A DNA stretch of 64,000 nucleotides. Origin: Oscillospiraceae bacterium (GTDB lineage Bacteria; Bacillota; Clostridia; Oscillospirales; Oscillospiraceae). Each line of letters opens with the position of its first letter. Position 1 is the stretch's first letter. The notes below the pieces were generated by a model. That model saw nothing but the letters and a program-made list of their open reading frames with translations, searched no databases and was not told the origin of the DNA. Made by a program: the position numbers and the translations under genes. Where the stretch lies: assembly GCA_017482385.1 (NCBI GenBank), contig JAFUNI010000021.1:62001-126000 (forward strand). Direction: 5' to 3'. Of the stretch, positions 1 through 64,000 are shown piece after piece.

Positions 1-857
1 TCCACACCGACAACGGTGATAAATCCATCTCCGGCTCCTCTGGCGGCTCCAACGGCTGCCTGCTGAAGAATATCCGCTTTGAGGGCAAGGCCTCCCACGC
101 AGGCGGCTCTCCCCACCGGGGCATCAATGCCCTGTATGCGGCAAATTTGGCTCTTTCCGCCATCAACGCTCTGCGGGAAACCTTCCAGGACAATTCCCAC
201 ATCCGTGTCCATCCCATCATCACCCACGGCGGCGATATTGTAAATGCCATTCCCGACAAGGTGACCATGGAGTGCTATGTCCGTGGCGCAACCATGGACG
301 ACATCGTGATGGTGAACAAGAAGGTCAACCGGGCTTTGGCAGCTTCTGCCGCCGCTATGGGCGCAAAGGTCCATCTGCGGGACATCCCCGGCTACTACCC
401 TCGTAACTATCCTGCCGCATCCTTCCCCATGATGCAAAGCGCCATGGAGCAGGTTACCGACGAGGTAAGCATCCGGCCCTCCGGCTGGGGCACCGGCTGC
501 TCCGATATGGGCGATATGTGCGCAGTGATGCCTGCCCTGCACCCCTATGTGGGCGGCGCCATCGGCACTTTCCACGGCGCGGATATGTATGTGACCAAGC
601 CGGAAGTGGCTGTTGTGCAGTCTGCTGAGCTGCAGTATGTGATGCTCCACACCTTCTTAGACGACGAGGCCAAGAATGCCCGGGAGCTCATCGACAACTA
701 CAAGCCGGACTTTGCCACTTACGAAGAGTACTTCGCCTTTGTGGACAGTCTGAATCTGGATATCGATGCGGTTTGCCACGAGGACGGCAAGACAACCTTG
801 ACCTACTCTGCAACAACTGAGAAAGCAGTAGAAGACGCAACCGACGAACCCCTGTAA
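1..857 (+). CDS. M20 family metallopeptidase/amidohydrolase, C-terminal part (5' end outside window)
   Basis: The reading frame is open from the first bases of the window, so the start codon lies upstream. The visible 285 or so residues hold the dimerisation domain (KASHAGGSPHRGINAL, the family's typical substrate-side segment) and the end of the catalytic domain (GWGTGCSDMGD, then GGAIGTFHGADMYVT). M20 enzymes are cytosolic zinc hydrolases acting on N-acyl amino acids, dipeptides or p-aminobenzoyl-glutamate; the exact substrate cannot be read here. A second M20 gene lies at 44000-45376 and shares the ASHAGGSP segment. It ends just before a strong hairpin at 864-892. Confidence 0.85.
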   Translation, partial: HTDNGDKSISGSSGGSNGCLLKNIRFEGKASHAGGSPHRGINALYAANLALSAINALRETFQDNSHIRVHPIITHGGDIVNAIPDKVTMECYVRGATMDDIVMVNKKVNRALAASAAAMGAKVHLRDIPGYYPRNYPAASFPMMQSAMEQVTDEVSIRPSGWGTGCSDMGDMCAVMPALHPYVGGAIGTFHGADMYVTKPEVAVVQSAELQYVMLHTFLDDEAKNARELIDNYKPDFATYEEYFAFVDSLNLDIDAVCHEDGKTTLTYSATTEKAVEDATDEPL

Positions 858-863
858 TACCAA

Positions 864-892
864 CCCGGAGAACGGCTAAGCCGTTCTCCGGG
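864..892 (+). terminator. Hairpin terminator after the M20 gene
   Basis: Perfect 13-bp arms (CCCGGAGAACGGC and its complement) flank a TAA loop seven bases after the stop codon. The T-run is short (TTT), so it may act as a weak or bidirectional terminator between this gene and convergent glgB. Confidence 0.6.
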
Positions 893-895
893 TTT

Positions 896-927
896 AATGC
901 ATAATGCTTAATGCGTAATGCTTAATT
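896..927. repeat. R2 low-complexity repeat (ATGCATAATG type)
   Basis: Four imperfect tandem units of about 9 bases (ATGCATA, ATGCTTA, ATGCGTA, ATGCTTA) fill the gap between two convergent genes. The same unit recurs at more than ten other gaps in the window. Confidence 0.75.
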
Positions 928-2889
928 TTTTATAAGCCGCAAGGCAACTGCGGTGCGGTTGGGGAGGTACAACTTGATGCCAAAATTTCCGTTTTCCGTT
1001 ACGGTGGAATAGCGCTGGTGATACACCCGGCCAAAGCCGCCGTAGCAGAAATCGTCGGTTGACATAATCACTTCGTATTCTCCCGGCTGGTCTACTCGGA
1101 CGAAACATCCCTCATATGCGTTTTCCGGGTGGAGGTTATAGGCGAAAATACCACTGCCCTTGCGGTAAACAAGGATTTTCTTCTCATTGTCCACCCAAAG
1201 CTGGGTATCCTTGCCGGACAGCGTTCTCAGCTGTTTACATAACTTTACCGCATCCCGGTCAAAGCTCTGCAAATATTCGTACTTCAGGTCGGGATTTTCC
1301 GCCAGTGACCACTGCCGGCGGCAGTAGTGATAGGACCAGCCGTTCCCCTCTCTGGGGAAGTCGATCCACTCCGGATGGCCGAACTCATTGCCCATAAAAT
1401 TGAGGTATCCGTCGCCGCCCAGGGTCATGGTGAGCAGGCGGATTATTTTATGGAGCGCCACGCCCCGGTCGATGATCAGATCGGGGATATGCTTTGCCAT
1501 GGAAGTGTACATAGCCGCATCGCAAAGCCTAAACATTATGGTCTTGTCCCCCACCAAAGCCTGGTCATGGGACTCGCAGTAGCCGATGACCTTTTCCTTG
1601 GGCCGGCGGATGGTCAGCTCCCAGTAGATTTTGTGGAGATCCCAGTGCTCGTCGGGCACTTCCTTGAGAAGCTTGATCCAAAAGTCCGGCTCACCCATCG
1701 CCAGGCGGTAGTCAAAGCCCACACCGCCGTCCTTAACGGGCAAACACAGCCCCGGCAGAGCGGACATATCCTCAGCGATCAAAATGGCATTGGGGTTTAC
1801 CTGCCGGGTCAGCTCTGTTGCCAGTTGCAGGTAGGTCACCGCATCCACATCGGTGTTGAGGGAAAAATACTTATGATAGCCGTCAAAATCCGTGCCCAAG
1901 CCGTGATCCCGGTAGAGCATAGAGGTGATGCCGTCAAAGCGGAAGCCGTCAAAATGGTATTCCTCCAGCCAGAATTTTAAGTTGGACAGGAGGAAGTGGA
2001 TGACCTCATTTTTGCTGTAGTCAAAGCATTTCGTGCCCCAGGCGGGGTGGTCGCCCCGGCTTCCCTTGTGGAAAAACTGGTAGTCCGTGCCGTCAAACTC
2101 ATTGATGCCCTCCCGGGTATTGGGACAGGCGTGGGAATGGACCACATCCAAAAGCACCGCAATGCCCATTTTGTGGGCGGTGTTAATGAGTTCTTTCAGG
2201 TCTTCCGGCCTTCCGAACCGGGAGGAGGCGGCAAAGAAATTGGTGACCTGGTAGCCAAAGCTGGCATAGTAGGGGTGCTCCATCACTGCCATGATCTGCA
2301 GGGCGTTATAGCCCAGCTTCTTCACCCGGGGCAGGATATTTTCGGTGAATTCCCGGTAAGTGCCCACCTTGCCTTCTTCCTGCGCCATACCGATATGGCA
2401 CTCGTAAATGAAGAGGTTTTTCCTGGGCTTGAACTTTTCGTCAGTCCAGGGGAAGGGCTTTTCGTCATAGACCACCGCATTCCAGCTGTGGTCGGGATTT
2501 TGGATGACCCGCTTGGCATAGAGGGGGATGCGTTCCAGCTCTCTGCCCCCGGACACCACGATTGTCTGTACCTGTTGACCGTCTTTCAGGGCGTCTTTTC
2601 CCGGCAAAAACAGCTCAAAAACGCCGTTTTCTAACTTTTTCAGGGGATATTTCTTTCGCTCCCAGTTGCAGAAATCACCGGTGAGGTACAGTGCCTCCGC
2701 CCCCGGCGCCCACTCCCGGTAGTACCAGCCGTCAGCGGTTTTATGAAAGCCAAAATACCGGTGGCCGTTGGCAAAATCCCGCAGGTCGCCAAGCTCGGAT
2801 ACCTTCTTTTCGTACAGCGCCATACGCAGGGCAATATCGTCTGCATAGGGCCGCAGACCCTTGTCGATATTCAAAATCTTCGGTTTCAC
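922..2889 (-). CDS. glgB: 1,4-alpha-glucan branching enzyme, GH13 family
   Basis: Transfers alpha-1,4 glucan chains to make alpha-1,6 branches in glycogen. An N-terminal carbohydrate-binding beta-sandwich (FGFHKTADGWYYREWAPGAE) precedes the GH13 barrel. The four GH13 regions are visible: DVVHSH, FRFDGITSMLY with the nucleophile Asp, IAEDMS with the acid Glu, and CESHDQAL with the third Asp. This form (FDGITSMLY, ESHDQALVGDKT) is the eukaryote-like branching enzyme subtype (GH13_8). I chose GTG at 2889: a TTGACA-N17-TACTAT promoter (2912-2940) overlaps the more distal ATG at 2913, and GGGGG lies a few bases before the GTG. No other glycogen gene is adjacent. Confidence 0.92.
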   Translation of the reverse strand: MKPKILNIDKGLRPYADDIALRMALYEKKVSELGDLRDFANGHRYFGFHKTADGWYYREWAPGAEALYLTGDFCNWERKKYPLKKLENGVFELFLPGKDALKDGQQVQTIVVSGGRELERIPLYAKRVIQNPDHSWNAVVYDEKPFPWTDEKFKPRKNLFIYECHIGMAQEEGKVGTYREFTENILPRVKKLGYNALQIMAVMEHPYYASFGYQVTNFFAASSRFGRPEDLKELINTAHKMGIAVLLDVVHSHACPNTREGINEFDGTDYQFFHKGSRGDHPAWGTKCFDYSKNEVIHFLLSNLKFWLEEYHFDGFRFDGITSMLYRDHGLGTDFDGYHKYFSLNTDVDAVTYLQLATELTRQVNPNAILIAEDMSALPGLCLPVKDGGVGFDYRLAMGEPDFWIKLLKEVPDEHWDLHKIYWELTIRRPKEKVIGYCESHDQALVGDKTIMFRLCDAAMYTSMAKHIPDLIIDRGVALHKIIRLLTMTLGGDGYLNFMGNEFGHPEWIDFPREGNGWSYHYCRRQWSLAENPDLKYEYLQSFDRDAVKLCKQLRTLSGKDTQLWVDNEKKILVYRKGSGIFAYNLHPENAYEGCFVRVDQPGEYEVIMSTDDFCYGGFGRVYHQRYSTVTENGNFGIKLYLPNRTAVALRLIKN

Positions 2890-2911
2890 AAAGCATGCCC
2901 CCTTTGTTTTC

Positions 2912-2940
2912 ATAGTAACTTTATTTTACCCAAGTGTCAA
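2912..2940 (-). promoter_or_regulatory. Promoter of glgB
   Basis: On the minus strand TTGACA (2935-2940), a 17-base spacer and TACTAT (2912-2917). It abuts the hairpin of the upstream gene and sets the GTG start at 2889. Confidence 0.55.
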
Positions 2941-2946
2941 GAAAAA

Positions 2947-2971
2947 ACGGTCATTCCTTGGGAATGACCGT
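2947..2971 (-). terminator. Intrinsic terminator of the zinc-ribbon gene
   Basis: Arms ACGGTCATTCC and GGAATGACCGT with a three-base loop, followed on the minus strand by a run of six T. Confidence 0.85.
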
Positions 2972-2975
2972 AAAT

Positions 2976-3356
2976 TTAAGTCTTTTTGATAAACTTTTCC
3001 TTGCACTTGGGGCAGGTGATGGCGATCTTGCCCTTGCCCCGGGGCACACGCACCGGCTGGCGGCAGCGGGGGCAGGTATAATAGCGGTGCTGCCGGTCCT
3101 TCAGCTGCTCCATAAAGCGCAGGTATTTCCGGTTTTCCTGGTAGCGTTTATAGGTATTCCGGGAAAGACACCGGAATATGGCCCAGAACATCAGTGCCCA
3201 GGACACCGTGGACAGCAGCAGCTTGATGGGAATAAACAGCGGAAACATCCCCAACAGGCACACCACCACACCTGCGGTGAGAATTGCGATATTCAGCTTG
3301 TCCGTGCCGTAGCGGCCGGCCATAAAATGCCGGATAAAATTCCGTAATTTTTCCAT
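2976..3356 (-). CDS. Small membrane protein with C-terminal zinc ribbon
   Basis: 126 residues. The N-terminal half has two hydrophobic segments (about residues 22-40 and 43-62). The last 35 residues form a zinc ribbon with CPRCRQPVRVPRGKGKIAITCPKC, two CxxC knuckles 18 residues apart, and a basic tail. Similar proteins of unknown role are common in Clostridia. The ATG at 3356 is preceded by GAGGGT, and a good promoter lies at 3387-3415. It has its own promoter and terminator and so is a single-gene unit. Function not assigned. Confidence 0.8.
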   Translation of the reverse strand: MEKLRNFIRHFMAGRYGTDKLNIAILTAGVVVCLLGMFPLFIPIKLLLSTVSWALMFWAIFRCLSRNTYKRYQENRKYLRFMEQLKDRQHRYYTCPRCRQPVRVPRGKGKIAITCPKCKEKFIKKT

Positions 3357-3386
3357 ACATACCCTCGTTACCGATTAGTTACTTCT

Positions 3387-3415
3387 ATTATATGGTCTTG
3401 ACCGGTTTTTGACAA
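3387..3415 (-). promoter_or_regulatory. Promoter of the zinc-ribbon membrane gene
   Basis: On the minus strand TTGTCA (3410-3415), a 17-base spacer and TATAAT (3387-3392), about 25 bases before the likely leader and ATG. Confidence 0.6.
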
Positions 3416-3518
3416 GGGGTGGGGACAGATTGTTTACGAATTGTTTAAGGTTGATAAAAAAATGAGAGGATTTTTGCCAAAAGCCGTGTTATAGTGATAG
3501 CGTCCTGTCAAGAACACC

Positions 3519-3546
3519 TTGACTTTCCGGGGGGTAGTGCTACAAT
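3519..3546 (+). promoter_or_regulatory. Promoter of the EamA transporter gene
   Basis: TTGACT (3519-3524), a 16-base spacer and TACAAT (3541-3546). It rules out translation starts upstream of about 3553. Confidence 0.6.
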
Positions 3547-3571
3547 AGGCAAAGAAAGGAAGTGCTTTCCG

Positions 3572-4486
3572 TTGAAAGAAAAATTTAAGTCATTGCTGCC
3601 CCTGCTGTGCGGCTACTTAGGCTATATCCTTTGGGGCTTCAGCTACAAATTCATCACCGTCGCCCAGGAGACCGCCTCCTCCACTGTGCTGCTGTCCCAC
3701 CGGTTTGTGATCAGCTGCATCCTTATGCTGATTTTGGTTGCCACCCGGCTGGTGAAGGTCAGCTTCCGGAACAAAAAATGGGGCTCTGCGGTGCTACTGG
3801 TGACCTTCCAGTTTGCCTACTACCTGTTTGAAAGCGCCACCGCCAAGGCAACCAACGGCGCCGTGACCAGCTTGGTCAGCGCAGTTTCTCCGGTGCTTGC
3901 CATCGTGCTGGCGGCCCTTTTCCTGAAGGAATACCCCACCACCCGGCAGAAGATCTTCTGCGTGCTGCCGGTAGCCGGCGTGATCTTAATGACCGTGGCA
4001 GGACAGGATTTGGGTGTCATCACCACCACGGGCGTTGTGCTTCTGTGCCTGTCCATCTTTACCTCCGGCGCTTACAGGACCATCAACCGCAGCGCATCCC
4101 GGCACTTTACCGCCTTTGAAAGAACGCTGATCCTGTTCATTTTCTCCTCTGTTGCCAATACGGTGATCGCCCTGAACGAGCTGGACTGGAGCTTGGCTGC
4201 TTATGTAGCGCCGCTGAAGACCCCCTCCTACCTGTGGTCTATGCTGTTTTTGTCCCTGGTGTGCTCCTTGGCCTGCAACCTGCTGGTGAACTACGCCACC
4301 TCCAATTTGCCGGTGGTGAAAATCTCCTCTTTGGGCGCGCTGACCACCGTGGTGGGCGTTCTGCTGGGCCTGCTCACCGGCGACCCCTGGAACTACACCT
4401 TCCTGATTGGTTCTGTGCTGATCATTGTGGGCATTTGGCAAGTCACGAAAGTACCTAAGATCAAAGAAGAATCCACAACAAAATAA
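3572..4486 (+). CDS. EamA/DMT-superfamily transporter
   Basis: About 304 residues with ten predicted membrane helices arranged as two EamA repeats of five, the usual design of drug/metabolite transporters that export amino acids or other metabolites across the cell membrane. The substrate cannot be inferred. I chose the TTG at 3572 because AAAGGA lies 11 bases upstream (3555-3560) and a promoter with -10 at 3541-3546 excludes the ATG-free upstream extension. The stop is followed by an R2 repeat and a shared terminator with convergent ricT. Confidence 0.85.
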   Translation: MKEKFKSLLPLLCGYLGYILWGFSYKFITVAQETASSTVLLSHRFVISCILMLILVATRLVKVSFRNKKWGSAVLLVTFQFAYYLFESATAKATNGAVTSLVSAVSPVLAIVLAALFLKEYPTTRQKIFCVLPVAGVILMTVAGQDLGVITTTGVVLLCLSIFTSGAYRTINRSASRHFTAFERTLILFIFSSVANTVIALNELDWSLAAYVAPLKTPSYLWSMLFLSLVCSLACNLLVNYATSNLPVVKISSLGALTTVVGVLLGLLTGDPWNYTFLIGSVLIIVGIWQVTKVPKIKEESTTK

Positions 4487-4518
4487 TTATGCATTACGCA
4501 TTCTGCATTATGCATTAG
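4487..4518. repeat. R2 low-complexity repeat
   Basis: Tandem units TTATGCATTACGCATTCTGC-like, the reverse complement of the ATGCATAATG unit, placed directly between the stop codon and the terminator. Confidence 0.75.
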
Positions 4519-4552
4519 AAAACGGGAACAACCGATGGGTTGTTCCCGTTTT
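4519..4552. terminator. Bidirectional terminator between the EamA gene and ricT
   Basis: 15-bp perfect arms (AAAACGGGAACAACC and its complement) with a GATG loop. Flanking A and T runs let it work for both convergent genes. Confidence 0.85.
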
Positions 4553-4555
4553 GTA

Positions 4556-5803
4556 TTAAGCTTCTTTCTTGTCGCTGGGGCGGCGGCGGTGATGGAAGCG
4601 GCGGCGATTATTTTTCTTTGCCTTTTCTTCTTTCGCACCATTCTCTTGCGGGCGGTTGTGAGCATCCGTCCCTGCATTTGCTGCCTTGGGGGCTTCCTTT
4701 TCTGCAGGTTTTTCCTGCTGGGGCTTTTGTCCGCCTCTGTTGCGGCGGCGGCGATTGCGGCTGCCTTCCTTCTTGGGCTCTTCCGCAGGGGCATCCAGCT
4801 GGTCGGCAATGGTCTCTTCCGAGTAGCGCAGCTTGATGGAATCCAGAATGGGGGCCTCCTCCTGCACTTCCTCCACCTTCTTGAACCGGCGGCCGCTGTT
4901 TCCGCCGGAGATGGGCGCCCAATCGGCAGGAATGGGCTCGTCGGTCTTCTTGGCCTTGCCGTTACGGAACACGGCGATTTCCTCGTTCTTGGCGGTGACA
5001 AGGGTATCGGGCCGGTCCTCCAGGCGGACCTTCACCCGCTGGCGGAGCAAGTCCACCTCGGTGACAGTGCCCCGGCCCTCGGGGGTATCCACAAAGGACT
5101 CTACCTTGGGGGCGGTGCGGAGCAGATCTTCATAGGCATCCTGCTCGTACTTGAGGCAGCACATCAGTCTGCCGCAGGTGCCGGAAATTTTGGTGGGATT
5201 CAGGCTCAGAGACTGGGTCTTGGCCATCTTGATGGACACGGGCTGGAAATCGTCCAGGAAGCTGGCGCAGCAGAAGGGTCTGCCGCAGATGCCTAAGCCG
5301 CCAACCATCTTGGCCTTGTCCCGGACACCGATCTGCCGCAGCTCGATACGGGTATGGAAGGTATTGGCCAGCAGCTTTACCAGCTCCCGGAAATCCACCC
5401 GCTCGTCGGCAGTAAAGAAGAACAAGATCCGGCTGCCGTCAAAGGAACATTCAGCGCTGACCAGCTGCATATCCAGCTCCAGCTCCATAATTTTCTGCAT
5501 GCACACGGAGAATGCCTTTTTCTCGGTTTCCCGGTGGTCGGCGGCGGCCTTTTCGTCCTGGTCATTGGCAATGCGAATTACCTGGCGCAGGGGGGCTACG
5601 ATGTCCTTACGGGCGATCTTGTGGTTGCCGCCGGTCACATAGCCGTACTCCATACCCCGGGCGGTATCGATGATCACATGGTCGCCGGCCTTCAGCTTCA
5701 GCCCGGCGGGATCAAAAAAGTATATCTTCTGCCCGGGGCGGAACTGGATGTCCACCACCTCATGTTCCTGGGGCAGTTCATTTGTCAAAATTTCTTCACT
5801 CAT
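4556..5803 (-). CDS. ricT: PSP1-domain protein RicT (YaaT) with a long charged tail
   Basis: 415 residues. The first 270 or so match the PSP1 family (stage 0 sporulation protein YaaT/RicT), which in Bacillus forms the iron-sulfur Ric complex that promotes RNase Y-dependent mRNA maturation and sporulation. Conserved cysteines are visible in GRPFCCASFLDDF and TCGRLMCCLKYE. The last 120 residues are an unusual low-complexity tail rich in Lys, Arg, Glu and Asn, with two arginine clusters (RNRRRRNRGG and NNRRRFHHRRR) that look RNA-binding; Bacillus RicT lacks this. It lies 98 bases downstream of holB, the usual order in Firmicutes, with an R1 repeat between them. Confidence 0.88.
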   Translation of the reverse strand: MSEEILTNELPQEHEVVDIQFRPGQKIYFFDPAGLKLKAGDHVIIDTARGMEYGYVTGGNHKIARKDIVAPLRQVIRIANDQDEKAAADHRETEKKAFSVCMQKIMELELDMQLVSAECSFDGSRILFFFTADERVDFRELVKLLANTFHTRIELRQIGVRDKAKMVGGLGICGRPFCCASFLDDFQPVSIKMAKTQSLSLNPTKISGTCGRLMCCLKYEQDAYEDLLRTAPKVESFVDTPEGRGTVTEVDLLRQRVKVRLEDRPDTLVTAKNEEIAVFRNGKAKKTDEPIPADWAPISGGNSGRRFKKVEEVQEEAPILDSIKLRYSEETIADQLDAPAEEPKKEGSRNRRRRNRGGQKPQQEKPAEKEAPKAANAGTDAHNRPQENGAKEEKAKKNNRRRFHHRRRPSDKKEA

Positions 5804-5816
5804 AAGTTACTCCTAT

Positions 5817-5825
5817 TGTGGAAAA
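5817..5825 (-). promoter_or_regulatory. Single DnaA-box match
   Basis: TGTGGAAAA, the complement of TTTTCCACA, in the holB-ricT gap 14 bases upstream of ricT. The same sequence is used in the oriC boxes of this window. An isolated 9-mer could be chance. Confidence 0.3.
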
Positions 5826-5830
5826 TCTCT

Positions 5831-5887
5831 TGTAGGGGAGGCATAGTATGCCTCCCGCGGGCGGGATAATATCCCGCCCCTACGAAG
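5831..5887. repeat. R1 bipartite palindromic repeat, compact form
   Basis: GTAGGGG, then a palindrome with arms GGGAGGCATA, then a second palindrome GGGCGGGATA/TATCCCGCCC, closing with CCCCTAC. One of ten copies in the window. It sits in the holB-ricT gap. Confidence 0.9.
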
Positions 5888-5901
5888 TCATATTCGCAGG
5901 G

Positions 5902-6846
5902 TTACCGCAGGGCGTGCTGTAAATATCCGCAGATAGCGCCTACGGACACATTGCCCTGGGCATATTCGATGATTTTCTGCAGCTGGGCGATGGCCTCCAC
6001 CAGATCCCGGGAGGGTCTGAGCGCCAGTTCCCGGGCCAAAGGCGATACCGGGGGCTGTCCGTTATGGGCGGACAGGGCGCTTTGCAAAAGCTGCAGCCAA
6101 AGCTGCCATTCCGGGATGGCTGCATCCCGTTTCCATTTTTCCATACCTGCCAGGGTGGTCACCAAACCCAACTCGTCCCGCTTGGCAAAGGCCTTCACAA
6201 AGCCCTCAGTTTGGGGAGAAACCTCAGCCCCCTGCGCCAAAAGCCCCTTGGCCTGTCCCAAAAATCCGCCGCTGCGGCTGACTGCCGCGGCAATGCTATT
6301 TGGGTCTGCGTTGGGAAATTCCTTTTGCAGCGCCTGGGTCAAGACCCCGTCCGGCAGCGGCAGCAAGGCAAGCTCTGTACACCGGGAGCGGACAGTGGGC
6401 AGGAGTTTTTCCGGGTTATCGGTGAGCAGGATGAACACGCCGTACTGGGGCGGTTCTTCCAAAATTTTTAAGAGGGCATTCTGTCCTTCTATCCGCAGCT
6501 CCTGGGGGAAAATGTATATTTTTTTCTGTCCCTCATTGGGCATCACATACATATCCGCCCGGGCATTTCGCACGATGTCCACCGCCACGGTCTTATGGTC
6601 CGGATCTACCACGGTGATGCAGTCCGGGTGGGTGTCATGCAGCACCTTGCGGCAGGCAGGGCAGGTCATACAGGGCTTACTTTCGCTTTGGCACTGGAGG
6701 GCCGCAGACAAAAGCTTCGCCAAGGTATGCTTGCCGGAGCCGGCAGGACCGGAAATGAGATAAAAATGGGAGATACGGCCCCGCGCGATACTGACACGCA
6801 GGTTTTCTTTCAGCCGTTCATTGCCCAAAAGGCCTTCAAAACCCAT
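5902..6846 (-). CDS. holB: DNA polymerase III subunit delta'
   Basis: 314 residues, AAA+ clamp-loader subunit that helps place the sliding clamp on DNA. The P-loop GPAGSGKHT lies near residues 33-41 and a four-cysteine zinc module (CQSESKPCMTCPACRKV, then HPDC) near 54-76. The switch LLKILEEPP and sensor SRCTEL follow. Its 3' neighbour is ricT. An extended -10 element (TGTTATAAT) lies about 40 bases upstream. Confidence 0.93.
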   Translation of the reverse strand: MGFEGLLGNERLKENLRVSIARGRISHFYLISGPAGSGKHTLAKLLSAALQCQSESKPCMTCPACRKVLHDTHPDCITVVDPDHKTVAVDIVRNARADMYVMPNEGQKKIYIFPQELRIEGQNALLKILEEPPQYGVFILLTDNPEKLLPTVRSRCTELALLPLPDGVLTQALQKEFPNADPNSIAAAVSRSGGFLGQAKGLLAQGAEVSPQTEGFVKAFAKRDELGLVTTLAGMEKWKRDAAIPEWQLWLQLLQSALSAHNGQPPVSPLARELALRPSRDLVEAIAQLQKIIEYAQGNVSVGAICGYLQHALR

Positions 6847-6927
6847 TGACTTTCCCCTTTCCCGGTTTCTAAATCGGTATTATAACATAGATTTGTGAAT
6901 TTTTCTACCTTTTATTTTTAAGGCTCA

Positions 6928-6958
6928 TTATGCATTAAGCATTCAGCATTATGCATTC
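6928..6958. repeat. R2 low-complexity repeat
   Basis: Tandem ATTATGCATTAAGCATTCAG-type units immediately before the 3' end of the pyrophosphatase gene, in the gap with holB. Confidence 0.7.
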
Positions 6959-6960
6959 TT

Positions 6961-8571
6961 TTAGCCCCACAGAGCAGACAGCATGGGGATGATCTGCTTT
7001 TTCCGGCTCATGACACCGGGCAGGAACAGGGTATTGTCCCGAGGCGATACACCAAAAGCATTCTGAATGACCTCATCGTCACCCACATAAATAAGCTGGG
7101 TACCTTCCTTCAGCACATCGGTGAGCATCAGGATCATCATGGACAGGTTTTTCTTTGCCTTCTCCTGCTGCATCAGCTTTAAGAAGGCGTCCTTCCGCTC
7201 CAGCATCTTGGGGCTGTCCACGCAGGTGACCTGGGACACCGCAAAGTCGTGGCCGGCAATGTGGAAGTCCTTGTAGTCGGCAAAGAGCAGGTCTTCCTCG
7301 GTGCGGTGCTCCAAAGAGGCGGAGAATATCTCCCTGCCCAGCTCCTCCAGGGACACATTGGCGATCCGTGCCATCCGCTCGGCGGTACGGATATCCCGCT
7401 CGGTGCAGGTGGGGGATTTGAACATGACCGTGTCAGAAAGAATGGCGGCAGCCATCATACCCGCCATCTTCTCGGAGGGGATCAGACCTCTGTCCTGGAA
7501 CATACCGGCGATGATGGTATTGGTAGAGCCCACGGGCTCGTTGCGCACATAGATGGGATTGGCGGTCTGGATGTCGGCTAAGCGGTGGTGGTCGATGATC
7601 TCCAGGATCTCAGCCTCCTCAAGGCCCGGTACGGACTGAGAAGCCTCATTGTGGTCTACCAGCACCACCCGCTTTCTCCGGGGGCGTAGCAGGTGGTAGC
7701 GGGTCAGCACGCCAACGACCTTTTCGTTCTCGTCCAAAATGGGGTAGCAGTGCTCTCTGAATTTCAGCACCTGCTCTTTTACATCGTCCACCTTGTCCTC
7801 CAAATGGAAGCACACCAGACCCGAACTGCGGCAAATTTTGCCGATGGGGGCGGCCTGGAAGATGAGCCTTGCGGCCCGGTAGGCATCAAAGGGGGTGGAG
7901 ATAATGCAGGTTTGGGTTTGCATCTCCCGCAGCTCCGGATCCAATTCTGCCTGGCAGAGAATGAGGCAGTTCACATTCATCTCCAAAGCTCTTTTAATCA
8001 TATCCGGCTGGTGGCCGCACAGGACGATGGATTCTTTCTTATGGAACAGCAGGTTTTCCCGGTTCTGGGGCAGGGCGATGAAAATCTCGCCGCTTAGAGT
8101 GTCGGTGTGGTCACCGGCATCGTTTAAGACCTTGCCTTCCAGCACGCTCAGCACATTGAAAAGGGGCACAGGGGCCAAAACACCGGAGCCCAGCTCCATA
8201 TTGTAGCTTGCCACATTCTCCCGGGAGAGCATACCGTAGAGCGTGCCGTCTTCGTTGATGACAGGCACGGCAGAGATGCCCTTCTGCTGCTGGAGGATAT
8301 CCCAGCCCCGGCCCACGGTGACGGCGGTGCTTAAAAAGGGCGGGGTATCGAAGTCCAGGTCGTGAATCTGGGTGTACATACTGTGGATGCGCTTGGGGGC
8401 TTCAAAGCCAAAGCGATTGAGGACGATATTGGTCTCATCGGAAACATGGCCTAAGCAGGCGGCCTCATATTCCCGGTCGCCTACGGCATTGCGCAGGGCG
8501 GCATAGGCCATGGCGGCCACGATGGAGTCGGTATCGGGATTGCGATGACCGGTTACATAGATAGGGTCCAT
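6961..8571 (-). CDS. ppaC: Manganese-dependent inorganic pyrophosphatase with CBS and DRTGG domains
   Basis: 536 residues, a family II (DHH) pyrophosphatase that hydrolyses PPi and drives biosynthesis. GHRNPDTDS (residues 8-16) and later VDHNEAS and IDHHRL supply metal ligands. A CBS-DRTGG-CBS insertion (about residues 70-300) separates the halves of the DHH domain; in characterised family members it binds adenine nucleotides and controls activity. The C-terminal DHHA2 domain is complete. AGGAGG lies ideally before the ATG at 8571. A promoter lies at 8636-8664, inside an R3-flanked segment. Confidence 0.92.
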   Translation of the reverse strand: MDPIYVTGHRNPDTDSIVAAMAYAALRNAVGDREYEAACLGHVSDETNIVLNRFGFEAPKRIHSMYTQIHDLDFDTPPFLSTAVTVGRGWDILQQQKGISAVPVINEDGTLYGMLSRENVASYNMELGSGVLAPVPLFNVLSVLEGKVLNDAGDHTDTLSGEIFIALPQNRENLLFHKKESIVLCGHQPDMIKRALEMNVNCLILCQAELDPELREMQTQTCIISTPFDAYRAARLIFQAAPIGKICRSSGLVCFHLEDKVDDVKEQVLKFREHCYPILDENEKVVGVLTRYHLLRPRRKRVVLVDHNEASQSVPGLEEAEILEIIDHHRLADIQTANPIYVRNEPVGSTNTIIAGMFQDRGLIPSEKMAGMMAAAILSDTVMFKSPTCTERDIRTAERMARIANVSLEELGREIFSASLEHRTEEDLLFADYKDFHIAGHDFAVSQVTCVDSPKMLERKDAFLKLMQQEKAKKNLSMMILMLTDVLKEGTQLIYVGDDEVIQNAFGVSPRDNTLFLPGVMSRKKQIIPMLSALWG

Positions 8572-8584
8572 AATAATCCTCCTT

Positions 8585-8620
8585 AGAATTGAAAATTGAG
8601 AATTGAGAGTTGAGAATTAT
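8585..8620. repeat. R3 low-complexity arm (left)
   Basis: Tandem units AATTGAAAATTGAGAATTGA. An inverted partner lies at 8703-8745, so the pair frames the pyrophosphatase promoter in a roughly 160-base segment. Confidence 0.7.
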
Positions 8621-8635
8621 TTTTGTTCTGTTTTC

Positions 8636-8664
8636 ATTATACCTGTCAAAAAACAAAATAGCAA
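8636..8664 (-). promoter_or_regulatory. Promoter of ppaC
   Basis: On the minus strand TTGCTA (8659-8664), a 17-base spacer and TATAAT (8636-8641). Confidence 0.55.
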
Positions 8665-8702
8665 GTAAAAATGCCTTCTCGATCACTCTGCCATTTTCGG
8701 TG

Positions 8703-8745
8703 CAATTTTCATTCTCAATTTTCAACATTCAGCTCTCAATTCTAT
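8703..8745. repeat. R3 low-complexity arm (right, inverted)
   Basis: TTTTCATTCTCAATTTTCAA and further units, the reverse complement of the arm at 8585-8620. Confidence 0.65.
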
Positions 8746-8834
8746 AACTATAGATATGTCTATATTATAGATTATATTTAATATAGTATCCTGTTGAAAA
8801 AATGCTTGTTTTTTCAACAGGTTTATGGTATAAT
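8741..8834 (+). promoter_or_regulatory. dnaA promoter region with AT-rich tract and inverted repeat
   Basis: An AT-rich stretch (8741-8789) leads into a perfect 13-bp inverted repeat (8790-8802 and 8809-8821, arm CCTGTTGAAAAAA). Each arm contains TGTTGAAAA, one base from the DnaA box TGTGGAAAA. The repeat overlaps the -35 TTGTTT (8806-8811); the -10 TATAAT is at 8829-8834 after 17 bases. The layout fits DnaA autorepression. Confidence 0.65.
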
Positions 8835-8918
8835 GCAGGGTGAAATATTATTAACAGTTTTTTCCGATTTTTATCGACAAAATACCCGTCTTTTTACAGA
8901 AGAAAGGAGTTAGAATTT

Positions 8919-10232
8919 ATGTTTTCATCAGCCTATGTTTGGGCGAAAATTATAAGCTATTTGGAAGAGCGGCTCACCGCCTCCACCGTGTCTGCCTGGT
9001 TTGACGATACCCAGGTGCTGGAATTTAACGAAAATCACCTGATCATCTACTGTCCCGACCAGTTCCGCCGGGATACCATCGCCAACCGCTGCGCCCCCTA
9101 TATCCACGACGCGCTGCAGGAAATGTTTGATTCCAAAGCCAAGCTCCGTGTGTTGGATGATGAGCAGCTGGAAAAATATCAAAACAAAGACACCCGGGTG
9201 ATCATGGACATCAATCCCAATTTCACCTTCCAAAACTTCGTGGTGGGCCCTACCAACCAGTTGGCCAACAACGCCGCCAAGGCGGTGGTGGACAACCCGG
9301 GCATGGTGTATAACCCTTTGTTTATTTACGGCCCTCCCGGTGTGGGCAAGACCCATTTGCTCCACGCCATCGCCAACGGCATCTATGCCAAGAATCCCAA
9401 TGCCAAGATCTTAAACACCAAGGGTGAGCAGTTCACCATTGAGCTGCTGGAGGCCATCCGTACCGGTGACAATATTGCTTTTCGCAGCAAGTACCGGGAT
9501 GTGGATCTGTTCCTGATCGACGATATCCAGTTCATCGCCGGCAAGGAGGTCACCCAGGAGGAATTCTTCCATACCTTCAACGCCCTCCACGAAAACGGCC
9601 GCCAGATCGTCCTCACCGCTGACCGCAAGCCCAGCGATATGCTGACCCTGGAGGGAAGACTGCAAAGCCGCTTTGAATCCGGTCTGATGGCGGACGTGCA
9701 GCCCCCCGACTATGAGACCCGCATGGCCATCATTCAGAACAAGGCCATCCATTTGGGGTTGGAGCTGCCGGCAGAGGTGTGCGATTACATTGCCAAGAAC
9801 ATCACCAACAATGTCCGTCAGTTAGAGGGCACGGTAAAAAAGATCATGGCCTACCGGGACTTAAACAATATGCCCCTGGATCTTCCCAATGTTTCCCGGG
9901 CCATCAGCGATATGTTCAAGACCGGCGAGGGCAACACCCTGCCCACCCCGGAGCTGGTCATCAGCCAGGTATGCAAGTTCTACTCCGTGGACGAGGCCAC
10001 CCTCCGCGGCACCCAGAGAAACCGGGGTACTGTGGAAGCCCGGCAGGTTGCGGTTTACCTGATGCGCAAGCTGACGAACCTGTCCTCTCCCGAGATCGGC
10101 GAGGTGCTGAACCGGGATCACGCCACCATTTTGTACTCGGTCAAGCAGGTGGAGCAGAAGCTTGCCAAGAACGATACCGATATGCAGAACCACATCCGGG
10201 ATATTACCGCCAATATCAATTCCTGCCTGTAA
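8919..10232 (+). CDS. dnaA: Chromosomal replication initiator protein DnaA
   Basis: 437 residues. Binds DnaA boxes and melts oriC using ATP. Domain I is at residues 1-80, a short linker follows, then the AAA+ domain III with Walker A GPPGVGKTH (about residue 142), Walker B LFLIDDIQF and sensor motifs. Domain IV ends the protein with the DNA-binding signature NRDHATILYSVKQVE. The ATG at 8919 has GAAAGGAG at good spacing. It is followed by the oriC unwinding region and dnaN, the standard Firmicutes order. Confidence 0.98.
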   Translation: MFSSAYVWAKIISYLEERLTASTVSAWFDDTQVLEFNENHLIIYCPDQFRRDTIANRCAPYIHDALQEMFDSKAKLRVLDDEQLEKYQNKDTRVIMDINPNFTFQNFVVGPTNQLANNAAKAVVDNPGMVYNPLFIYGPPGVGKTHLLHAIANGIYAKNPNAKILNTKGEQFTIELLEAIRTGDNIAFRSKYRDVDLFLIDDIQFIAGKEVTQEEFFHTFNALHENGRQIVLTADRKPSDMLTLEGRLQSRFESGLMADVQPPDYETRMAIIQNKAIHLGLELPAEVCDYIAKNITNNVRQLEGTVKKIMAYRDLNNMPLDLPNVSRAISDMFKTGEGNTLPTPELVISQVCKFYSVDEATLRGTQRNRGTVEARQVAVYLMRKLTNLSSPEIGEVLNRDHATILYSVKQVEQKLAKNDTDMQNHIRDITANINSCL

Positions 10233-10233
10233 A

Positions 10234-10266
10234 AATGCGTAATGCATAATGCTTAATGCATAATTA
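10234..10266. repeat. R2 low-complexity repeat
   Basis: AATGCGTAATGCATAATGCT and further units between the dnaA stop codon and the first DnaA box of oriC. Confidence 0.75.
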
Positions 10267-10267
10267 T

Positions 10268-10495
10268 TTTTCCACAGGGCTTGTGAATTGTTAATAAATC
10301 TTCTGTGGAAAACTTTGGTGATAAAATTCCGCAAGTGGGCCTGTTGATAAGGTTTGTCTTATCAACAGATATCCTGTTGAAAAAAATTCCTTGGGGCGCA
10401 AGGCTTTTTCGGGGTTTTCCACATAATTTCGTACTACTACTACATCTACTACCTAAAATATCTATTTTTATATATTTATTTATTATTTTCAGAAG
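10268..10495. other. oriC: Origin of replication (oriC), unwinding region with DnaA boxes and DnaA-trio
   Basis: Three DnaA-box matches: TTTTCCACA at 10268-10276, TGTGGAAAA at 10304-10312 and TTTTCCACA at 10415-10423. A perfect 11-bp inverted repeat (CTGTTGATAAG, 10341-10351 and 10358-10368) carries two near-boxes TGTTGATAA, and another TGTTGAAAA is at 10374-10382. Ten bases after the last box starts a CTA-type trinucleotide tract (10434-10451: CTA CTA CTA CAT CTA CTA), the DnaA-trio known from Bacillus, then an AT-rich unwinding stretch to about 10490. Order and spacing match the basal unwinding system described in Bacillus subtilis. Confidence 0.88.
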
Positions 10496-10509
10496 GGAAG
10501 GATTTTACA

Positions 10510-11619
10510 ATGCGTTTTACCTGTGAAAAAAGTAACCTGATGACGGGCCTGAATATTACCGGTCGGACTGTGGCACAGAAAAGCTCTCTTTCTGCCATTG
10601 AGGGTATCTTGTGCCGGGCCGGCGACGGTCTGAGCCTCACCGGTTACAATATGGAAACCGCCATTACCTATTGCATCGACGCAGATGTTTCTGAAGTGGG
10701 TCAGTGCGTGCTGCCTGCCAAGCTTTTTGGCGATATTATCCGCCGTCTGCCCGAGGGTGAGGTTACCGTTGTGGTCAGCGATACTTACAAGGTATCCATT
10801 CGCTCCGGTTACGCATCCTTTAATATTTCCGCAGAGTCTGCTGACGATTATCCGGAGCTGCCCGATGTGGGCGATGGCAAGTCCATTCGGATGCCCCAAG
10901 TGGCAATGAAGGAGCTCATCGGCGGTACCATCTTTGCGGTTTCTGAAAACCAGGGCCGGCCCATTCATACCGGCGTAAAGTTTGAAGTGGAAAGCGACCG
11001 GGTTTCCGCCATTGCTGTGGACGGCTTCCGTTTGGCTCGCCGCACCTGGCATTTCCCCGAGCCCACCAACCGGAATCTTGCTTTCGTTGTGCCTGCCCAG
11101 GGCCTGAAGGAAGTGGAAAAGATCCTCCAGGACGGCGAGGAAAATGTAGCCTTTACCCAGGGCAAGAAGCACATTCTGTTCCAGATGGGCTGCTGCACGG
11201 TGATCTGCCGGCTCCTTGACGGCGATTTTCTGGATTGGCGGAAGGTGGTTCCCATGGACAGCCCCATTAAATTGGTGGCAAATGTGTATGACTTGGCAAG
11301 CTCTATTGAGCGTGTGGGTCTGGTGGTTTCTGAAAAATATCAGAGCCCGGTGCGCTGCGTATTCACAAACAATGAACTGCAGCTGAAGACCAATACCATC
11401 ATCGGCGCGGCAGAGGACCGCTGCTCCATCGCCGGCGACGGCAAAGATTTGGAGATCGGCTTCAAGGTCAAGTACCTGTCCGATGCTTTGCGTGCCGTTC
11501 CTTCCGAGGAAGTGTGCCTGGAGCTGACCAACAGCCTAAGCCCCATCGTGCTGACCCCCGTGGACGATAAGAAGGACTTTGCTTACATGGTCCTGCCTGT
11601 GAGAATTAAAACCAACTAA
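10510..11619 (+). CDS. dnaN: DNA polymerase III beta sliding clamp
   Basis: 369 residues, the ring-shaped processivity clamp that also docks other replication and repair proteins. Three clamp domains of about 120 residues are present; the C-terminal motif YMVLPVRIK matches the family's conserved YM-PMR-type end. GAAGGGAAGG precedes the ATG. It is separated from the S4 gene by eight bases, and the two probably share a transcript with recF. Confidence 0.97.
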   Translation: MRFTCEKSNLMTGLNITGRTVAQKSSLSAIEGILCRAGDGLSLTGYNMETAITYCIDADVSEVGQCVLPAKLFGDIIRRLPEGEVTVVVSDTYKVSIRSGYASFNISAESADDYPELPDVGDGKSIRMPQVAMKELIGGTIFAVSENQGRPIHTGVKFEVESDRVSAIAVDGFRLARRTWHFPEPTNRNLAFVVPAQGLKEVEKILQDGEENVAFTQGKKHILFQMGCCTVICRLLDGDFLDWRKVVPMDSPIKLVANVYDLASSIERVGLVVSEKYQSPVRCVFTNNELQLKTNTIIGAAEDRCSIAGDGKDLEIGFKVKYLSDALRAVPSEEVCLELTNSLSPIVLTPVDDKKDFAYMVLPVRIKTN

Positions 11620-11627
11620 GAGGAACT

Positions 11628-11876
11628 ATGAAAGTAACAGTAACCAAAAAGGCGGCAAATGCCAAGCCACTGACCATTCATACGGAATATATCAAGCTGC
11701 AGGACGCTCTCAAATATGCCAATTTGGTATACTCCGGCGGAGAAGCCAAGCAGCTGATTCTGGACGGCATGGTGAAGGTCAACGGCGAAGTGTGCCTGAT
11801 GCGCGGCAAAAAGCTCTATCCCGGCGACCAGTTTGCCTTCCAGGGCCACACCATTGTAATAGAAAATGATACTTGA
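11628..11876 (+). CDS. yaaA: S4-domain RNA-binding protein, YaaA type
   Basis: 82 residues with one S4 fold (LQDALKYANLVYSGGEAKQL, then VNGEVCLMRGKKLYPGD). In Firmicutes a small S4 protein sits at this exact place between dnaN and recF; its role is thought to involve RNA or ribosome binding. The gene overlaps recF by 11 bases, which suggests translational coupling. Confidence 0.9.
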   Translation: MKVTVTKKAANAKPLTIHTEYIKLQDALKYANLVYSGGEAKQLILDGMVKVNGEVCLMRGKKLYPGDQFAFQGHTIVIENDT

Positions 11877-12959
11877 AAATATTCGCTTGGAAAACTATCG
11901 GAATTACACCGAGGTTTTCGCAGAATTTGACCCGGGTGTAAACCTGTTGGTAGGCCAAAATGCCCAGGGCAAGACCAATCTTTTGGAGGCGGTGGCATTC
12001 CTTGGCTCCGGCCGGGCATTCCGCACCCAAAAAAGTGCAGAGCTGGTGAAATTTGGCGCAGACTTTGCCCAGTTGGAGGGCAATGTCTTCTCCCAGGAGC
12101 GGCAGCAGAACTTAAAATGGGTGCTGTTTTCCGCATCCCGCCCCCGGCAGCTTTACCGCAACGGCGCAAAAAAGAAAACCGCCGCAGATATTTCCGGTGT
12201 CTTGCAAACGGTTTTGTTCTGTCCGGAGGACTTAATGGTACTGAAAACCGGCGCGTCAAGCAGGCGGCGGTTGGCGGATAATGCCATCTGCCAGCTGCGG
12301 CCCAACTATGAGGCGGCGCTGTTGGAGTACAACCGGATCCTGGAGCAGAAAAACCGCATTTTGAAAGACCGGCACGAGAATCCCGCCCTTTTGGAGATAC
12401 TCCCGGAGTACAATGCAAGATTGTGCCAGGTGGGCGCGCTGCTCATATCCTACCGGGCAAGATTTTTTGAGGGTCTTGGCAGAGAAGCGGCGGAATTTCA
12501 CAAAAGCTTCTCCGGTGGAAAAGAGGATTTTTCCCTCAGCTACAAGACCGTTTCCACCATTTCTGACCCCTTTGCCCCGGTTATCTTGCTGGAGCAGAAG
12601 CTCCAGGAGCATTTAGAGAGCCACTACCGGGCAGAGCTGGAAAGCAGCTGCTGCCTTACCGGCCCTCACAAGGACGATTTTGATGTGACCCTTTCCGGGA
12701 TCTCCTTAAAAGCCTTCGGCTCTCAAGGCCAGGTGCGGACTGCCGCTGTAAGCTTAAAGCTTGCCCAGCGGACCTTAATGGAAAAAGAATCGGGAGAAAT
12801 ACCCGTGCTTTTATTGGACGATGTTTTGTCGGAGTTAGACCCCAGCCGGCAGGACTTCGTGCTGAATCAAATCTCCCGGGGACAGGTGTTCATCACCTCC
12901 TGCGAACCGGGACGATTCACCAAGTTAGGAAGAACGATAGAAATAGAAAAAGGAATGAT

Positions 12960-12975
<16 letters not shown>
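11866..12975 (+). CDS. recF: DNA replication and repair protein RecF
   Basis: 369 residues, SMC-like ATPase that helps RecA load at single-strand gaps. Walker A GQNAQGKTN lies near residue 30; the ABC-type signature (FGSQGQVRTAAVSLKLA) and Walker B (VLLLDDVLSELD) are near the C-terminus. Oddly, the last four residues and stop (GTA GGG GAG GCA TAG) are read from the start of an R1 repeat, so the original 3' end has been replaced or trimmed. It overlaps the S4 gene by 11 bases. Confidence 0.96.
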
Positions 12976-14960
<1,985 letters not shown>

Positions 14961-14974
14961 GGAGGTGACGCAAC

Positions 14975-17482
14975 TTGGCAAAACATAACCGTGATTACAA
15001 GCCGGAGGATATCCTGTTCCCGGAACAGGCCATTACCGAGTCCAATCTTGTGGACGAAATGGAAAAATCCTACATCGAATACGCCATGAGCGTCATCGTG
15101 GGCAGAGCACTGCCCGATGTCCGTGACGGTCTGAAGCCCGTTCACCGGCGCATTCTTTACACTATGTATGAGTCGGGCTTAACTTCCGACAAGCCCTTTA
15201 AGAAGTCTGCCACCTGCGTCGGTGATGTGCTGGGTAAGTACCACCCCCACGGCGATGCATCTGTGTACGACGCAATGGTCCGCTTAGCGCAGAATTTCTC
15301 CATGCGCTATATGCTGGTGGACGGCCACGGTAACTTTGGCTCCGTGGATGGCGACCCCCCTGCCGCCTACCGTTACACCGAGGCAAGAATGTCCAAGCTC
15401 TCCAATGAGATGCTCCGTGACATCGAGAAGGACACCGTCAACTGGGACCCCAACTTCGACGAAAGCCGGAAAGAACCCCGGGTCCTGCCCAGCCGTTTCC
15501 CCAATCTGCTGGTGAACGGCTCAAGTGGTATTGCCGTTGGTATGGCCACCAATATCCCGCCCCACAACCTCACCGAGGTCATTAACGCCTGCGTGGCTGT
15601 GATGGACGATCCCGAGATCACAGCCGTGGATCTCATGGAGCACATCACCGGCCCCGACTTCCCCACCGGCGGTATCATTATGGGCCGCAGCGGCATCCGG
15701 GCTGCCTACGCCACCGGCCGCGGCAAGGTGGTTGTCCGGGCAAGAGCCGAGTTTGAGGAATTCGGCGCAGACCGTACCCGTATCATCGTTTCCGAGCTTC
15801 CCTACCAGGTCAATAAGCGCCAGCTCATTAAGAACATCGCCGACCAGGTGAAGGACAAGCGTTTGGAGGGCATTTCTGACCTCCGTGACGAGACCGACCG
15901 CAACGGTATGCGTATCGTCATCGAGCTGAAGAAGGACGCCAATCCCCAGGTGGTGCTGAACACCCTGTTCAAGCAGACCGCTTTGCAGAGCAGCTTCGGT
16001 ATCATTATGCTGGCGCTGGTGGACGACCAAAAGCAGCCCCGCATCCTGTCTTTGAGACAGATCATCGACGAGTATCTGGCATTCCAGATGGAAGTGCTGA
16101 CCCGCCGTACCGAGTTCGACCTGCGGAAAGCAAGAGAGCGCGCCCATTTGCTCGAGGGTCTGCTCATTGCCCAGGATAACATCGACGAGGTCATTCGTAT
16201 CATCCGCAGCGCCTATGACGACGCCAAGGAGCGCCTGTGTGAGCGTTTTGGTTTGGACGAAGTCCAGGCCCAAGCCATCCTGGATATGCGTCTGAAAGCC
16301 CTCCAGGGCCTTGACAGAGAAAAGCTCCAGGCTGAGTACGATGAAATCCAGGAGCGCATCGCTTACTATGAAGACCTGCTTGCCAACCGGGAGAAGCTCC
16401 AGGCTGTGCTCCGTGAGGAGCTGATCGCCATTCGGGACAAGTTCGGCGACGAGCGCAAGACCGAGATCCAGGAGATCGAGGACGAGATCGACATCGAAGA
16501 CCTCATCGAGGAGGAGACCTGCGCCTTTACCATCTCCAATGCGGGCTATGTCAAGCGTATGCCTGTGGATATGTATCGTACCCAGAGCCGCGGCGGCCGT
16601 GGTGTCAACGCCCAGAATCTGAAGGACGAGGACTATGTGAAGAGCCTGTATGTGGCATCTACCCACGATCATCTGCTGTTCTTCACCGATAAGGGCCGTG
16701 TCCACCACCGGAAGGGTTATCAGATCCCCGAGGCAGGCAGAACTGCCCGTGGTACTGCGATGGTGAATATCCTGCCCCTGGAGCAGGGCGAAAGTGTCAC
16801 CGCAACGGTGATCACCCGGGAGTTCAACGAGGACGAATATCTGATGATGGTCACCCAAAAGGGTACTGTCAAGCGGATCCCCTTCATTGCGCTGAATACC
16901 CGCCGCAAGACCGGTATCCGGGCCATCACTTTGGACGAGGGCGACCAGCTGATCAATGTGATCCGCACAAACGGCGACGATAATATGATCCTTGCCACCC
17001 GGGAGGGTATGGCCATCTGCTTCAACGAAAACGATGTCCGTCCCATGGGCCGTGACGCCGCAGGTGTCCGGGGTATTATGTTAACCGGTGATGACTATGT
17101 GATCGGCGCGGAAAAGGTGGTGGAAGGCCGTACCCTGCTCACCGTTACCGAGAACGGCTACGGCAAGCGCACCGAGCTTTCCGAGTACCTGCGTACCGGC
17201 CCCGAGGGCGAAAAAGTGCCTCAGAGCCGTGGCGGTAAGGGCCTGAAAAACTACAATATCACCCCCAAGACCGGCAAAGTTGCAGGCTGCTGCACCGTTG
17301 CCGAGACCGACGATGTGATGCTCATCGAAAACGGCGGCGTTATCATCCGGGTGAAGGCATCCGGCATCAATGTTTACAAGCGGGATGTCCAGGGTGTTAT
17401 TGTGATGCGCATTGAAGAGGGCAACCAGCTGGTGGCAATCCAGCGGGTGGAAGCCGACGAAACTGAGGAAACAGAAGAATGA
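14975..17482 (+). CDS. gyrA: DNA gyrase subunit A
   Basis: 835 residues, breakage-reunion subunit of gyrase. It starts with TTG at 14975, ten bases after GGAGGTGA. The catalytic tyrosine lies in [10 protein letters not shown], and six-bladed C-terminal beta-pinwheel repeats follow, including the QSRGGRGV gyrase box. The quinolone region reads [10 protein letters not shown]: Ala where Escherichia coli has Ser83, as in mycobacteria. The stop codon overlaps the rnhA start by four bases. Confidence 0.98.
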
Positions 17483-17919
17483 AAACAGTGACCCTCTATA
17501 CAGACGGTGCCTGTTCCGGCAACCCCGGCCCTGGTGGCTGGGGTGCCATTTTAGAGTACGCAGGCACAGAAAAAGAGCTCTCCGGCGGCGAAAAAGAGAC
17601 CACCAACAACCGCATGGAGCTGACCGCCGTGATCGCAGGTCTGTCTGCCTTAAAAGAGCCCTGCATTGTGGAGCTTTACTCGGATTCTAAGTATGTGATC
17701 GACGGTTTATCCAAGGGCTGGGCTGTTTCCTGGCAGAAAAATGGCTGGAAAAAAGCGGACAAAAAGCCCGCCTTAAACCCGGATCTATGGGAAAAACTCC
17801 TGGAACTGGCAACAATTCACACACTTCATTACCATTGGGTCAAAGGACACGCAGACAACCCCAAGAATAACAGATGCGACCAGCTGGCAGTGGCAGAATC
17901 TAAAATGCATAATGCATAA
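17479..17919 (+). CDS. rnhA: Ribonuclease HI
   Basis: 146 residues, degrades RNA in RNA-DNA hybrids. Catalytic residues are all present: [18 protein letters not shown] (Glu), SDSKYVIDG (Asp) and [16 protein letters not shown] (Asp). The ATG overlaps gyrA's stop (ATGA), so it is coupled to gyrA. The last four residues, MHNA, and the stop codon are encoded by an R2 repeat (from 17905), meaning the repeat has entered or replaced the original 3' end. Confidence 0.96.
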
Positions 17920-17939
17920 TGCGTAATGCATAATGAGGT
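17905..17939. repeat. R2 low-complexity repeat at the 3' end of rnhA
   Basis: Units ATGCATAATGCATAATGCGT and so on. It encodes the last residues of RNase HI, and its far end (AATGAGGTGG) provides the Shine-Dalgarno region of the next gene. Confidence 0.8.
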
Positions 17940-17945
17940 GGAAAA

Positions 17946-18296
17946 ATGAAAGATAATGTGATTTTGGATAAAAGCTTTGCTTTTGCGGTGCGAATTGTAA
18001 ATTTGTACAAATATTTGACAGAGCAGAAAAAAGAGTATGTTATGTCAAAGCAACTGCTTCGTTCCGGAACCAGCATTGGAGCCAATACCGCCGAGGCGCA
18101 GCGGGCGCAAAGCAAACCGGATTTTATTTCCAAAATGAGTATTGCCTTAAAGGAATCCTATGAGGTGGATTACTGGCTGCGCTTATTGTGGGCTACGGAG
18201 TATATCGAAGAAAACGCGTACAAAAGTATGCGCGACGATAATGAGGAATTGATAAGTCTTTTGATGGCAATTAGCAAATCTGCAAAAAATAATTAA
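17946..18296 (+). CDS. Four-helix bundle protein (23S rRNA intervening-sequence protein family)
   Basis: 116 residues, nearly all helical. The family signature is visible: LDKSFAFAVRIVNLYKYL, QLLRSGTSIGANTAEAQRAQ, FISKMSIALKESYEVDYWLR, and a final helix. The family was first found within 23S rRNA intervening sequences and also occurs as stand-alone genes; its molecular role is unclear. R2 repeats lie on both sides, as if the gene were a cassette between repeats, but orientation follows gyrA-rnhA. Confidence 0.85.
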   Translation: MKDNVILDKSFAFAVRIVNLYKYLTEQKKEYVMSKQLLRSGTSIGANTAEAQRAQSKPDFISKMSIALKESYEVDYWLRLLWATEYIEENAYKSMRDDNEELISLLMAISKSAKNN

Positions 18297-18326
18297 GCAT
18301 TATGCATTACGCATTATGCATTAAAA
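18294..18326. repeat. R2 low-complexity repeat
   Basis: ATTAAGCATTATGCATTACG-type units starting at the stop codon of the four-helix-bundle gene; inverted relative to the copy at 17905-17939. Confidence 0.75.
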
Positions 18327-18341
18327 ACCCCGGAGGTTTTT

Positions 18342-18584
18342 ATGTATCTATCCATCGGCAATGATATGGCGGTGCGGGAGAAGAGTATCATCGGCATTTT
18401 CGATATGGACAACACCTCCACCTCCAAGCGCACAAGGGATTTTTTGGAAAAAGCCGAGCAAAAAGGTGAGGTCGTCCCCTGTGATGACCTGCCCAAATCC
18501 TTTATTCTCACGGCGGAATACGGCTTTAACCGGGTGCATCTGACCCCCTATGCCACCGCAACCTTGGAAAAGAGACTAAAATAA
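18342..18584 (+). CDS. remB: RemB-like DNA-binding regulator (DUF370/YaaB family)
   Basis: 80 residues matching the RemA/RemB family (MYLSIGNDMAVREKSIIGIFDMD, then PKSFILTAEYGFNRVHLTP). In Bacillus RemB lies between recF and gyrB and is linked to biofilm matrix expression; here it has moved behind rnhA and the four-helix-bundle gene. AGG precedes the ATG (CCCGGAGGTTTTTATG). A clean terminator follows. Confidence 0.85.
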   Translation: MYLSIGNDMAVREKSIIGIFDMDNTSTSKRTRDFLEKAEQKGEVVPCDDLPKSFILTAEYGFNRVHLTPYATATLEKRLK

Positions 18585-18608
18585 AAAGCCTCCCAACGGA
18601 GGCTTTTT
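18583..18608 (+). terminator. Intrinsic terminator of remB
   Basis: AAAAAGCCTCC, loop CAAC, GGAGGCTTTTT. It begins at the remB stop codon. Confidence 0.9.
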
Positions 18609-18610
18609 AT

Positions 18611-18635
18611 AATGCATAATGCGTAATGCATAATG
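18611..18635. repeat. R2 low-complexity repeat
   Basis: AATGCATAATGCGTAATGCA and one more unit, placed between the remB terminator and the terminator of the first surface-protein gene. Confidence 0.75.
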
Positions 18636-18667
18636 AAGGGAACGGCCAACGGCCGTTCCCTTTTTCT
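18636..18667. terminator. Terminator of surface-protein paralogue P1
   Basis: AAGGGAACGGCC, loop AAC, GGCCGTTCCCTT and a T-run on the plus strand; a similar A-run lacks on the other side, so it may serve both directions. The GGGAACG-type hairpin recurs after the other paralogues. Confidence 0.7.
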
Positions 18668-18670
18668 ATG

Positions 18671-21400
18671 TTATTCGTTGTAATCGCTGATGTCGGTCTC
18701 GGGGTCGTCTTCTGCCTCGGGGTCTGCTGCGGGGGTTTCTTCCGCAGGGATCTCCTGAGCGGTGGGCTTTTTCTTCTTGACGATCACCAGTACCACAACG
18801 GCGGCAACGATAACAGCCGCAACGATGGCGATGATCAGAAGAAGATTGGCATCACCGGAAGCCACGACAGGCTCGCCGGGGGTGGTGTCGTTCTCAAAGG
18901 ACTGGACATCGCCCTTCAGATAGACCTTCACGCTTTGGCCCTCTGCAATGTTGACCTCGCCGGTCTCAATGGCATCGCAGCCGGGCTTCATGGAAAGGGT
19001 CTTGATGGTCTTTTCTTCTTTCAGGGTATCGCCCTCGTAGATGGCCGCTACCACTTCCAGCTTCTTTTCTGCATCGGTGCCGTTGAGCCAGGACAGGCGG
19101 TAAGCGGCGCTGCCTGCGGTGGACTCGTCGGCGGCCACATTTCTGCCGGTGACGGCATTATAGACTTCAAAATCCGTGGTAAGGCCGGAGGCGTACAGGG
19201 CATAGTCGTCAAACAAAACCGCCTTATCCGCATTATTGGTGAGGAACAGAATGGATGTAATGGAGCGGAAAGTGGGGCAGGGCACATTCTCCACCCGGGC
19301 GATCTCCTTGCCCTTGGCGTTCAGCAGATAGACGCTGTAGGTGAAGTAGTCGGGGTCGGAGAAGTTCATTGCCCGCTTGAGGGTGTAGGTGCCGGGCTCG
19401 ATCTTGGTCAGCTCCTTGTCTTCCACCAGCCCCTCTTCTACCACCTGGCTGTAGTAGACCTGGCCGTCCCGGACTGTGATGCCGTTGTCAAACATCTGGG
19501 TGCCTTCGGCGATATATTTCAGCAGGCTGATTTCTGCCTCGGGGGACAATCCCTCAGGAACGGTGAAACTGATCTGCCAGGTCTGCTCCTCGGCATAGGA
19601 GTCACCGGCGGTGATCTTGGTGGGGATGGTGATATTTCCGAAGCTGGCATTGCCGGAGAGAGCCAAAGCCTTGCCTTCACCGAAAGGAACGGCTTCCGCG
19701 GTATCGCCATCCTGCAAACGGGTTGCCCAGGCATAGGTCTGGGCCATCTTGCTGGTGGTCAGCTTGCCGTTTTCGTAGGCGTCAAAGTTTTCCCGGAAAG
19801 CGGGGTACTTTTCATAGCGGTCTGCATCGGAGGTCATGATGGGGGTCACATCCTTGGCAGTTTCCACCCAGTAGCCGCAGGAGCCCACATTGGGGATTTT
19901 GGCATCCTCTAAAATCTTACCGCCGGGGAAGGAAATGGTCTGACCCTTTACGGAGAAGGTGGGGTCTTTGCCCTCAACCTCAAAGGATTCCAGGGAAAGT
20001 TCATCAGTATTGGGGGTAATACGCCACAGATTCCGGCCACCGCAGTACATACCGGACACCACATACTCTGCATTCCAGTACTGGGGCAGCTCGATGGGCA
20101 TTCTGTCGGCGTAGCCTGCCACATCCGTGAGGGCGGCCAGGATGGCGTTCATAGTCTCCTGGGTAGCAATGTACTTGGGAGAGGTGTAGCTGGCCTCCTT
20201 GCCCTCTTCCTTGTATTCGGGCATATAGGTGTAGGACAGGAAGGGCTCGGGATCGAATAAGCCTAAGTGGTACAGAAGCTCGGTGTAATAGGGGGTATAG
20301 GCCGCAGAGGATTCCGTCTTGCCGCCGTAAACATAGGAGGTGATCCAGGGTGCTACCTGCTTGGAGGAGGCATACATCTGCCGGGTGAAGTTCACATCGG
20401 TAATGAAGTTATTGAAGGCAGAGGCCTCAAAGACAGCTTCATTATAGGAGCTATACTTCTTGTTGTCTTCAAAAAAGGATTTGCCGGGGCGGACATAGTA
20501 GTAGCTGTAAGAGGAGGCAGTGCCCACCTTGAGGGAGCTGCCGCCGGTTTGGGGTACGCCGTCAGCATTGCTCTCGTAGAGCCGGAACCAGGGCTTGGAA
20601 TCTGTGGACTGGTAGTCGGACAGGGAGGCATCGGGGTAGTATTTTTTCAGCGGCTCGTAGCACCATTTGTTGGCGTAGTTGTTCAAATGGATGCGGATAA
20701 CCGTGTCCCAGATGCTCCGGGCCAGGTCATACTCCGCGCCCTTGTTCACATTGCAGATGCCGTAGATCTCAGAGATGATACCGCTGGGGTTGGGCCAGAA
20801 GGGGAAGCCGCGCTCTTCCAGCATAGGGCGGATCTGGGTGGCGTAGCGGGGGTCGTTCACAATATCCGCATAGATATTGGGATTTTCCTGGTAGTGGTCA
20901 GAGTAGAGATACCAGGAGCCCATACCGATGTACTCGGTATCCAGCACCAAACCGTCTAAGGGGCATTTGATCTCAGATAGCTTTTTGATGATGGCGGTGA
21001 CCAGGTCGGTCATCTGATCCACGCCGGCATCCAAAAACAGAACATTCTGCGGATCAAGGCGCAGAGCCTTGCCGGGTGCCCAAAGATGCCAATAGCGGGC
21101 GCCTGCGGGACGGGCGTCCATTGTCTCCTTCAGAGCCTGGGCAAAGGCGGTCACATCCTCGTCGGTATACTCGCCGTAGACCACAGGCTTTTTGGCATAG
21201 GTGATCTTGACCTTTTCGCCGTCAACAACGCTGAAGTTGGAGGTCGCCAGACCGTCCAAATGGGGGTATTTTTCTTCGTCAAAGTCAGACCAGCCCAAAG
21301 CGTAGAAGGGTTGCTTTTCCACTTCCGCCCTGGCGGGCTGAGTCAGCGCAACAGGCACCAGCAGAGCCAATGCCAAAAGCAAAGCAAACAGTTTTTTCAT
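18671..21400 (-). CDS. Surface protein paralogue P1: TIM-barrel-like, jelly-roll-like and Ig-like domains, membrane anchored
   Basis: 909 residues. The signal peptide ends near QPARA (residue 25). Residues 30-470 form a domain whose spacing of strands (FYALGWSDF, RYWHLWAP, LDGLVLDTE, DYQSTDS, APWITSY) resembles a TIM-barrel hydrolase; D154 and E156 are acid candidates. A beta-rich piece (PTFSVKGQTISFPGGKIL) and a jelly-roll-like domain (about 540-743) follow, then an Ig-like module to about 832. The linker is short, then one membrane helix (about 851-874), KKKK and an acidic tail. It is the only one of six with a short stalk. No known family recognised. Promoter of class 1. Function, substrate and enzyme activity are inference. 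Confidence 0.8.
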   Translation of the reverse strand: MKKLFALLLALALLVPVALTQPARAEVEKQPFYALGWSDFDEEKYPHLDGLATSNFSVVDGEKVKITYAKKPVVYGEYTDEDVTAFAQALKETMDARPAGARYWHLWAPGKALRLDPQNVLFLDAGVDQMTDLVTAIIKKLSEIKCPLDGLVLDTEYIGMGSWYLYSDHYQENPNIYADIVNDPRYATQIRPMLEERGFPFWPNPSGIISEIYGICNVNKGAEYDLARSIWDTVIRIHLNNYANKWCYEPLKKYYPDASLSDYQSTDSKPWFRLYESNADGVPQTGGSSLKVGTASSYSYYYVRPGKSFFEDNKKYSSYNEAVFEASAFNNFITDVNFTRQMYASSKQVAPWITSYVYGGKTESSAAYTPYYTELLYHLGLFDPEPFLSYTYMPEYKEEGKEASYTSPKYIATQETMNAILAALTDVAGYADRMPIELPQYWNAEYVVSGMYCGGRNLWRITPNTDELSLESFEVEGKDPTFSVKGQTISFPGGKILEDAKIPNVGSCGYWVETAKDVTPIMTSDADRYEKYPAFRENFDAYENGKLTTSKMAQTYAWATRLQDGDTAEAVPFGEGKALALSGNASFGNITIPTKITAGDSYAEEQTWQISFTVPEGLSPEAEISLLKYIAEGTQMFDNGITVRDGQVYYSQVVEEGLVEDKELTKIEPGTYTLKRAMNFSDPDYFTYSVYLLNAKGKEIARVENVPCPTFRSITSILFLTNNADKAVLFDDYALYASGLTTDFEVYNAVTGRNVAADESTAGSAAYRLSWLNGTDAEKKLEVVAAIYEGDTLKEEKTIKTLSMKPGCDAIETGEVNIAEGQSVKVYLKGDVQSFENDTTPGEPVVASGDANLLLIIAIVAAVIVAAVVVLVIVKKKKPTAQEIPAEETPAADPEAEDDPETDISDYNE

Positions 21401-21429
21401 TTTGTACCTCCTGAACAGGAATTTTTACC

Positions 21430-21458
21430 ATTATAACACAAGAATGGATAATGGACAA
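21430..21458 (-). promoter_or_regulatory. Promoter of P1 (class 1)
   Basis: On the minus strand TTGTCC (21453-21458), a 17-base spacer and TATAAT (21430-21435). The -35 lies inside an AATGGATAATGG-type repeat arm. The leader has TCCTGTTCAGGAGG over the ribosome site, shared with P2 and nearly with P4. Confidence 0.65.
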
Positions 21459-21475
21459 TGGATAATGGAGAATTA
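21439..21475. repeat. Low-complexity arm (AATGGATAATGG type)
   Basis: AAGAATGGATAATGGACAAT and further units upstream of P1. The same arm type occurs upstream of P2 and P4 and overlaps their -35 boxes. Confidence 0.7.
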
Positions 21476-21526
21476 TTTTGAAAATCCAACCGCCAAGGGA
21501 ACTTCCTCTTCACTTTTCAATGAAAA

Positions 21527-21553
21527 AAGGGAACGGCCAGTGGCCGTTCCCTT
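21527..21553 (-). terminator. Terminator of paralogue P2
   Basis: AAGGGAACGGCC, loop AGT, GGCCGTTCCCTT, with a T-run on the minus strand (six A on the plus strand). Confidence 0.8.
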
Positions 21554-21578
21554 CATTACGCATTCAGCATTATGCATT
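21554..21578. repeat. R2 low-complexity repeat
   Basis: ATTACGCATTCAGCATTATG-type units between the end of P2 and its terminator. Confidence 0.7.
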
Positions 21579-21579
21579 T

Positions 21580-24500
21580 TTATGCCTCGGGGTCATCGTT
21601 TAATTCTTCGATTTCCTCGGGTTCGTCGGCAGGGGCTTCCGCAGGGACTGCGGGCTTTTTCTTCTTCAGCAGGAAGAAGGTCACACCGCCGGCAACAGCC
21701 AGCACTGCCACAGCCGCAATCACAATGATCAGAACCGTGTTATCCTTGGTTTCGCCCGTGGGTACATCGGTGGATTCGGTGGGGGCTAAGGTCTCACCAG
21801 AAGCCAAAGTTACGCCGGGTGCCAAAGTCTCACCGGGAGCCAGGGTTTCCTCGGGTGCCAAGGTCTCACCGGGTGCCAAGGTCTGGCCGGGCAGGGTAGC
21901 CTTGGTGGCCTTGGAGGCTCTGGTGGGTGTCTTGGTGGCTCTTGTGGGTTTGGTGAGGGGATTTTTGGTAGCCGATGTAGCCTTGGAGCCGGAGGCGGTA
22001 GCCTTGGTTGCGGAATCATTCCCCTCTTGTCCCTTGGTGGGCTGGGGCTTGGTTTCATCCTCGTTAGGCTGGTTGGCCGTTGTATCTTGGTGGGCGCCGC
22101 CCTTCAAATAGACAAGGACACTTTGGCCTGCTTTGACTTCCACAACACCGGTCTCCACGCCGTCATAGCCGGGCTTCATGGTCAGGGTCTTCACAGTCTT
22201 TTCAGACTTCAGGCTGCCGCCCTCATAAATGGCGGCTACCACGGTAGCGGTCTTGGTGGTGTTGGTGCCGTTGAGCCAGGACAGGCGGTAAGCGGTGCTC
22301 TTGGCGCGTGCCTGCTCCGCTTCGTCGCCTAAGATATTTCTGCCGCTGCCGGCATCGTAAAGCTCAAAGTCAGTGGCAAGGCCGGAGGGGTAGAGCTTAT
22401 AATTGTCCACAGCTACAGCCTTGTCAGCACTCTTGGTGGAGAAGCTGATGGACTGGATGGCGGTGAAGCTGGGGGTGGAAATATTCTTGGTGTTGGTGAT
22501 CTCCTTGCCCTTGCTGTCCAGCAGGTACAGGTCGTAGGTGAAGTTATTGGAATTGCCAAAGTTCATCACCCGCTTGACGGTATAAGTACCGGGTTTGATA
22601 TCTGTTAGCACCTGATAGTGCATACTGCCGTCCTGGGACTCACCGAAGTAAAGCTTGCCGCCCTTGATCATGATACCGCCGTCCGTGCCGTTTTTGGCAC
22701 TATCACCTGCATACTTGAGCAGATAAATTTCCGCGTTGGCGGACAGGCCGCTGGGCAGGGTAAAGGTTATTTCCCAGGTCTGCTCCTTGGCATAGGAGTC
22801 GCCGGCGGTGATCTTGGCGGGAACATCCACATTCTGCAGGCGGGCATCGCCGGTGAGGGTCAGAGCCTTGTTGGCAATGCTGGCAGAGCCGCTAAACTCC
22901 CAGGCATAGGAGGGGTTCAGCTTTTCAGCGGTCAGTGCGCCGTTTGCGTAGCTGTCAAAGTTCTCCAGGAAGGAGGGGTACTTGGCATAGCGGTCGGCAT
23001 CGGAAGTCATAACAGGGGTCACATTGGCGGGGGTCTCCACCCAGTAGCCGGTGGAGCCCACATTGGGGATGGTGGCATCCTTCAGAATCTTGCCCTTGGG
23101 GAAGGTGATAGTCTGACCCTTTACGGAGAAGGTGGGGTCAGAATCCTTTACCTTAAAGGCCTTTAGAGAAACCTCGTCGGTGTTGGGGGTGATGCGCCAG
23201 ATATTCCGACCGTTTGCGTACATACCGGACACCACATACTCTGCGTTCCAGTACTGGGGCATTTCAATGGGCTTGCGGTCTGAGAAGCCCGCCACCTCGG
23301 TAAGGGCGGCCATAACCGCATTCATAGTCTGGCCGGTTTTTTCCCAGCCTTCGTCGCCGCCCACTTCGCTCTTGGTATTGTAGTGCAGGAAGGGCTCGGG
23401 GTCGAACATACCCAAATGGTACAAAAGCTCAGAATAGTAGGCAGTGCTGCCCCATCTGGAAACACCGTCACGGGCATACAGGTAAGAGGCAGTCCAGGGA
23501 GCTACCTGCTTGGTTTCGGTGGAATTATACATATGCCGGGTGAAATTCACCTCGTACAGGAGGGAGTTGAAGGGGGATTGCTCATAGACACCGTCATTGT
23601 AGGAGGCGTACTGCTTGTTGTCGGCATATTCGGTGGCATTGGGGTGGTTAAAGTAGTAGCTGTAGGTGGAGGCAGTACCCACCCGGATGGAGTTACCGCC
23701 GGACAGGGCCACGCCGTCGTCACCCACACCGGCGATCTTCTCCCAGGACTTGGAGTCGTGGGACTGATAGTCGGAACAGGATGCATCGGGGTAGTAGGTT
23801 TTCAGCGGTTCATAGAGCCACTGGTTTGCGTATCTGTTCAGGTGGACACGCATAACGGTGTTCCAAATGCTGTAGGCCCGGTTATACCGATCCACATCCC
23901 TGGACTTCTTCTCAGGGCACATGGTGAAGATCTCAGACTCATGGGGGTTGTTGGGGTCGGCGGGCCAGAAGGGGAAGCCGTATTCTTCCAGCAAGGGGCG
24001 GATCAGCTTCTTGTACTTGGGGTTCTTGACGATCTGGGCGTAGAGATTCTTGTTCTTTTTGTAGTACCAGTCAAAGCTGTGATTGCCGCTGTTGCCCCAA
24101 AGATACCAGGCACCCAAAGCGAAGCACTCGGTATCGATGACTACGCCGTCCAAGGGGCAATCTATTTCCTTCATCTTTTTCAGCAGCGCAGAGGTCAGAT
24201 CCTCCATCTGCTCAACGCCGTGCTCTAAGAACAGAACATCATCGGGGGCAAGCTTCAGGATCCTCAGCGGGCCGAAAAGGTGCCAGTAGCGTTTGCCGGC
24301 GGGGCGGGCTTCCAGTTCTTTCTTCATAGCGTTGGCCAGCTTGGTCACATCCGCATCGGTGTAGCTGCCGTATTGCATAGTAGCGCCGCCATAGTTCAGT
24401 CTTGCATATTCACCAATATTGGTGAAGTTGGTGGTCAGAAGGCCGTCCAGATAGGGGTATTTGGTTTCGTCAAAGTCCGTCCAGCTCAGCGCATAGAAGG

Positions 24501-24591
24501 GTTCTTTTTCTACAGCCGCGCCGGCAGGCTGTACCAAAGCCATAGGGAGAACCAGAGCCAATGCCAAAAGCAAAGCAAACAGTTTTTTCAT
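21580..24591 (-). CDS. Surface protein paralogue P2: TIM-barrel-like, jelly-roll-like and Ig-like domains, hexapeptide stalk, membrane anchored
   Basis: 1003 residues. Signal peptide ends near QPAGA. The N-terminal domain (residues 30-475) is like P1, with LDGVVIDTE (D153, E155), SDYQSHDSKSW and APWTASYLYA. A jelly-roll-like domain (545-740) and an Ig-like domain (740-830) follow. The stalk (about 834-944) is Thr/Ala/Lys-rich, then six units of a TLAPGE-type hexapeptide. One membrane helix, KKKK and an acidic tail (PADEPEEIEELNDDPEA) end the protein. P2 and P3 are closest to each other. There is no LPxTG motif before the helix, so anchoring is by the helix. Family not recognised. Confidence 0.8.
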   Translation of the reverse strand: MKKLFALLLALALVLPMALVQPAGAAVEKEPFYALSWTDFDETKYPYLDGLLTTNFTNIGEYARLNYGGATMQYGSYTDADVTKLANAMKKELEARPAGKRYWHLFGPLRILKLAPDDVLFLEHGVEQMEDLTSALLKKMKEIDCPLDGVVIDTECFALGAWYLWGNSGNHSFDWYYKKNKNLYAQIVKNPKYKKLIRPLLEEYGFPFWPADPNNPHESEIFTMCPEKKSRDVDRYNRAYSIWNTVMRVHLNRYANQWLYEPLKTYYPDASCSDYQSHDSKSWEKIAGVGDDGVALSGGNSIRVGTASTYSYYFNHPNATEYADNKQYASYNDGVYEQSPFNSLLYEVNFTRHMYNSTETKQVAPWTASYLYARDGVSRWGSTAYYSELLYHLGMFDPEPFLHYNTKSEVGGDEGWEKTGQTMNAVMAALTEVAGFSDRKPIEMPQYWNAEYVVSGMYANGRNIWRITPNTDEVSLKAFKVKDSDPTFSVKGQTITFPKGKILKDATIPNVGSTGYWVETPANVTPVMTSDADRYAKYPSFLENFDSYANGALTAEKLNPSYAWEFSGSASIANKALTLTGDARLQNVDVPAKITAGDSYAKEQTWEITFTLPSGLSANAEIYLLKYAGDSAKNGTDGGIMIKGGKLYFGESQDGSMHYQVLTDIKPGTYTVKRVMNFGNSNNFTYDLYLLDSKGKEITNTKNISTPSFTAIQSISFSTKSADKAVAVDNYKLYPSGLATDFELYDAGSGRNILGDEAEQARAKSTAYRLSWLNGTNTTKTATVVAAIYEGGSLKSEKTVKTLTMKPGYDGVETGVVEVKAGQSVLVYLKGGAHQDTTANQPNEDETKPQPTKGQEGNDSATKATASGSKATSATKNPLTKPTRATKTPTRASKATKATLPGQTLAPGETLAPEETLAPGETLAPGVTLASGETLAPTESTDVPTGETKDNTVLIIVIAAVAVLAVAGGVTFFLLKKKKPAVPAEAPADEPEEIEELNDDPEA
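21774..21890. repeat. Coding 18-bp minisatellite in the P2 stalk
   Basis: Six units of 18 bases encoding TLAPGE, TLAPEE, TLAPGE, TLAPGV, TLASGE, TLAPTE. P3 holds the same number with different variants, so length and sequence can drift by slippage. Confidence 0.85.
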
Positions 24592-24620
24592 TTTTTACCT
24601 CCTGAACAGGATTTTTTACC

Positions 24621-24649
24621 ATTATAACATAAGAATGGATAATGGACAA
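24621..24649 (-). promoter_or_regulatory. Promoter of P2 (class 1)
   Basis: On the minus strand TTGTCC (24644-24649), a 17-base spacer and TATAAT (24621-24626), with the AATGGATAATGG arm over the -35 and TCCTGTTCAGGAGG before the ATG. Confidence 0.65.
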
Positions 24650-24690
24650 TGGATAATTTTTTTATATCTCCTATGTGCCGCCGGGGCATT

Positions 24691-24767
24691 CGTAGGGGAG
24701 GGATATCCCCGTTGCAGCGGAGGTGTCGGAAGGCTTGCGGGAGGCATAGTATGCCTCCCCTACGAGG
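24691..24767. repeat. R1 bipartite palindromic repeat, long form (reverse orientation)
   Basis: CGTAGGGGAGGGATATCCCC, then a 20-base spacer, then CGGGAGGCATAGTATGCC and CCCCTACG. The GGGATATCCC half is damaged while the GGGAGGCATA half is intact. Confidence 0.85.
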
Positions 24768-24782
24768 GGCATTCGCAGAGAC

Positions 24783-24812
24783 AAAAAGGAACGGCCTAAG
24801 CCGTTCCTTTTT
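24783..24812 (-). terminator. Terminator of paralogue P3
   Basis: AAAAAGGAACGGC, loop CTAA, GCCGTTCCTTTTT; A- and T-runs on both sides. It is six bases from the P3 stop. Confidence 0.8.
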
Positions 24813-24818
24813 ATGCAT

Positions 24819-27800
24819 TTATGCCTCGGGGTCGTTGTTCAGTTCGGGGGCATCCTCGGGTTCGTCGGCAGGGGCTTCGGTGGGTGCTGCGGGCTTTTTC
24901 TTCTTCAGCAGGAAGAAGGTCACACCGCCGGCAACAGCCAGCGCTGCCACAGCCGCGATCACAATGATCAGAACCGTGTTATCCTTGGTTTCATCGATGG
25001 GGACATCGGTGGATTCGGTGGGGGCTAAGGTCTCGCCGGGCGCTAAGGTCTCATCGGGCGCTAAGGTCTCACCGGGTGCCAGGGTTTCCTCGGGTGCCAA
25101 GGTCTCACCGGGTGCTAGGGTCTGGCCGGGCTGGGTAGCCTTTGTGGCCTTGGAGGCTCTGGTGGGTGTCTTGGTGGCTCTTGTGGGTTTGGTGAGGGGA
25201 TCCTTGGTAGCCGTTGTTGCCTTGGAGCCGGAGGTGGTAGCCTTGGTTGCGGAAGCATTCCCCTCTTGTCCCTTGGTGGGCTGGGGCTTGGTTTCATCCT
25301 CGTTATTGCCGGGCTGGTTGGGCGTTGTATCCTGGTGGGCGCCGCCCTTCAAATAGACAAGGACACTTTGGCCTGCTTTGACTTCCACAACACCGGTCTC
25401 CACGCCGTCATAGCCGGGCTTCATGGTCAGGGTCTTGATGGCTTTTTCAGACTTCAGGCTGCCGCCCTCATAAATGGCGGCTACCACGGTAGCGGTCTTT
25501 TCGGCAGAGGTGCCGTTGAGCCAGGACAGACGGTAAGCGGTGCTCTTGGCGCGTACCTGCTCCGCTTCGTCGCCTAAGATATTTCTGCCGCTGCCGGCAT
25601 CGTAGAGCTCAAAGTCGGTGGCAAGGCCGGAGGGGTAGAGCTTATAATTGTCCAGGGAAACAGCCTTACCCGCTTTCTTGGTGGAGAAGTTAATGCCGGT
25701 GATGGTGGTGAAGGAAGAAGCGGCAATGCTCTTGGCATTGGTGATCTCCTTGCCCTTGCTGTCCAGCAGATAAAGATCATAGGAGGCTGTGTCTGCGCCG
25801 TTGAAATCCATCACCCGCTTGAGGGTGTAAGTACCGGGGGTGATGGCGGTCAGTTCCTGGTATTCCACACTGTCGGATACCAAATCGCTGTAGTACACCT
25901 TGCCGCCCTTGATCTTGATGCCGCCGTCGGTGGCGCCGCCCTTGCCCTCATACTGGAGCAGAATGATCTCTGCATCGGCGGAAAGACCGCTGGGCAGGGT
26001 AAAGGTGATCTCCCAGGTCTGATCCTTGGCATAGGAGTCACCGGCGGTGATCTTAGCGGGGATCTCCACATTCCGGACTTTGGTGTCGCCGGACAGGGAC
26101 AGAGCCTTGTTGGCAATGCTGGCAGAGCCGGTGATCTGCCAGGCATAGGAGGGGTTCATCTTTTCAGCGGTCAAAGTGCCGTTTGCGTAGCTGTCGAAGT
26201 TCTCTAAGAAGGAGGGGTACTTGGCATAACGGTCTGCATCGGAAGTCATAACGGGGTTTACACCCGCCTTGGTTTCCACCCAGTAACCGCAGGAGCCCAC
26301 ATTGGGAATGGTGGCTTCCTTCAAGATCTTGCCGCCGGGGAAGGAAATGGTCTGACCCTTTACGGAGAAGGTGGGGTCAGAATCCTTTACCTTGAAGGCT
26401 TTCAGAGAAATTTCGTCGGTATTGGGGGTGATACGCCAGATATTGCGGCCACCGGCATACATACCGGACACCGTATACTCTGCGTTCCAGTACTGAGGAA
26501 GCTCGATGGGCTTGCGGTCAGCGTAGCCTGCCACCTGGTTCAGCGCTTCCATAATCGCGTTTATCGTCTGCTGGGTCTTATCCCAGCCTTCCTCGCCGCC
26601 CACTTCGGCTTTCGTATTGTAGAGCAGGAAGGGCTCCGGGTCGAACATACCCAAGTGATACCAAAGCTCAGAATAGTAGGGAGTGCCGTTCCACCGGCCG
26701 GCCTTGTCCCGGCTGTACAGATACGATGCCATCCAGGGGGCGATCTGCTTGCTCTCGGTGGAGGCATACATATGCCGGGAGAAGTTCACCTCGTACAGGA
26801 AGCAGTTAAAGGGGGATTGCTCAAAAACAGCATCGTTGTAGGAGGCATACTTGTCGTGGGCTGTAAAGAAGTCCTGGGAGGGATGGTTGAAGTAGTAGCT
26901 GTAGGTGGACACATCACCCACACAGACGGAGTTGCCGCCGGACAGGGCAATGCCGCCGTCGTCGGTAACGCCTGCCAGCTTATACCAGGACTTGGAGGAC
27001 AAGGACTGGTAGTCGGAGCAGGTTGCGTCGGGGTAGTACTGCTTCAGCGGCTCGTAGGCCCATTCGGTGATATACCGGTTCAGATGGACACGCATAACAG
27101 TGCCCCAAATGCTGGTGGCACGGCTATGCTCCGGTGCTTTCTTGATGTCGGATTCGTAGCAGATATAGAAGATCTCGGACTTATGGCCGGAGGGATTGGG
27201 ATAGAAGGGGAAGCCGTACTCCTCAAGCAGGGGACGGATCAGCTTCTTGTACTTGGGATTCTTGACGATCTGGGCATAGAGGTTCTTGTTTTTACCGGCG
27301 TACCAGTCAAAGCTGTGGTTGCCGCTGTTGGTCCAAAGATACCAGGAGCCCAAAGCATAGATCTCCGTGTCGATAATCACACCGTCCAGAGGGCAACCTA
27401 TCTCTGCCATCTTCTTATAGAGGTCGGTGAAGATTTCCTTCAGCTGCTCGACGCCGTGCTCCAAAAACAGAACATCATCGGGGGCAAGCTTCAGAATCTG
27501 GGCAGGCTTGAAAATGTGCCAGTAGCGGGAGCCTGCGGGACGGGGTTCCAACCTTGCTTTCAAGGCTTGGGCCATCTTGGTCACATCTGCGTCGGTGTAG
27601 CTGCCGTATTGCATTTTTGCGCCATCGAGGGACAGGACCGCATATTCACCGATATTGCTGAAGGTGGTGGTGACAAGACCGTTCATGTAGGGGTATTTCA
27701 CTTCGTCCGAGTCCGTCCAGCTCAGGGTATAGAAGGGCTCTTTGGTAACGGCTGCGCTGACAGGCATTACCAAAACCATAGGGATCAGTGTGGCCAAAAT

Positions 27801-27827
27801 CAGCAGCAGAGCGAGGGCTTTTTTCAT
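24819..27827 (-). CDS. Surface protein paralogue P3: TIM-barrel-like, jelly-roll-like and Ig-like domains, hexapeptide stalk, membrane anchored
   Basis: 1002 residues. Signal peptide ends near MPVSA. The layout matches P2: N-terminal domain with LDGVIIDTE (D153, E155), CSDYQSLSSKSW and APWMASYLYS; jelly-roll-like domain (545-739); Ig-like domain to 829; stalk with TLAPGE-type hexapeptides (about 915-950); membrane helix, KKKK, acidic tail ending ELNNDPEA. DNA is nearly identical to P2 through the Ig-like domain and stalk, which suggests recent duplication or gene conversion. Unlike P2 its promoter belongs to class 2 (27888-27917), shared with P5 and P6. Family not recognised. Confidence 0.8.
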   Translation of the reverse strand: MKKALALLLILATLIPMVLVMPVSAAVTKEPFYTLSWTDSDEVKYPYMNGLVTTTFSNIGEYAVLSLDGAKMQYGSYTDADVTKMAQALKARLEPRPAGSRYWHIFKPAQILKLAPDDVLFLEHGVEQLKEIFTDLYKKMAEIGCPLDGVIIDTEIYALGSWYLWTNSGNHSFDWYAGKNKNLYAQIVKNPKYKKLIRPLLEEYGFPFYPNPSGHKSEIFYICYESDIKKAPEHSRATSIWGTVMRVHLNRYITEWAYEPLKQYYPDATCSDYQSLSSKSWYKLAGVTDDGGIALSGGNSVCVGDVSTYSYYFNHPSQDFFTAHDKYASYNDAVFEQSPFNCFLYEVNFSRHMYASTESKQIAPWMASYLYSRDKAGRWNGTPYYSELWYHLGMFDPEPFLLYNTKAEVGGEEGWDKTQQTINAIMEALNQVAGYADRKPIELPQYWNAEYTVSGMYAGGRNIWRITPNTDEISLKAFKVKDSDPTFSVKGQTISFPGGKILKEATIPNVGSCGYWVETKAGVNPVMTSDADRYAKYPSFLENFDSYANGTLTAEKMNPSYAWQITGSASIANKALSLSGDTKVRNVEIPAKITAGDSYAKDQTWEITFTLPSGLSADAEIILLQYEGKGGATDGGIKIKGGKVYYSDLVSDSVEYQELTAITPGTYTLKRVMDFNGADTASYDLYLLDSKGKEITNAKSIAASSFTTITGINFSTKKAGKAVSLDNYKLYPSGLATDFELYDAGSGRNILGDEAEQVRAKSTAYRLSWLNGTSAEKTATVVAAIYEGGSLKSEKAIKTLTMKPGYDGVETGVVEVKAGQSVLVYLKGGAHQDTTPNQPGNNEDETKPQPTKGQEGNASATKATTSGSKATTATKDPLTKPTRATKTPTRASKATKATQPGQTLAPGETLAPEETLAPGETLAPDETLAPGETLAPTESTDVPIDETKDNTVLIIVIAAVAALAVAGGVTFFLLKKKKPAAPTEAPADEPEDAPELNNDPEA
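25012..25130. repeat. Coding 18-bp minisatellite in the P3 stalk
   Basis: Six 18-base units encoding TLAPGE, TLAPEE, TLAPGE, TLAPDE, TLAPGE, TLAPTE. Confidence 0.85.
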
Positions 27828-27887
27828 CTTTTTTCTCCTTTCGGTCGGGGGGGAACGGTTGGGGGCAAAAGTTGCCCATTACAAATA

Positions 27888-27917
27888 TTTATACTATAAA
27901 AAGGGTAGGTATGTCAA
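27888..27917 (-). promoter_or_regulatory. Promoter of P3 (class 2)
   Basis: On the minus strand TTGACA (27912-27917), an 18-base spacer and TATAAA (27888-27893) within TAGTATAAATA. The motif CATTGACA and TAGTATAAATA recur at P5 and P6. Upstream also share GGCAAAA and a Thr-free A-rich stretch. Confidence 0.65.
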
Positions 27918-27982
27918 TGAAAATTTGGTGCTTTTGCCAAGTTCCGCAATTTTTTGATAACTGTGTACAAAAAAGGCAAAAC

Positions 27983-28006
27983 AAGCCATCCCCCGGGGGA
28001 TGGCTT
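27983..28006. other. Perfect 24-bp palindrome
   Basis: AAGCCATCCCCC followed directly by its complement, no loop. It lies between the P4 terminator and the P3 promoter, with a T-rich run on the minus-strand side. It may be a second terminator for P4 or an operator. Confidence 0.6.
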
Positions 28007-28010
28007 ATAA

Positions 28011-28038
28011 AAAAGGAACGGCGTGAGCCGTTCCTTTT
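28011..28038 (-). terminator. Terminator of paralogue P4
   Basis: AAAAGGAACGGC, loop GTGA, GCCGTTCCTTTT with flanking A- and T-runs, nine bases from the P4 stop. Confidence 0.8.
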
Positions 28039-28046
28039 CTTATGGA

Positions 28047-30935
28047 TTATTCTTCGGTTTTTTCGGGTTCTTCGGTGGTTTCAGCAACTTCTGTTGCATC
28101 GGTGGGCTTTTTCTTCTTCAGCACCAGCCAGGTGGCAAGGCCTGCGCCGGCAGCCAGTACGATCACAGAGATCGCAACGATCAGCCCAACGGTTTTGGGG
28201 TTGGCCTTGTCCTTGGCGTCGGCAACGCCGGTGGCCTCGGTGGCATCTGTGAAGCCTGTGGCTTCCGTTGCTTCAGTTGCTGCCGTGATCTCGGTTGCCT
28301 CCGTCAGCTCGGTTGCATCCGTTGCCGGTGCATCGCCGGTGGCCTTTGTGGCTTCAGTTGCCTTGGTGATCTTGGTGGCCTTGGTGGGCGTCTTGGTGGC
28401 TCTTGTGGGTTTGGTGAAGGCAGGAATGGTGGCCTTGGTAGCCTTGGTGGCCTCGGTTTCTTCCTCGGTGGGCTGGGTTTCGGCGGGTTTTTCCAGCTTT
28501 TCGTCCTTGATGGAGGTTTCCAGGTAAACCCTTACGCTCTGACCGGCCTTCACATCCACAGTGCCGTATTCCACACCGTTGCAGCCGGGCTTTATGGTGA
28601 CGGTCTTCAGCGTCTTGACGGAGCTTCCGATCTCTGCCTTCACACTTACGGTTTCGTTTTTGTCGGAGGCATTGGCCCAGGACAGACGGTAGGTGACAGA
28701 GGCGTTATGCTTTGCACCGTCCGTTACCTTGGTGCCCAGGGCGGTATCGTACACAGAAAGATCCGCGCCTGCGCCGGTGACCCGGAGGGTGTAGTTATCC
28801 AGCAGGATCTTCTTGTTCATATCATAGCAGGTCAGGCCGATGGCGCTTACCTTGCCGGAAAATGCGGGAACGGCAATATTTTCTGCTTGTTTCAGCACCT
28901 TGCCGCCAACATCGGTGACGGTGTAGGTACAGAAGAAGGACTTGCCGAAGTTCATATCACGCTTTAAGGTGTATGTACCGGCCTTTACATCCAGCAGCTT
29001 TTCATAAACAGGCTCGTAGTCTGCATCGGCTTCGCCGGTGGCGTAGTAGAGGGTGTTGCCCTGGAGCTTGAAGCCGCCGTCATCGAAATCGGTGCCCGAG
29101 GCCTTATAGTTCAGCAGGGTCATCTTGGCATTGCTTCCAATGCCGTCGGGAATGGTGATGGTCACTTCCCAGGACTGCTTTTTGGCGTATTCATCGCCCA
29201 AAGTCAAATTGGCGGGAACCTTGGTGTTCTCCAAAATGGAATCGCCGGTGACGGCTAAGACCTTGCTGCCGGCAAAGGACTCGATCTTCATATCACTGCC
29301 CTTGGGGTTGACGGTCCAGGCGTTCAGGTCACGGACATTGTTGGACTTGAGGCTGTGGTTTTTGCTATAGCTTTCGTAATCCTCTATGTAGGCGGGGTAC
29401 TTTTCAAACCGGTCGGCATCGGAGGTGACCACAGGGGTCTTGTTTGCGGGGGTCTCCACCCAGTAGCCGACGGTGGATACCTGGCTGAACTTGCTGTCGG
29501 CGATGATCTTACCGCCGGGGAAGGTAACGGTCTGACCAGCCACGGAGAAGGTGGGGTCACTATCCTTTACCTTAAACTTTTCCTTGGTGGTCAGGTCCCG
29601 GTTGGGGGTGATACGCCAGTAGTTTTTGCCGTTTGCCTTCATACCGGAGATCACAAACTCGCTGTTCCATTCGATGGGGGTCTCGATGGGCTCCCGGTCA
29701 GCGAAGCCCACGATCCGGTTCAGCTCGCACAGCAGCTCTTCCACATTGTTTGCGCCCTGCTTCAGCGCATCGCCGCTGACGTTATCGGTGCTGATAAACA
29801 GCACAAAGGGCTTGGGATCGTACAGACACAGGTGGAACACCTGCTCGGCATAGTAGGGAGAGTTGGCGATGGAGGTGTTATTGTCCTCAGCGGTGCTGTA
29901 TTTGTTGATCCAGAAGCAAACATCCTTATTGGCATCGGCGATATAGCACTGCTTTGCCACATTGGTATCGTAGCGGAAATTGTTGAAGGCGGTCTTGCGG
30001 TAATAGGTGCCCATGTAGGCAGGCAGGTTATTGTAGGCAATACCGATCTTGTTGTAGAATTCCGAGTCGCTGGGGGAATTGGCATAGAACTTCTCGCAGG
30101 AGGTGTTGCCGGCCCGGAGGGCATTGCCGCCGCCGCCCATCACACTGCCGTTGGTGTTCAGAGGCTTCATCCAGGCATCGGTGTCGGTGGTCTGGTAGTC
30201 AGCCACATGGACATTGGGGAAGTGCTTGGCCATGGGATCATAAGCCCAATGCTTGATGAAGGTGCTCATCCGGATATTCATAACCGTATTCCAGATGGCT
30301 GCGCAATTGGAATACTTGCTGCCTGCATTGCCGGAGATGCCGTAGATCTCGGGGGTCTGGGCGGAGGGCTTATCGTAGAAGACGAAGCCCCGCTCTGCAA
30401 GCAGAGGACGGATCTGGGTCTTATAGCGGGAGTCGCTTACGATTTTGTGATAGGAGCCGGTGCTGACATAGTGGCTGCCCATCTCCGGGTAGAGCATACT
30501 CATCATAGCGCCGTCGAGCTTGCCGCCGATGGCAGCGTACTTGTCAAACAGGGCGGTGGCCAGCTCGGTCAGCTGCTTTTCAGCCTCGTCAAAGTACACT
30601 TCCTTCTCCATCAGCGCGTCCAGAACATTGGCCGGGCCGAAGAAATGGATGTAGCGCTCGCCTTCTGCCCGCTTGTCCATCTCGGTCTTCATAGCCTTGG
30701 CGGCGCTTTCCACCTGGGCATCGGTGTAGCTGCCGTAGACCAGCGAACCCATCTTGACATTTTCACCCAGCATGGAAATGTTCACAGTATACAAGTTTTT
30801 TACATGGTCAAAACCGTCGATGGCTTTTGACCAGGTCACGGCATAGAAGTCTTTCTTTTCTGCCGCTGCGTTTGCCGTCAGGCACAGGGGCACCAAAAGG
30901 GCCATGACCAGCAGCAAAGTGATCAGCTTTTTCAT
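28047..30935 (-). CDS. Surface protein paralogue P4, divergent, with altered predicted active site
   Basis: 962 residues. Signal peptide ends near TANAA. The N-terminal domain keeps the general pattern (FYAVTWSKAID, RYIHFFGP, VADYQTTDTDAW, YYAEQVFHL) but the key strand reads LDGAMMSMLYPEM: the Asp and Glu of DTE in P1, P2, P3, P6 are Ser146 and Leu148. Jelly-roll-like domain about 517-725, Ig-like domain to 803. The stalk (805-915) is made of KAT/EAT/TAT tripeptides. One membrane helix, KKKK, acidic tail. Class 1 promoter. It may be a non-catalytic binder derived from the enzyme-like paralogues; that is inference. Confidence 0.78.
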   Translation of the reverse strand: MKKLITLLLVMALLVPLCLTANAAAEKKDFYAVTWSKAIDGFDHVKNLYTVNISMLGENVKMGSLVYGSYTDAQVESAAKAMKTEMDKRAEGERYIHFFGPANVLDALMEKEVYFDEAEKQLTELATALFDKYAAIGGKLDGAMMSMLYPEMGSHYVSTGSYHKIVSDSRYKTQIRPLLAERGFVFYDKPSAQTPEIYGISGNAGSKYSNCAAIWNTVMNIRMSTFIKHWAYDPMAKHFPNVHVADYQTTDTDAWMKPLNTNGSVMGGGGNALRAGNTSCEKFYANSPSDSEFYNKIGIAYNNLPAYMGTYYRKTAFNNFRYDTNVAKQCYIADANKDVCFWINKYSTAEDNNTSIANSPYYAEQVFHLCLYDPKPFVLFISTDNVSGDALKQGANNVEELLCELNRIVGFADREPIETPIEWNSEFVISGMKANGKNYWRITPNRDLTTKEKFKVKDSDPTFSVAGQTVTFPGGKIIADSKFSQVSTVGYWVETPANKTPVVTSDADRFEKYPAYIEDYESYSKNHSLKSNNVRDLNAWTVNPKGSDMKIESFAGSKVLAVTGDSILENTKVPANLTLGDEYAKKQSWEVTITIPDGIGSNAKMTLLNYKASGTDFDDGGFKLQGNTLYYATGEADADYEPVYEKLLDVKAGTYTLKRDMNFGKSFFCTYTVTDVGGKVLKQAENIAVPAFSGKVSAIGLTCYDMNKKILLDNYTLRVTGAGADLSVYDTALGTKVTDGAKHNASVTYRLSWANASDKNETVSVKAEIGSSVKTLKTVTIKPGCNGVEYGTVDVKAGQSVRVYLETSIKDEKLEKPAETQPTEEETEATKATKATIPAFTKPTRATKTPTKATKITKATEATKATGDAPATDATELTEATEITAATEATEATGFTDATEATGVADAKDKANPKTVGLIVAISVIVLAAGAGLATWLVLKKKKPTDATEVAETTEEPEKTEE
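28240..28460. repeat. Coding 9-bp tandem repeat in the P4 stalk
   Basis: Tandem (E/K/T)AT tripeptides over about 70 residues, giving imperfect 9-base repeats in the DNA. Unlike P2 and P3 it has no hexapeptide units. Confidence 0.75.
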
Positions 30936-30965
30936 TTTTTTACCTCCTGAGCAGGAATTTTATCC

Positions 30966-30994
30966 ATTATAACATAAGAATGGATAATTGACAA
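30966..30994 (-). promoter_or_regulatory. Promoter of P4 (class 1)
   Basis: On the minus strand TTGTCA (30989-30994), a 17-base spacer and TATAAT (30966-30971). The leader has TCCTGCTCAGGAGG before the ATG, one base from the P1 and P2 leaders. Confidence 0.65.
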
Positions 30995-31009
30995 TTCATA
31001 ATTTTGTTG

Positions 31010-31044
31010 TCATTGCGAGGCTTGCTTGCAAGATATATCCTTTT
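31010..31044. repeat. Fragment of another dispersed repeat (GTCATTGCGAGG type)
   Basis: TGTCATTGCGAGGCTTGCTT starts here; a related hairpin with ATCATTGC arms lies at 63351-63382. Only two partial copies are seen, so it is a weak call. Confidence 0.35.
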
Positions 31045-31101
31045 CGTAGGGGAGGCATAGTATGCCTCCCGCGGGAGGGATGATATCCCTTCCCTACGAA
31101 G
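31045..31101. repeat. R1 bipartite palindromic repeat, compact form
   Basis: Intact copy: CGTAGGGGAGGCATAGTATG, then GCGGGAGGGATGATATCC, closing TCCCTACG. Lies between the P4 and pta promoters. Confidence 0.9.
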
Positions 31102-31124
31102 GAAAAGTTTTTTCCTGTAAATGG

Positions 31125-31153
31125 TTGCCAAATGAAAATTGCTGATGTATAAT
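31125..31153 (+). promoter_or_regulatory. Promoter of pta
   Basis: TTGCCA (31125-31130), a 17-base spacer and TATAAT (31148-31153). The predicted start of transcription lies about 45 bases before the ATG. Confidence 0.7.
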
Positions 31154-31203
31154 TAAGCTGTAAATTTATGGGCATTGGCCCAATACAACGGAGGAAATGT
31201 AAA

Positions 31204-32202
31204 ATGTTTAATGCTATGATCGAAACCTTGAAGGCAAATCCCCGGAAGATCGTCTTCACCGAGGGCCACGATGCCCGTATCTTAGAGGCTACCGCACGCC
31301 TGGTGGAGGGCGGCTTCCTGACCCCCATCTTGGTGGGCAATGTGGAGGAAGTCAAGGCCAATGCTGCCAAGGGCGGCTACAACATCGAGGGCGTTGAGAT
31401 CCTGGATCCTGCTACTTACGAAGGCATGGATGCCATGGTCGAGAAGATGGTTGAGCTCCGCAAGGGCAAGATGTCCGCTGAGGAGTGCAAGGCTGCGCTT
31501 TCCAAGGGCAACTACTTCGGCACCATGCTGGTAAAGATGGGCTACGCTGACGCTCTGCTGGGCGGCGCTACCTACTCCACCGCCGATACCGTCCGTCCCG
31601 CTCTGCAGCTGGTGAAGACCAAGAAGGGCGCAAACCTGGTTTCTTCCTGCTTCATTATGGTTCGCGGCGAAGAGAAGCTGGCTATGGGCGACTGCGCTAT
31701 CAACTTAAGCTATGAGGATTCTGTGGACAAGGAAGGCAATGTGACCGTTTCCGCTGCCCGGAAGCTGGCTGAGGTTGCTATCGAGACCGCCAACACAGCC
31801 AAGGTCTTCGGCATCGATCCCAAGGTGGCTATGCTGAGCTTCTCCACCAACGGCTCCGGCAAGGGCGGTACTGTGAAGCTCTCTAACGAGGCTACCAAGG
31901 TCGCTAAGGAGCTGGCTCCCGATCTGATGATCGACGGCGAGATGCAGTTCGACGCAGCGGTTGCTCCCGAGGTCGGCCAGCTGAAGTTCCCCGGCTCTCC
32001 TGTTGCAGGCTATGCCAACACCTTTATCTTCCCCACCATCGAGGCCGGCAACATCGGCTACAAGATCGCACAGCGTCTGGGCGGCTTTGAGGCTTACGGC
32101 CCCATCCTGCAGGGCCTGGCTGCTCCCATCAACGACCTGTCCCGTGGCTGCAATGCCGACGAGGTCTACAAGATGGCTATCATCACCTGCGCAATGGTTT
32201 GA
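31204..32202 (+). CDS. pta: Phosphate acetyltransferase
   Basis: 332 residues; makes acetyl phosphate from acetyl-CoA, the step before acetate kinase in acetate and ATP production. The protein is full length for the short form. Family motifs VFTEGHDARILEATARL, LSFSTNGSGKG and GEMQFDAAVAPEV are visible. The ATG at 31204 has CGGAGGAAA at good spacing, which I preferred to upstream ATGs. Its base composition and lack of signal peptide set it apart from the surface-protein genes on both sides. ackA is not adjacent. Confidence 0.95.
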   Translation: MFNAMIETLKANPRKIVFTEGHDARILEATARLVEGGFLTPILVGNVEEVKANAAKGGYNIEGVEILDPATYEGMDAMVEKMVELRKGKMSAEECKAALSKGNYFGTMLVKMGYADALLGGATYSTADTVRPALQLVKTKKGANLVSSCFIMVRGEEKLAMGDCAINLSYEDSVDKEGNVTVSAARKLAEVAIETANTAKVFGIDPKVAMLSFSTNGSGKGGTVKLSNEATKVAKELAPDLMIDGEMQFDAAVAPEVGQLKFPGSPVAGYANTFIFPTIEAGNIGYKIAQRLGGFEAYGPILQGLAAPINDLSRGCNADEVYKMAIITCAMV

Positions 32203-32224
32203 TAGACTATATATTATAATGTAT

Positions 32225-32254
32225 AGAGGGAACTGCTCCGGCAGTTCCCTCTTT
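32225..32254 (+). terminator. Terminator of pta
   Basis: AGAGGGAACTGC, loop TCCG, GCAGTTCCCTCT, then TTT. Same GGGAAC style as other hairpins here. Confidence 0.75.
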
Positions 32255-32261
32255 GCGTATA

Positions 32262-32430
32262 TCGCCACTGCGTCATCCCGGGCAAAGTCGAGGGATCTCC
32301 AGGGACAACCTGTTTTGTAGGGGGGGCATAGTATGCCTCCCGAAAACAGTTTTTGAGATTGTCCGCAGCAGCGGGAGGGATAATATCCCTCCCCTACGAA
32401 AATAACCCGGTTCTGTCATTCTGAGTGGAG
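32262..32430. repeat. Mixed dispersed repeats with an R1 long-form copy inside
   Basis: R1 long form spans 32316-32400 (GTAGGGGGGGCATAGTATGC, a 35-base spacer, then GGGAGGGATAATATCCCTCC and CCCTACG). It is flanked by TCATCCCGGGCAAAGTCGAG and TGTCATTCTGAGTGGAG, pieces of another common clostridial repeat type. R1 may have inserted into that repeat. Confidence 0.75.
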
Positions 32431-32537
32431 ATTGGCAAATATGGATTAAAAAACGGAGTAAAAAAGGCCCTTGGAGTTGGGGGAATAGACAATTTTGCCA
32501 AAAATTGCGATAATATAGCATAAATGGCAAAACTCCA

Positions 32538-32576
32538 TTGACAGAGGAGAAAATTTATAGTATAAATAACTATACT
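32538..32576 (+). promoter_or_regulatory. Promoter of P5 (class 2) with inverted repeat
   Basis: TTGACA (32538-32543), a 17-base spacer and TATAAA (32561-32566). The -10 lies in an inverted repeat AGTATA-AATAAC-TATACT (32559-32576). The same inverted repeat is at 36375-36392 before P6. Confidence 0.7.
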
Positions 32577-32628
32577 GAGCTGAATATGCTTATGGTGCGA
32601 TTCGCTTAACTTGAAAGGAGAAACCCCT

Positions 32629-35600
32629 ATGAAAAAAGCACTTGTTATGCTCCTGGTTTTGGCAATGCTGGTTCCCATGCTTTTGGTGATGCCCGCAAGC
32701 GCTGAAGCTGCTACACCTGACAAGCCCTTCTATACTATGGGCTGGTCTGAATTTGATGAAAAGAGCTATCCGTATCTGGACGGTCTGTATCAGATAAACT
32801 GGACCGCACTTGGCGGCAGCGTTAAGCTCAACAATGTCGTCTATGGCAGAGATGATTTCGATGCGCAGATAGACCAATTGGCGCAAACCTTGAAAAAGGC
32901 AATGGATAAGCGCCCTGCCGGCGCCCGTTATATCCATACCTTCGGCCCGGCCAAGGTTTACAGAATCGCGCCCGAGAACGGCATTTTTATGGATTACGCA
33001 GTCGAGCAGATGGTCGCGATCATGGATGCCCTTATGAAGAAGTATAAGGAGATCGGCGGCCAGATCGACGGCATCGTGGTGGACGTGGAGTTTACCGGCA
33101 CCAGCTGCTACTATCTGTTTGACTCTCCTTCCAATGAGTACCAGGACAACACCCTGGTTTCCAACCCCGATCTGCTGCGTGATATCGTCAAGGATAAGCG
33201 CTATAAGACCGAGATCCGTCCTCTGCTGGAGGAGTGGGGCTTCATCTTCTACGATGCAGGCGATCCTGTGAAGCAGGCATCCTACACCGAGCTGTTCTCC
33301 GTTACCAAGAACGCCGGCTCCAAGTATGCCCGTTCCCGTAATGTTTGGAACACCGTTTCCCGTATCCACCTGAATCAGTATGTGACCAAGTGGGCTTATG
33401 ATACTGCGGTCAAGTACTTCCCCGATATCAATGTTAACGACTATCAGTCTGCGGATACGGCTACCTGGCTGAAGATGACCGCCACCACCGACGACGGTAC
33501 CGAGATGAACGGCGGTAACTCCATCAAGGCAGGTAATACCTCTACTTACAGCTGGTACTACGGCCAGCCCAACGCCAGCATGTACGATGGCATCAAGACA
33601 TATACGGGCTACAACGGCGCTTACCTGCCCAAGGAGCCCTTCACCCAGCTGCTGTACTACGTGAACTTCGGCAGATATATTTACGAGTCCACCGATACCA
33701 AGAAGATCGCCCCCTGGATCACCTACTATGACTACGGCGACACCAGCCATACGAGTACGACCAGGATCTCCAATACCCCCTACTACACCGAGCAGCTGTA
33801 TCACCTGGGTATGCTGGATCCTCAGCCCTTCCTGGGCTACTGCTATGTGGGCGACGGCATCTTCAAGGACGGCAGAGAAAACTCTACCCACTACAAGGAA
33901 ATCCAGCAGGTGATGAACGAGGCTATGGCTGAGCTGACCCGTGTGGCTGGCTACTCTGACAGAAAGCCTCTCGTGAGCACCATGGACTGGAACAGCCAGT
34001 ACATTCTGTCCGGTATGTACACCGGCGGCCGCAATCTGTGGCGTATCACCCCCAATACCAATGCGATCACCATGGGCGAGTTCCTGGTTGATAAGGAGGT
34101 TCCCACCTTCTATGTGGACGGCAAGACCGTCACCTTCCCCGGCGGTAAGATCATTGAAGACAGCACCATCTCCATTGTGGGCTCCAGCGGCTACTGGGTG
34201 GAGACTGCCAAGGATGTTGTGCCCGTGGTCACCACTGAGGCAGAGCACTATGAGTTCTACCCCTCTTTCCTGTACGATTTCGAGGAGTATGCTTCCGGTG
34301 CCTTCGACTACAATACCTCCAAGCCCAAGAACGCCTGGGGCTTCACCTGGAGCGCTGCCGGCGATGTGAAGGGCCAGAGCAATATTCTGAACATCGACGG
34401 CAATAACAAGCTGGCTATCATCGGCAACTCCAAGAACTGGGTCAAGGAGCTGCCCACCAATGTCACCGCAGGCGACAGCTTCGCCGAGGATCAGACCTGG
34501 GAGCTGACGGTTACCGTTCCCGAGGGTCTGAGTGCGGATGCCCAGATCGATATTCTTACCTACAACGGCAACAAGCAGGAGCTGACCGACGGCGGCTTTA
34601 TGATCAAGGACTATAAGCTCTACTACGCCACCGGCAAGAACGATGCTGAAGGAAATCCCATCTATGAGGAAATGATGGAGGTTAAGGGCGGTTCTACTTA
34701 CGGCTTCAAGCGTATTATGAACTTCCACCACGAGAACGCCTTCTACTGCACCTATGCCGTTACCACCGGCAGCGGCAGAACCTTGAAGTCCGTTGAGCAG
34801 ATCCCCTGCCCCAGCTTCAACTACATCACCCAGATCGGCTTCGCCGTTACCGGCGCTAACAAGGCTGTTTACGTTGACGATTTCAAGGTCTTCCTGTGCG
34901 GCGTAACCGCTGACTTCAGCGTTTACGACAAGCGGACCGGTCAGGACGCCGAGGTTGGCGCACTGAGAGACCGCTCCACCGCTTACCGTCTGTCCTGGCT
35001 CAATGCCTCCGGTGAGGACCATACCGCTACCATTAAGGCCGACATCACCGAGGGCGGCAAGACCACTACCACCACCCTGCACGAAGTGGCTATCGAACCC
35101 GGCAAGGACGGCATCATCACCGGCTTTGTGGATCTGAAGGAAGGCCAGACCGTTAAGGTCTATATGGAGACCTCTGTGGTAACTCCCGTGAACCCCTTCG
35201 AGGCTCCCGAAGAGGCAGGTCCTCTGGTGGACGCCACATTTACCGAGGGCGGCATCAAGGAAGTGCCCGATGCTCTGAAGGCAGCAGGCCTGGATACCGT
35301 TGAAAAGATCAAGGCAGCCCTGGAGGGCAAGCTTTTAGAAGCTGACAGCAATGTGGAAGCATTTATCCACTATACCGTGGAGATCAAGAAGGAAGACATC
35401 CCCAAGCACGGCAAGATGACCGTGATCATGCCTTACCCCGAGGGCACCGATGCCAACTACACCTTCTATGCAGCCCAGCTGTTCACCGCCGATGACTACA
35501 ACAAGGAACTCGGCAGCGTGGAGGTCGCAACTGTGGCCAACACTGCCGAAGGCATTCAGTTTACGGTGTACGGCGCATCTCCCATCGCCATTGGCTGGAT

Positions 35601-35985
35601 CGCTCCCGAGGAAGTGGAAGTGGACGATGGCTTGATCCCCATGCCTCCTACCGACAGCAGACCCGCTCCCACCGCTGTGAAGGTACAGCGGCCCACCGAG
35701 GCTCCTGAGACTGAGGAGACCGAGGAGCCCACCGAGGAGACCGAGTACATCGAGGATACCGAGCCCACTGAGGAGCCCACCGAGGCACCCACCGAAACCA
35801 CTGCTCCTGCAGTTGTAGAGGATGAGGGCGGCGTGAACATCTGGCTGATCATTGTGATCGCCGTTGTGGTCTTGGCCGGCGCCGGCGCTGCAGTCTTCTT
35901 CCTGCTGAAGAAGAAAAAGGCAGCTCCCGCAGCAGAGGAAATCGAGGATATCGAAGAATCCGCTGAGGAAAAGACCGAAGAGTAA
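32629..35985 (+). CDS. Surface protein paralogue P5, with extra C-terminal domain
   Basis: 1118 residues. Signal peptide ends near MPASA. The N-terminal domain has LDG- and VDVE-type residues (IDGIVVDVEF, D152, E154), NDYQSADTATW and APWITYYDY. Jelly-roll-like domain about 550-767, Ig-like domain to 857, then a domain absent from P1-P4 (about 862-997: DATFTEGGIKEVPDALKA, GKMTVIMPYPEGT, IGWIAPEE). The stalk is Glu/Thr/Pro-rich. One membrane helix (about 1068-1092), KKKK and an acidic tail (EEIEDIEESAEEKTEE) end it. Start ATG at 32629 follows TTGAAAGGAG. Class 2 promoter. Family not recognised. Confidence 0.8.
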   Translation: MKKALVMLLVLAMLVPMLLVMPASAEAATPDKPFYTMGWSEFDEKSYPYLDGLYQINWTALGGSVKLNNVVYGRDDFDAQIDQLAQTLKKAMDKRPAGARYIHTFGPAKVYRIAPENGIFMDYAVEQMVAIMDALMKKYKEIGGQIDGIVVDVEFTGTSCYYLFDSPSNEYQDNTLVSNPDLLRDIVKDKRYKTEIRPLLEEWGFIFYDAGDPVKQASYTELFSVTKNAGSKYARSRNVWNTVSRIHLNQYVTKWAYDTAVKYFPDINVNDYQSADTATWLKMTATTDDGTEMNGGNSIKAGNTSTYSWYYGQPNASMYDGIKTYTGYNGAYLPKEPFTQLLYYVNFGRYIYESTDTKKIAPWITYYDYGDTSHTSTTRISNTPYYTEQLYHLGMLDPQPFLGYCYVGDGIFKDGRENSTHYKEIQQVMNEAMAELTRVAGYSDRKPLVSTMDWNSQYILSGMYTGGRNLWRITPNTNAITMGEFLVDKEVPTFYVDGKTVTFPGGKIIEDSTISIVGSSGYWVETAKDVVPVVTTEAEHYEFYPSFLYDFEEYASGAFDYNTSKPKNAWGFTWSAAGDVKGQSNILNIDGNNKLAIIGNSKNWVKELPTNVTAGDSFAEDQTWELTVTVPEGLSADAQIDILTYNGNKQELTDGGFMIKDYKLYYATGKNDAEGNPIYEEMMEVKGGSTYGFKRIMNFHHENAFYCTYAVTTGSGRTLKSVEQIPCPSFNYITQIGFAVTGANKAVYVDDFKVFLCGVTADFSVYDKRTGQDAEVGALRDRSTAYRLSWLNASGEDHTATIKADITEGGKTTTTTLHEVAIEPGKDGIITGFVDLKEGQTVKVYMETSVVTPVNPFEAPEEAGPLVDATFTEGGIKEVPDALKAAGLDTVEKIKAALEGKLLEADSNVEAFIHYTVEIKKEDIPKHGKMTVIMPYPEGTDANYTFYAAQLFTADDYNKELGSVEVATVANTAEGIQFTVYGASPIAIGWIAPEEVEVDDGLIPMPPTDSRPAPTAVKVQRPTEAPETEETEEPTEETEYIEDTEPTEEPTEAPTETTAPAVVEDEGGVNIWLIIVIAVVVLAGAGAAVFFLLKKKKAAPAAEEIEDIEESAEEKTEE

Positions 35986-36007
35986 TAACAATGCTTAATG
36001 CATAATG

Positions 36008-36039
36008 AAGGGAACGACCCTTGGGTCGTTCCCTTTTTT
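36008..36039 (+). terminator. Terminator of P5
   Basis: AAGGGAACGACCC, loop TT, GGGTCGTTCCCTT and a T-run. A short R2 repeat (AATGCTTAATGCATAATG) sits between the stop and the hairpin. Confidence 0.85.
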
Positions 36040-36040
36040 A

Positions 36041-36140
36041 CCCCTGTTCGCAGGGGAACAGGAACGGGGCGCCGAGGGCGGACGCGGAAATCCGTATTCC
36101 CGCGGGACGGGAGACCCGTCCCCTACATGAATTGAGGCAT
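36041..36140. repeat. Diverged R1-like repeat
   Basis: Contains TTCCCGCGGGACGGGAGACC and CGTCCCCTAC, an R1-style palindrome with different inner sequence. Placed upstream of a canonical R1 copy; its left border is unclear. Confidence 0.45.
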
Positions 36141-36141
36141 T

Positions 36142-36225
36142 CGTAGGGGAGGGATATCATCCCTCCCGCTACAGCAGCGATTTCAAAAAATATTTTCGGG
36201 AGGCATACTATGCCTCCCCTACGAG
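36142..36225. repeat. R1 bipartite palindromic repeat, long form (reverse orientation)
   Basis: CGTAGGGGAGGGATATCATC, a 35-base spacer, then CGGGAGGCATACTATGCC and CCCCTACG. It is in the gap between P5 and P6. Confidence 0.9.
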
Positions 36226-36352
36226 GGCTAACCTTTTCACCTGTCCTACCGGATAAGACCTCATCTTTTGTGTTTGCATATTCTGCCGGGAAAGCTTTTT
36301 TGCAAAAATTCTCCTAAATTTGCAAAATTGTAGCACAAATGCCAAATGAGCA

Positions 36353-36392
36353 TTGACATAACAGGGTGTTTTGTAGTATAAATAACTATACT
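36353..36392 (+). promoter_or_regulatory. Promoter of P6 (class 2) with inverted repeat
   Basis: TTGACA (36353-36358), an 18-base spacer and TATAAA (36377-36382) inside the inverted repeat AGTATA-AATAAC-TATACT (36375-36392). Just upstream, TAGCACAAATGCCAAA matches the P5 flank TAGCATAAATGGCAAA. Confidence 0.7.
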
Positions 36393-36469
36393 GAACTGAG
36401 TATACCCAAAGGTAGCGCCAGATGTAGATTTGGCCTTTGGGATCGGTTTATTTGAAAGGAGAAATTTCC

Positions 36470-39400
36470 ATGAAGAAAGTACTCGCTCTACTGCTAATTG
36501 TGGCTATGCTGATCCCTGCAGGGCTTAGTGTGCCCGCAAAGGCCGCAGAAGCCGAAAAGCTGCCCTTCTATCTGGTAGCTTGGACGGACTTCGATGAAAC
36601 CAAATACCCCTACTTAAACGGTTTCATCACCCCTAACTTCTCCAACCGCGGCGAAAATGCATTTCTGTCCTACGGCGGCGTCGGTTTGGAATACAGCAAG
36701 TATACCGATGCGGATGTGACCGCTATGGCCCAAGCGCTGAAGAAGACCTTGGAGGCCCGGGTCGAGGGCAGCCGCTATCTCCACTTCTTCGGTCCCGGCA
36801 AGCTGCTCCGCCTGGCGCCCGAGAACGCCCTGTTTATGGACTTCTATGTTGGCCAGATGGCTGAGATCGTCGATGCCCTTATGAAGAAGCTGAAGGAGAT
36901 CGGCGCACCTGTGGATGGCGCAGTGGTGGATACTGAGTACATCGGTTTGTCTACCTACTATCTGGTGGATACTGACAGCGATTTTGAAAACCTGGTTTCT
37001 AACCCCAAGCTGCTGCAGAATATCGTGAAGGATAAGCGCTACAAGGAAAAAATCCGGCCCATGCTGGAGGATTACGGCTTTATCTTCTACGATGCAGGCG
37101 ATCCTGCCAAGCAGGCTGCTTACACAGAGCTCTACTCCATCACCAAGGGCGCCGGCGCCAAGTACGAAAAGTCCCGTTTGGTCTGGAATACCGTTATGCG
37201 TATCCACCTGAACCGGTACGTGGACGAATGGTGCACTATCCCTGTGACAAGATATTTCCCCAATGCCAATGTGTCTGACTATCAGTCCATCGATGGCAAG
37301 ACCTGGATGGGTCTGAATGCGGTTGACGACTTCGGCGCGGTGATCACCGGCGGTAACACCCACAAGGTGGGTAACACCTCCACCTACAGCTACTACTACA
37401 CCCGTCCCGAGCCCAGCGCTTTTACGAACCTTACCACGGTCCCCGGCTTTAACGAAACCTACTACCAGGCAGAGCCCTTCACCGGCCTGCTGTACGACAT
37501 CAACTTCACCCGGTATCTGTATGAATCCACCGATACCAAGCGGGTCAGCCCCTGGACCTCCAGTTACTACTATACATATACCGGCGAAAAGAAGGCCTCT
37601 GTGGCTATGACCCCCTACTATGCCGATCTGATCTACCACCTGGGTATGTTCAACCCCCGTCCCTTCCTGTTCTACAACACAAAGGCTGAAACAGAGAAGC
37701 TTGGCGGCGCCGACGGCTGGGATAAGACCGGTCAGATCCTGAACAGCCTCCTCTCTTCTCTGAACGAGCTGGCAGGCTATTCTGACCGTCAGACCATCTC
37801 CACACCCCTGAACTGGAACAGCAAGTACGTGCTGACCGGTATATACGCAAACGGCCGCAACCTGTGGCGTATCACCCCCAATCTCAACGTGATCTCCCGC
37901 GGTGAGTTCCTGGTGGATGAGGAAGTTCCCACCTTCTCTGTCAACGGTGAGACCGTGACCTTCCCCGGCGGTAAGATCCTCCCCGAGGCTGAGATCCCCA
38001 TCAGTGGCTCTGTTGGTTTCTGGGTGGAAACTGCCAAGGATGTAATGCCCGTCGTGACTGCCGAGGAGGACCGCTATGAGGCTTATCCCTCTTTGCAGTA
38101 CGATTTCGAGAACTACGCATCCGGCGCATTCGACTACAATACCTCCCTGCCCACCAACGCCTGGGGCTTCACCTGGAGCAAGACCGCAAGCGGTGTCAAG
38201 GGCGAGAGCAATATCGTTGTGATTGACGGCAACAAGAAGCTGTCCATCATCGGTAACTCCAAGAACTGGCTCAAGACCCTGCCCGGCAACATCACCGCCG
38301 GTGATACCTTCGCTGAGGATCAGGCTTGGGAGCTCACCGTGACCATTCCCGAGGGCTTGAGCAAGGATGCTACCATCACCCTGCTGAACTATACCGGCGC
38401 CAAGCAAGAGCTGGAAGATGGCGGCTTTATGATAAAGGACGGCAAGGTGCACTATGCTACCGGCGAGTACGACGCTGACGAGATGCCCATCTACAAGGAA
38501 CTGATGGCGGTGGAAGGAAACACCACCTATACCTTCGCCCGTTATGTGGACTTCAACGATAAGGATGCCTTTACCACTACCTTTGCGGTTAAGAATAAGA
38601 ACGGCAGAACCCTGGAGACCGTTGAGCATGTTCCCGCACCCAGCTTTGAATCCATCGATACCGTAGGCTTTGCTGTTGCAGAGGCTGACAAGGCTGTGCT
38701 GGTTGACGAGTTTAAGTTCTACCTCACCGGCGCTACTTTGGATTTCAGCCTTTACGATGAGGAGATCGGCTATAATGTGGATCTGGATGCCATAAGAGAT
38801 CGCTCCACCGCTTTCCGTCTGTCCTGGCTGAATGCTACCGGCGAGGAAGAGACCGCTGCCGTTAAGGCGGACATCACCGAGAACGGCAAGACCACCACCA
38901 CCGTGATCAAGGAGATCAAGATGCTGCCCGGTACCAACGCCATTGAGACCGGCGTGGTGGAGATCAAGGAAGGCCAGACCGTGAAGGTCTATCTGGAGTC
39001 CACTCTGAAGCCCATCGCAGCGGCTGACGAGGTTGGTCCTCTGGTGGATGCAACCTTTAACGAGGGCGGCGTCCAGAAGGTACCCAGCGCGCTGAAGGCG
39101 ATTGGTCTGGATACTGTTGAGAAGATCAAGGAGGCCTTGGAGGGCAAGCTGAAGGAAGCAAGCACCGACGGTGTGGAAGCCTTAGCTCACTATGAGATCA
39201 AGGTCAACAAGAATGACATTCCCAGAAACGGCAAAATGACCGTGATCATGCCTTACCCCGCAGGCACCAATTCCAACTACTCCTTCTATGGTGCTCAGCT
39301 GTACACCGCCAATGCCTACGGTAAGAAGGTCGGCGAGGTCGCAGCCATCAATGTGGTCAACACCGCTGAGGGTATCCAGTTTGAGGTGTTCGGCACAGCT

Positions 39401-39811
39401 CCCATTGCCATCGGCTGGAACGCTCCCGCGGAGGTCGTGGAAACGGAGCCTACCGAGGCTCCCACCAGAACGCCCAACCAGCTGGAGCGTCCCGTGGGTA
39501 CCCGGATCACCAGACCCACCGAGGCCCCCGAAATTGAGGAAACCGAGGAGCCCACCGAGGAGACCGAGTACATCGAGGATACCGAGCCCACTGAGGAGCC
39601 CACCGAGGCACCCACCGAAACCACTGCTCCGGCAGTTGTAGAGGAAGAGGGCGGTGTGAACATCTGGCTGATCGTTGTGATCGCTGCGGTTGTCCTGGCC
39701 GGTGCCGGCGCTGCTGTCTTCTTCCTGCTGAAGAAGAAAAAGGCTGCCCCCGCAGCTGCTGAGGAGATCGAGGAAATCGAAGAATCCGCTGAGGAAAAGA
39801 CCGAAGAGTAA
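36470..39811 (+). CDS. Surface protein paralogue P6, with extra C-terminal domain
   Basis: 1113 residues. Signal peptide ends near VPAKA. The predicted acid pair is present (VDGAVVDTEYIG, D154 and E156), with SDYQSIDGKTW and SPWTSSYYYT. Jelly-roll-like domain about 545-763, Ig-like domain to 848, extra domain 852-987 as in P5, Glu/Thr/Pro-rich stalk, membrane helix, KKKK and a tail almost the same as P5. The stalk, helix and tail DNA of P5 and P6 match almost base for base, unlike their N-terminal parts, so the 3' ends have been homogenised. ATG at 36470 follows TTGAAAGGAG. Family not recognised. Confidence 0.8.
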   Translation: MKKVLALLLIVAMLIPAGLSVPAKAAEAEKLPFYLVAWTDFDETKYPYLNGFITPNFSNRGENAFLSYGGVGLEYSKYTDADVTAMAQALKKTLEARVEGSRYLHFFGPGKLLRLAPENALFMDFYVGQMAEIVDALMKKLKEIGAPVDGAVVDTEYIGLSTYYLVDTDSDFENLVSNPKLLQNIVKDKRYKEKIRPMLEDYGFIFYDAGDPAKQAAYTELYSITKGAGAKYEKSRLVWNTVMRIHLNRYVDEWCTIPVTRYFPNANVSDYQSIDGKTWMGLNAVDDFGAVITGGNTHKVGNTSTYSYYYTRPEPSAFTNLTTVPGFNETYYQAEPFTGLLYDINFTRYLYESTDTKRVSPWTSSYYYTYTGEKKASVAMTPYYADLIYHLGMFNPRPFLFYNTKAETEKLGGADGWDKTGQILNSLLSSLNELAGYSDRQTISTPLNWNSKYVLTGIYANGRNLWRITPNLNVISRGEFLVDEEVPTFSVNGETVTFPGGKILPEAEIPISGSVGFWVETAKDVMPVVTAEEDRYEAYPSLQYDFENYASGAFDYNTSLPTNAWGFTWSKTASGVKGESNIVVIDGNKKLSIIGNSKNWLKTLPGNITAGDTFAEDQAWELTVTIPEGLSKDATITLLNYTGAKQELEDGGFMIKDGKVHYATGEYDADEMPIYKELMAVEGNTTYTFARYVDFNDKDAFTTTFAVKNKNGRTLETVEHVPAPSFESIDTVGFAVAEADKAVLVDEFKFYLTGATLDFSLYDEEIGYNVDLDAIRDRSTAFRLSWLNATGEEETAAVKADITENGKTTTTVIKEIKMLPGTNAIETGVVEIKEGQTVKVYLESTLKPIAAADEVGPLVDATFNEGGVQKVPSALKAIGLDTVEKIKEALEGKLKEASTDGVEALAHYEIKVNKNDIPRNGKMTVIMPYPAGTNSNYSFYGAQLYTANAYGKKVGEVAAINVVNTAEGIQFEVFGTAPIAIGWNAPAEVVETEPTEAPTRTPNQLERPVGTRITRPTEAPEIEETEEPTEETEYIEDTEPTEEPTEAPTETTAPAVVEEEGGVNIWLIVVIAAVVLAGAGAAVFFLLKKKKAAPAAAEEIEEIEESAEEKTEE

Positions 39812-39833
39812 TAACAATGCGTAATGCATAATG

Positions 39834-39865
39834 AAGGGAACGACCCAAGGGTCGTTCCCTTTTTT
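39834..39865 (+). terminator. Terminator of P6
   Basis: AAGGGAACGACCC, loop AA, GGGTCGTTCCCTT and a T-run, the same arms as the P5 terminator. Confidence 0.85.
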
Positions 39866-39885
39866 ACACATTTGACAGGGGTTTC

Positions 39886-40662
39886 TTAACTGAAAAATGC
39901 TTTCCGCATGGTCTTGATGGCGCCCTTTTCCAGCCGGGATACCTGGGCCTGGGAAATTCCCAAAAAGCCCGCTACCTCCATTTGGGTCTTGCCATCGTAA
40001 AACCGCAAAGACAGGATCTGCTTTTCCCGCTCCCCCAAGGCCCGGAAGGCGGTCTGCAAGCATAGCTGATCGATCCAGTTGCCCTCGGTGTTCTTGGTGT
40101 CCCGGACTTGATCCAATATGGTCAGCGGGTCACCGCCCTCGGCATATACCGGATCATAAAGGCTCACCGGGGCGCATACCGCATCCAATGCCTCGGCCAC
40201 CTCCCGCTCCTCAAGCTCCAGGACCTTAGCCAGCTCTGCGTTGGTGGGATCCCGGCCCAAGTCTGTCACCATAGCCTCCTTGCACTGCAGGACCCTGTAG
40301 GCGATATCCCGCAAAGAACGGCTTACCCGAATGGCGGAGTTGTCCCGCAGATACCGACGCACCTCGCCGGCGATCATAGGAACGCCGTAGGTGGAGAAAC
40401 GCACCCCTTTTGTGGGGTCAAAATTGGCGATGGCCTTCATAAGGCCGATACAGCCCACCTGGAACAGATCGTCGGGACTTTCCCCCCGCTTGTCAAAACG
40501 CTGGATCACCGAAAGCACCAGCCGCAGATTCCCTTCAATGAGGGCCTGGCGGGCGTCGGGGTCGCCCTCTTTTGCCTGCAGAAGCAAGCTGTCCATCTGT
40601 GCCGGGGTCAGGGTCTTTAAGCTTGCGGTGTTCACACCGCAGATTTCTACCTTCCCTTGCAT
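39886..40662 (-). CDS. sigG: RNA polymerase sporulation sigma factor, SigG type
   Basis: About 258 residues, the forespore-specific sigma factor. It begins MQGKVEICGV, matching SigG (the KVEICGV opening). Region 2 (GNLRLVLSVIQRFDKRGES, DDLFQVGCIGLMKAI, VRFSTYGVPMIAGEVRRYLRDN), region 3 and region 4 helix-turn-helix (GKTQMEVAGFLGISQAQVSRLEKGAI) are present. I chose the ATG at 40662: AGGAGG lies six bases before it, while the in-frame ATGs further up lack a site. A sigma-F-like promoter lies at 40690-40718. It runs toward P6, sharing the gap at 39866-39885. Confidence 0.93.
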   Translation of the reverse strand: MQGKVEICGVNTASLKTLTPAQMDSLLLQAKEGDPDARQALIEGNLRLVLSVIQRFDKRGESPDDLFQVGCIGLMKAIANFDPTKGVRFSTYGVPMIAGEVRRYLRDNSAIRVSRSLRDIAYRVLQCKEAMVTDLGRDPTNAELAKVLELEEREVAEALDAVCAPVSLYDPVYAEGGDPLTILDQVRDTKNTEGNWIDQLCLQTAFRALGEREKQILSLRFYDGKTQMEVAGFLGISQAQVSRLEKGAIKTMRKAFFS

Positions 40663-40689
40663 AATTCCTCCTGTAAAAGAAGATACTTT

Positions 40690-40718
40690 CATTATCTCCC
40701 GGGGAAGATTTTTCATAC
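40690..40718 (-). promoter_or_regulatory. Candidate sigma-F-type promoter of sigG
   Basis: On the minus strand GTATG (40714-40718), 14 bases, then GGAGATAATG (40690-40699), which fits the sigma-F/sigma-G -10 pattern GGnnAnAnTR. In Bacillus sigG is transcribed by sigma-F. The -35 is close to, but not exactly, GYATA. Confidence 0.5.
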
Positions 40719-40746
40719 AAAAACCTTTTTTGTGAAAGTTCAACAA

Positions 40747-41170
40747 AAATATTTTTGCCCATTTGCCGGCAGTGGCGATTTATGGAAACCGGGCAGGGAA
40801 AGTACCAACTTTTTGGCAGAATTAACAGAAAAATAACACAGGTTTCAGCGGGGACATAATTTTTTATGCCTAAGCAAAAACCGGACTTTTTTGCGAAAAA
40901 GTTTTCGGCCTGAACTGTGGAAAAACCTGTTGACTGTGGAAAAACAGGCGGATTTACAAAGAGTTTTCCACATTATTAACAGCTTTATCCACAGGAGGGG
41001 TCTTTTTTAACAGGACACAAATGTCGAAAAACGGGTTGACATAATTATTTTTCGCAGACATTTGTCTTTCCCAACTTTTTGGGTTTGAACATTTTGCCAA
41101 GGGCATTTTTAAGGGTGACAAAATTTCCTCTTGACAAGAAAATTGAGAATGGAGAGTTGAGAATGGAGAA
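40747..41170. other. Non-coding gap with a DnaA-box cluster
   Basis: No gene is visible. Four DnaA boxes lie at 40916-40924 (TGTGGAAAA), 40935-40943 (TGTGGAAAA), 40964-40972 (TTTTCCACA) and 40985-40993 (TTATCCACA, the exact consensus), two in each orientation within 78 bases. R3-type units (AAATTGAGAATGGAGAGTTG) lie at 41138-41175. No DnaA-trio follows. Confidence 0.7.
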
Positions 41171-41273
41171 TTGGGCAGAATGGAAAGCATCTCTATATAT
41201 AGTGGACAGGCATTCTTCTGCCCACAATTTGTAAGGGATACGAAAAATATTCGAAAAAATTTGCGAAAAGGTA

Positions 41274-41301
41274 TTGATTTTAGGAAAAACTTTGCTATAA
41301 T
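41274..41301 (+). promoter_or_regulatory. Promoter of rpsT
   Basis: TTGATT (41274-41279), a 16-base spacer and TATAAT (41296-41301). Confidence 0.65.
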
Positions 41302-41344
41302 TGGACAGTGCATGAGCATAATTTTGGAAACAGGAGGTGTAACA

Positions 41345-41608
41345 ATGGCAAACATTAAGTCCTCTAAGAAGGATGTCATTTCTTCCAAGATCGCTTACGA
41401 GAAGAACAAGGCCGCTAAGAGTGCCCTGAAGACCGTTCTGAAGAAGTACGATGCTGCGCTGGAGTCCGGCGACAAGGCCGCTGCCGAGGTTGCTTACAAG
41501 GCAGCTGTTAAGGCTGTTGACCAGGGTGTTAACAAGGGTATCGTGAACAAGAACGCCGCTGCCCGCAAGAAGAGCAGTCTGACTCTGAAGCTGAACAAGC
41601 TGGCTTAA
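41345..41608 (+). CDS. rpsT: 30S ribosomal protein S20
   Basis: 87 residues, a primary 16S rRNA-binding protein. Starts MANIKSSKKDVISSKI and ends LTLKLNKLA after the KGIVNKNAAARKKS segment typical of S20. ATG at 41345 follows ACAGGAGGTG. A monocistronic unit with its own promoter and terminator. The codon use is typical of a highly expressed gene. Confidence 0.95.
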   Translation: MANIKSSKKDVISSKIAYEKNKAAKSALKTVLKKYDAALESGDKAAAEVAYKAAVKAVDQGVNKGIVNKNAAARKKSSLTLKLNKLA

Positions 41609-41630
41609 TCGAGAACTTCTCTGAAAATAT

Positions 41631-41662
41631 CGCCATCCGAACTTTTCCGGATGGCGTTTTTT
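41631..41662 (+). terminator. Terminator of rpsT
   Basis: CGCCATCCG, loop, CGGATGGCG, then six T. Confidence 0.9.
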
Positions 41663-41668
41663 CATTTT

Positions 41669-41795
41669 ATAATGCTTAATTCATAATGCATAATGCGTAA
41701 TGAAGGTGTCGGCTTTGCCGACTATTTAAATCATTTTTCGCTAGAAAAATACAACAATTATGCATTCAGCATTCTGCATTATGCATTACATTATA
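41669..41795. repeat. Composite element with R2 inverted arms and GGTGTCGGC core
   Basis: Left arm of ATAATGCTTA units, right arm of the complement at 41758-41789, and a 54-base core with GTCGGC-TTT-GCCGAC. The core resembles those at 49323-49365 and 54914-54957, where the arms are different (R3). Confidence 0.7.
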
Positions 41796-41796
41796 A

Positions 41797-41825
41797 TTGT
41801 CAATCCTTTTCCGTTGTGTTATACT
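41797..41825 (+). promoter_or_regulatory. Promoter of recG
   Basis: TTGTCA (41797-41802), a 17-base spacer and TATACT (41820-41825), directly after the composite repeat. Confidence 0.6.
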
Positions 41826-41848
41826 AATGTAAAAAGGAGGTGAGCCCC

Positions 41849-43897
41849 GTGGCAAGGCTGTCTGATCCCATTACGATTTTGAAGGGCATCGGCCCTACCA
41901 AGGCCAAGCAGTTCGCAAGCTTAAATATTTTCACATTGGAAGACCTCATCTGCCATTTCCCCCGGGGCTACGAGGACCGCACCCGGCTGGTCACCATCGA
42001 TAAGCTGGAAGTGGACACTCCCGCCTGCTTTAAGGCCATGGTGATGAACACCCCTCGCACCGCCCATATCCGCAAGGGCCTGGACATTACCAAAGTCCAG
42101 GTGGCTGACTGCACCGGGCGGCTGACCCTGACCTTTTTTAACCGGAAATTTTCCGCCGAGCAGCTCCAGTATGGCAAGGAGTACATCTTCTACGGCGCCG
42201 TTACCGGAGATTTCATCGGCTACAATATGCCCTCGCCCAGCTTTGAAAGCTTGGATGCGCCCCCGATCAACACCCGCCGGGTGCTGCCCATCTATCCGCT
42301 GACCGCCGGCCTTTCCAACGCATCGGTGGTGAAGGCGGTGGAGCAGGCGCTTTCGGTATGCGATCCCCCCAAGGAGATCATTCCGGCGGCTGTCCGGGAG
42401 CAGTACGGCATTCTGCCGGCAGAACGGGCTTACTATGCCATTCATCAGCCTGCCTCCATGGAGGAGGCGGAGCTTGCCAAACGGCGGCTGATCTTTGAGG
42501 AATTTTTCGTATTCTCCGCTGGTCTTGCCCTTATGCGGGCGGCCCGGTCTGTGAAGAAGACCGCCCCCTATGAAAATCTCGACCTTGATCCATTCTTAAA
42601 GGCCCTGCCCTTTACCTTAACCGGCGCCCAAAGCCGGGCAATAAAGGAAATCGCCCAGGATCTGCGCCGGGGCAGCCCTATGAATCGGTTGGTGCAGGGC
42701 GATGTGGGCAGCGGCAAGACTATGGTGGCTGCCGCGGCTGCTTACTTTGCAATCCAAAACGGCCACCAGGCCGCCATGATGGCGCCCACGGAGATTTTGG
42801 CGGAGCAGCATTATGCATCCTTGTCAAAGCTTTTGACTCCCTTGGGCATCTCTGTGTCGTTGCTGACAGGGTCTCTTACCCCCAAGCAGAAAAGAGAAGT
42901 CCGGGAAGAAATTGAATCCGGCAAGACCCGGTTGGTGGTAGGCACTCACGCATTGGTGTCGGAGGCCACCGTGTTTGAAGATTTGGGTTTGGTCATCACC
43001 GACGAGCAGCACCGGTTCGGTGTGGGACAGCGCTCTGCCTTGGCAGGCAAGGGCAAGGATCCCCACCTTTTGGTCATGTCCGCAACCCCCATTCCCCGGA
43101 CCTTGGCACTACTGATGTACGGAGATCTGGAAGTGTCCATCTTGGACGAGCTGCCCCCGGGCAGAGAACCGGTGGACACCTTCTTGGTAGACGAAAGCTA
43201 CCGGGCAAGAATCAACAATTTCATCCGCAAGCAGGTAGCCGAGGGCCACCAGTGCTTTGTGGTGTGTCCTGCGGTGGAGGAAAGCGACGGCCTGGACTTA
43301 AAGGCCGCCGAGACCTGGGCAGAAACCCTGCGGCAGACGGTATTTCCCGATCTGCGGGTATCCCTCCTCCATGGGCAGATGAAGGGCGCGGAAAAGGACG
43401 CAGTGATGTCCGATTTCGCCGCCGGAAATGCCGATATTTTGGTGGCCACCACGGTGATCGAGGTGGGCGTGGATGTGCCCAATGCCACGCTGATGGTGGT
43501 GGAGGACGCAGACCGGTTCGGCCTTTCTCAGCTTCACCAGCTGCGAGGCCGTGTGGGTCGTGGCAAAGCGAAAAGCTACTGCATTCTCACCTCCCAGACC
43601 AAGCACCCGGAGACCAAACAGCGCTTAAAAGCCCTGTGTCAGACCACCGACGGCTTCAAAATTGCGGAAGAAGACCTGCGGCTGCGAGGCCCCGGTGACT
43701 TCTTCGGTTCCCGGCAGTCCGGCTTGCCTGTGTTCCGGGTAGCGAACTTAAGCTGTGATTTGCAGACCTTGAAAGCCGCCCAGCAGGCATCCGCTGACTG
43801 GATCGACCGGGAGGGCACTGCGAAAACACCGGAAGCAGAAGCCCTGCGTGTCCGCATCGGTCAGCTCTTCGCCCGTGCGGAAAACACGATGAACTAA
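41849..43897 (+). CDS. recG: ATP-dependent DNA helicase RecG
   Basis: About 682 residues; reverses stalled forks and branch-migrates Holliday junctions. N-terminal helix-hairpin-helix and OB domains (GPTKAKQFASLNIFTLEDL) precede helicase motifs: Walker A GDVGSGKTM, DEQHRFG, SATPIPRTL, ATTVIEVGVDVPNAT and QLRGRVGRG. I chose the GTG at 41849, seven bases after AAGGAGGTGAG; the GTG at 41840 overlaps that site. The 3' gap holds an R1 repeat. Confidence 0.95.
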   Translation: MARLSDPITILKGIGPTKAKQFASLNIFTLEDLICHFPRGYEDRTRLVTIDKLEVDTPACFKAMVMNTPRTAHIRKGLDITKVQVADCTGRLTLTFFNRKFSAEQLQYGKEYIFYGAVTGDFIGYNMPSPSFESLDAPPINTRRVLPIYPLTAGLSNASVVKAVEQALSVCDPPKEIIPAAVREQYGILPAERAYYAIHQPASMEEAELAKRRLIFEEFFVFSAGLALMRAARSVKKTAPYENLDLDPFLKALPFTLTGAQSRAIKEIAQDLRRGSPMNRLVQGDVGSGKTMVAAAAAYFAIQNGHQAAMMAPTEILAEQHYASLSKLLTPLGISVSLLTGSLTPKQKREVREEIESGKTRLVVGTHALVSEATVFEDLGLVITDEQHRFGVGQRSALAGKGKDPHLLVMSATPIPRTLALLMYGDLEVSILDELPPGREPVDTFLVDESYRARINNFIRKQVAEGHQCFVVCPAVEESDGLDLKAAETWAETLRQTVFPDLRVSLLHGQMKGAEKDAVMSDFAAGNADILVATTVIEVGVDVPNATLMVVEDADRFGLSQLHQLRGRVGRGKAKSYCILTSQTKHPETKQRLKALCQTTDGFKIAEEDLRLRGPGDFFGSRQSGLPVFRVANLSCDLQTLKAAQQASADWIDREGTAKTPEAEALRVRIGQLFARAENTMN

Positions 43898-43906
43898 CGC
43901 AGATAT

Positions 43907-43962
43907 TGTAGGGGAGGCATACTATGCCTCCCACGGGAGGGATGATATCCCTCCCCTACAAA
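43907..43962. repeat. R1 bipartite palindromic repeat, compact form
   Basis: TGTAGGGGAGGCATACTATG, then ACGGGAGGGATGATATCC, closing CCCCTACA. Sits 10 bases after the recG stop. Confidence 0.9.
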
Positions 43963-43999
43963 TCAATAAATATTTTTATTGAATTTAAGGAGATATACT

Positions 44000-45376
44000 A
44001 TGGAAACCATACTGTCTGCCATTGAAGAAAAGCGTGCGGTGCTGAACGCCACCGCAGACTTCCTGTGGGATCACCCGGAGACCGCTTTTACAGAGTTTGA
44101 ATCTGCCAAGTATCTGTGCGAGGTTCTCCGCAAAGAGGGCTTTACCGTGGAAGAAAACATTGCCGGCATCCAAACCGCCTTTACCGGCACATTCGGCAGC
44201 GGCAAGCCGGTCATCGGCATTTTGGGCGAGTATGATGCCCTCAGCGGCTTGAGCCAGGTGGAGGGCATCGCCGAGCAGAAATCTGCTGGCGGCGAAGCCG
44301 GCCACGGCTGCGGACATAACCTGCTGGGCACAGGCTCTTTGGGTGCTGCCATCGGCGTGAAGGCATGGCTGGAGAAGACCGGCAAGCCCGGCACAGTCAT
44401 TTACTTCGGCTGCCCCGGCGAAGAGGGCGGCTCCGGCAAGGCCTTTATGGCCCGGGACGGTGTGTTTGACGGCCTGGATGCGGCATTCTGCTGGCATCCC
44501 GATGAAGTGACCAAGGTCCGCACCAATAAATCCCTGGCAAATTATCAGATCCTTTACAAATTCGACGGCATCGCCTCCCACGCAGGCGGCTCTCCCGAGC
44601 TGGGCCGCAGCGCACTGGATGCGGTGGAACTGATGAATGTGGGTGTCCAGTTCCTCCGGGAGCATATCCCCTCCTCCTGCCGTATTCACTACGCCATCAC
44701 CGACACCGGCGGATTCTCCCCCAATGTGGTTCAGCCTCACGCAGAGGTGCTCTACCTCATTCGCGGTGTGACAAACAAGATCGCCGCTGAGATTTATGAG
44801 CGGGTCAACGATATCGCCCAGGGCGCAGCGCTGATGACCGGCACCAGGGAGAGCCATAAATTTATCAAGGCCTGCTCCAATATCGTGCCCAACACCGCCA
44901 TTCAGCAGATGCTTCAGGAGAAGATGGAGGCCATTCCCGCGCCCCAGCCCACAGAAGAACAAATTGCTTACGCCAGAGAGATCACTGCCACTTTGGGCAT
45001 CTCTCCCAAGGCGGATATGGAGCATCCTCTGTGGTGGGAGATTGGCGCTTATAGCGCAGAGGGCCAGTCCTTCGGTTCTACCGATGTGGGCGACACCAGC
45101 TGGGTCTGTCCCACCGCCCAGATCTACACCACTTGCGTGGCCCGTGGCACGCCCGGCCACTCCTGGCAGTGGACGGCCCAGTGCAAGACCGACTTTGCCC
45201 GGGATATGACCATCTATGCCGCAAAGGTCTTAGCCGCCGGCGCAGTGGAGCTGATGGAGAACCCGGAGCTTTTGGAAAAGGCCAAGGCCGAACACAAAAC
45301 CCGTGTGGGCGAGGGCTATGTGCCCCCCATCCCCAAGGATGTAAAGCCTACCGCCATGGATGCATTACGGAAGTAA
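44000..45376 (+). CDS. M20 family amidohydrolase (aminobenzoyl-glutamate hydrolase-like)
   Basis: About 458 residues; zinc-dependent peptidase. Visible ligands and motifs include AGHGCGHNLLG and CPGEEGGSGKA, and the dimerisation domain starts near ASHAGGSPE. This version, with TWSC-type end replaced by GDTSWVCPTAQIYTTCVARG, fits the AbgB-like subgroup. The ATG at 44000 follows AAGGAG. It shares the ASHAGGSP segment and overall fold with the partial gene at the window start. A hairpin terminator lies within the repeat that follows. Confidence 0.85.
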   Translation: METILSAIEEKRAVLNATADFLWDHPETAFTEFESAKYLCEVLRKEGFTVEENIAGIQTAFTGTFGSGKPVIGILGEYDALSGLSQVEGIAEQKSAGGEAGHGCGHNLLGTGSLGAAIGVKAWLEKTGKPGTVIYFGCPGEEGGSGKAFMARDGVFDGLDAAFCWHPDEVTKVRTNKSLANYQILYKFDGIASHAGGSPELGRSALDAVELMNVGVQFLREHIPSSCRIHYAITDTGGFSPNVVQPHAEVLYLIRGVTNKIAAEIYERVNDIAQGAALMTGTRESHKFIKACSNIVPNTAIQQMLQEKMEAIPAPQPTEEQIAYAREITATLGISPKADMEHPLWWEIGAYSAEGQSFGSTDVGDTSWVCPTAQIYTTCVARGTPGHSWQWTAQCKTDFARDMTIYAAKVLAAGAVELMENPELLEKAKAEHKTRVGEGYVPPIPKDVKPTAMDALRK

Positions 45377-45490
45377 TTGAAAATGCAAAATTAAAAATTG
45401 AAAATTATGGAGTGATTGCGATTGCAGGCACTCCATATTTTTTTGTTAGCTGAAAATAATTTTCAACTTTCAATTTTCAATTCTTAATTG
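45376..45490. repeat. Composite element: R3 arms around a hairpin terminator
   Basis: Left arm AATTGAAAATGCAAAATTAA, right arm TTTCAACTTTCAATTTTCAA. The middle (45407-45445) is a hairpin with ATGGAGTG and CACTCCAT arms and a T-run, the likely terminator of the M20 gene. Confidence 0.75.
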
Positions 45491-45545
45491 GCATATCTGA
45501 TCCCGGGGTTGCATAAAATTTACCAAAAACCTTTGGGGGTGCGTT

Positions 45546-45827
45546 ATGTCTGCGAAATTTACGGATCTGCACTGCAAAGAGGTCATCTGCATCTGCGACG
45601 GACGGCGGCTGGGGTATATTGAAGATGTGATCATCCGTCTGCCCGGGGGCGAGGTGAATGCCATCGTGGTGCCGGGGCGGTGCCGGTGGGGCGGCTTCAG
45701 TCCCCCCAAGGACGATTATGTGATCCCCTGGGGGAGCATTTGCCGCATTGGACCGGACATCGTACTGGTGGACATCAAGCCCGACGATTGCCGGGTCATG
45801 CGCAATAAGGCAAGATTGCTGTTTTAA
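45546..45827 (+). CDS. YlmC/YmxH-family PRC-barrel protein
   Basis: 93 residues, a single PRC-barrel-like fold (CICDGRRLGYIEDVIIRLPGGEVNAIVV, then RIGPDIVLVDI). The family is common in sporulating Firmicutes and is linked to sporulation, but its molecular job is unknown. ATG at 45546 is preceded by GGGGGTG. The gene ends just before a structured non-coding element. Confidence 0.8.
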   Translation: MSAKFTDLHCKEVICICDGRRLGYIEDVIIRLPGGEVNAIVVPGRCRWGGFSPPKDDYVIPWGSICRIGPDIVLVDIKPDDCRVMRNKARLLF

Positions 45828-45844
45828 TATTTTGCCTCCGGCGG

Positions 45845-45961
45845 GTATCTTTCTTGTTCCGGCAAGAAAGATACGAAAGAACCGGCTTGGGGAGGGTTTG
45901 AGCGCCTTGCTCCCGCAAGGCAAGCCACCTCCCCAAGACCCCTCCAGGCGCGCACTTTCGT
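45845..45961. other. Structured non-coding element with nested hairpins
   Basis: First a perfect 12-bp hairpin (GTATCTTTCTTG, 45845-45856, with 45863-45874). Then nested pairs: ACGAAAG (45873-45879) with CTTTCGT (45955-45961); CTTGGGGAGG (45886-45895) with CCTCCCCAAG (45928-45937); GCCTTG (45904-45909) with CAAGGC (45916-45921). It lies between the ymxH-type gene and the rpsB promoter. Perhaps a palindromic repeat or an RNA; only one copy is in this window. Confidence 0.6.
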
Positions 45962-46123
45962 TTTTGCGGTATTACCTGTGTCGTTTTGCCCCGGTGCAAT
46001 GCTCTAAACGGGTGCATTTTGCTATAAGAGCAACTATATATAGGGCTGTTTTTTGCTGAGGATAACTATATGCTGTTTCCCCAAAAAAGATTGGAAAAAA
46101 TATGAAAAAAACGAAAAAAACAC

Positions 46124-46152
46124 TTGCAAATTGGGCATACTTCTTATATAAT
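46124..46152 (+). promoter_or_regulatory. Promoter of rpsB-tsf
   Basis: TTGCAA (46124-46129), a 17-base spacer and TATAAT (46147-46152). The transcript has a leader of about 120 bases with short stems (CACGGAA-TTCCGT, ATCGTACGAT); it might be an autoregulatory S2 leader, which cannot be settled by eye. Confidence 0.7.
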
Positions 46153-46279
46153 AATTCGGCACGGAAATTTTTCCGTAGTAATCTACACCACACACCCGGG
46201 GACCTGTCGCTCCCGTGATCGTACGATCGGGCGGCAAGGAATGAACGGGGTGGAGGAAAAAACAAAAGGAGAAAAAACT

Positions 46280-47026
46280 ATGTCTGTCGTATCCATGAAG
46301 CAACTGTTGGAGGCTGGCGTGCACTTCGGTCACCAGACCCGCCGCTGGAACCCCAAAATGGCCACCTACATCTACACCGAGCGTAACGGTATCTACATCA
46401 TCGACCTGCAGAAGACCGTTAAGAAGCTGGAGGAGGCCTACAACTTTGTCCGTGAGACCTCTGCCAACGGCGGTAACATCCTGTTCGTTGGTACCAAGAA
46501 GCAGGCTCAGGACGCCATCAAGGAAGAAGCTGCCCGTTGCGGCGGTTACTATGTCAACGCCCGTTGGCTGGGTGGTATGATGACCAACTTCCGCACCATG
46601 CGTACCCGTATCGACCGTCTGGCTCAGCTGAGAAAGATGGAAGAGGACGGCACTTTCGCAATGCTGCCCAAGAAGGAAGTTATCAAGCTGCAGGGCGAGA
46701 TCGAAAAGCTGGAGAAGTACCTGGGCGGCGTGAAGGAAATGAAGAAGCTGCCTGCTGCTCTGTTCATCGTTGACCCCCGCAAGGAGCGCAACGCTATCGC
46801 TGAGGCTAAGAAGCTGAACATTCCCATCGTGGCTATCGTTGATACCAACTGCGATCCCGACGAGATCGACTACGTGATCCCCGGCAACGATGACGCTATC
46901 CGCGCTATCCGTCTGATCGCCGCTGCTATGGCATCTGCTGCCATCGAGGGCCGTCAGGGTGAGGATGCTGCTATCGAAGAGGCTCCCGCTGAGGTTGAGG
47001 CTACCGAGGCTCCCGTAGAAGAGTAA
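46280..47026 (+). CDS. rpsB: 30S ribosomal protein S2
   Basis: 248 residues. Motifs [22 protein letters not shown] and [10 protein letters not shown] are typical. ATG at 46280 follows AAAGGAG. A short acidic tail ([21 protein letters not shown]) ends it, within the family's usual variation. Cotranscribed with tsf, 17 bases downstream. Confidence 0.97.
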
Positions 47027-47043
47027 TTAGGAGGAAAAATAAA

Positions 47044-47970
47044 ATGGCATTTACTGCACTGGATGTTAAGAAGCTCCGTGAAATGACCAACGTCGGCATG
47101 ATGGACTGCAAGGCTGCTCTGTCTGCTACCGACGGTGATATGGACAAGGCTGTTGACTGGCTCCGTGAGAAGGGCCTGGCAAAGGCTGCCAAGAAGGCTG
47201 ACCGCATCGCCGCTGAGGGCGTTGCTTATGCTACCGTAGTAAACGGTGTGGGCGTTGTGATCGAGGTGAACTCCGAGACCGACTTCGCTGCTAAGACCGA
47301 TGCATTTATGGATCTGGTCAAGAACCTGGCTGAGGTGGTTGCTACCGCTAACCCCGCTGATGTGGAGGCTCTGAAGGCTGCCAAATACCCCAACTCCGAG
47401 CTGACAGTTACCGAGATCATGCAGGAGAAGGTCATGTCCATCGGCGAGAATATGCAGATCCGCCGTTTTGCCCGTTTTGCTGAGAACACTTCTGTCGCTT
47501 ACGTTCACGCCGGCGGCACCCACGGTGTTCTGGTAAACCTGGCTGTGGAAGGCTGCGATGCTACCGAGATCGGTAAGAACGTGGCTATGCAGATCGCTGC
47601 TATGGGCGCTAAGTACTGGGATAAGACCCAGGTGCCTCAGGCTGAGATCGACAAGGAGCTGGCCGTTCAGGTCGCTCTGATGGACAACGATCCCAAGATG
47701 GCTAACAAGCCCGCTGAGGTCAAGGAAAAGATCGCTGCCGGTAAGATGAACGCCTTCTACAAGGAGATCTGCCTGCTGCAGCAGGAGTTCGTCCGCTCCG
47801 ACCTGTTCAAGGGCGATGTGGCTGGCTACATTGCTGACGCTGCCAAGAAGCTGGGCGGCAAGGTCACCTTCGTTGACGCTATTCACTACATCAAGGGTGA
47901 GGGCATCGAGAAGAAGGAAGAGAACTTCGCTGATGAGGTTGCCGCACAGATCGCCGGCGCCAACAAGTAA
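47044..47970 (+). CDS. tsf: Elongation factor Ts
   Basis: 308 residues; nucleotide exchange factor for EF-Tu. Starts MAFTALDVKKLREMTNVGMMDCKAAL with the conserved TDF motif later (NSETDFAAKTDAF). TAGGAGGAAAA precedes the ATG. Order rpsB-tsf is universal. A strong terminator follows. Confidence 0.97.
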   Translation: MAFTALDVKKLREMTNVGMMDCKAALSATDGDMDKAVDWLREKGLAKAAKKADRIAAEGVAYATVVNGVGVVIEVNSETDFAAKTDAFMDLVKNLAEVVATANPADVEALKAAKYPNSELTVTEIMQEKVMSIGENMQIRRFARFAENTSVAYVHAGGTHGVLVNLAVEGCDATEIGKNVAMQIAAMGAKYWDKTQVPQAEIDKELAVQVALMDNDPKMANKPAEVKEKIAAGKMNAFYKEICLLQQEFVRSDLFKGDVAGYIADAAKKLGGKVTFVDAIHYIKGEGIEKKEENFADEVAAQIAGANK

Positions 47971-47982
47971 GATATTGCAACG

Positions 47983-48018
47983 ATCCCGGAAGTGCATTGC
48001 ACTTCCGGGATTTTTGTT
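47983..48018 (+). terminator. Terminator of rpsB-tsf
   Basis: ATCCCGGAAGTGCA and TGCACTTCCGGGAT arms with a very short loop, then a T-rich run. Confidence 0.9.
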
Positions 48019-48039
48019 TTATTAGGGAATGGTTTATTT

Positions 48040-48126
48040 GTAGGGGAGGGATACTATCCCTCCCGAATATGGCAATGAAGAATCACAATCGGCGATTGCG
48101 GGAGGCATTCTATGCCTCCCCTACGC
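48040..48126. repeat. R1 bipartite palindromic repeat, long form (reverse orientation)
   Basis: TGTAGGGGAGGGATACTATC, a 35-base spacer, then CGGGAGGCATTCTATGCC and CCCCTACG. Located between tsf and the convergent carboxypeptidase gene. Confidence 0.9.
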
Positions 48127-48138
48127 GAAAGGTTTGCT

Positions 48139-49269
48139 TTATGCCGCCATTGTTAAAAGCCGGAGGAGGCGGCTGAACATTTGGCCGAAGGTCAGCTTGG
48201 GAACGGCGGTTTCGGCTACCAACGGAATTTCTTTGAGCACCTGCTCCCCGGCCTTGATGTAAAGGGTACCCAGCCGCTGTCCCTGGCTCACCGGCGCGGA
48301 AACCTGCTCCAAAAGCTGGGTTTCCTGGGTGATCATCGCCTTTTGTCCCTTGTCAATGAGGACGGAATCCATTCCGGAGGGAACGGCGGACACGGAATCC
48401 GCATTGCCCAGCTTTACGGGAATTTCCGCCTTATCCTGCTGGGGGGTGATGAGGGCATAGGAGGCAAAGCCGTGGTCTAAGAGGGATTTGCAGGCGGCGA
48501 ACCGGTCCTTGGAGGTCTCACAGCCCATGACCACTGCCACCAATTCCATCTCGTCCCGCATGGCGGACGAGGACAGGCAGTAGCCTGCCTGGGAGGTAAA
48601 ACCTGTCTTTAAGCCTGTTGCCCCGGGGTAAAACCGCACCAACTTATTGGTATTGGACAGGCCGAACGCCCCGTCCCGCACCGTATCCATCCAAATGGTG
48701 GTGAATTTCTTGATATCCGGGTGGTTTTTCAGCAGCTCCCGGGACATAATGGCGATATCGTGGGCGGAGGTTTTGTGGTTTTTGGCATCCTCGCTGTCGT
48801 CAAGGCCGGTGCAGTTGACGAAATTGGTATCGTTCATCCCTAACTCCTTGGCCCGCTTGTTCATCATTTCCACAAAAGCCGTTTCGCTGCCGGCAATATG
48901 CTCGGCCATGGCGCAGGCGCAATCGTTGGCGGAGCTGACGGCAATGGATTTGACCATATCGGAAACGGACATACTCTCTCCCACTTTTAAGTAGATCTGA
49001 CTGCCGCCCTTGGCGGCGGCGGCCTCGGAGGTAGTGACGGTATCGTTCCAGCCGATGCGCCCGGAGTCGATGGCCTCCATAATGAGGAGCATGGTCATCA
49101 CCTTGGTCACGCTGGCCGGGGCTAAGGGCGTGTGGGCATCCTGCTCATATAAAAGCTGCCCGGTGGCCACATCCATCAGCACCGCGCTCTTGGCCGGTAC
49201 ATTCAGCTCTGCCGCGGATACCGGCACGATTAAGGCAAAAATACATAACAAACAGAAAAACCTTTTCAT
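48139..49269 (-). CDS. dacF: D-alanyl-D-alanine carboxypeptidase (S11, DacF/PBP5 type)
   Basis: 376 residues; trims the terminal D-Ala of peptidoglycan stem peptides. The signal peptide (MKRFFCLLCIFALIVPVSA) is followed by the three active-site motifs: SVTK (SxxK), SAND-type SANDCACAM (SxN) and KTGFT (KTG). A C-terminal PBP5-like beta domain completes it. Start ATG at 49269 is preceded by GGGGGCTG. In Firmicutes DacF often acts in sporulation cortex, and a paralogue in vegetative growth; which one is uncertain. Confidence 0.9.
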   Translation of the reverse strand: MKRFFCLLCIFALIVPVSAAELNVPAKSAVLMDVATGQLLYEQDAHTPLAPASVTKVMTMLLIMEAIDSGRIGWNDTVTTSEAAAAKGGSQIYLKVGESMSVSDMVKSIAVSSANDCACAMAEHIAGSETAFVEMMNKRAKELGMNDTNFVNCTGLDDSEDAKNHKTSAHDIAIMSRELLKNHPDIKKFTTIWMDTVRDGAFGLSNTNKLVRFYPGATGLKTGFTSQAGYCLSSSAMRDEMELVAVVMGCETSKDRFAACKSLLDHGFASYALITPQQDKAEIPVKLGNADSVSAVPSGMDSVLIDKGQKAMITQETQLLEQVSAPVSQGQRLGTLYIKAGEQVLKEIPLVAETAVPKLTFGQMFSRLLRLLTMAA

Positions 49270-49287
49270 ATAGCAGCCCCCAAAAAA

Positions 49288-49401
49288 GAATTGAAAATTG
49301 AGAATTGAGAATTGAGAATTAAGGTATTGCCTTCGGCAATGATTGAAATAAGTCGCGAAGCGACACCACAATTTTCAACTTTCAATTTTTAATTTTCCAT
49401 T
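49288..49401. repeat. Composite element: R3 arms around a GTCGC core
   Basis: Left arm AATTGAAAATTGAGAATTGA, right arm TTTTCAACTTTCAATTTTTA. Core GGTATTGCCTTCGGCAATGA then GTCGCGAAGCGACACC (49323-49365), a small hairpin pair. Confidence 0.7.
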
Positions 49402-49472
49402 ATCCCGGTTATTGTGTATTAAAAACTATGTTGCAGAGGTCAAAGTTAGACCTAAGAAATGGAACTTTCCTA

Positions 49473-49501
49473 TTGTGTTACGGTGGTTTTTTTGATATAA
49501 T
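49473..49501 (+). promoter_or_regulatory. Promoter of the recJ operon
   Basis: TTGTGT (49473-49478), a 17-base spacer and TATAAT (49496-49501). The predicted start site is only a few bases before ATG 49512. Confidence 0.55.
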
Positions 49502-49511
49502 ATTAAGAAAA

Positions 49512-51581
49512 ATGATAAAATGGATGTGGAATTGCTTGAAATACGGAACATGGAAAACCGCCCAGCCGGGGATGGATGCAGTCAATGCCCTGGTGAAAGG
49601 CGGCTATGCCCCGTTGGCGGCTATGGTTTTGGCCTCCCGGGGTATGGAAAACAGGGAAAAAGCTGACAAGTACTTAGACTGCAACTGTAACCTCTGCGAC
49701 CCCTTTTTGATGACCGATATGGCCATGGCAGTGGGCCGGGTGGCCCTGGCTATGGACAAAGGGGAGAAAATCGCCGTCTTTGGCGACTACGATGTGGACG
49801 GCATCACTGCCACCTGTCTGCTGACGGATTTCTTACGGAAACAGGGCTGCGATTGCGTGCCCTACATTCCCGGCCGGCTGGAGGAGGGCTACGGCCTGAA
49901 TCCCATCGCCATCGAATACTTAAGCGGCTTGGGCGTTAAGCTGATCATCACCGTGGACTGCGGCATTACCGCTGTAGAAGAAGCGGCTCTTTGCAAAGAA
50001 AAGGGCATCGACCTGGTCATCACCGACCACCACGAGTGCAAGGATTGCCTTCCCGAAGCGATTGCGGTGGTAGACCCCCACCGCCCTGACTGCACCTACC
50101 CCCACAAGACCCTCTCCGGCGTAGGCGTGGCCTTTAAGCTGGCGGCGGCGCTGCGGGGCGACCAGGAAAAGGTGCTGGAGCAGTATGCGGATATGGTGTG
50201 TATGGGCACTGTGGCAGATGTGATGCCACTGCAGGGGGAGAACCGGGTGTTTGTGTCCCGGGGTATCACCATGCTCAAGAACACTTCCCGCCCGGGCCTT
50301 GCGGCCTTAATGGCGGAATGCGGCTGTACATCGGAGCAGGTATCTGCTTCTGTGGTGGGCTATATGCTTGCCCCCCGGATCAATGCCGCCGGCAGAATGG
50401 GCCAGATCGAATTGGCTATCGAACTGTTTTTGACCGATGACCCGGAGCGGGGACAGGCGTCTGCAACGGCTCTGTGCGAGCTGAATAAGCAGCGGCAGGC
50501 GGTGGAGTCGGAAATTTACCGGCAGGCTGTAGAAATGCTCCCGGAGGGGAAGTTCCCCGAGGCCATCGTCCTGGCTGACGAAAGCTGGCACCAAGGCGTG
50601 GTGGGCATCGTTGCCAGCCGCATTGCCGAGGAATACTGCTGCCCCGCTTTCCTCATCTGCCTGGATGGGGAGCACGGCAAGGCCAGCTCCCGGAGCTTTG
50701 GGGGCTTCAATCTGTTTGGTGCGCTGACAAACCTTTCCCATCTGCTGGAAAGCTACGGCGGCCACGAGCTGGCGGCGGGCTTTACCATTCACCGCGACCA
50801 GATCCCTGCCTTCCGCAAGGAGATCTGCCGCCTGGCCGGGGAATTTTACCGGGGCGCAGGCCCGAAGACCGTGCTGGAAGCGGATTGCGTCATCCCGCCG
50901 GAGCTGCTGACCCTGCCCAATATCCAGTCGCTGGATGCGTTGGAGCCCTGCGGCACCGGCTGTCCCAAGCCTGTGCTGGTGATGGAGGGCTTGACCTTGG
51001 ATAAGCTCAGCGCTGTGGGCAACGGACGGCATTTGCGTATGCGCCTGCAAAAGGGCGGCTTTGGCTTTAACGGCATTTTCTTCTCCGCCACCGCAGAGTC
51101 CGCCTCTGTGGAGTTGGGTGACCGGGTGGATGTGGCTTTCCAGCCGCAGATCAATGAGTTCCGGGGAGAAAAGTCCGTGCAGATGAATGTGCAGGATATT
51201 CGCCCCTCCTGCAAAGCGGCGATCTGCTGCGACGGCGACGATTACCGGCTGCTGCAGGAAGATGCCCTTACCCCCGATGCCGCCGCCCGGCTGATCCCCA
51301 ACCGGGCTACCCAGGCGCTGGTTTGGCGGTATTTGGCTGTGCGCAAGGAAGTGCGGGAAAATCCCATCTGCCTGTGCCGGAAGATCGTCCGCTGGTCCGA
51401 CCAGCCTTTGAGCTTGGACCAAATGCTTACCTGTATTGATATTTTTGCCGATGTGGGTCTACTTGAGACTACCCGGCTGCATAATGATATTATGATTCGG
51501 CTGCTGCCTGCTACTGAGAAAGCGGACTTAAATGCCAGCCAAATAATGCAGAAACTGTTGTCTGCAAGTAAGGAGCAATAA
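49512..51581 (+). CDS. recJ: Single-stranded-DNA-specific exonuclease RecJ
   Basis: About 690 residues. DHH phosphoesterase motifs FGDYDVDGITA, TVDCGIT and TDHHECKD are followed by DHHA1 residues (GGHELAAGFT) and an OB-like C-terminal region. RecJ degrades single strands 5' to 3' in repair. The start is uncertain: ATG 49512, ATG 49524 or TTG 49536 (which would give LKYGTWKTAQ with GTGGA five bases upstream). With the promoter at 49473-49501 the 49512 start would be nearly leaderless. The stop overlaps the rel ATG by one base. Confidence 0.93.
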   Translation: MIKWMWNCLKYGTWKTAQPGMDAVNALVKGGYAPLAAMVLASRGMENREKADKYLDCNCNLCDPFLMTDMAMAVGRVALAMDKGEKIAVFGDYDVDGITATCLLTDFLRKQGCDCVPYIPGRLEEGYGLNPIAIEYLSGLGVKLIITVDCGITAVEEAALCKEKGIDLVITDHHECKDCLPEAIAVVDPHRPDCTYPHKTLSGVGVAFKLAAALRGDQEKVLEQYADMVCMGTVADVMPLQGENRVFVSRGITMLKNTSRPGLAALMAECGCTSEQVSASVVGYMLAPRINAAGRMGQIELAIELFLTDDPERGQASATALCELNKQRQAVESEIYRQAVEMLPEGKFPEAIVLADESWHQGVVGIVASRIAEEYCCPAFLICLDGEHGKASSRSFGGFNLFGALTNLSHLLESYGGHELAAGFTIHRDQIPAFRKEICRLAGEFYRGAGPKTVLEADCVIPPELLTLPNIQSLDALEPCGTGCPKPVLVMEGLTLDKLSAVGNGRHLRMRLQKGGFGFNGIFFSATAESASVELGDRVDVAFQPQINEFRGEKSVQMNVQDIRPSCKAAICCDGDDYRLLQEDALTPDAAARLIPNRATQALVWRYLAVRKEVRENPICLCRKIVRWSDQPLSLDQMLTCIDIFADVGLLETTRLHNDIMIRLLPATEKADLNASQIMQKLLSASKEQ

Positions 51582-53764
51582 TGGAAACTTTTGCTGAACA
51601 CTATGGGTCACTGTACCAAACCTTAAATCGGTGCGTACCCGGTGTGGATATGGAGCTTGTTGACCGGGCTGTGGAATATGCCCGGGAAAAGCACAAGGAC
51701 CAAAAACGCAAGGACGGCTCTCCCTACATCATCCACCCCTTGGCGGTGGCGGAGATCGTGGCGGAAATGGGCCTGGATATGGACGCGATTTTGGGCGCGC
51801 TGCTCCACGATTGCATCGAGGACACCGACGCATCCTTCTCTGACATCGCAAAGCTCTTTGGCACTACCACCGCCGAGCTGGTGGAGGGCGTTACCAAGCT
51901 GACCCGAGCCAATTTCTCCTCTACGGAGGAGGCGCAGATGGAGAACCTGCGGAAGATGTTCATGGCCATGAGCAAGGACATCCGGGTGGTTCTCATCAAG
52001 ATCGCCGACCGACTCCACAATATGCGCACCATGCAGTATCAGACCCCGGAAAAGCAGATCATCAAGTGCCGGGAGACCATGGATATTTACGCGCCCCTGG
52101 CCCACCGTCTTGGTATTCAGAAGATGAAATGGGAGCTGGAGGATATTGCTCTGCGGTATTTGGATCCCCAAAGCTACGAGGAGATCCTCACCTACCTGTC
52201 CGCCCACAAGGAAAAGGACGAGGCCTTTATGCACACCATTCAGGATCAGATCTCTGAGCGGCTGGAGTCTATGGGCATCCACAGCAAGACCTACGGACGG
52301 ATCAAGCACGTGTACTCCATCTACCGGAAGATGAATGCCCAGGGCAAGACTATCGATGAGCTGTATGACATTTACGCATTCCGGGTCATCGTGGACACCA
52401 TTCCCGATTGCTACAATGTTTTGGGTCATATCCATGACCTGTTTAACCTGGTGCCGGGTCGGTTCAAGGACTATATCTCCACCCCCAAGCCCAATATGTA
52501 CCAAAGCCTGCACACCACGGTCATCGGCAAGCAGGGCATTCCCTTTGAGGTGCAGATCCGCACCTGGGATATGCACGAAACTGCCGAATACGGCATTGCC
52601 GCCCACTGGAAATACAAGCAGGGCGAGGGTGCAGGCCAGGAAAAGGATTTTGAATGGGTACGCCGCCTGCTGGAAAGCCAGCAGGACACCGATGCCGAGG
52701 ACTATCTGAACTCCATGAAGATCGATATGTTCGACGACGAGGTGTTTGCCTTTACCCCCAAGGGCAAGATCGTGTCCTTGCCCGCCGGCTCTACCCCCAT
52801 CGACTTTGCCTATGCCATTCACTCCGGTGTGGGTAACTCCCTGGTTGGCGCCAAGGTGAATAACCGCATCTGCAACATCGATACCAAGCTGCAAAACGGC
52901 GACATCGTGGAGATCATCACCTCCAAGGCCGCCCGTGGTCCCAGCCGTGACTGGCTGAATATCTGTAAGTCTAACCAGGCCCGTACCAAGATCAAGCAGT
53001 GGTTCAAGCGGGAGCGCCGAGAGGAGAATGTGGCCCACGGCCGGGCATCCTTCGAGGGTGAAATGCGCCGGATCGGCCTGCCCCTGTCTTTGACGGTTGA
53101 CCCGGAGCTGAGCCCCCAGCTGCTGAAGAAGCTGGCTTTCGACACCTGGGAGGATATGTATGCCGCCATCGGCTACGGTGGCTTAACCGCCGTGAAGGCT
53201 GTTGGCCGCATCCGGGACGATATCAACCGGGCTATGAAGGCGCAAAACCTGGAAAAGCAGGTGGTATCCAACGCCGTCAAGCCCGATACTGCCCCCAAGA
53301 ACCGCCACAGCGTCAACGGCGTGATCGTGGAGGACATCGACAACTGTATGATCAAGTTTGCCAAGTGCTGTACCCCCGTGCCGGGTGATGGCATTTTGGG
53401 CTTTATCACCAAGGGCTTTGGTGTATCCGTTCACCGGATCGACTGCCCCAACGCCCAGAACCGGGACGAACCCCACCAGGCTGCCCGCTGGGTGCGGGTG
53501 CGCTGGGCTGTCCAGGACGATCAGCCCTTTGACACCACCCTGGAGCTGGATTGCATCACCCGGGATGGCTTGCTGCTGGACATCGTTACCACCCTTACCA
53601 CCACCCGGGTGCATATGAAGGAGATCAGCGGTAAGGATCTGCCCGGCGGTCACAGCGTGATCACCGTGCGCTTTGAGGTCAAGAACGTGGATGAGCTGGA
53701 CTCCATCCGCAATAAGCTGATGAATATCCGGGACGTGATCGGCACCCGGAGAGGACAGAACTAA
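51581..53764 (+). CDS. relA: Bifunctional (p)ppGpp synthetase/hydrolase Rel
   Basis: 727 residues; makes and degrades the stringent-response alarmone (p)ppGpp. N-terminal HD hydrolase (HDCIEDTDAS) and synthetase (DIYAFRVI, MYQSLHTTVIG, EVQIRT) regions, then TGS, helical and C-terminal ACT domains. The hydrolase HD pair is intact, so both activities are expected. It overlaps recJ by one base and is followed by R2 repeats before dtd. Confidence 0.97.
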   Translation: METFAEHYGSLYQTLNRCVPGVDMELVDRAVEYAREKHKDQKRKDGSPYIIHPLAVAEIVAEMGLDMDAILGALLHDCIEDTDASFSDIAKLFGTTTAELVEGVTKLTRANFSSTEEAQMENLRKMFMAMSKDIRVVLIKIADRLHNMRTMQYQTPEKQIIKCRETMDIYAPLAHRLGIQKMKWELEDIALRYLDPQSYEEILTYLSAHKEKDEAFMHTIQDQISERLESMGIHSKTYGRIKHVYSIYRKMNAQGKTIDELYDIYAFRVIVDTIPDCYNVLGHIHDLFNLVPGRFKDYISTPKPNMYQSLHTTVIGKQGIPFEVQIRTWDMHETAEYGIAAHWKYKQGEGAGQEKDFEWVRRLLESQQDTDAEDYLNSMKIDMFDDEVFAFTPKGKIVSLPAGSTPIDFAYAIHSGVGNSLVGAKVNNRICNIDTKLQNGDIVEIITSKAARGPSRDWLNICKSNQARTKIKQWFKRERREENVAHGRASFEGEMRRIGLPLSLTVDPELSPQLLKKLAFDTWEDMYAAIGYGGLTAVKAVGRIRDDINRAMKAQNLEKQVVSNAVKPDTAPKNRHSVNGVIVEDIDNCMIKFAKCCTPVPGDGILGFITKGFGVSVHRIDCPNAQNRDEPHQAARWVRVRWAVQDDQPFDTTLELDCITRDGLLLDIVTTLTTTRVHMKEISGKDLPGGHSVITVRFEVKNVDELDSIRNKLMNIRDVIGTRRGQN

Positions 53765-53797
53765 TGCAGAATGCGTAATGCATAATGCATAATGAAG
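53765..53797. repeat. R2 repeat inside an operon, providing the dtd ribosome site
   Basis: ATGCAGAATGCGTAATGCAT-type units between rel and dtd. The unit ends ATAATG and the next bases are AAGGAG, which is the dtd Shine-Dalgarno sequence. Confidence 0.75.
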
Positions 53798-53805
53798 GAG
53801 CTATT

Positions 53806-54273
53806 ATGCGAGCAGTATTGACAAGAGTAAAATCTGCGTCGGTGGAAATCGACGGAGAGGTAGTTGGCAAGATCGGCCAGGGTTTTCTGATCCTGCTGGG
53901 CGTTGGCCCGGAGGACACCGAAAAGGAGTGCCGGTATTTGGCGGAAAAGGCCTTGAGCCTGCGCATTTTCGAGGACGAAAACGGTAAAATGAATTTGGGC
54001 CTTGATGATGTGGGCGGACAGGTGCTGGTGGTGAGCCAGTTTACCCTGTACGGCAACTGCCGCAAAGGTCGCCGCCCCAGCTTTGTGGGCGCTGCCGGCC
54101 CGGAATTGGGCAATGAATTGTATGAAAAGTTCCTTGCCATCTGTGAGGAACTGGGCTATCCTCCCCAGCACGGCCAGTTTGGCGCAGATATGAAAGTGGA
54201 ATCTATCAATGATGGCCCTGTCACCCTCATTTTGGACACCGCAGAACTACTGGACACACCCAGAAGAAATTGA
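53806..54273 (+). CDS. dtd: D-aminoacyl-tRNA deacylase
   Basis: 155 residues; removes D-amino acids wrongly charged on tRNA. Family motifs SQFTLYGNC and NDGPVTLIL are intact. ATG at 53806 lies five bases after AAGGAG. It is downstream of rel as in most Firmicutes, and its 3' end is followed within 20 bases by the MBL gene. Confidence 0.95.
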   Translation: MRAVLTRVKSASVEIDGEVVGKIGQGFLILLGVGPEDTEKECRYLAEKALSLRIFEDENGKMNLGLDDVGGQVLVVSQFTLYGNCRKGRRPSFVGAAGPELGNELYEKFLAICEELGYPPQHGQFGADMKVESINDGPVTLILDTAELLDTPRRN

Positions 54274-54292
54274 AAATGGAGAATTGAGAATT

Positions 54293-54883
54293 ATGCTGAA
54301 CATTCTCACATTGCCTTTGGGTTCTTATCAGACCAATTGTTATATTGCCTGGGCAGAGGGCGCGGATTCCTGCATCGTCATCGACCCGGGCTATGAGCCG
54401 GAAACGGTGCTGGCGGAGACTGCTCGCCTGGGTAAGTCTATCGTGGCCATCCTGCTGACCCACGGCCATTTTGACCATGTGGGCGGCGTGCGGTTTTTGG
54501 CAGAAAAAGCGGATTGCCCGGTTTATATCCATGCAGCGGAGCTTTCCCTGCCGGAAAGCTTCACCGACGGCCCGCTTTGCTACACGGCAAACTATGACGA
54601 GGGGGACGTGCTTACGTTTGCAGGTCTTTCTTTGCGGGTTCTCCACACCCCGGGGCATACCCCCGGCTCGGTGTGCCTTATGTGCCAGGACACCATGTTC
54701 TCAGGGGACACCCTGTTTATGGATTCCTGCGGACGGACGGACTTCCCCGGGGGCAGTATGGCCCAAATGCGAGAATCTCTCAAGCGGCTGGCGCAGCTGG
54801 AGGGAGATTGCAAAGTCCTCCCCGGCCACGGCCCAGCCACCCGGTTGGCAGAGGAGCGGAAGTACAATCCCTATTTACAGTGA
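54293..54883 (+). CDS. MBL-fold metallohydrolase (glyoxalase II-like)
   Basis: 196 residues with the metal site THGHFDHVGG and further ligands GHTPGS and LPGHGPAT. Small proteins of this kind often hydrolyse thioesters or act in methylglyoxal detoxification; the substrate is not certain. The ATG at 54293 lies inside an R3-type sequence (GAGAATTGAGAATTATG). It is in the recJ-rel-dtd-MBL-hemZ series. Confidence 0.88.
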   Translation: MLNILTLPLGSYQTNCYIAWAEGADSCIVIDPGYEPETVLAETARLGKSIVAILLTHGHFDHVGGVRFLAEKADCPVYIHAAELSLPESFTDGPLCYTANYDEGDVLTFAGLSLRVLHTPGHTPGSVCLMCQDTMFSGDTLFMDSCGRTDFPGGSMAQMRESLKRLAQLEGDCKVLPGHGPATRLAEERKYNPYLQ

Positions 54884-54993
54884 ATGCAAAATTCAAAATG
54901 ATAAATGCAAAATGAAGGTATTGGCAATAATTTCAATAAGTCGGCTTTGCCGACACCTCAATTTTGCACTTTGCAGTTTACATTTTGCATTTC
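54883..54993. repeat. Composite element: AAATGCAAAATG arms around a GTCGGC core
   Basis: Left arm GAATGCAAAATTCAAAATGA, right arm TTTGCACTTTGCAGTTTACA, core GGTATTGGCAATAA then GTCGGCTTTGCCGACACC (54914-54957). It separates the MBL gene and hemZ. Confidence 0.7.
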
Positions 54994-55006
54994 GTGAGGA
55001 AACCCT

Positions 55007-56413
55007 ATGGAATTAACAATAAAAGGCCATAACGATTTATATGCGGTGGAGCAGCTGATGCTCAGCCTGTTTGCTGAAAAAGAGGGAACAGCGGTTTCCC
55101 GGCTTTCCCGGGGCAAAACCTGGCTCACCGCCGTGACGGAAATTGAAATAGCGGGCAAGAAGACAAGGTCTTCCCGCCGCTTGAAAGTGACAGAAGAAAC
55201 TGTCCGCCTGCGCAGGAGAATCCTGCAGCAGAGCTTTTATTTGGCGGCGCTTCCCCATTTGGAAAACACGCCCGCCTGGGGCGCCCTTTCCGGCGTACGG
55301 CCCACCAAGCTGAGCACCAAGGCGATTTTGGAGGGCGATGACCCGGACAAATTGCTCCGCGATGTGTATTTTGTGACACCGCAGCGGCGGCAGTTGGCCA
55401 TCGACTGCTCCAAATCCACAGTGAGCGCCATCAATAAGATGGATAAAAACGACATATCCCTGTACATCGGCATTCCTTTCTGCCCTACCCGGTGCAGCTA
55501 TTGCAGCTTTGTCAGCCGCACTGTGGGCAAGAATACCGATTTGTTAGACCCGTACCTCCACGCCCTGTACCAGGAACTGGAGCACACCGGAAAACTTTTG
55601 GCAAATTCCGGGAAAAGGGTTCGTACCATCTATATAGGCGGCGGTACGCCCACCACCCTCTCTACGGAGCAGATGTCGGAGCTTTTGGACCGGGTGCAGG
55701 ACACCTTTGACCTTTCCCGGTGCATAGAGTTTACGGTGGAGGGCGGCCGGCCCGACACCTTGACTGCTGAAAAACTCTCCGCAATTCGCCTATGCGGCGC
55801 TGACCGCATGAGCATCAATCCCCAAACCATGCAGGACGAAGTCCTGCGGGCCTGTGGCAGACCCCACACCGCCGGGGATATCCTCAGCCGGTACAAAGAG
55901 GCGGAGGCGGCGGGCTTTACTGCCATCAATATGGATTTGATCGCCGGTCTTCCCAAGGATACCTTGGAGGGCTTCCGGGATTCTTTGGATAAAGTGGCGG
56001 CGCTGAACCCTGCCAATATTACTGTCCATACCTTAGCCCTCAAGAAGGGCGCAGACCTGTTTGAACGAAAGGTACAGCTGCCCGGCGTGGAGGATGTGGC
56101 GCAGATGGTGGAGTACGCAGAACATACCCTCCGTGCCCTGGGCTACAAGCCCTACTATCTCTACCGGCAGAAGTATATGTCCGGTTCTTTCGAGAATGTG
56201 GGCTGGAGCCGGGATAATTTGGATTGCCTGTACAATATTTATATGATGGAGGAGCTGCATACCATTTTGTCCTTAGGTGGCGGCGGTATGAACAAGGTAA
56301 ACCTGCCGGACGGCACTTTGCAGCGATTCCATAACCCCAAATTCCCGGAGCAGTACATAGGGCAGATTGGCGATGTACTGCGGCAAAAAGAGGAACTATT
56401 TGACCTGTTATAA
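55007..56413 (+). CDS. hemZ: Coproporphyrinogen dehydrogenase HemZ (radical SAM)
   Basis: 468 residues. Radical SAM CxxxCxxC cluster motif is PFCPTRCSYCSF (about residue 164), with GGGTPTTL next, matching HemZ/coproporphyrinogen oxidases and relatives. HemZ-like proteins lie next to dtd in many Clostridia, but the heme-synthesis role is not proven for this group. ATG at 55007 follows GAGGAAACCC. Genes downstream are close. Confidence 0.88.
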   Translation: MELTIKGHNDLYAVEQLMLSLFAEKEGTAVSRLSRGKTWLTAVTEIEIAGKKTRSSRRLKVTEETVRLRRRILQQSFYLAALPHLENTPAWGALSGVRPTKLSTKAILEGDDPDKLLRDVYFVTPQRRQLAIDCSKSTVSAINKMDKNDISLYIGIPFCPTRCSYCSFVSRTVGKNTDLLDPYLHALYQELEHTGKLLANSGKRVRTIYIGGGTPTTLSTEQMSELLDRVQDTFDLSRCIEFTVEGGRPDTLTAEKLSAIRLCGADRMSINPQTMQDEVLRACGRPHTAGDILSRYKEAEAAGFTAINMDLIAGLPKDTLEGFRDSLDKVAALNPANITVHTLALKKGADLFERKVQLPGVEDVAQMVEYAEHTLRALGYKPYYLYRQKYMSGSFENVGWSRDNLDCLYNIYMMEELHTILSLGGGGMNKVNLPDGTLQRFHNPKFPEQYIGQIGDVLRQKEELFDLL

Positions 56414-56425
56414 GGAAGTGTTATT

Positions 56426-57748
56426 TTGGATACTTTGATCTCCAATGTCACGGTGGTGACCATGAATGAAAAAATGGATGTGCTGTTTGGCGCATACATC
56501 GGCATCGAAAACGGCAAAATAGCCTATATGGAAAAAACTGCTCCCCAGGAGCAGCCCAAGACCATCATTGACGGCACCGGAATGGTGGCAATGCCCGGCC
56601 TCATCAACTGCCATACCCATTTGGCCACAGCCGTGCTGCGGAATTTTGTGGACGATGGAGAAAAGCGGGAGGCTTTGGAGCAGCTGCTCACCCGGCAGGA
56701 TAAGTTAGACAACCGGGCGGCAAAAGCCGCGGCTCAGCTGGCGATTGCCGAGTGCCTGCGGTTTGGCATCACCTCTGTGTCAGACCTGTACTATTTCCCG
56801 GAGGCCACCGCCCAGGCTGTGGCGGAGAGCGGCATCAAGGCCAATTTGGCCCTGTCTTCCTATCGGTTTATCGACCAGAACGAGGACTTTGATTTTGAAA
56901 CTGATGAGCAGTGCAAGGAACTTGTCCGGTTAGTGGATACCTGGCACGGCTATGACGACGGCCGCATCAAGATCGACGGCGGCATTTATGCCGAGTATAC
57001 CAGCAATTTCCGGCTGTGGGAGGGCATAGCCTCCTTTGCCGCGGAAAAGGGCTTGGGAATCCAACTCCACCTGTCGGAAACCAAAGAAGAAGTCGAATCC
57101 TGCGAAGACCGCTCCGGCCTCACCCCAGCGGAGCTTCTCAGCTGTCACAAGATCTTTGACCTGCCTGTAACGGCTGCCACCTGCGCCTGCTTAACGGAAA
57201 ATGAGCAGACCATGCTGGGCAAATACAAGGCAACTGCCGTGGCCACCCCCATTGCCAGCGCCAAATTAGGCGCGCCCACCACACCCATCACCGCTTGCGT
57301 GAAAGCGGGTATGAATGTTTCCTTAGGTACTGGCGGCGCATTTGAATGCGGCAATTTGGATATGTTTGAAGTGATGCGCTATGCTTGCCTGCAAGCCCGG
57401 CAGGAACAGGGGGATTCTTCTGCGCTGCCTGCAGCTGCGCCTTTGATGATGGCTACCGTCTGCGGCGCAAAGGCCCAGGGCCGAACCGATTGCGGTATGC
57501 TGAAAGAGGGGCTCGATGCGGATATTATCCTTGTGGACTTCTCCGCGCCCCATTTGATGCCCTGCCACAATGTACCGGCCGGTCTGGTGTTCTCCGCCAA
57601 GGGCGGCGATGTGGCCATGACCATGGTCCGGGGCAAGATCCTGTACCAAAACGGCCGCTTCCCCACCATCGATCTAAATGGGGTGGTGTCTGAGATTATG
57701 GAATACGCCATTCCCCGTCTGTTGGGAGAAAGTAAGGAGGAGCAATGA
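56426..57748 (+). CDS. Amidohydrolase of the MtaD/SAH deaminase family, missing catalytic residues
   Basis: 440 residues. The barrel shows CHTHLATAVLRNF (first HxH metal pair) and LHLSETKEEVE as in 5-methylthioadenosine/S-adenosylhomocysteine deaminases. But the family's AAHCVHL reads AATCACL, the SHNPASN segment reads ATPIASA, and the GTDG metal Asp reads GTGG. Those three positions supply a metal ligand, a catalytic His and a metal ligand. Deaminase activity seems unlikely; this may be a binding protein. TTG at 56426 follows AAGGAAGTG. The stop overlaps the flippase ATG by four bases. Confidence 0.82.
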   Translation: MDTLISNVTVVTMNEKMDVLFGAYIGIENGKIAYMEKTAPQEQPKTIIDGTGMVAMPGLINCHTHLATAVLRNFVDDGEKREALEQLLTRQDKLDNRAAKAAAQLAIAECLRFGITSVSDLYYFPEATAQAVAESGIKANLALSSYRFIDQNEDFDFETDEQCKELVRLVDTWHGYDDGRIKIDGGIYAEYTSNFRLWEGIASFAAEKGLGIQLHLSETKEEVESCEDRSGLTPAELLSCHKIFDLPVTAATCACLTENEQTMLGKYKATAVATPIASAKLGAPTTPITACVKAGMNVSLGTGGAFECGNLDMFEVMRYACLQARQEQGDSSALPAAAPLMMATVCGAKAQGRTDCGMLKEGLDADIILVDFSAPHLMPCHNVPAGLVFSAKGGDVAMTMVRGKILYQNGRFPTIDLNGVVSEIMEYAIPRLLGESKEEQ

Positions 57749-59340
57749 ACAAAAAGCAAAATTTCCTCCACGGCGCAGCCCTCTTGGCTATGGCAACCGC
57801 CATTGTGAAGATCATCGGTGCGTTCTATAAGATCCCTCTAAATATGATCATCGGCGAACAGGGCTTCGGCTATTTCAACACCGCCTATAATATCTATGCG
57901 GTGCTGCTGATGATCTCCACCGCCGGTCTGCCCATTGCCATGAGCCGGCTCATCAGCCAGGCTCACTCCGTAGGCAACTACAACCAGGTGCGCCGGGTCT
58001 ATGCCACCAGCCGGGGTATTTTCTTAGGACTGGGTGCAGTCAGCTCCGCGCTGATGATGATTTTTGCTCACCAGTTAGCGGCGTTCCAAAAGCAACCCGA
58101 TGCCTGGGCGGCTATTTTCTGCCTGGCACCCAGCGCCTTTTTGATGTGCATTATGTCCACATTCCGGGGCTTTTTCCAGGGCCAGGGCGATATGCGCCCC
58201 ACCTCCAATTCTCAGATTTTGGAGGCAGTGTTCAAGCTGTTTGTGGGCTTGGCTTTAGCATATCTCATTATGAAGCAGACAGGAAGTGTGGGTCTGGCTG
58301 CCGGCGGCGCTATTTTGGGCGTGACGGTGAGCTGCCTGGTATCTTCTATCTACCTGTATGCCCAGCTGCGGCCTGCCTACCGGGAGATGCCCACCGGCGG
58401 CGGCGAAACCAAGACCTACCGCCGCACCGCCAAGGAGCTTTTGGCCATCGCCGTGCCCATCACCATCGGCTCTGCAGGCCTGCAGGTGCTGACCCTGGTG
58501 GAGACCAACCTGTATATGGGTCAGCTGCTGACAGCCAACGGCATGAGCCAAAACACCGCTGACATCACCAAGGGCATTTACGATATGTGCTTTACGGTGT
58601 TCAATATGCCCTGCGCCTTTATGGTACCCATCACCACCTCGGTGCTGCCGGCAATCACCGCCCTGCTCACCACCAAGAATTTTGAAGGGGCAAAGGCAAC
58701 GGAAGAATCCGCCGCCCGGATCACCGGCCTCATCAGCCTGCCCTGCGCCGTGGGTCTGAGCATTTTGGCCACCCCGGTTATCAGCCTCTTGGGCGGCTAC
58801 ACCGGAGAAAATCTCATTTTGGCCGGCAAGATCCTGGCGATCTTGGGTGTGAATATCTTCTTCTACGCCACCATTCAATACACCAATGTGGTGCTCCAAT
58901 CCCACGGCTATGCCCATATCCCGGTCATCAACACCCTCCTTTGCGGCGGTGTGAAGCTGGCTGTGGTGTATGTGCTGGTGGGCAATCCCCAGATCGGCAT
59001 CGTGGGCGCGCCCATCGGTATGGCCCTTTGCTATCTGTGCATTGGCGTTATGAATCTCATCGCCATCAACCGGGTCGTTCCCCACAAGCCCCGGATTCTG
59101 CGGAATCTTTTACGGCCTGCACTGCCCGCTGTTTTGATGGGCGTTGTGGTCTACGGCGCGTATCGGCTGCTGATCGCGGTTTTGGGCAGCGGCGCAAGCC
59201 GGGTGCTTCTCTGTGGTATTCCTGTGGGTGTGGGTGTGTTAACCTACCTGGTCTGCGTGGTGCTTTGTAAGGCAATTTCCCGGGAAGACTGCCTGCTTTT
59301 GCCAAAAGGTGACAAGATTTCGAAAATTTTAAGGCTATAA
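57745..59340 (+). CDS. spoVB: Polysaccharide/lipid flippase, SpoVB type (MATE/MVF family)
   Basis: 531 residues with about fourteen membrane helices (a full-length MVF/Wzx-MurJ-type flippase). FYKIPLNMIIGEQGFGYFNTAYNIY is typical of SpoVB-like proteins, which in Bacillus are needed for spore cortex. Followed by hup and rqcP; in Bacillus spoVB also precedes mazG and rqcP, so HU seems inserted here. Overlaps the upstream gene by four bases, ATGA type. Confidence 0.85.
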   Translation: MNKKQNFLHGAALLAMATAIVKIIGAFYKIPLNMIIGEQGFGYFNTAYNIYAVLLMISTAGLPIAMSRLISQAHSVGNYNQVRRVYATSRGIFLGLGAVSSALMMIFAHQLAAFQKQPDAWAAIFCLAPSAFLMCIMSTFRGFFQGQGDMRPTSNSQILEAVFKLFVGLALAYLIMKQTGSVGLAAGGAILGVTVSCLVSSIYLYAQLRPAYREMPTGGGETKTYRRTAKELLAIAVPITIGSAGLQVLTLVETNLYMGQLLTANGMSQNTADITKGIYDMCFTVFNMPCAFMVPITTSVLPAITALLTTKNFEGAKATEESAARITGLISLPCAVGLSILATPVISLLGGYTGENLILAGKILAILGVNIFFYATIQYTNVVLQSHGYAHIPVINTLLCGGVKLAVVYVLVGNPQIGIVGAPIGMALCYLCIGVMNLIAINRVVPHKPRILRNLLRPALPAVLMGVVVYGAYRLLIAVLGSGASRVLLCGIPVGVGVLTYLVCVVLCKAISREDCLLLPKGDKISKILRL

Positions 59341-59364
59341 TTGGTTATTTTTGCAAAAAAATGC

Positions 59365-59393
59365 TTGCAATATGTGCAAAAAAGTGATACGAT
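59365..59393 (+). promoter_or_regulatory. Promoter of hup
   Basis: TTGCAA (59365-59370), a 17-base spacer and TACGAT (59388-59393). Confidence 0.65.
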
Positions 59394-59432
59394 TACTTTA
59401 GCAATCTAAAATAATGAAACGAGGTAAACATT

Positions 59433-59708
59433 ATGAACAAGACTGAACTCATCGCAGCAGTTGCCGAGAAGACCGGCCTGACCAAGAAGGACGCAGAGCG
59501 CGTCGTTTCCGCTACTTTCGAGACCGTTACCGCTGCCCTGGCAAAGGGTGAGAAGGTACAGGTTTTCGGTTTCGGTAACTTCGAGGTCAAGACCCGCGAA
59601 GCCCGCACCGGCCGCAACCCCCGCACCAAGGAAACCATTCAGATTCCCGCTACCAAGCTGCCCGTTTTCAAGGCAAGCAAGGCTCTGAAGGATACTGTCG
59701 CTAAGTAA
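59433..59708 (+). CDS. hup: DNA-binding protein HU
   Basis: 91 residues, histone-like dimer that bends DNA. Starts [25 protein letters not shown], has [20 protein letters not shown], the DNA-binding arm with its Pro-containing tip. A good promoter is just upstream (59365-59393). The stop codon overlaps the rqcP ATG by one base. Confidence 0.97.
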
Positions 59709-59947
59709 TGCGCTTAGATAAGTATCTGAAGGTCTCCCGGCTGATCAAACGCCGCACCGTTGCCAACGAAGCCTGCGACAATGGCCGCATCAGCGTCAAC
59801 GGCCGTGTGGTGAAAGCCAGCTACGAGGTCAAGCCCGGCGACAAGATTGAGATCGCCCTGGGTGCAAGAACCGTAGCCGTGGAGGTCTTGGTGGTTGCTG
59901 ACAATGTCCGCAAGGACGATGCAGTGACCATGTACAAGGAAATCTAA
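59708..59947 (+). CDS. rqcP: S4-domain RNA-binding protein RqcP (YabO)
   Basis: 79 residues, one S4 domain ([28 protein letters not shown]). RqcP helps ribosome-associated quality control by joining the 50S with the nascent-chain tailing system. In Bacillus it lies next to spoVB/mazG; here next to spoVB and hup. A strong terminator follows. Confidence 0.9.
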   Translation: MRLDKYLKVSRLIKRRTVANEACDNGRISVNGRVVKASYEVKPGDKIEIALGARTVAVEVLVVADNVRKDDAVTMYKEI

Positions 59948-59949
59948 TA

Positions 59950-59981
59950 AAAAAGGAACGCCCAAAGGGCGTTCCTTTTTT
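59950..59981 (+). terminator. Terminator of hup-rqcP
   Basis: AAAAAGGAACGCCC, loop AAA, GGGCGTTCCTTTTT. Confidence 0.9.
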
Positions 59982-59998
59982 ACACTATAAGCAAAAAA

Positions 59999-60025
59999 AC
60001 ACCACCGGAAACGGTGGTGTTTTTC
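59999..60025 (-). terminator. Terminator of the zinc-ribbon gene
   Basis: ACACCACCG, loop GAAA, CGGTGGTGT, with A- and T-runs on both sides. It serves the leftward zinc-ribbon gene and may work both ways. Confidence 0.8.
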
Positions 60026-60037
60026 TTAAGACAAATA

Positions 60038-60316
60038 TTAGCCTTCTGCCTTCATCTGAGCGAAGCACTCGCTGCAGAATACGGGACGGTCGGACTTGGG
60101 CTCGAAGGGAACCTTTGCCTCACCGCCGCAACGGGCGCAGGTAGCAGTGAAGAACTCACGGGGACCACGAGCGGCGTTCTTGCGAGCGTCACGGCAGGCC
60201 TTGCAGCGCTGGGGCTCGTTCTGGAAGCCACGCTCAGCGTAGAATTCCTGCTCGCCGGCAGTGAAAACGAATTCGTTGCCGCACTCTTTGCAAACTAAAG
60301 TCTTGTCTTCGTACAT
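60038..60316 (-). CDS. Small zinc-binding protein, two CxxC-type ribbons
   Basis: 92 residues. CKECGNEFVF and CKAC form one ribbon and CARCGG and CSEC a second. The sequence YEDKTLVCKECGNEFVFTAGEQ is typical of a probable zinc-ribbon domain protein common in Firmicutes, function unknown. A strong promoter (60414-60442) is about 90 bases upstream, so it has a long leader. Confidence 0.75.
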   Translation of the reverse strand: MYEDKTLVCKECGNEFVFTAGEQEFYAERGFQNEPQRCKACRDARKNAARGPREFFTATCARCGGEAKVPFEPKSDRPVFCSECFAQMKAEG

Positions 60317-60413
60317 AGGATGATACCTCTCTTGTATTTGCCCCGTGAAAGCCCGAATTTAACTGGATAACGCAGGGTCGTTAAATTTCTGACGACTATG
60401 CGCCATTACCCGA

Positions 60414-60442
60414 ATTATACACAAGCTGTAAACTTTTGTCAA
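60414..60442 (-). promoter_or_regulatory. Promoter and long leader of the zinc-ribbon gene
   Basis: On the minus strand TTGACA (60437-60442), a 17-base spacer and TATAAT (60414-60419). The leader contains an 8-bp stem AATTTAAC with GTTAAATT around a 15-base loop (about 60358-60388). Confidence 0.65.
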
Positions 60443-60495
60443 TGGTTTTCTGAAATTTTTATTGCAAATTTTTTGGGTTTTCCGGTACTTTTTCC

Positions 60496-61533
60496 TTAGA
60501 TTTCAAACTGTTCCTGCCCCAAATAGGGAATATGCAGGTGCTGGTAGGCAAGGGGCGTAACGCAGCGGCCACGGGGGGTACGGGTCAAAAATCCCAGCTG
60601 CATCAAATAAGGCTCGTACACATCCTCTAAGGTGATGGCTTCCTCGCCAATGGTGGCAGCCAGGGTCTCCAGACCCACCGGGCCGCCGCCGTAATTTTGG
60701 ATAATGGCGGTGAGCATTCTGCGGTCGATGTTATCAAGACCCAGGGCATCTACTTCCAACCGCTGCAGAGCCAGGTCGGCGGCTTCCTTGGTGATGACAC
60801 CGTTGCACATGATCTGGGCAAAGTCCCGGACACGGCGCAGGAAGCGGTTGGCGATACGGGGTGTGCCACGGCTGCGGGAGGCGATCTCCATTGCGCCCTC
60901 GGGCTCGATTTCCATGCCCAAAATGGTTGCCGACCGGGTGACGATTTTGGCAAGCTCCTCGGGGGTGTACAGCTCCAGCCGCAGATTCACGCCAAAGCGG
61001 TCACGCAGCGGCGCGGAAAGCTGACCGGCCCGGGTAGTTGCGCCCACCAGGGTGAACTTGGGCAGGTCTAAGCGGATGGAGTTGGCGGAAGGGCCTTTGC
61101 CCACGATGATGTCGATGGCGAAATCCTCCATAGCCGGGTAGAGGATTTCTTCTACGACCCGGTTTAAGCGGTGAATCTCGTCGATGAACAGAATGTCGCC
61201 GGGATTTAAGTTGGTCAGCAGCGCTGCCAAATCGCCGGGCTTTTCAATAGCCGGGCCGGAGGTGATGCGGATATTCACACCCATCTCGTTGGCGATAACG
61301 CCTGCTAAAGTGGTTTTGCCCAGGCCGGGAGGGCCGTAAAGCAGAGTGTGATCCAGCGGCTCATTCCGAAGCCGGGCCGCCTCGATATAAACGGACAGAT
61401 TTCCCTTGGCCTTTTCCTGGCCGGTATAGTCGGAAAGCAGCTTGGGCCGCAGACCGATCTCGCCGGCATCCTGGGGAGCGAAGGTGGGGGAAATAATGGG
61501 GCTGTCCAGCTCCTGGGAAAATTCTAAGCTCAT
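60496..61533 (-). CDS. ruvB: Holliday junction branch migration helicase RuvB
   Basis: 345 residues, AAA+ motor of RuvABC. Walker [11 protein letters not shown], Walker [10 protein letters not shown] and the sensor [10 protein letters not shown] are clear. The C-terminal winged helix ends [13 protein letters not shown]. It overlaps uppP by four bases. ruvA is not in the window. Confidence 0.97.
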
Positions 61534-62387
61534 ACGATACTCCTAATCACAAAATAGCCCAGCACCAAAATGCCAAGGCCGATGCGGTACTTGCCAAAAA
61601 CAGCGAAGCTGTGCTTGCGGACATATTCCATAAGCCCACGGATCACCAAAAGGCTTACGATAAAGCTTACCACGCAGCCCACAGCCAAGTCGGCAAATTC
61701 CAGACCGGTGGGAAGTGCGGCTTCATGATCCATAATATCCAAGCCGTACTTGAGGATCTTCAGTGCGCTGGCGCCCAGCATGGTGGGGATGGCCAGGAAG
61801 AAAGAAAATTCTGCGCCGGCGGACCGGCCCACACCCAGCAAAATCGCGCCCAAAATGGTGGCGCCGCTGCGGGAAGTGCCGGGGATCAGACTTAAGCACT
61901 GGAATGCGCCGATATAAAGGGCAGTGCGGTAGTCGATATTATGTACATCATCGATTTTTACAGGGCGCTTTTCGTTGAGCTTTTCAACATACAGGAACGC
62001 CACGCCGTAGACGATGAGCATAATGGCCACCACGATATAGTTATACAGGTGGGCATCCATCCAGTCGTCCAGCAGCAGACCGATCACAGCGGAGGGAAGC
62101 ACGGCCACGATGACCTTGAACCACAAAGTCCAGGTGTTTTTCTTCTGCAGCTGGTCTTTTTTCGGGGAGAAGGGGTTCAATTTATGGAAAAACAGCACCA
62201 AAACCGCGGCAATGGCGCCCAGCTGGATCACCACCTGGAACATTTCGTAAAACTCCGGGGTGACCTTCAGCTTGATAAATTCGTCAAGCAGGATCATATG
62301 TCCGGTGGAAGAAACGGGCAGCCATTCGGTGATGCCCTCCACGATGCCAAACAGCACCGCCTTCAATAATTCAATAAATAAAGTCAT
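61530..62387 (-). CDS. uppP: Undecaprenyl-diphosphatase (bacitracin resistance, BacA/UppP)
   Basis: 285 residues, membrane protein that recycles the lipid carrier for cell wall synthesis. Motifs [14 protein letters not shown] and [10 protein letters not shown] are intact, with about eight helices. ATG at 62387 has AGGAGATTTTTT before it. Just upstream lies a R1 repeat. Coupled to ruvB by overlap. Confidence 0.95.
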
Positions 62388-62400
62388 TAAAAAATCTCCT

Positions 62401-62489
62401 TGTAGGGGAGGCATAGTATGCCTCCCGAAATTGCCGCAAGGCAATTCTTGTTATGATTTGCGGGAGGGATGATATCCCTCCCCTACGAA
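62401..62489. repeat. R1 bipartite palindromic repeat, long form
   Basis: TGTAGGGGAGGCATAGTATG, a 30-base spacer, then GCGGGAGGGATGATATCC and CCCCTACG. Lies between uppP and the response regulator. Confidence 0.9.
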
Positions 62490-62650
62490 CAAGATCGTTC
62501 CTTATAAATTTATTATAGCATTATACCCGGGAAGATACAAGGATTTTTTGCCCGTTCACAAATTTGGGAGAAACAATTCACAATTTATTCACCGCAAAAG
62601 CCGAAAATGCGTTATAATAGTAAAAAAGGAAACTTTAGGAGGTTTTGGCT

Positions 62651-63337
62651 ATGGCTATCTCTGTTTTGATCGTGGAAGATGATGCGAATATCCGGGAGCT
62701 GCTGCAGATGTACCTGGAAAAGGACGGCTATGCGGTCACCTTGGCAGCCGATGGCGGACAGGGTCTTGACAAATTCCGTTCCATCAAACCCGATCTGGTG
62801 CTTTTGGATGTGATGATGCCGGTGATGGACGGCTGGGCTGTGTGCAAGGCTATCCGGGCTGAGGGGGACACCCCTGTGATCATGCTCACCGCCAAGGGCG
62901 AGACCGATGACAAGGTGATGGGTCTGAAGTCCGGCGCTGACGATTATGTGACCAAGCCCTTTGAAATGAAGGAGCTGCTGGCCCGCATTGAGGCGGTGCT
63001 TCGCCGCACCGACAGAAATTGCGAAGAAAATAAGTCCCGGCGGCTGAACTTTGACAAGCTCACCATCGATATGGACGCTTTCGAGCTGACCGTTGACGGC
63101 AAAAAGGTGGATACACCCCCCAAGGAGATGGAGCTGCTGTTCTATTTGGCATCCACCCCCAACCGGGTCTACACCCGCAACCAGCTTTTGGATGAGGTGT
63201 GGGGCTTTGACTACTTTGGTGACTCCCGGACAGTGGATGTGCACATCAAGCGTTTACGTGAAAAATTAGAGGGTGTTTCGGAAAAATGGAGCGTCAAGAC
63301 CGTCTGGGGCGTAGGATACAAATTCGAATTGTTGTAA
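62651..63337 (+). CDS. OmpR/PhoB-type response regulator
   Basis: 228 residues. Receiver domain with acceptor D53 (LLDVMMP) and the conserved Thr/Lys (LTAKGE, VTKPF), then a winged-helix DNA-binding domain (RVYTRNQLLDEVWGFDYFGDSRTVDVHIKRLREKL). ATG at 62651 lies nine bases after AGGAGG. It is followed by a membrane kinase, so it forms a two-component system whose signal is not evident. Confidence 0.93.
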   Translation: MAISVLIVEDDANIRELLQMYLEKDGYAVTLAADGGQGLDKFRSIKPDLVLLDVMMPVMDGWAVCKAIRAEGDTPVIMLTAKGETDDKVMGLKSGADDYVTKPFEMKELLARIEAVLRRTDRNCEENKSRRLNFDKLTIDMDAFELTVDGKKVDTPPKEMELLFYLASTPNRVYTRNQLLDEVWGFDYFGDSRTVDVHIKRLREKLEGVSEKWSVKTVWGVGYKFELL

Positions 63338-63350
63338 CAAATAACCCCAT

Positions 63351-63384
63351 CATTGCGAGCCACGCAAGGGGCTGGCAATGATGT
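63351..63384. repeat. Hairpin with ATCATTGC arms between regulator and kinase
   Basis: ATCATTGC, loop of 18 bases, GCAATGAT. The outer motif CATTGCGAG also starts at 31013, so it may be a small dispersed repeat. Confidence 0.4.
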
Positions 63385-63405
63385 GAGGATTTTGAGGTAG
63401 AAAAG

Positions 63406-64000
63406 ATGAAAACGACATTCAGCCGCACCTTTACTATGGCGGCGGTGGTGCTGCTGGCGGCGCTGCTGCTGGTGGGCGCGGCGTTCCAGCTTGTGGTGCG
63501 GAATCTGATGACCCGCCAAACGGAAACGGCTCTGCGGGATGATTGCGCCACCGTGGCCAGCCTGGCGTCTGCCTATTACACGGAGGGCTCTTTGTCTACC
63601 CGGGATTTCTTTGTGAATCTGTCCATCGCCACCCAGGTCAGCGGCGCTGATGCGGTGATTTGCGACAAAACGGGCAAGCTGGTTCTGTGCTCCGATTCCC
63701 CCATGGGCTGCAGCCACCAAGGCATGATGTTGTCCCAGGGGTATCTGCAGCAGGTGTACCGGGAGGGCATGGTGCTGGACAAGGGCATGGTGGAAGGGCT
63801 GTACACGGACACCCGGTATGTGGTGGGTATGCCGATTTTGGATACCCGGACGAACAGGCCTGTGGGCGTGGTGGTGCTGTCCACCCCCACATCTACCGCT
63901 ATGGCGCTGCTTGACAAGCTGGCGGATGCCTTTATGCTGGTGGCGGTGCTGGTGGTGATCGTGGCGGTCATAGCCATCAGCCTGCTGGCGAGAAGACAAA
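63406..64000 (+). CDS. Sensor histidine kinase, N-terminal part (3' end outside window)
   Basis: 198 residues visible. A first membrane helix (about residues 10-30), an extracytoplasmic segment of about 130 residues (with Cys in VICDKTG, VLCSDS and MGCSHQ) and the start of a second helix near the window end. The dimerisation and ATP domains are not in the window. It is the partner of the response regulator just upstream. AAA GATG spacing: weak GAGG site (TGAGGTAG) before ATG 63406. The ligand is unknown. Confidence 0.75.
   Translation, partial: MKTTFSRTFTMAAVVLLAALLLVGAAFQLVVRNLMTRQTETALRDDCATVASLASAYYTEGSLSTRDFFVNLSIATQVSGADAVICDKTGKLVLCSDSPMGCSHQGMMLSQGYLQQVYREGMVLDKGMVEGLYTDTRYVVGMPILDTRTNRPVGVVVLSTPTSTAMALLDKLADAFMLVAVLVVIVAVIAISLLARRQ

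Follow-up and report, generated by a model that had tools for sequence, protein, structure and literature searches.

A candidate new glycoside hydrolase family in an island of membrane-anchored surface proteins with one putative conserved pseudoenzyme

We analysed a stretch of DNA of 64,000 nt (the window), in which six open reading frames located at 18671..39811 cover 21.1 kb, or 33% of its length. We read this island as coding for extracellular proteins that are divergent and anchored to the membrane, and their N-terminal domain as being, with odds slightly in favour, a glycan-cleaving enzyme of an unnamed family, leaving its chemistry aside; the best reading is a candidate new glycoside hydrolase family that is anchored at the cell surface and includes a conserved putative pseudoenzyme. 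That the family acts enzymatically on glycans we consider probable, and a chemistry based on an Asp-x-Glu (DxE) pair is put forward tentatively, with more doubt than confidence. Coordinates and lengths of the frames bear out the initial annotation, which described six large paralogues of 909-1118 aa filling one third of the window with pta as the sole gene inside the island. The features are the following, with w2 (the copy at 21580) as reference for residue numbering and identities.

18671..21400, minus strand: paralogue w1, 909 aa, with almost no stalk
20933-20956, minus strand: motif DGLVLDTE of w1, D149 to E156 in w1
21580..24591, minus strand: paralogue w2, 1003 aa
21583..21744, minus strand: hydrophobic stretch (putative membrane helix) and KKKK tail of w2
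22066..23028, minus strand: middle part of w2, residues 522-842
23032..24513, minus strand: conserved N-terminal domain of w2, residues 27-520, a putative (beta/alpha)8 barrel with a beta-rich end, from alignments and crude secondary structure
23428..23439, minus strand: YYSE of w2, with the near-invariant E388
24127..24150, minus strand: motif DGVVIDTE of w2, D148 to E155, in profile register on the GH18 motif
24819..27827, minus strand: paralogue w3, 1002 aa, with a DGxxxDTE-type motif at 27363-27386
28047..30935, minus strand: paralogue w4, 962 aa, a putative pseudoenzyme under purifying selection
30492-30515, minus strand: motif DGAMMSML of w4
31168..32202, plus strand: pta-like phosphate acetyltransferase (PTA_PTB match, E 2.5e-107), inside the island and outside the system
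32629..35985, plus strand: paralogue w5, 1118 aa, with an extra stretch; motif DGIVVDVE at 33067-33090
36470..39811, plus strand: paralogue w6, 1113 aa, with an extra stretch; motif DGAVVDTE at 36914-36937

Identity to w2 is 78% for w1, 58% for w3, 39% for w4, 43% for w5 and 44% for w6, and the two plus-strand copies carry their additional residues, about 130, ahead of the stalk. The paralogues look like real genes: a related MAG contains close counterparts of w1, w2, w3, w4 and w6 (those of w2 and w3 being cut by contig ends), and dN/dS over the whole length is 0.15-0.33. All six show a signal-peptide-like start by eye and a KKKK tail preceded by a hydrophobic stretch, as had been proposed, while the stalk ascribed to every copy does not extend to w1. 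A membrane-helix-like C-terminus was also present in all 31 complete frames of the main lineage. The C-terminal helix and the lysine-rich tail would keep the enzyme outside the membrane on its stalk, and the middle domains would probably bind glycan. In a profile-profile comparison, 164 columns of the middle part matched separate secreted proteins adjoining family genes in a second lineage (probability 97.2%), which a single profile run against sequences did not find at E up to 10.

The description of the family as unrecognised stood up to searches: no match reached the curated cut-offs of Pfam or NCBIfam, nor E 0.001 among PDB sequences. GH114 enzymes have a DGxxxDT-like motif, and their model gave one weak match below cut-off, in one of the 98 genomes of the order. 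Several low-scoring matches were taken as chance, namely DUF3438 (E 0.033), the FliL and TrbK models (best E 0.00026, far below cut-off) and PDB syntaxin chains (best E 0.036) on the membrane helix, and CD1107-like, below cut-off with E 0.00054 and 0.0014, where w5 and w6 have their acidic stalk and helix. Judging by titles and the starts of abstracts, we found no paper describing the family in the open-licence PMC literature.

We then looked at the residues shared by the family. Among the segments listed as common to all six paralogues, WRITPN was indeed found in every copy; DGxxxDTE was present in four, w5 reading DVE and w4 SML at its end, SDYQS also in four, RYWH in three with RYIH or RYLH in the remaining ones, and exact WSDFDE in one. 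The proposed Asp/Glu pair is absent from one of the six (w4) but near-invariant in the wider family. A survey of 50 sequences, ORFs and fragments together, in which close orthologues were counted and denominators vary per position, showed near-invariance of the DxxxxDxE motif (D148 47/48, D153 45/48, E155 46/48), together with R198 (47/47), E220 (47/48), Y275 (46/47), H392 (46/46) and R466 (47/47). E388 was found in 44/46 frames and was Asp in the others, as it is in w6.

The motif of w4 differs at its end, with Ser in place of Asp and Leu in place of Glu; as it reads SML, w4 lacks both acids. Both acids are lost in w4 and in its orthologue, yet dN/dS is 0.18, showing that this copy is under evolutionary constraint. 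We propose w4 as a putative conserved pseudoenzyme.

For the fold of the N-terminal domain, a crude secondary-structure profile fits a TIM barrel but misses the motif strand and is no evidence for a barrel alone; a weak motif-register match to GH18, whose (beta/alpha)8 barrel has the motif on strand 4, is compatible with this fold too. The barrel is thus a putative fold, as are the jelly-roll and Ig-like domains of the initial annotation. When compared with the GH18 profile, the family aligned over 60 columns in motif register, with a sub-threshold probability of 7.5% and a pairwise P of 0.0047. In this alignment the GH18 catalytic motif has its last Asp opposite D153 and its Glu opposite E155, and the 60 columns also take in the helix ahead of the D....DxE motif and the LRxxL stretch that follows. 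A conserved Tyr further on is another likeness to GH18 (chitinases, chi-lectins). GH18 and GH5 differ in their catalytic strands. With GH5 as negative control, the family gave P 0.18, whereas GH18 against GH5 gave P 0.019, and values of the 0.0047 type are therefore not rare in this set-up. With match columns only, the GH18 score was 28.4, compared with 21.0 for the reversed profile and 23.7 for the best of 150 column shuffles, none of which was as good. When 24 N-domains were searched with the Pfam model PF00704 and E values up to 10 were allowed, none matched, although the HMMER filters drop most weak matches; the model matched nothing in the window's own genome either. Unlike GH18, whose motif is DxxDxDxE, the family retains D148, D153 and E155 and does not conserve the second Asp, and about 120 residues separate D153 from Y275. 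We know of no GH18 counterpart to the beta-rich end with WRITP or to the middle domains.

GH56 is a family of DxE enzymes with N-acetylhexosamine substrates. The domain of about 490 residues may work like the DxE enzymes of GH18, GH25 and GH56: a barrel strand would end in D-x-x-x-x-D-x-E, E155 would be the general acid, and D153 with the conserved Y275 would steady the sugar's N-acetyl group in its attack on the glycosidic bond of that sugar. The GH18 chemistry with its Asp-Tyr pair and the GH25 DXE, with N-acetylhexosamine substrates on the GH25 side, are described in PMC9323625 and PMC7954357, respectively. The island family shares the Asp-x-Glu pair with GH25 and GH56 and has no Pfam or PDB-sequence match to them. 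In the main reading the substrates would be glycans containing N-acetylhexosamine, paralogues would share out different linkages, and w4 would retain a binding function alone.

Considering that E388, E220, R198, H392 and R466 are conserved as well as the DxE pair, another acid pair is possible. The domain would then be a glycan enzyme with other chemistry on a barrel of another clan: a lyase, or a classical hydrolase, retaining or inverting, in which E155 pairs with E388 or E220. We find this rather unlikely. A weak argument against it is that, by the crude profile, E388 lies well after the predicted strand 365-370 and ahead of the next one, so that it need not sit at a strand end. This alternative and a cell-wall role discussed below overlap with the main reading in so far as it proposes an enzyme.

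The whole family could instead consist of non-catalytic glycan-binding adhesins that hold the cell on mucin or fibre, the acids binding sugar or a metal ion. The stalked, membrane-anchored build with paralogues, the relatives that are SLH-like or free secreted, and the retention of w4 without its acids would all suit adhesion, and GH18 enzymes also have acid-less, lectin-like relatives (PMC3662789). On the contrary, the acids are near-invariant even though identity to distant members is as low as about 25-30% in the alignment, and among the 48 scored frames acid loss is limited to one orthologous pair and one single D-to-T change. Because the loss is so confined, catalysis fits better than binding, and we regard adhesins as unlikely.

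We also asked whether gene context agrees with the glycan system suggested by the initial annotation. Support came from a second lineage and from two other loci of the window's own genome but not from the island flanks, which are housekeeping (gyrA, small genes, a sigma factor, rpsT by eye, recG). No sugar importer with a regulator is present in these flanks, and no DUF3502 match was found anywhere in the genome. In the own-genome C1 locus, the family copy precedes a gene that resembles glucuronoyl esterases (PF22244, E 1.2e-27), with a GDSL-esterase gene upstream. The C7 copy is flanked by two AraC regulators, beyond which lie genes for a PIG-L deacetylase, a PfkB protein and, scoring below its cut-off, a nagB-like protein. 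By eye, no clear glycan genes flank the copies C27 and C14.

In the second lineage, an operon contains, in order, a response regulator with an AraC domain, a histidine kinase, a family gene, a BPD_transp_1 permease, an SLH protein, a 903-aa protein, a second permease, an SBP_bac_1/DUF3502 solute-binding protein, a second family gene and an oxidoreductase-like gene (by eye). Importer and regulator were found together with a family gene in this lineage only, in genome G1155, with frames of equal sizes and order in G1154. DUF3502 proteins occur in 4/4 family-bearing genomes of the lineage, in 3/4 on the same contig and no more than about 5 kb from a family gene; G1162 has such a gene on the contig of its family cluster and no more than about 5 kb from it, and those of G1161 sit on contigs other than that of the family. 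With its AraC-domain response regulator, His_kinase, two BPD_transp_1 permeases and SBP_bac_1 with DUF3502 around a family gene, the operon resembles the YesMN/LplBC-type polysaccharide importer operons of Firmicutes. Unlike those, the window's genus has membrane-anchored fusions, often in tandem, and no DUF3502 protein in any of its eight family-bearing genomes; the importer context is therefore not directly transferable to this genus.

A broader scenario, which we offer as speculation and think more likely wrong than right by a wide measure, would be a new glycoside hydrolase family using DxE neighbouring-group chemistry on N-acetylhexosamine glycans, for example host mucin. In one hindgut genus, importer-linked secreted enzymes would have become a tandem, stalked, membrane-anchored set without that importer, the conserved pseudoenzyme serving as glycan receptor for the active paralogues. 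If true, gut glycan breakdown would gain an enzyme family missed by Pfam and NCBIfam, the acid-less w4 with active paralogues adjoining would be a natural test of the passage from glycan enzyme to receptor, and the second-lineage operon would offer a route to working out the substrate.

Besides the six copies of the island, the window's own genome holds four further ones. The copy-number check suggested for related genomes found strong relatives in 8/136 genomes of the genus and 4/20 of a second bacterial family. Weak matches that were short or lay close to the signal-peptide end were excluded, removing 6/14 matching genomes in the genus search (E 7.6e-5 to 9.5e-4) and, in two other genome searches, 5/6 (E 1.7e-4 to 6.4e-4) and 1/2 (E 1.9e-4). 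A role as peptidoglycan or own-cell-wall enzymes for envelope upkeep rather than nutrition appears very improbable, as this patchy presence and the link to sugar-importer genes in the second lineage speak against it, even if DxE also marks GH25 muramidases (PMC7954357) and the island lies near oriC genes, adjoining the sigma-factor gene. A transfer of the family by phages or plasmids gained no support, viral contigs, plasmids and phages giving no match. The host bacterium is probably an inhabitant of the hindgut of herbivores, and the hindgut bacteria with the family are known here from metagenomes only.

The six large surface proteins were put forward in the initial annotation as an unrecognised family, and they do belong to a real, coherent and unnamed one. 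Re-reading of the window bore out the positions and sizes of their open frames as first noted:

18671-21400, minus strand, paralogue w1
21580-24591, minus strand, paralogue w2
24819-27827, minus strand, paralogue w3
28047-30935, minus strand, paralogue w4
32629-35985, plus strand, paralogue w5
36470-39811, plus strand, paralogue w6

Identity to w2 was listed as 78, 58, 39, 43 and 44% for w1 and w3 to w6, and the pta-like gene is indeed the sole other gene inside the island. Searches of Pfam and NCBIfam (curated cut-offs) and of PDB sequences (E 0.001) gave no match to the family's own domains, in agreement with the initial proposal. A Pfam scan of 24 conserved N-terminal domains (N-domains; alignment A3), taken one by one with E up to 10, returned nine families, with a top E of 0.03 and no glycosidase among them. 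The sequence segments said to be shared by all six were less uniform: WRITPN is present in 6/6, but exact WSDFDE is found in one, RYWH in three, the motif in its DTE form in four and SDYQS in four. A stalk, also attributed to every copy, is almost missing from w1, and the two plus-strand copies, w5 and w6, carry an additional stretch of ~130 residues.

We then considered the Asp/Glu pair proposed earlier (w2 numbering). Across 50 surveyed frames and fragments, with gaps set aside and close orthologues counted, the pair was near-invariant, although both acids are absent from w4. D148 was found in 47/48 sequences (one Glu), D153 in 45/48 (two Ser, one Thr) and E155 in 46/48 (two Leu), together with Y193 (47/47), R198 (47/47), E220 (47/48), Y275 (46/47), Y385 (45/46), E388 (44/46, two Asp), H392 (46/46) and R466 (47/47). 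As the motifs aligned from distant members (DGVVCDFE, DAVVCDHE, DYVIDDLE, DYVIDDNE, DGIYTDNE, DGIYSDDE) all fit D-x-x-x-x-D-x-E, we take this as the family signature. The w4 protein has LDGAMMSML in place of the DGxxxDxE of the other five, and within the survey D153 and E155 are both absent only from w4 and its orthologue L018:346-3504. These two are 96% identical, with a dN/dS of 0.18 (0.17 for the N-domain), comparable to the other orthologous pairs (w1, w2, w3, w6, the copy on contig C27 of the same genome, and w5 versus a buffalo copy), which gave 0.13-0.33 over the whole length and 0.08-0.46 for the N-domain; the paralogue pairs w2-w3 and w5-w6 gave 0.34 and 0.50. Therefore, w4 is under constraint similar to that on its paralogues; this acid-less copy is conserved and gives no sign of decay. 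A distant copy, L025:777-3731, has Thr at D153 and retains E155, possibly an intermediate state.

The fold and the chemistry of the family, with its near-invariant acids and its one acid-less but conserved copy, are putative. A propensity profile of 46 sequences, which missed the motif strand, gave mixed strands and helices and then no helix from about residue 450, a pattern that weakly fits a barrel joined to a beta domain. Against a profile of 31 GH18 domains from the window's order, the family gave one local alignment of 60 columns (probability only 7.5%, P 0.0047); in GH5 controls, P was 0.18 for the family and 0.019 for GH18. With match columns only, the score was 28.4 (probability 6.1%), against 21.0 for the reversed profile and a top of 23.7 in 150 column shuffles, a lenient null in which none scored as high. 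By the tests applied in this analysis, the family does not belong to GH18. In the register of the 60-column alignment, which is below significance, the last Asp of the GH18 motif is matched by D153 and its Glu by E155, and D148 coincides with the position of its first Asp. In GH18, according to PMC9323625, the acid is Glu and the acetamido group is held by Asp and Tyr; an Asp-x-Glu pair like that of the family occurs in GH25 (PMC7954357), and GH18, GH20, GH25 and GH123 are listed among the oxazolinium formers (PMC13080975). Considering this register and this chemistry, we propose that the family may act as a DxE-type enzyme on N-acetylhexosamine glycans.

The architecture was compared between the main lineage, that of the window, and a second lineage from another family. 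All 31 complete main-lineage C-termini, including that of one broken frame (L020:1651-3147), have a 19-residue, strongly hydrophobic stretch, with two to five Lys/Arg in the next ten residues; such a stretch was found in none of ten second-lineage C-termini. Over 164 columns, a portion of the middle region of the window proteins aligns with secreted proteins encoded beside second-lineage family genes (hhalign probability 97.2%), from which we infer that enzyme-like and binding-like parts, separate in the second lineage, are fused in the window proteins.

Outside the window, the gene context of the family is glycan-related. The second-lineage locus L036 encodes, in order, a response regulator with an AraC domain, a histidine kinase, the family protein, a permease, an SLH protein, a 903-aa protein without a match in Pfam and a second permease. 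L062, from the genome of locus L035, has a series of this type followed by two secreted-looking proteins, a solute-binding protein (SBP_bac_1 and DUF3502), a second family gene, a 1141-aa protein and, by eye, an oxidoreductase-like gene; L063, which belongs to the genome of L036, matches this order over the part it covers, with frames similar in size. The 1141-aa protein of this importer operon (L062:1493-4918, minus strand), without match in Pfam, NCBIfam or PDB sequences, is possibly another unnamed glycan enzyme. DUF3502 proteins were found in 4/4 second-lineage genomes and in none of eight family-bearing genomes of the window's genus (completeness 65-95%). L074 and L075 hold several family genes each, with SLH-like C-termini (by eye) on two of three and on one, respectively. 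Proteins of 903-975 aa, alike by eye, stand beside family genes in three second-lineage clusters (L036:12446-15157, L074:8907-11705, L075:9739-12666).

A search of the window's own genome (2.39 Mb, 35 contigs) gave 12 matches, including two that are tail pieces of w5 and w6, and revealed four further copies, on contigs C7, C27, C1 and C14. Immediately downstream of the C1 copy is a glucuronoyl-esterase-like gene; GDSL and, by eye, GDPD-like genes precede this copy. The C7 copy has an AraC regulator on either side and, beyond, PIG-L deacetylase, nagB-like (an NCBIfam match under its cut-off), PfkB and mannitol-dehydrogenase-like genes. The flanks of the C27 and C14 copies were uninformative. 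The C14 copy (L016:1-7722, minus strand) is at least 2574 aa long, its frame leaving the contig end; more than 1,600 residues beyond the shared part hold, by eye, repeated segments with CxxC-like pairs and "LGHTE" stretches.

The family is new and known so far from few genomes, and the kind of protein is one already known. Two short peptide patterns, scanned against one genome per species (84,980 species), hit 21 loci in nine MAGs named Oscillospiraceae or Clostridia. For seven, a source is stated: roe deer, sheep, goat or water buffalo, sampled at caecum, colon or rectum; the others, SIG460 and SIG442, have none stated. The seven RGIG names presumably come from one ruminant-gut catalogue, and the ruminant host range may therefore reflect sampling. 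In genome searches scoring few candidates per genome, strong matches were found in 8/136 genomes of the genus, the window's own included, and only weak, short ones in six more. Among sampled genomes of the family (300), order (394), class (391) and phylum (398), only the window's own matched strongly; these samples overlap and missed the second lineage, and hence do not prove absence from these taxa. The second lineage, found via L035 and L036, accounts for 4/20 genomes of the family of genome G1155, which differs from the window's family since only 20 genomes were returned for 150 requested. Viral contigs, plasmids and phages gave no family match.

At least two adjacent copies also occur in other species (L018, L020, L022, L023, L025, L028, L030, L032, L074, L075). 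In a midpoint-rooted tree of 46 N-domains, where long second-lineage branches may join falsely, w1, w2, w3, w4 and w6 each have one partner (support at least 100/99) in a roe-deer MAG, the closest named relative of the window's genome, and the partner of w5 is a copy from a buffalo MAG (100/100). Given these pairings, the duplications seem older than the split of the window's species and its relatives. The roe-deer MAG retains, by eye, the order pta, w5-like, w6, sigma factor, rpsT, recG. Its w5 counterpart (L020:1651-3147, plus strand), too short for the tree, lacks the start and two internal stretches of w5 and is otherwise 94-99% identical, the gaps being either decay or an assembly fault.

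The island has dnaA-dnaN-recF-gyrB-gyrA on one side and sigma-factor, rpsT (by eye) and recG genes on the other, so that oriC is probably close. Three of the four minus-strand genes have in common an 81-nt stretch at and before the start codon (21392-21472, 24583-24663, 30928-31008; 86 and 89% identity to the reference copy), which argues that upstream regions were copied along with the genes. By eye, w1, w5 and w6 are each followed by a GGGAACGACC hairpin and T run resembling a terminator (18618-18668, 35990-36040, 39816-39866), which suggests that these three are transcribed separately.
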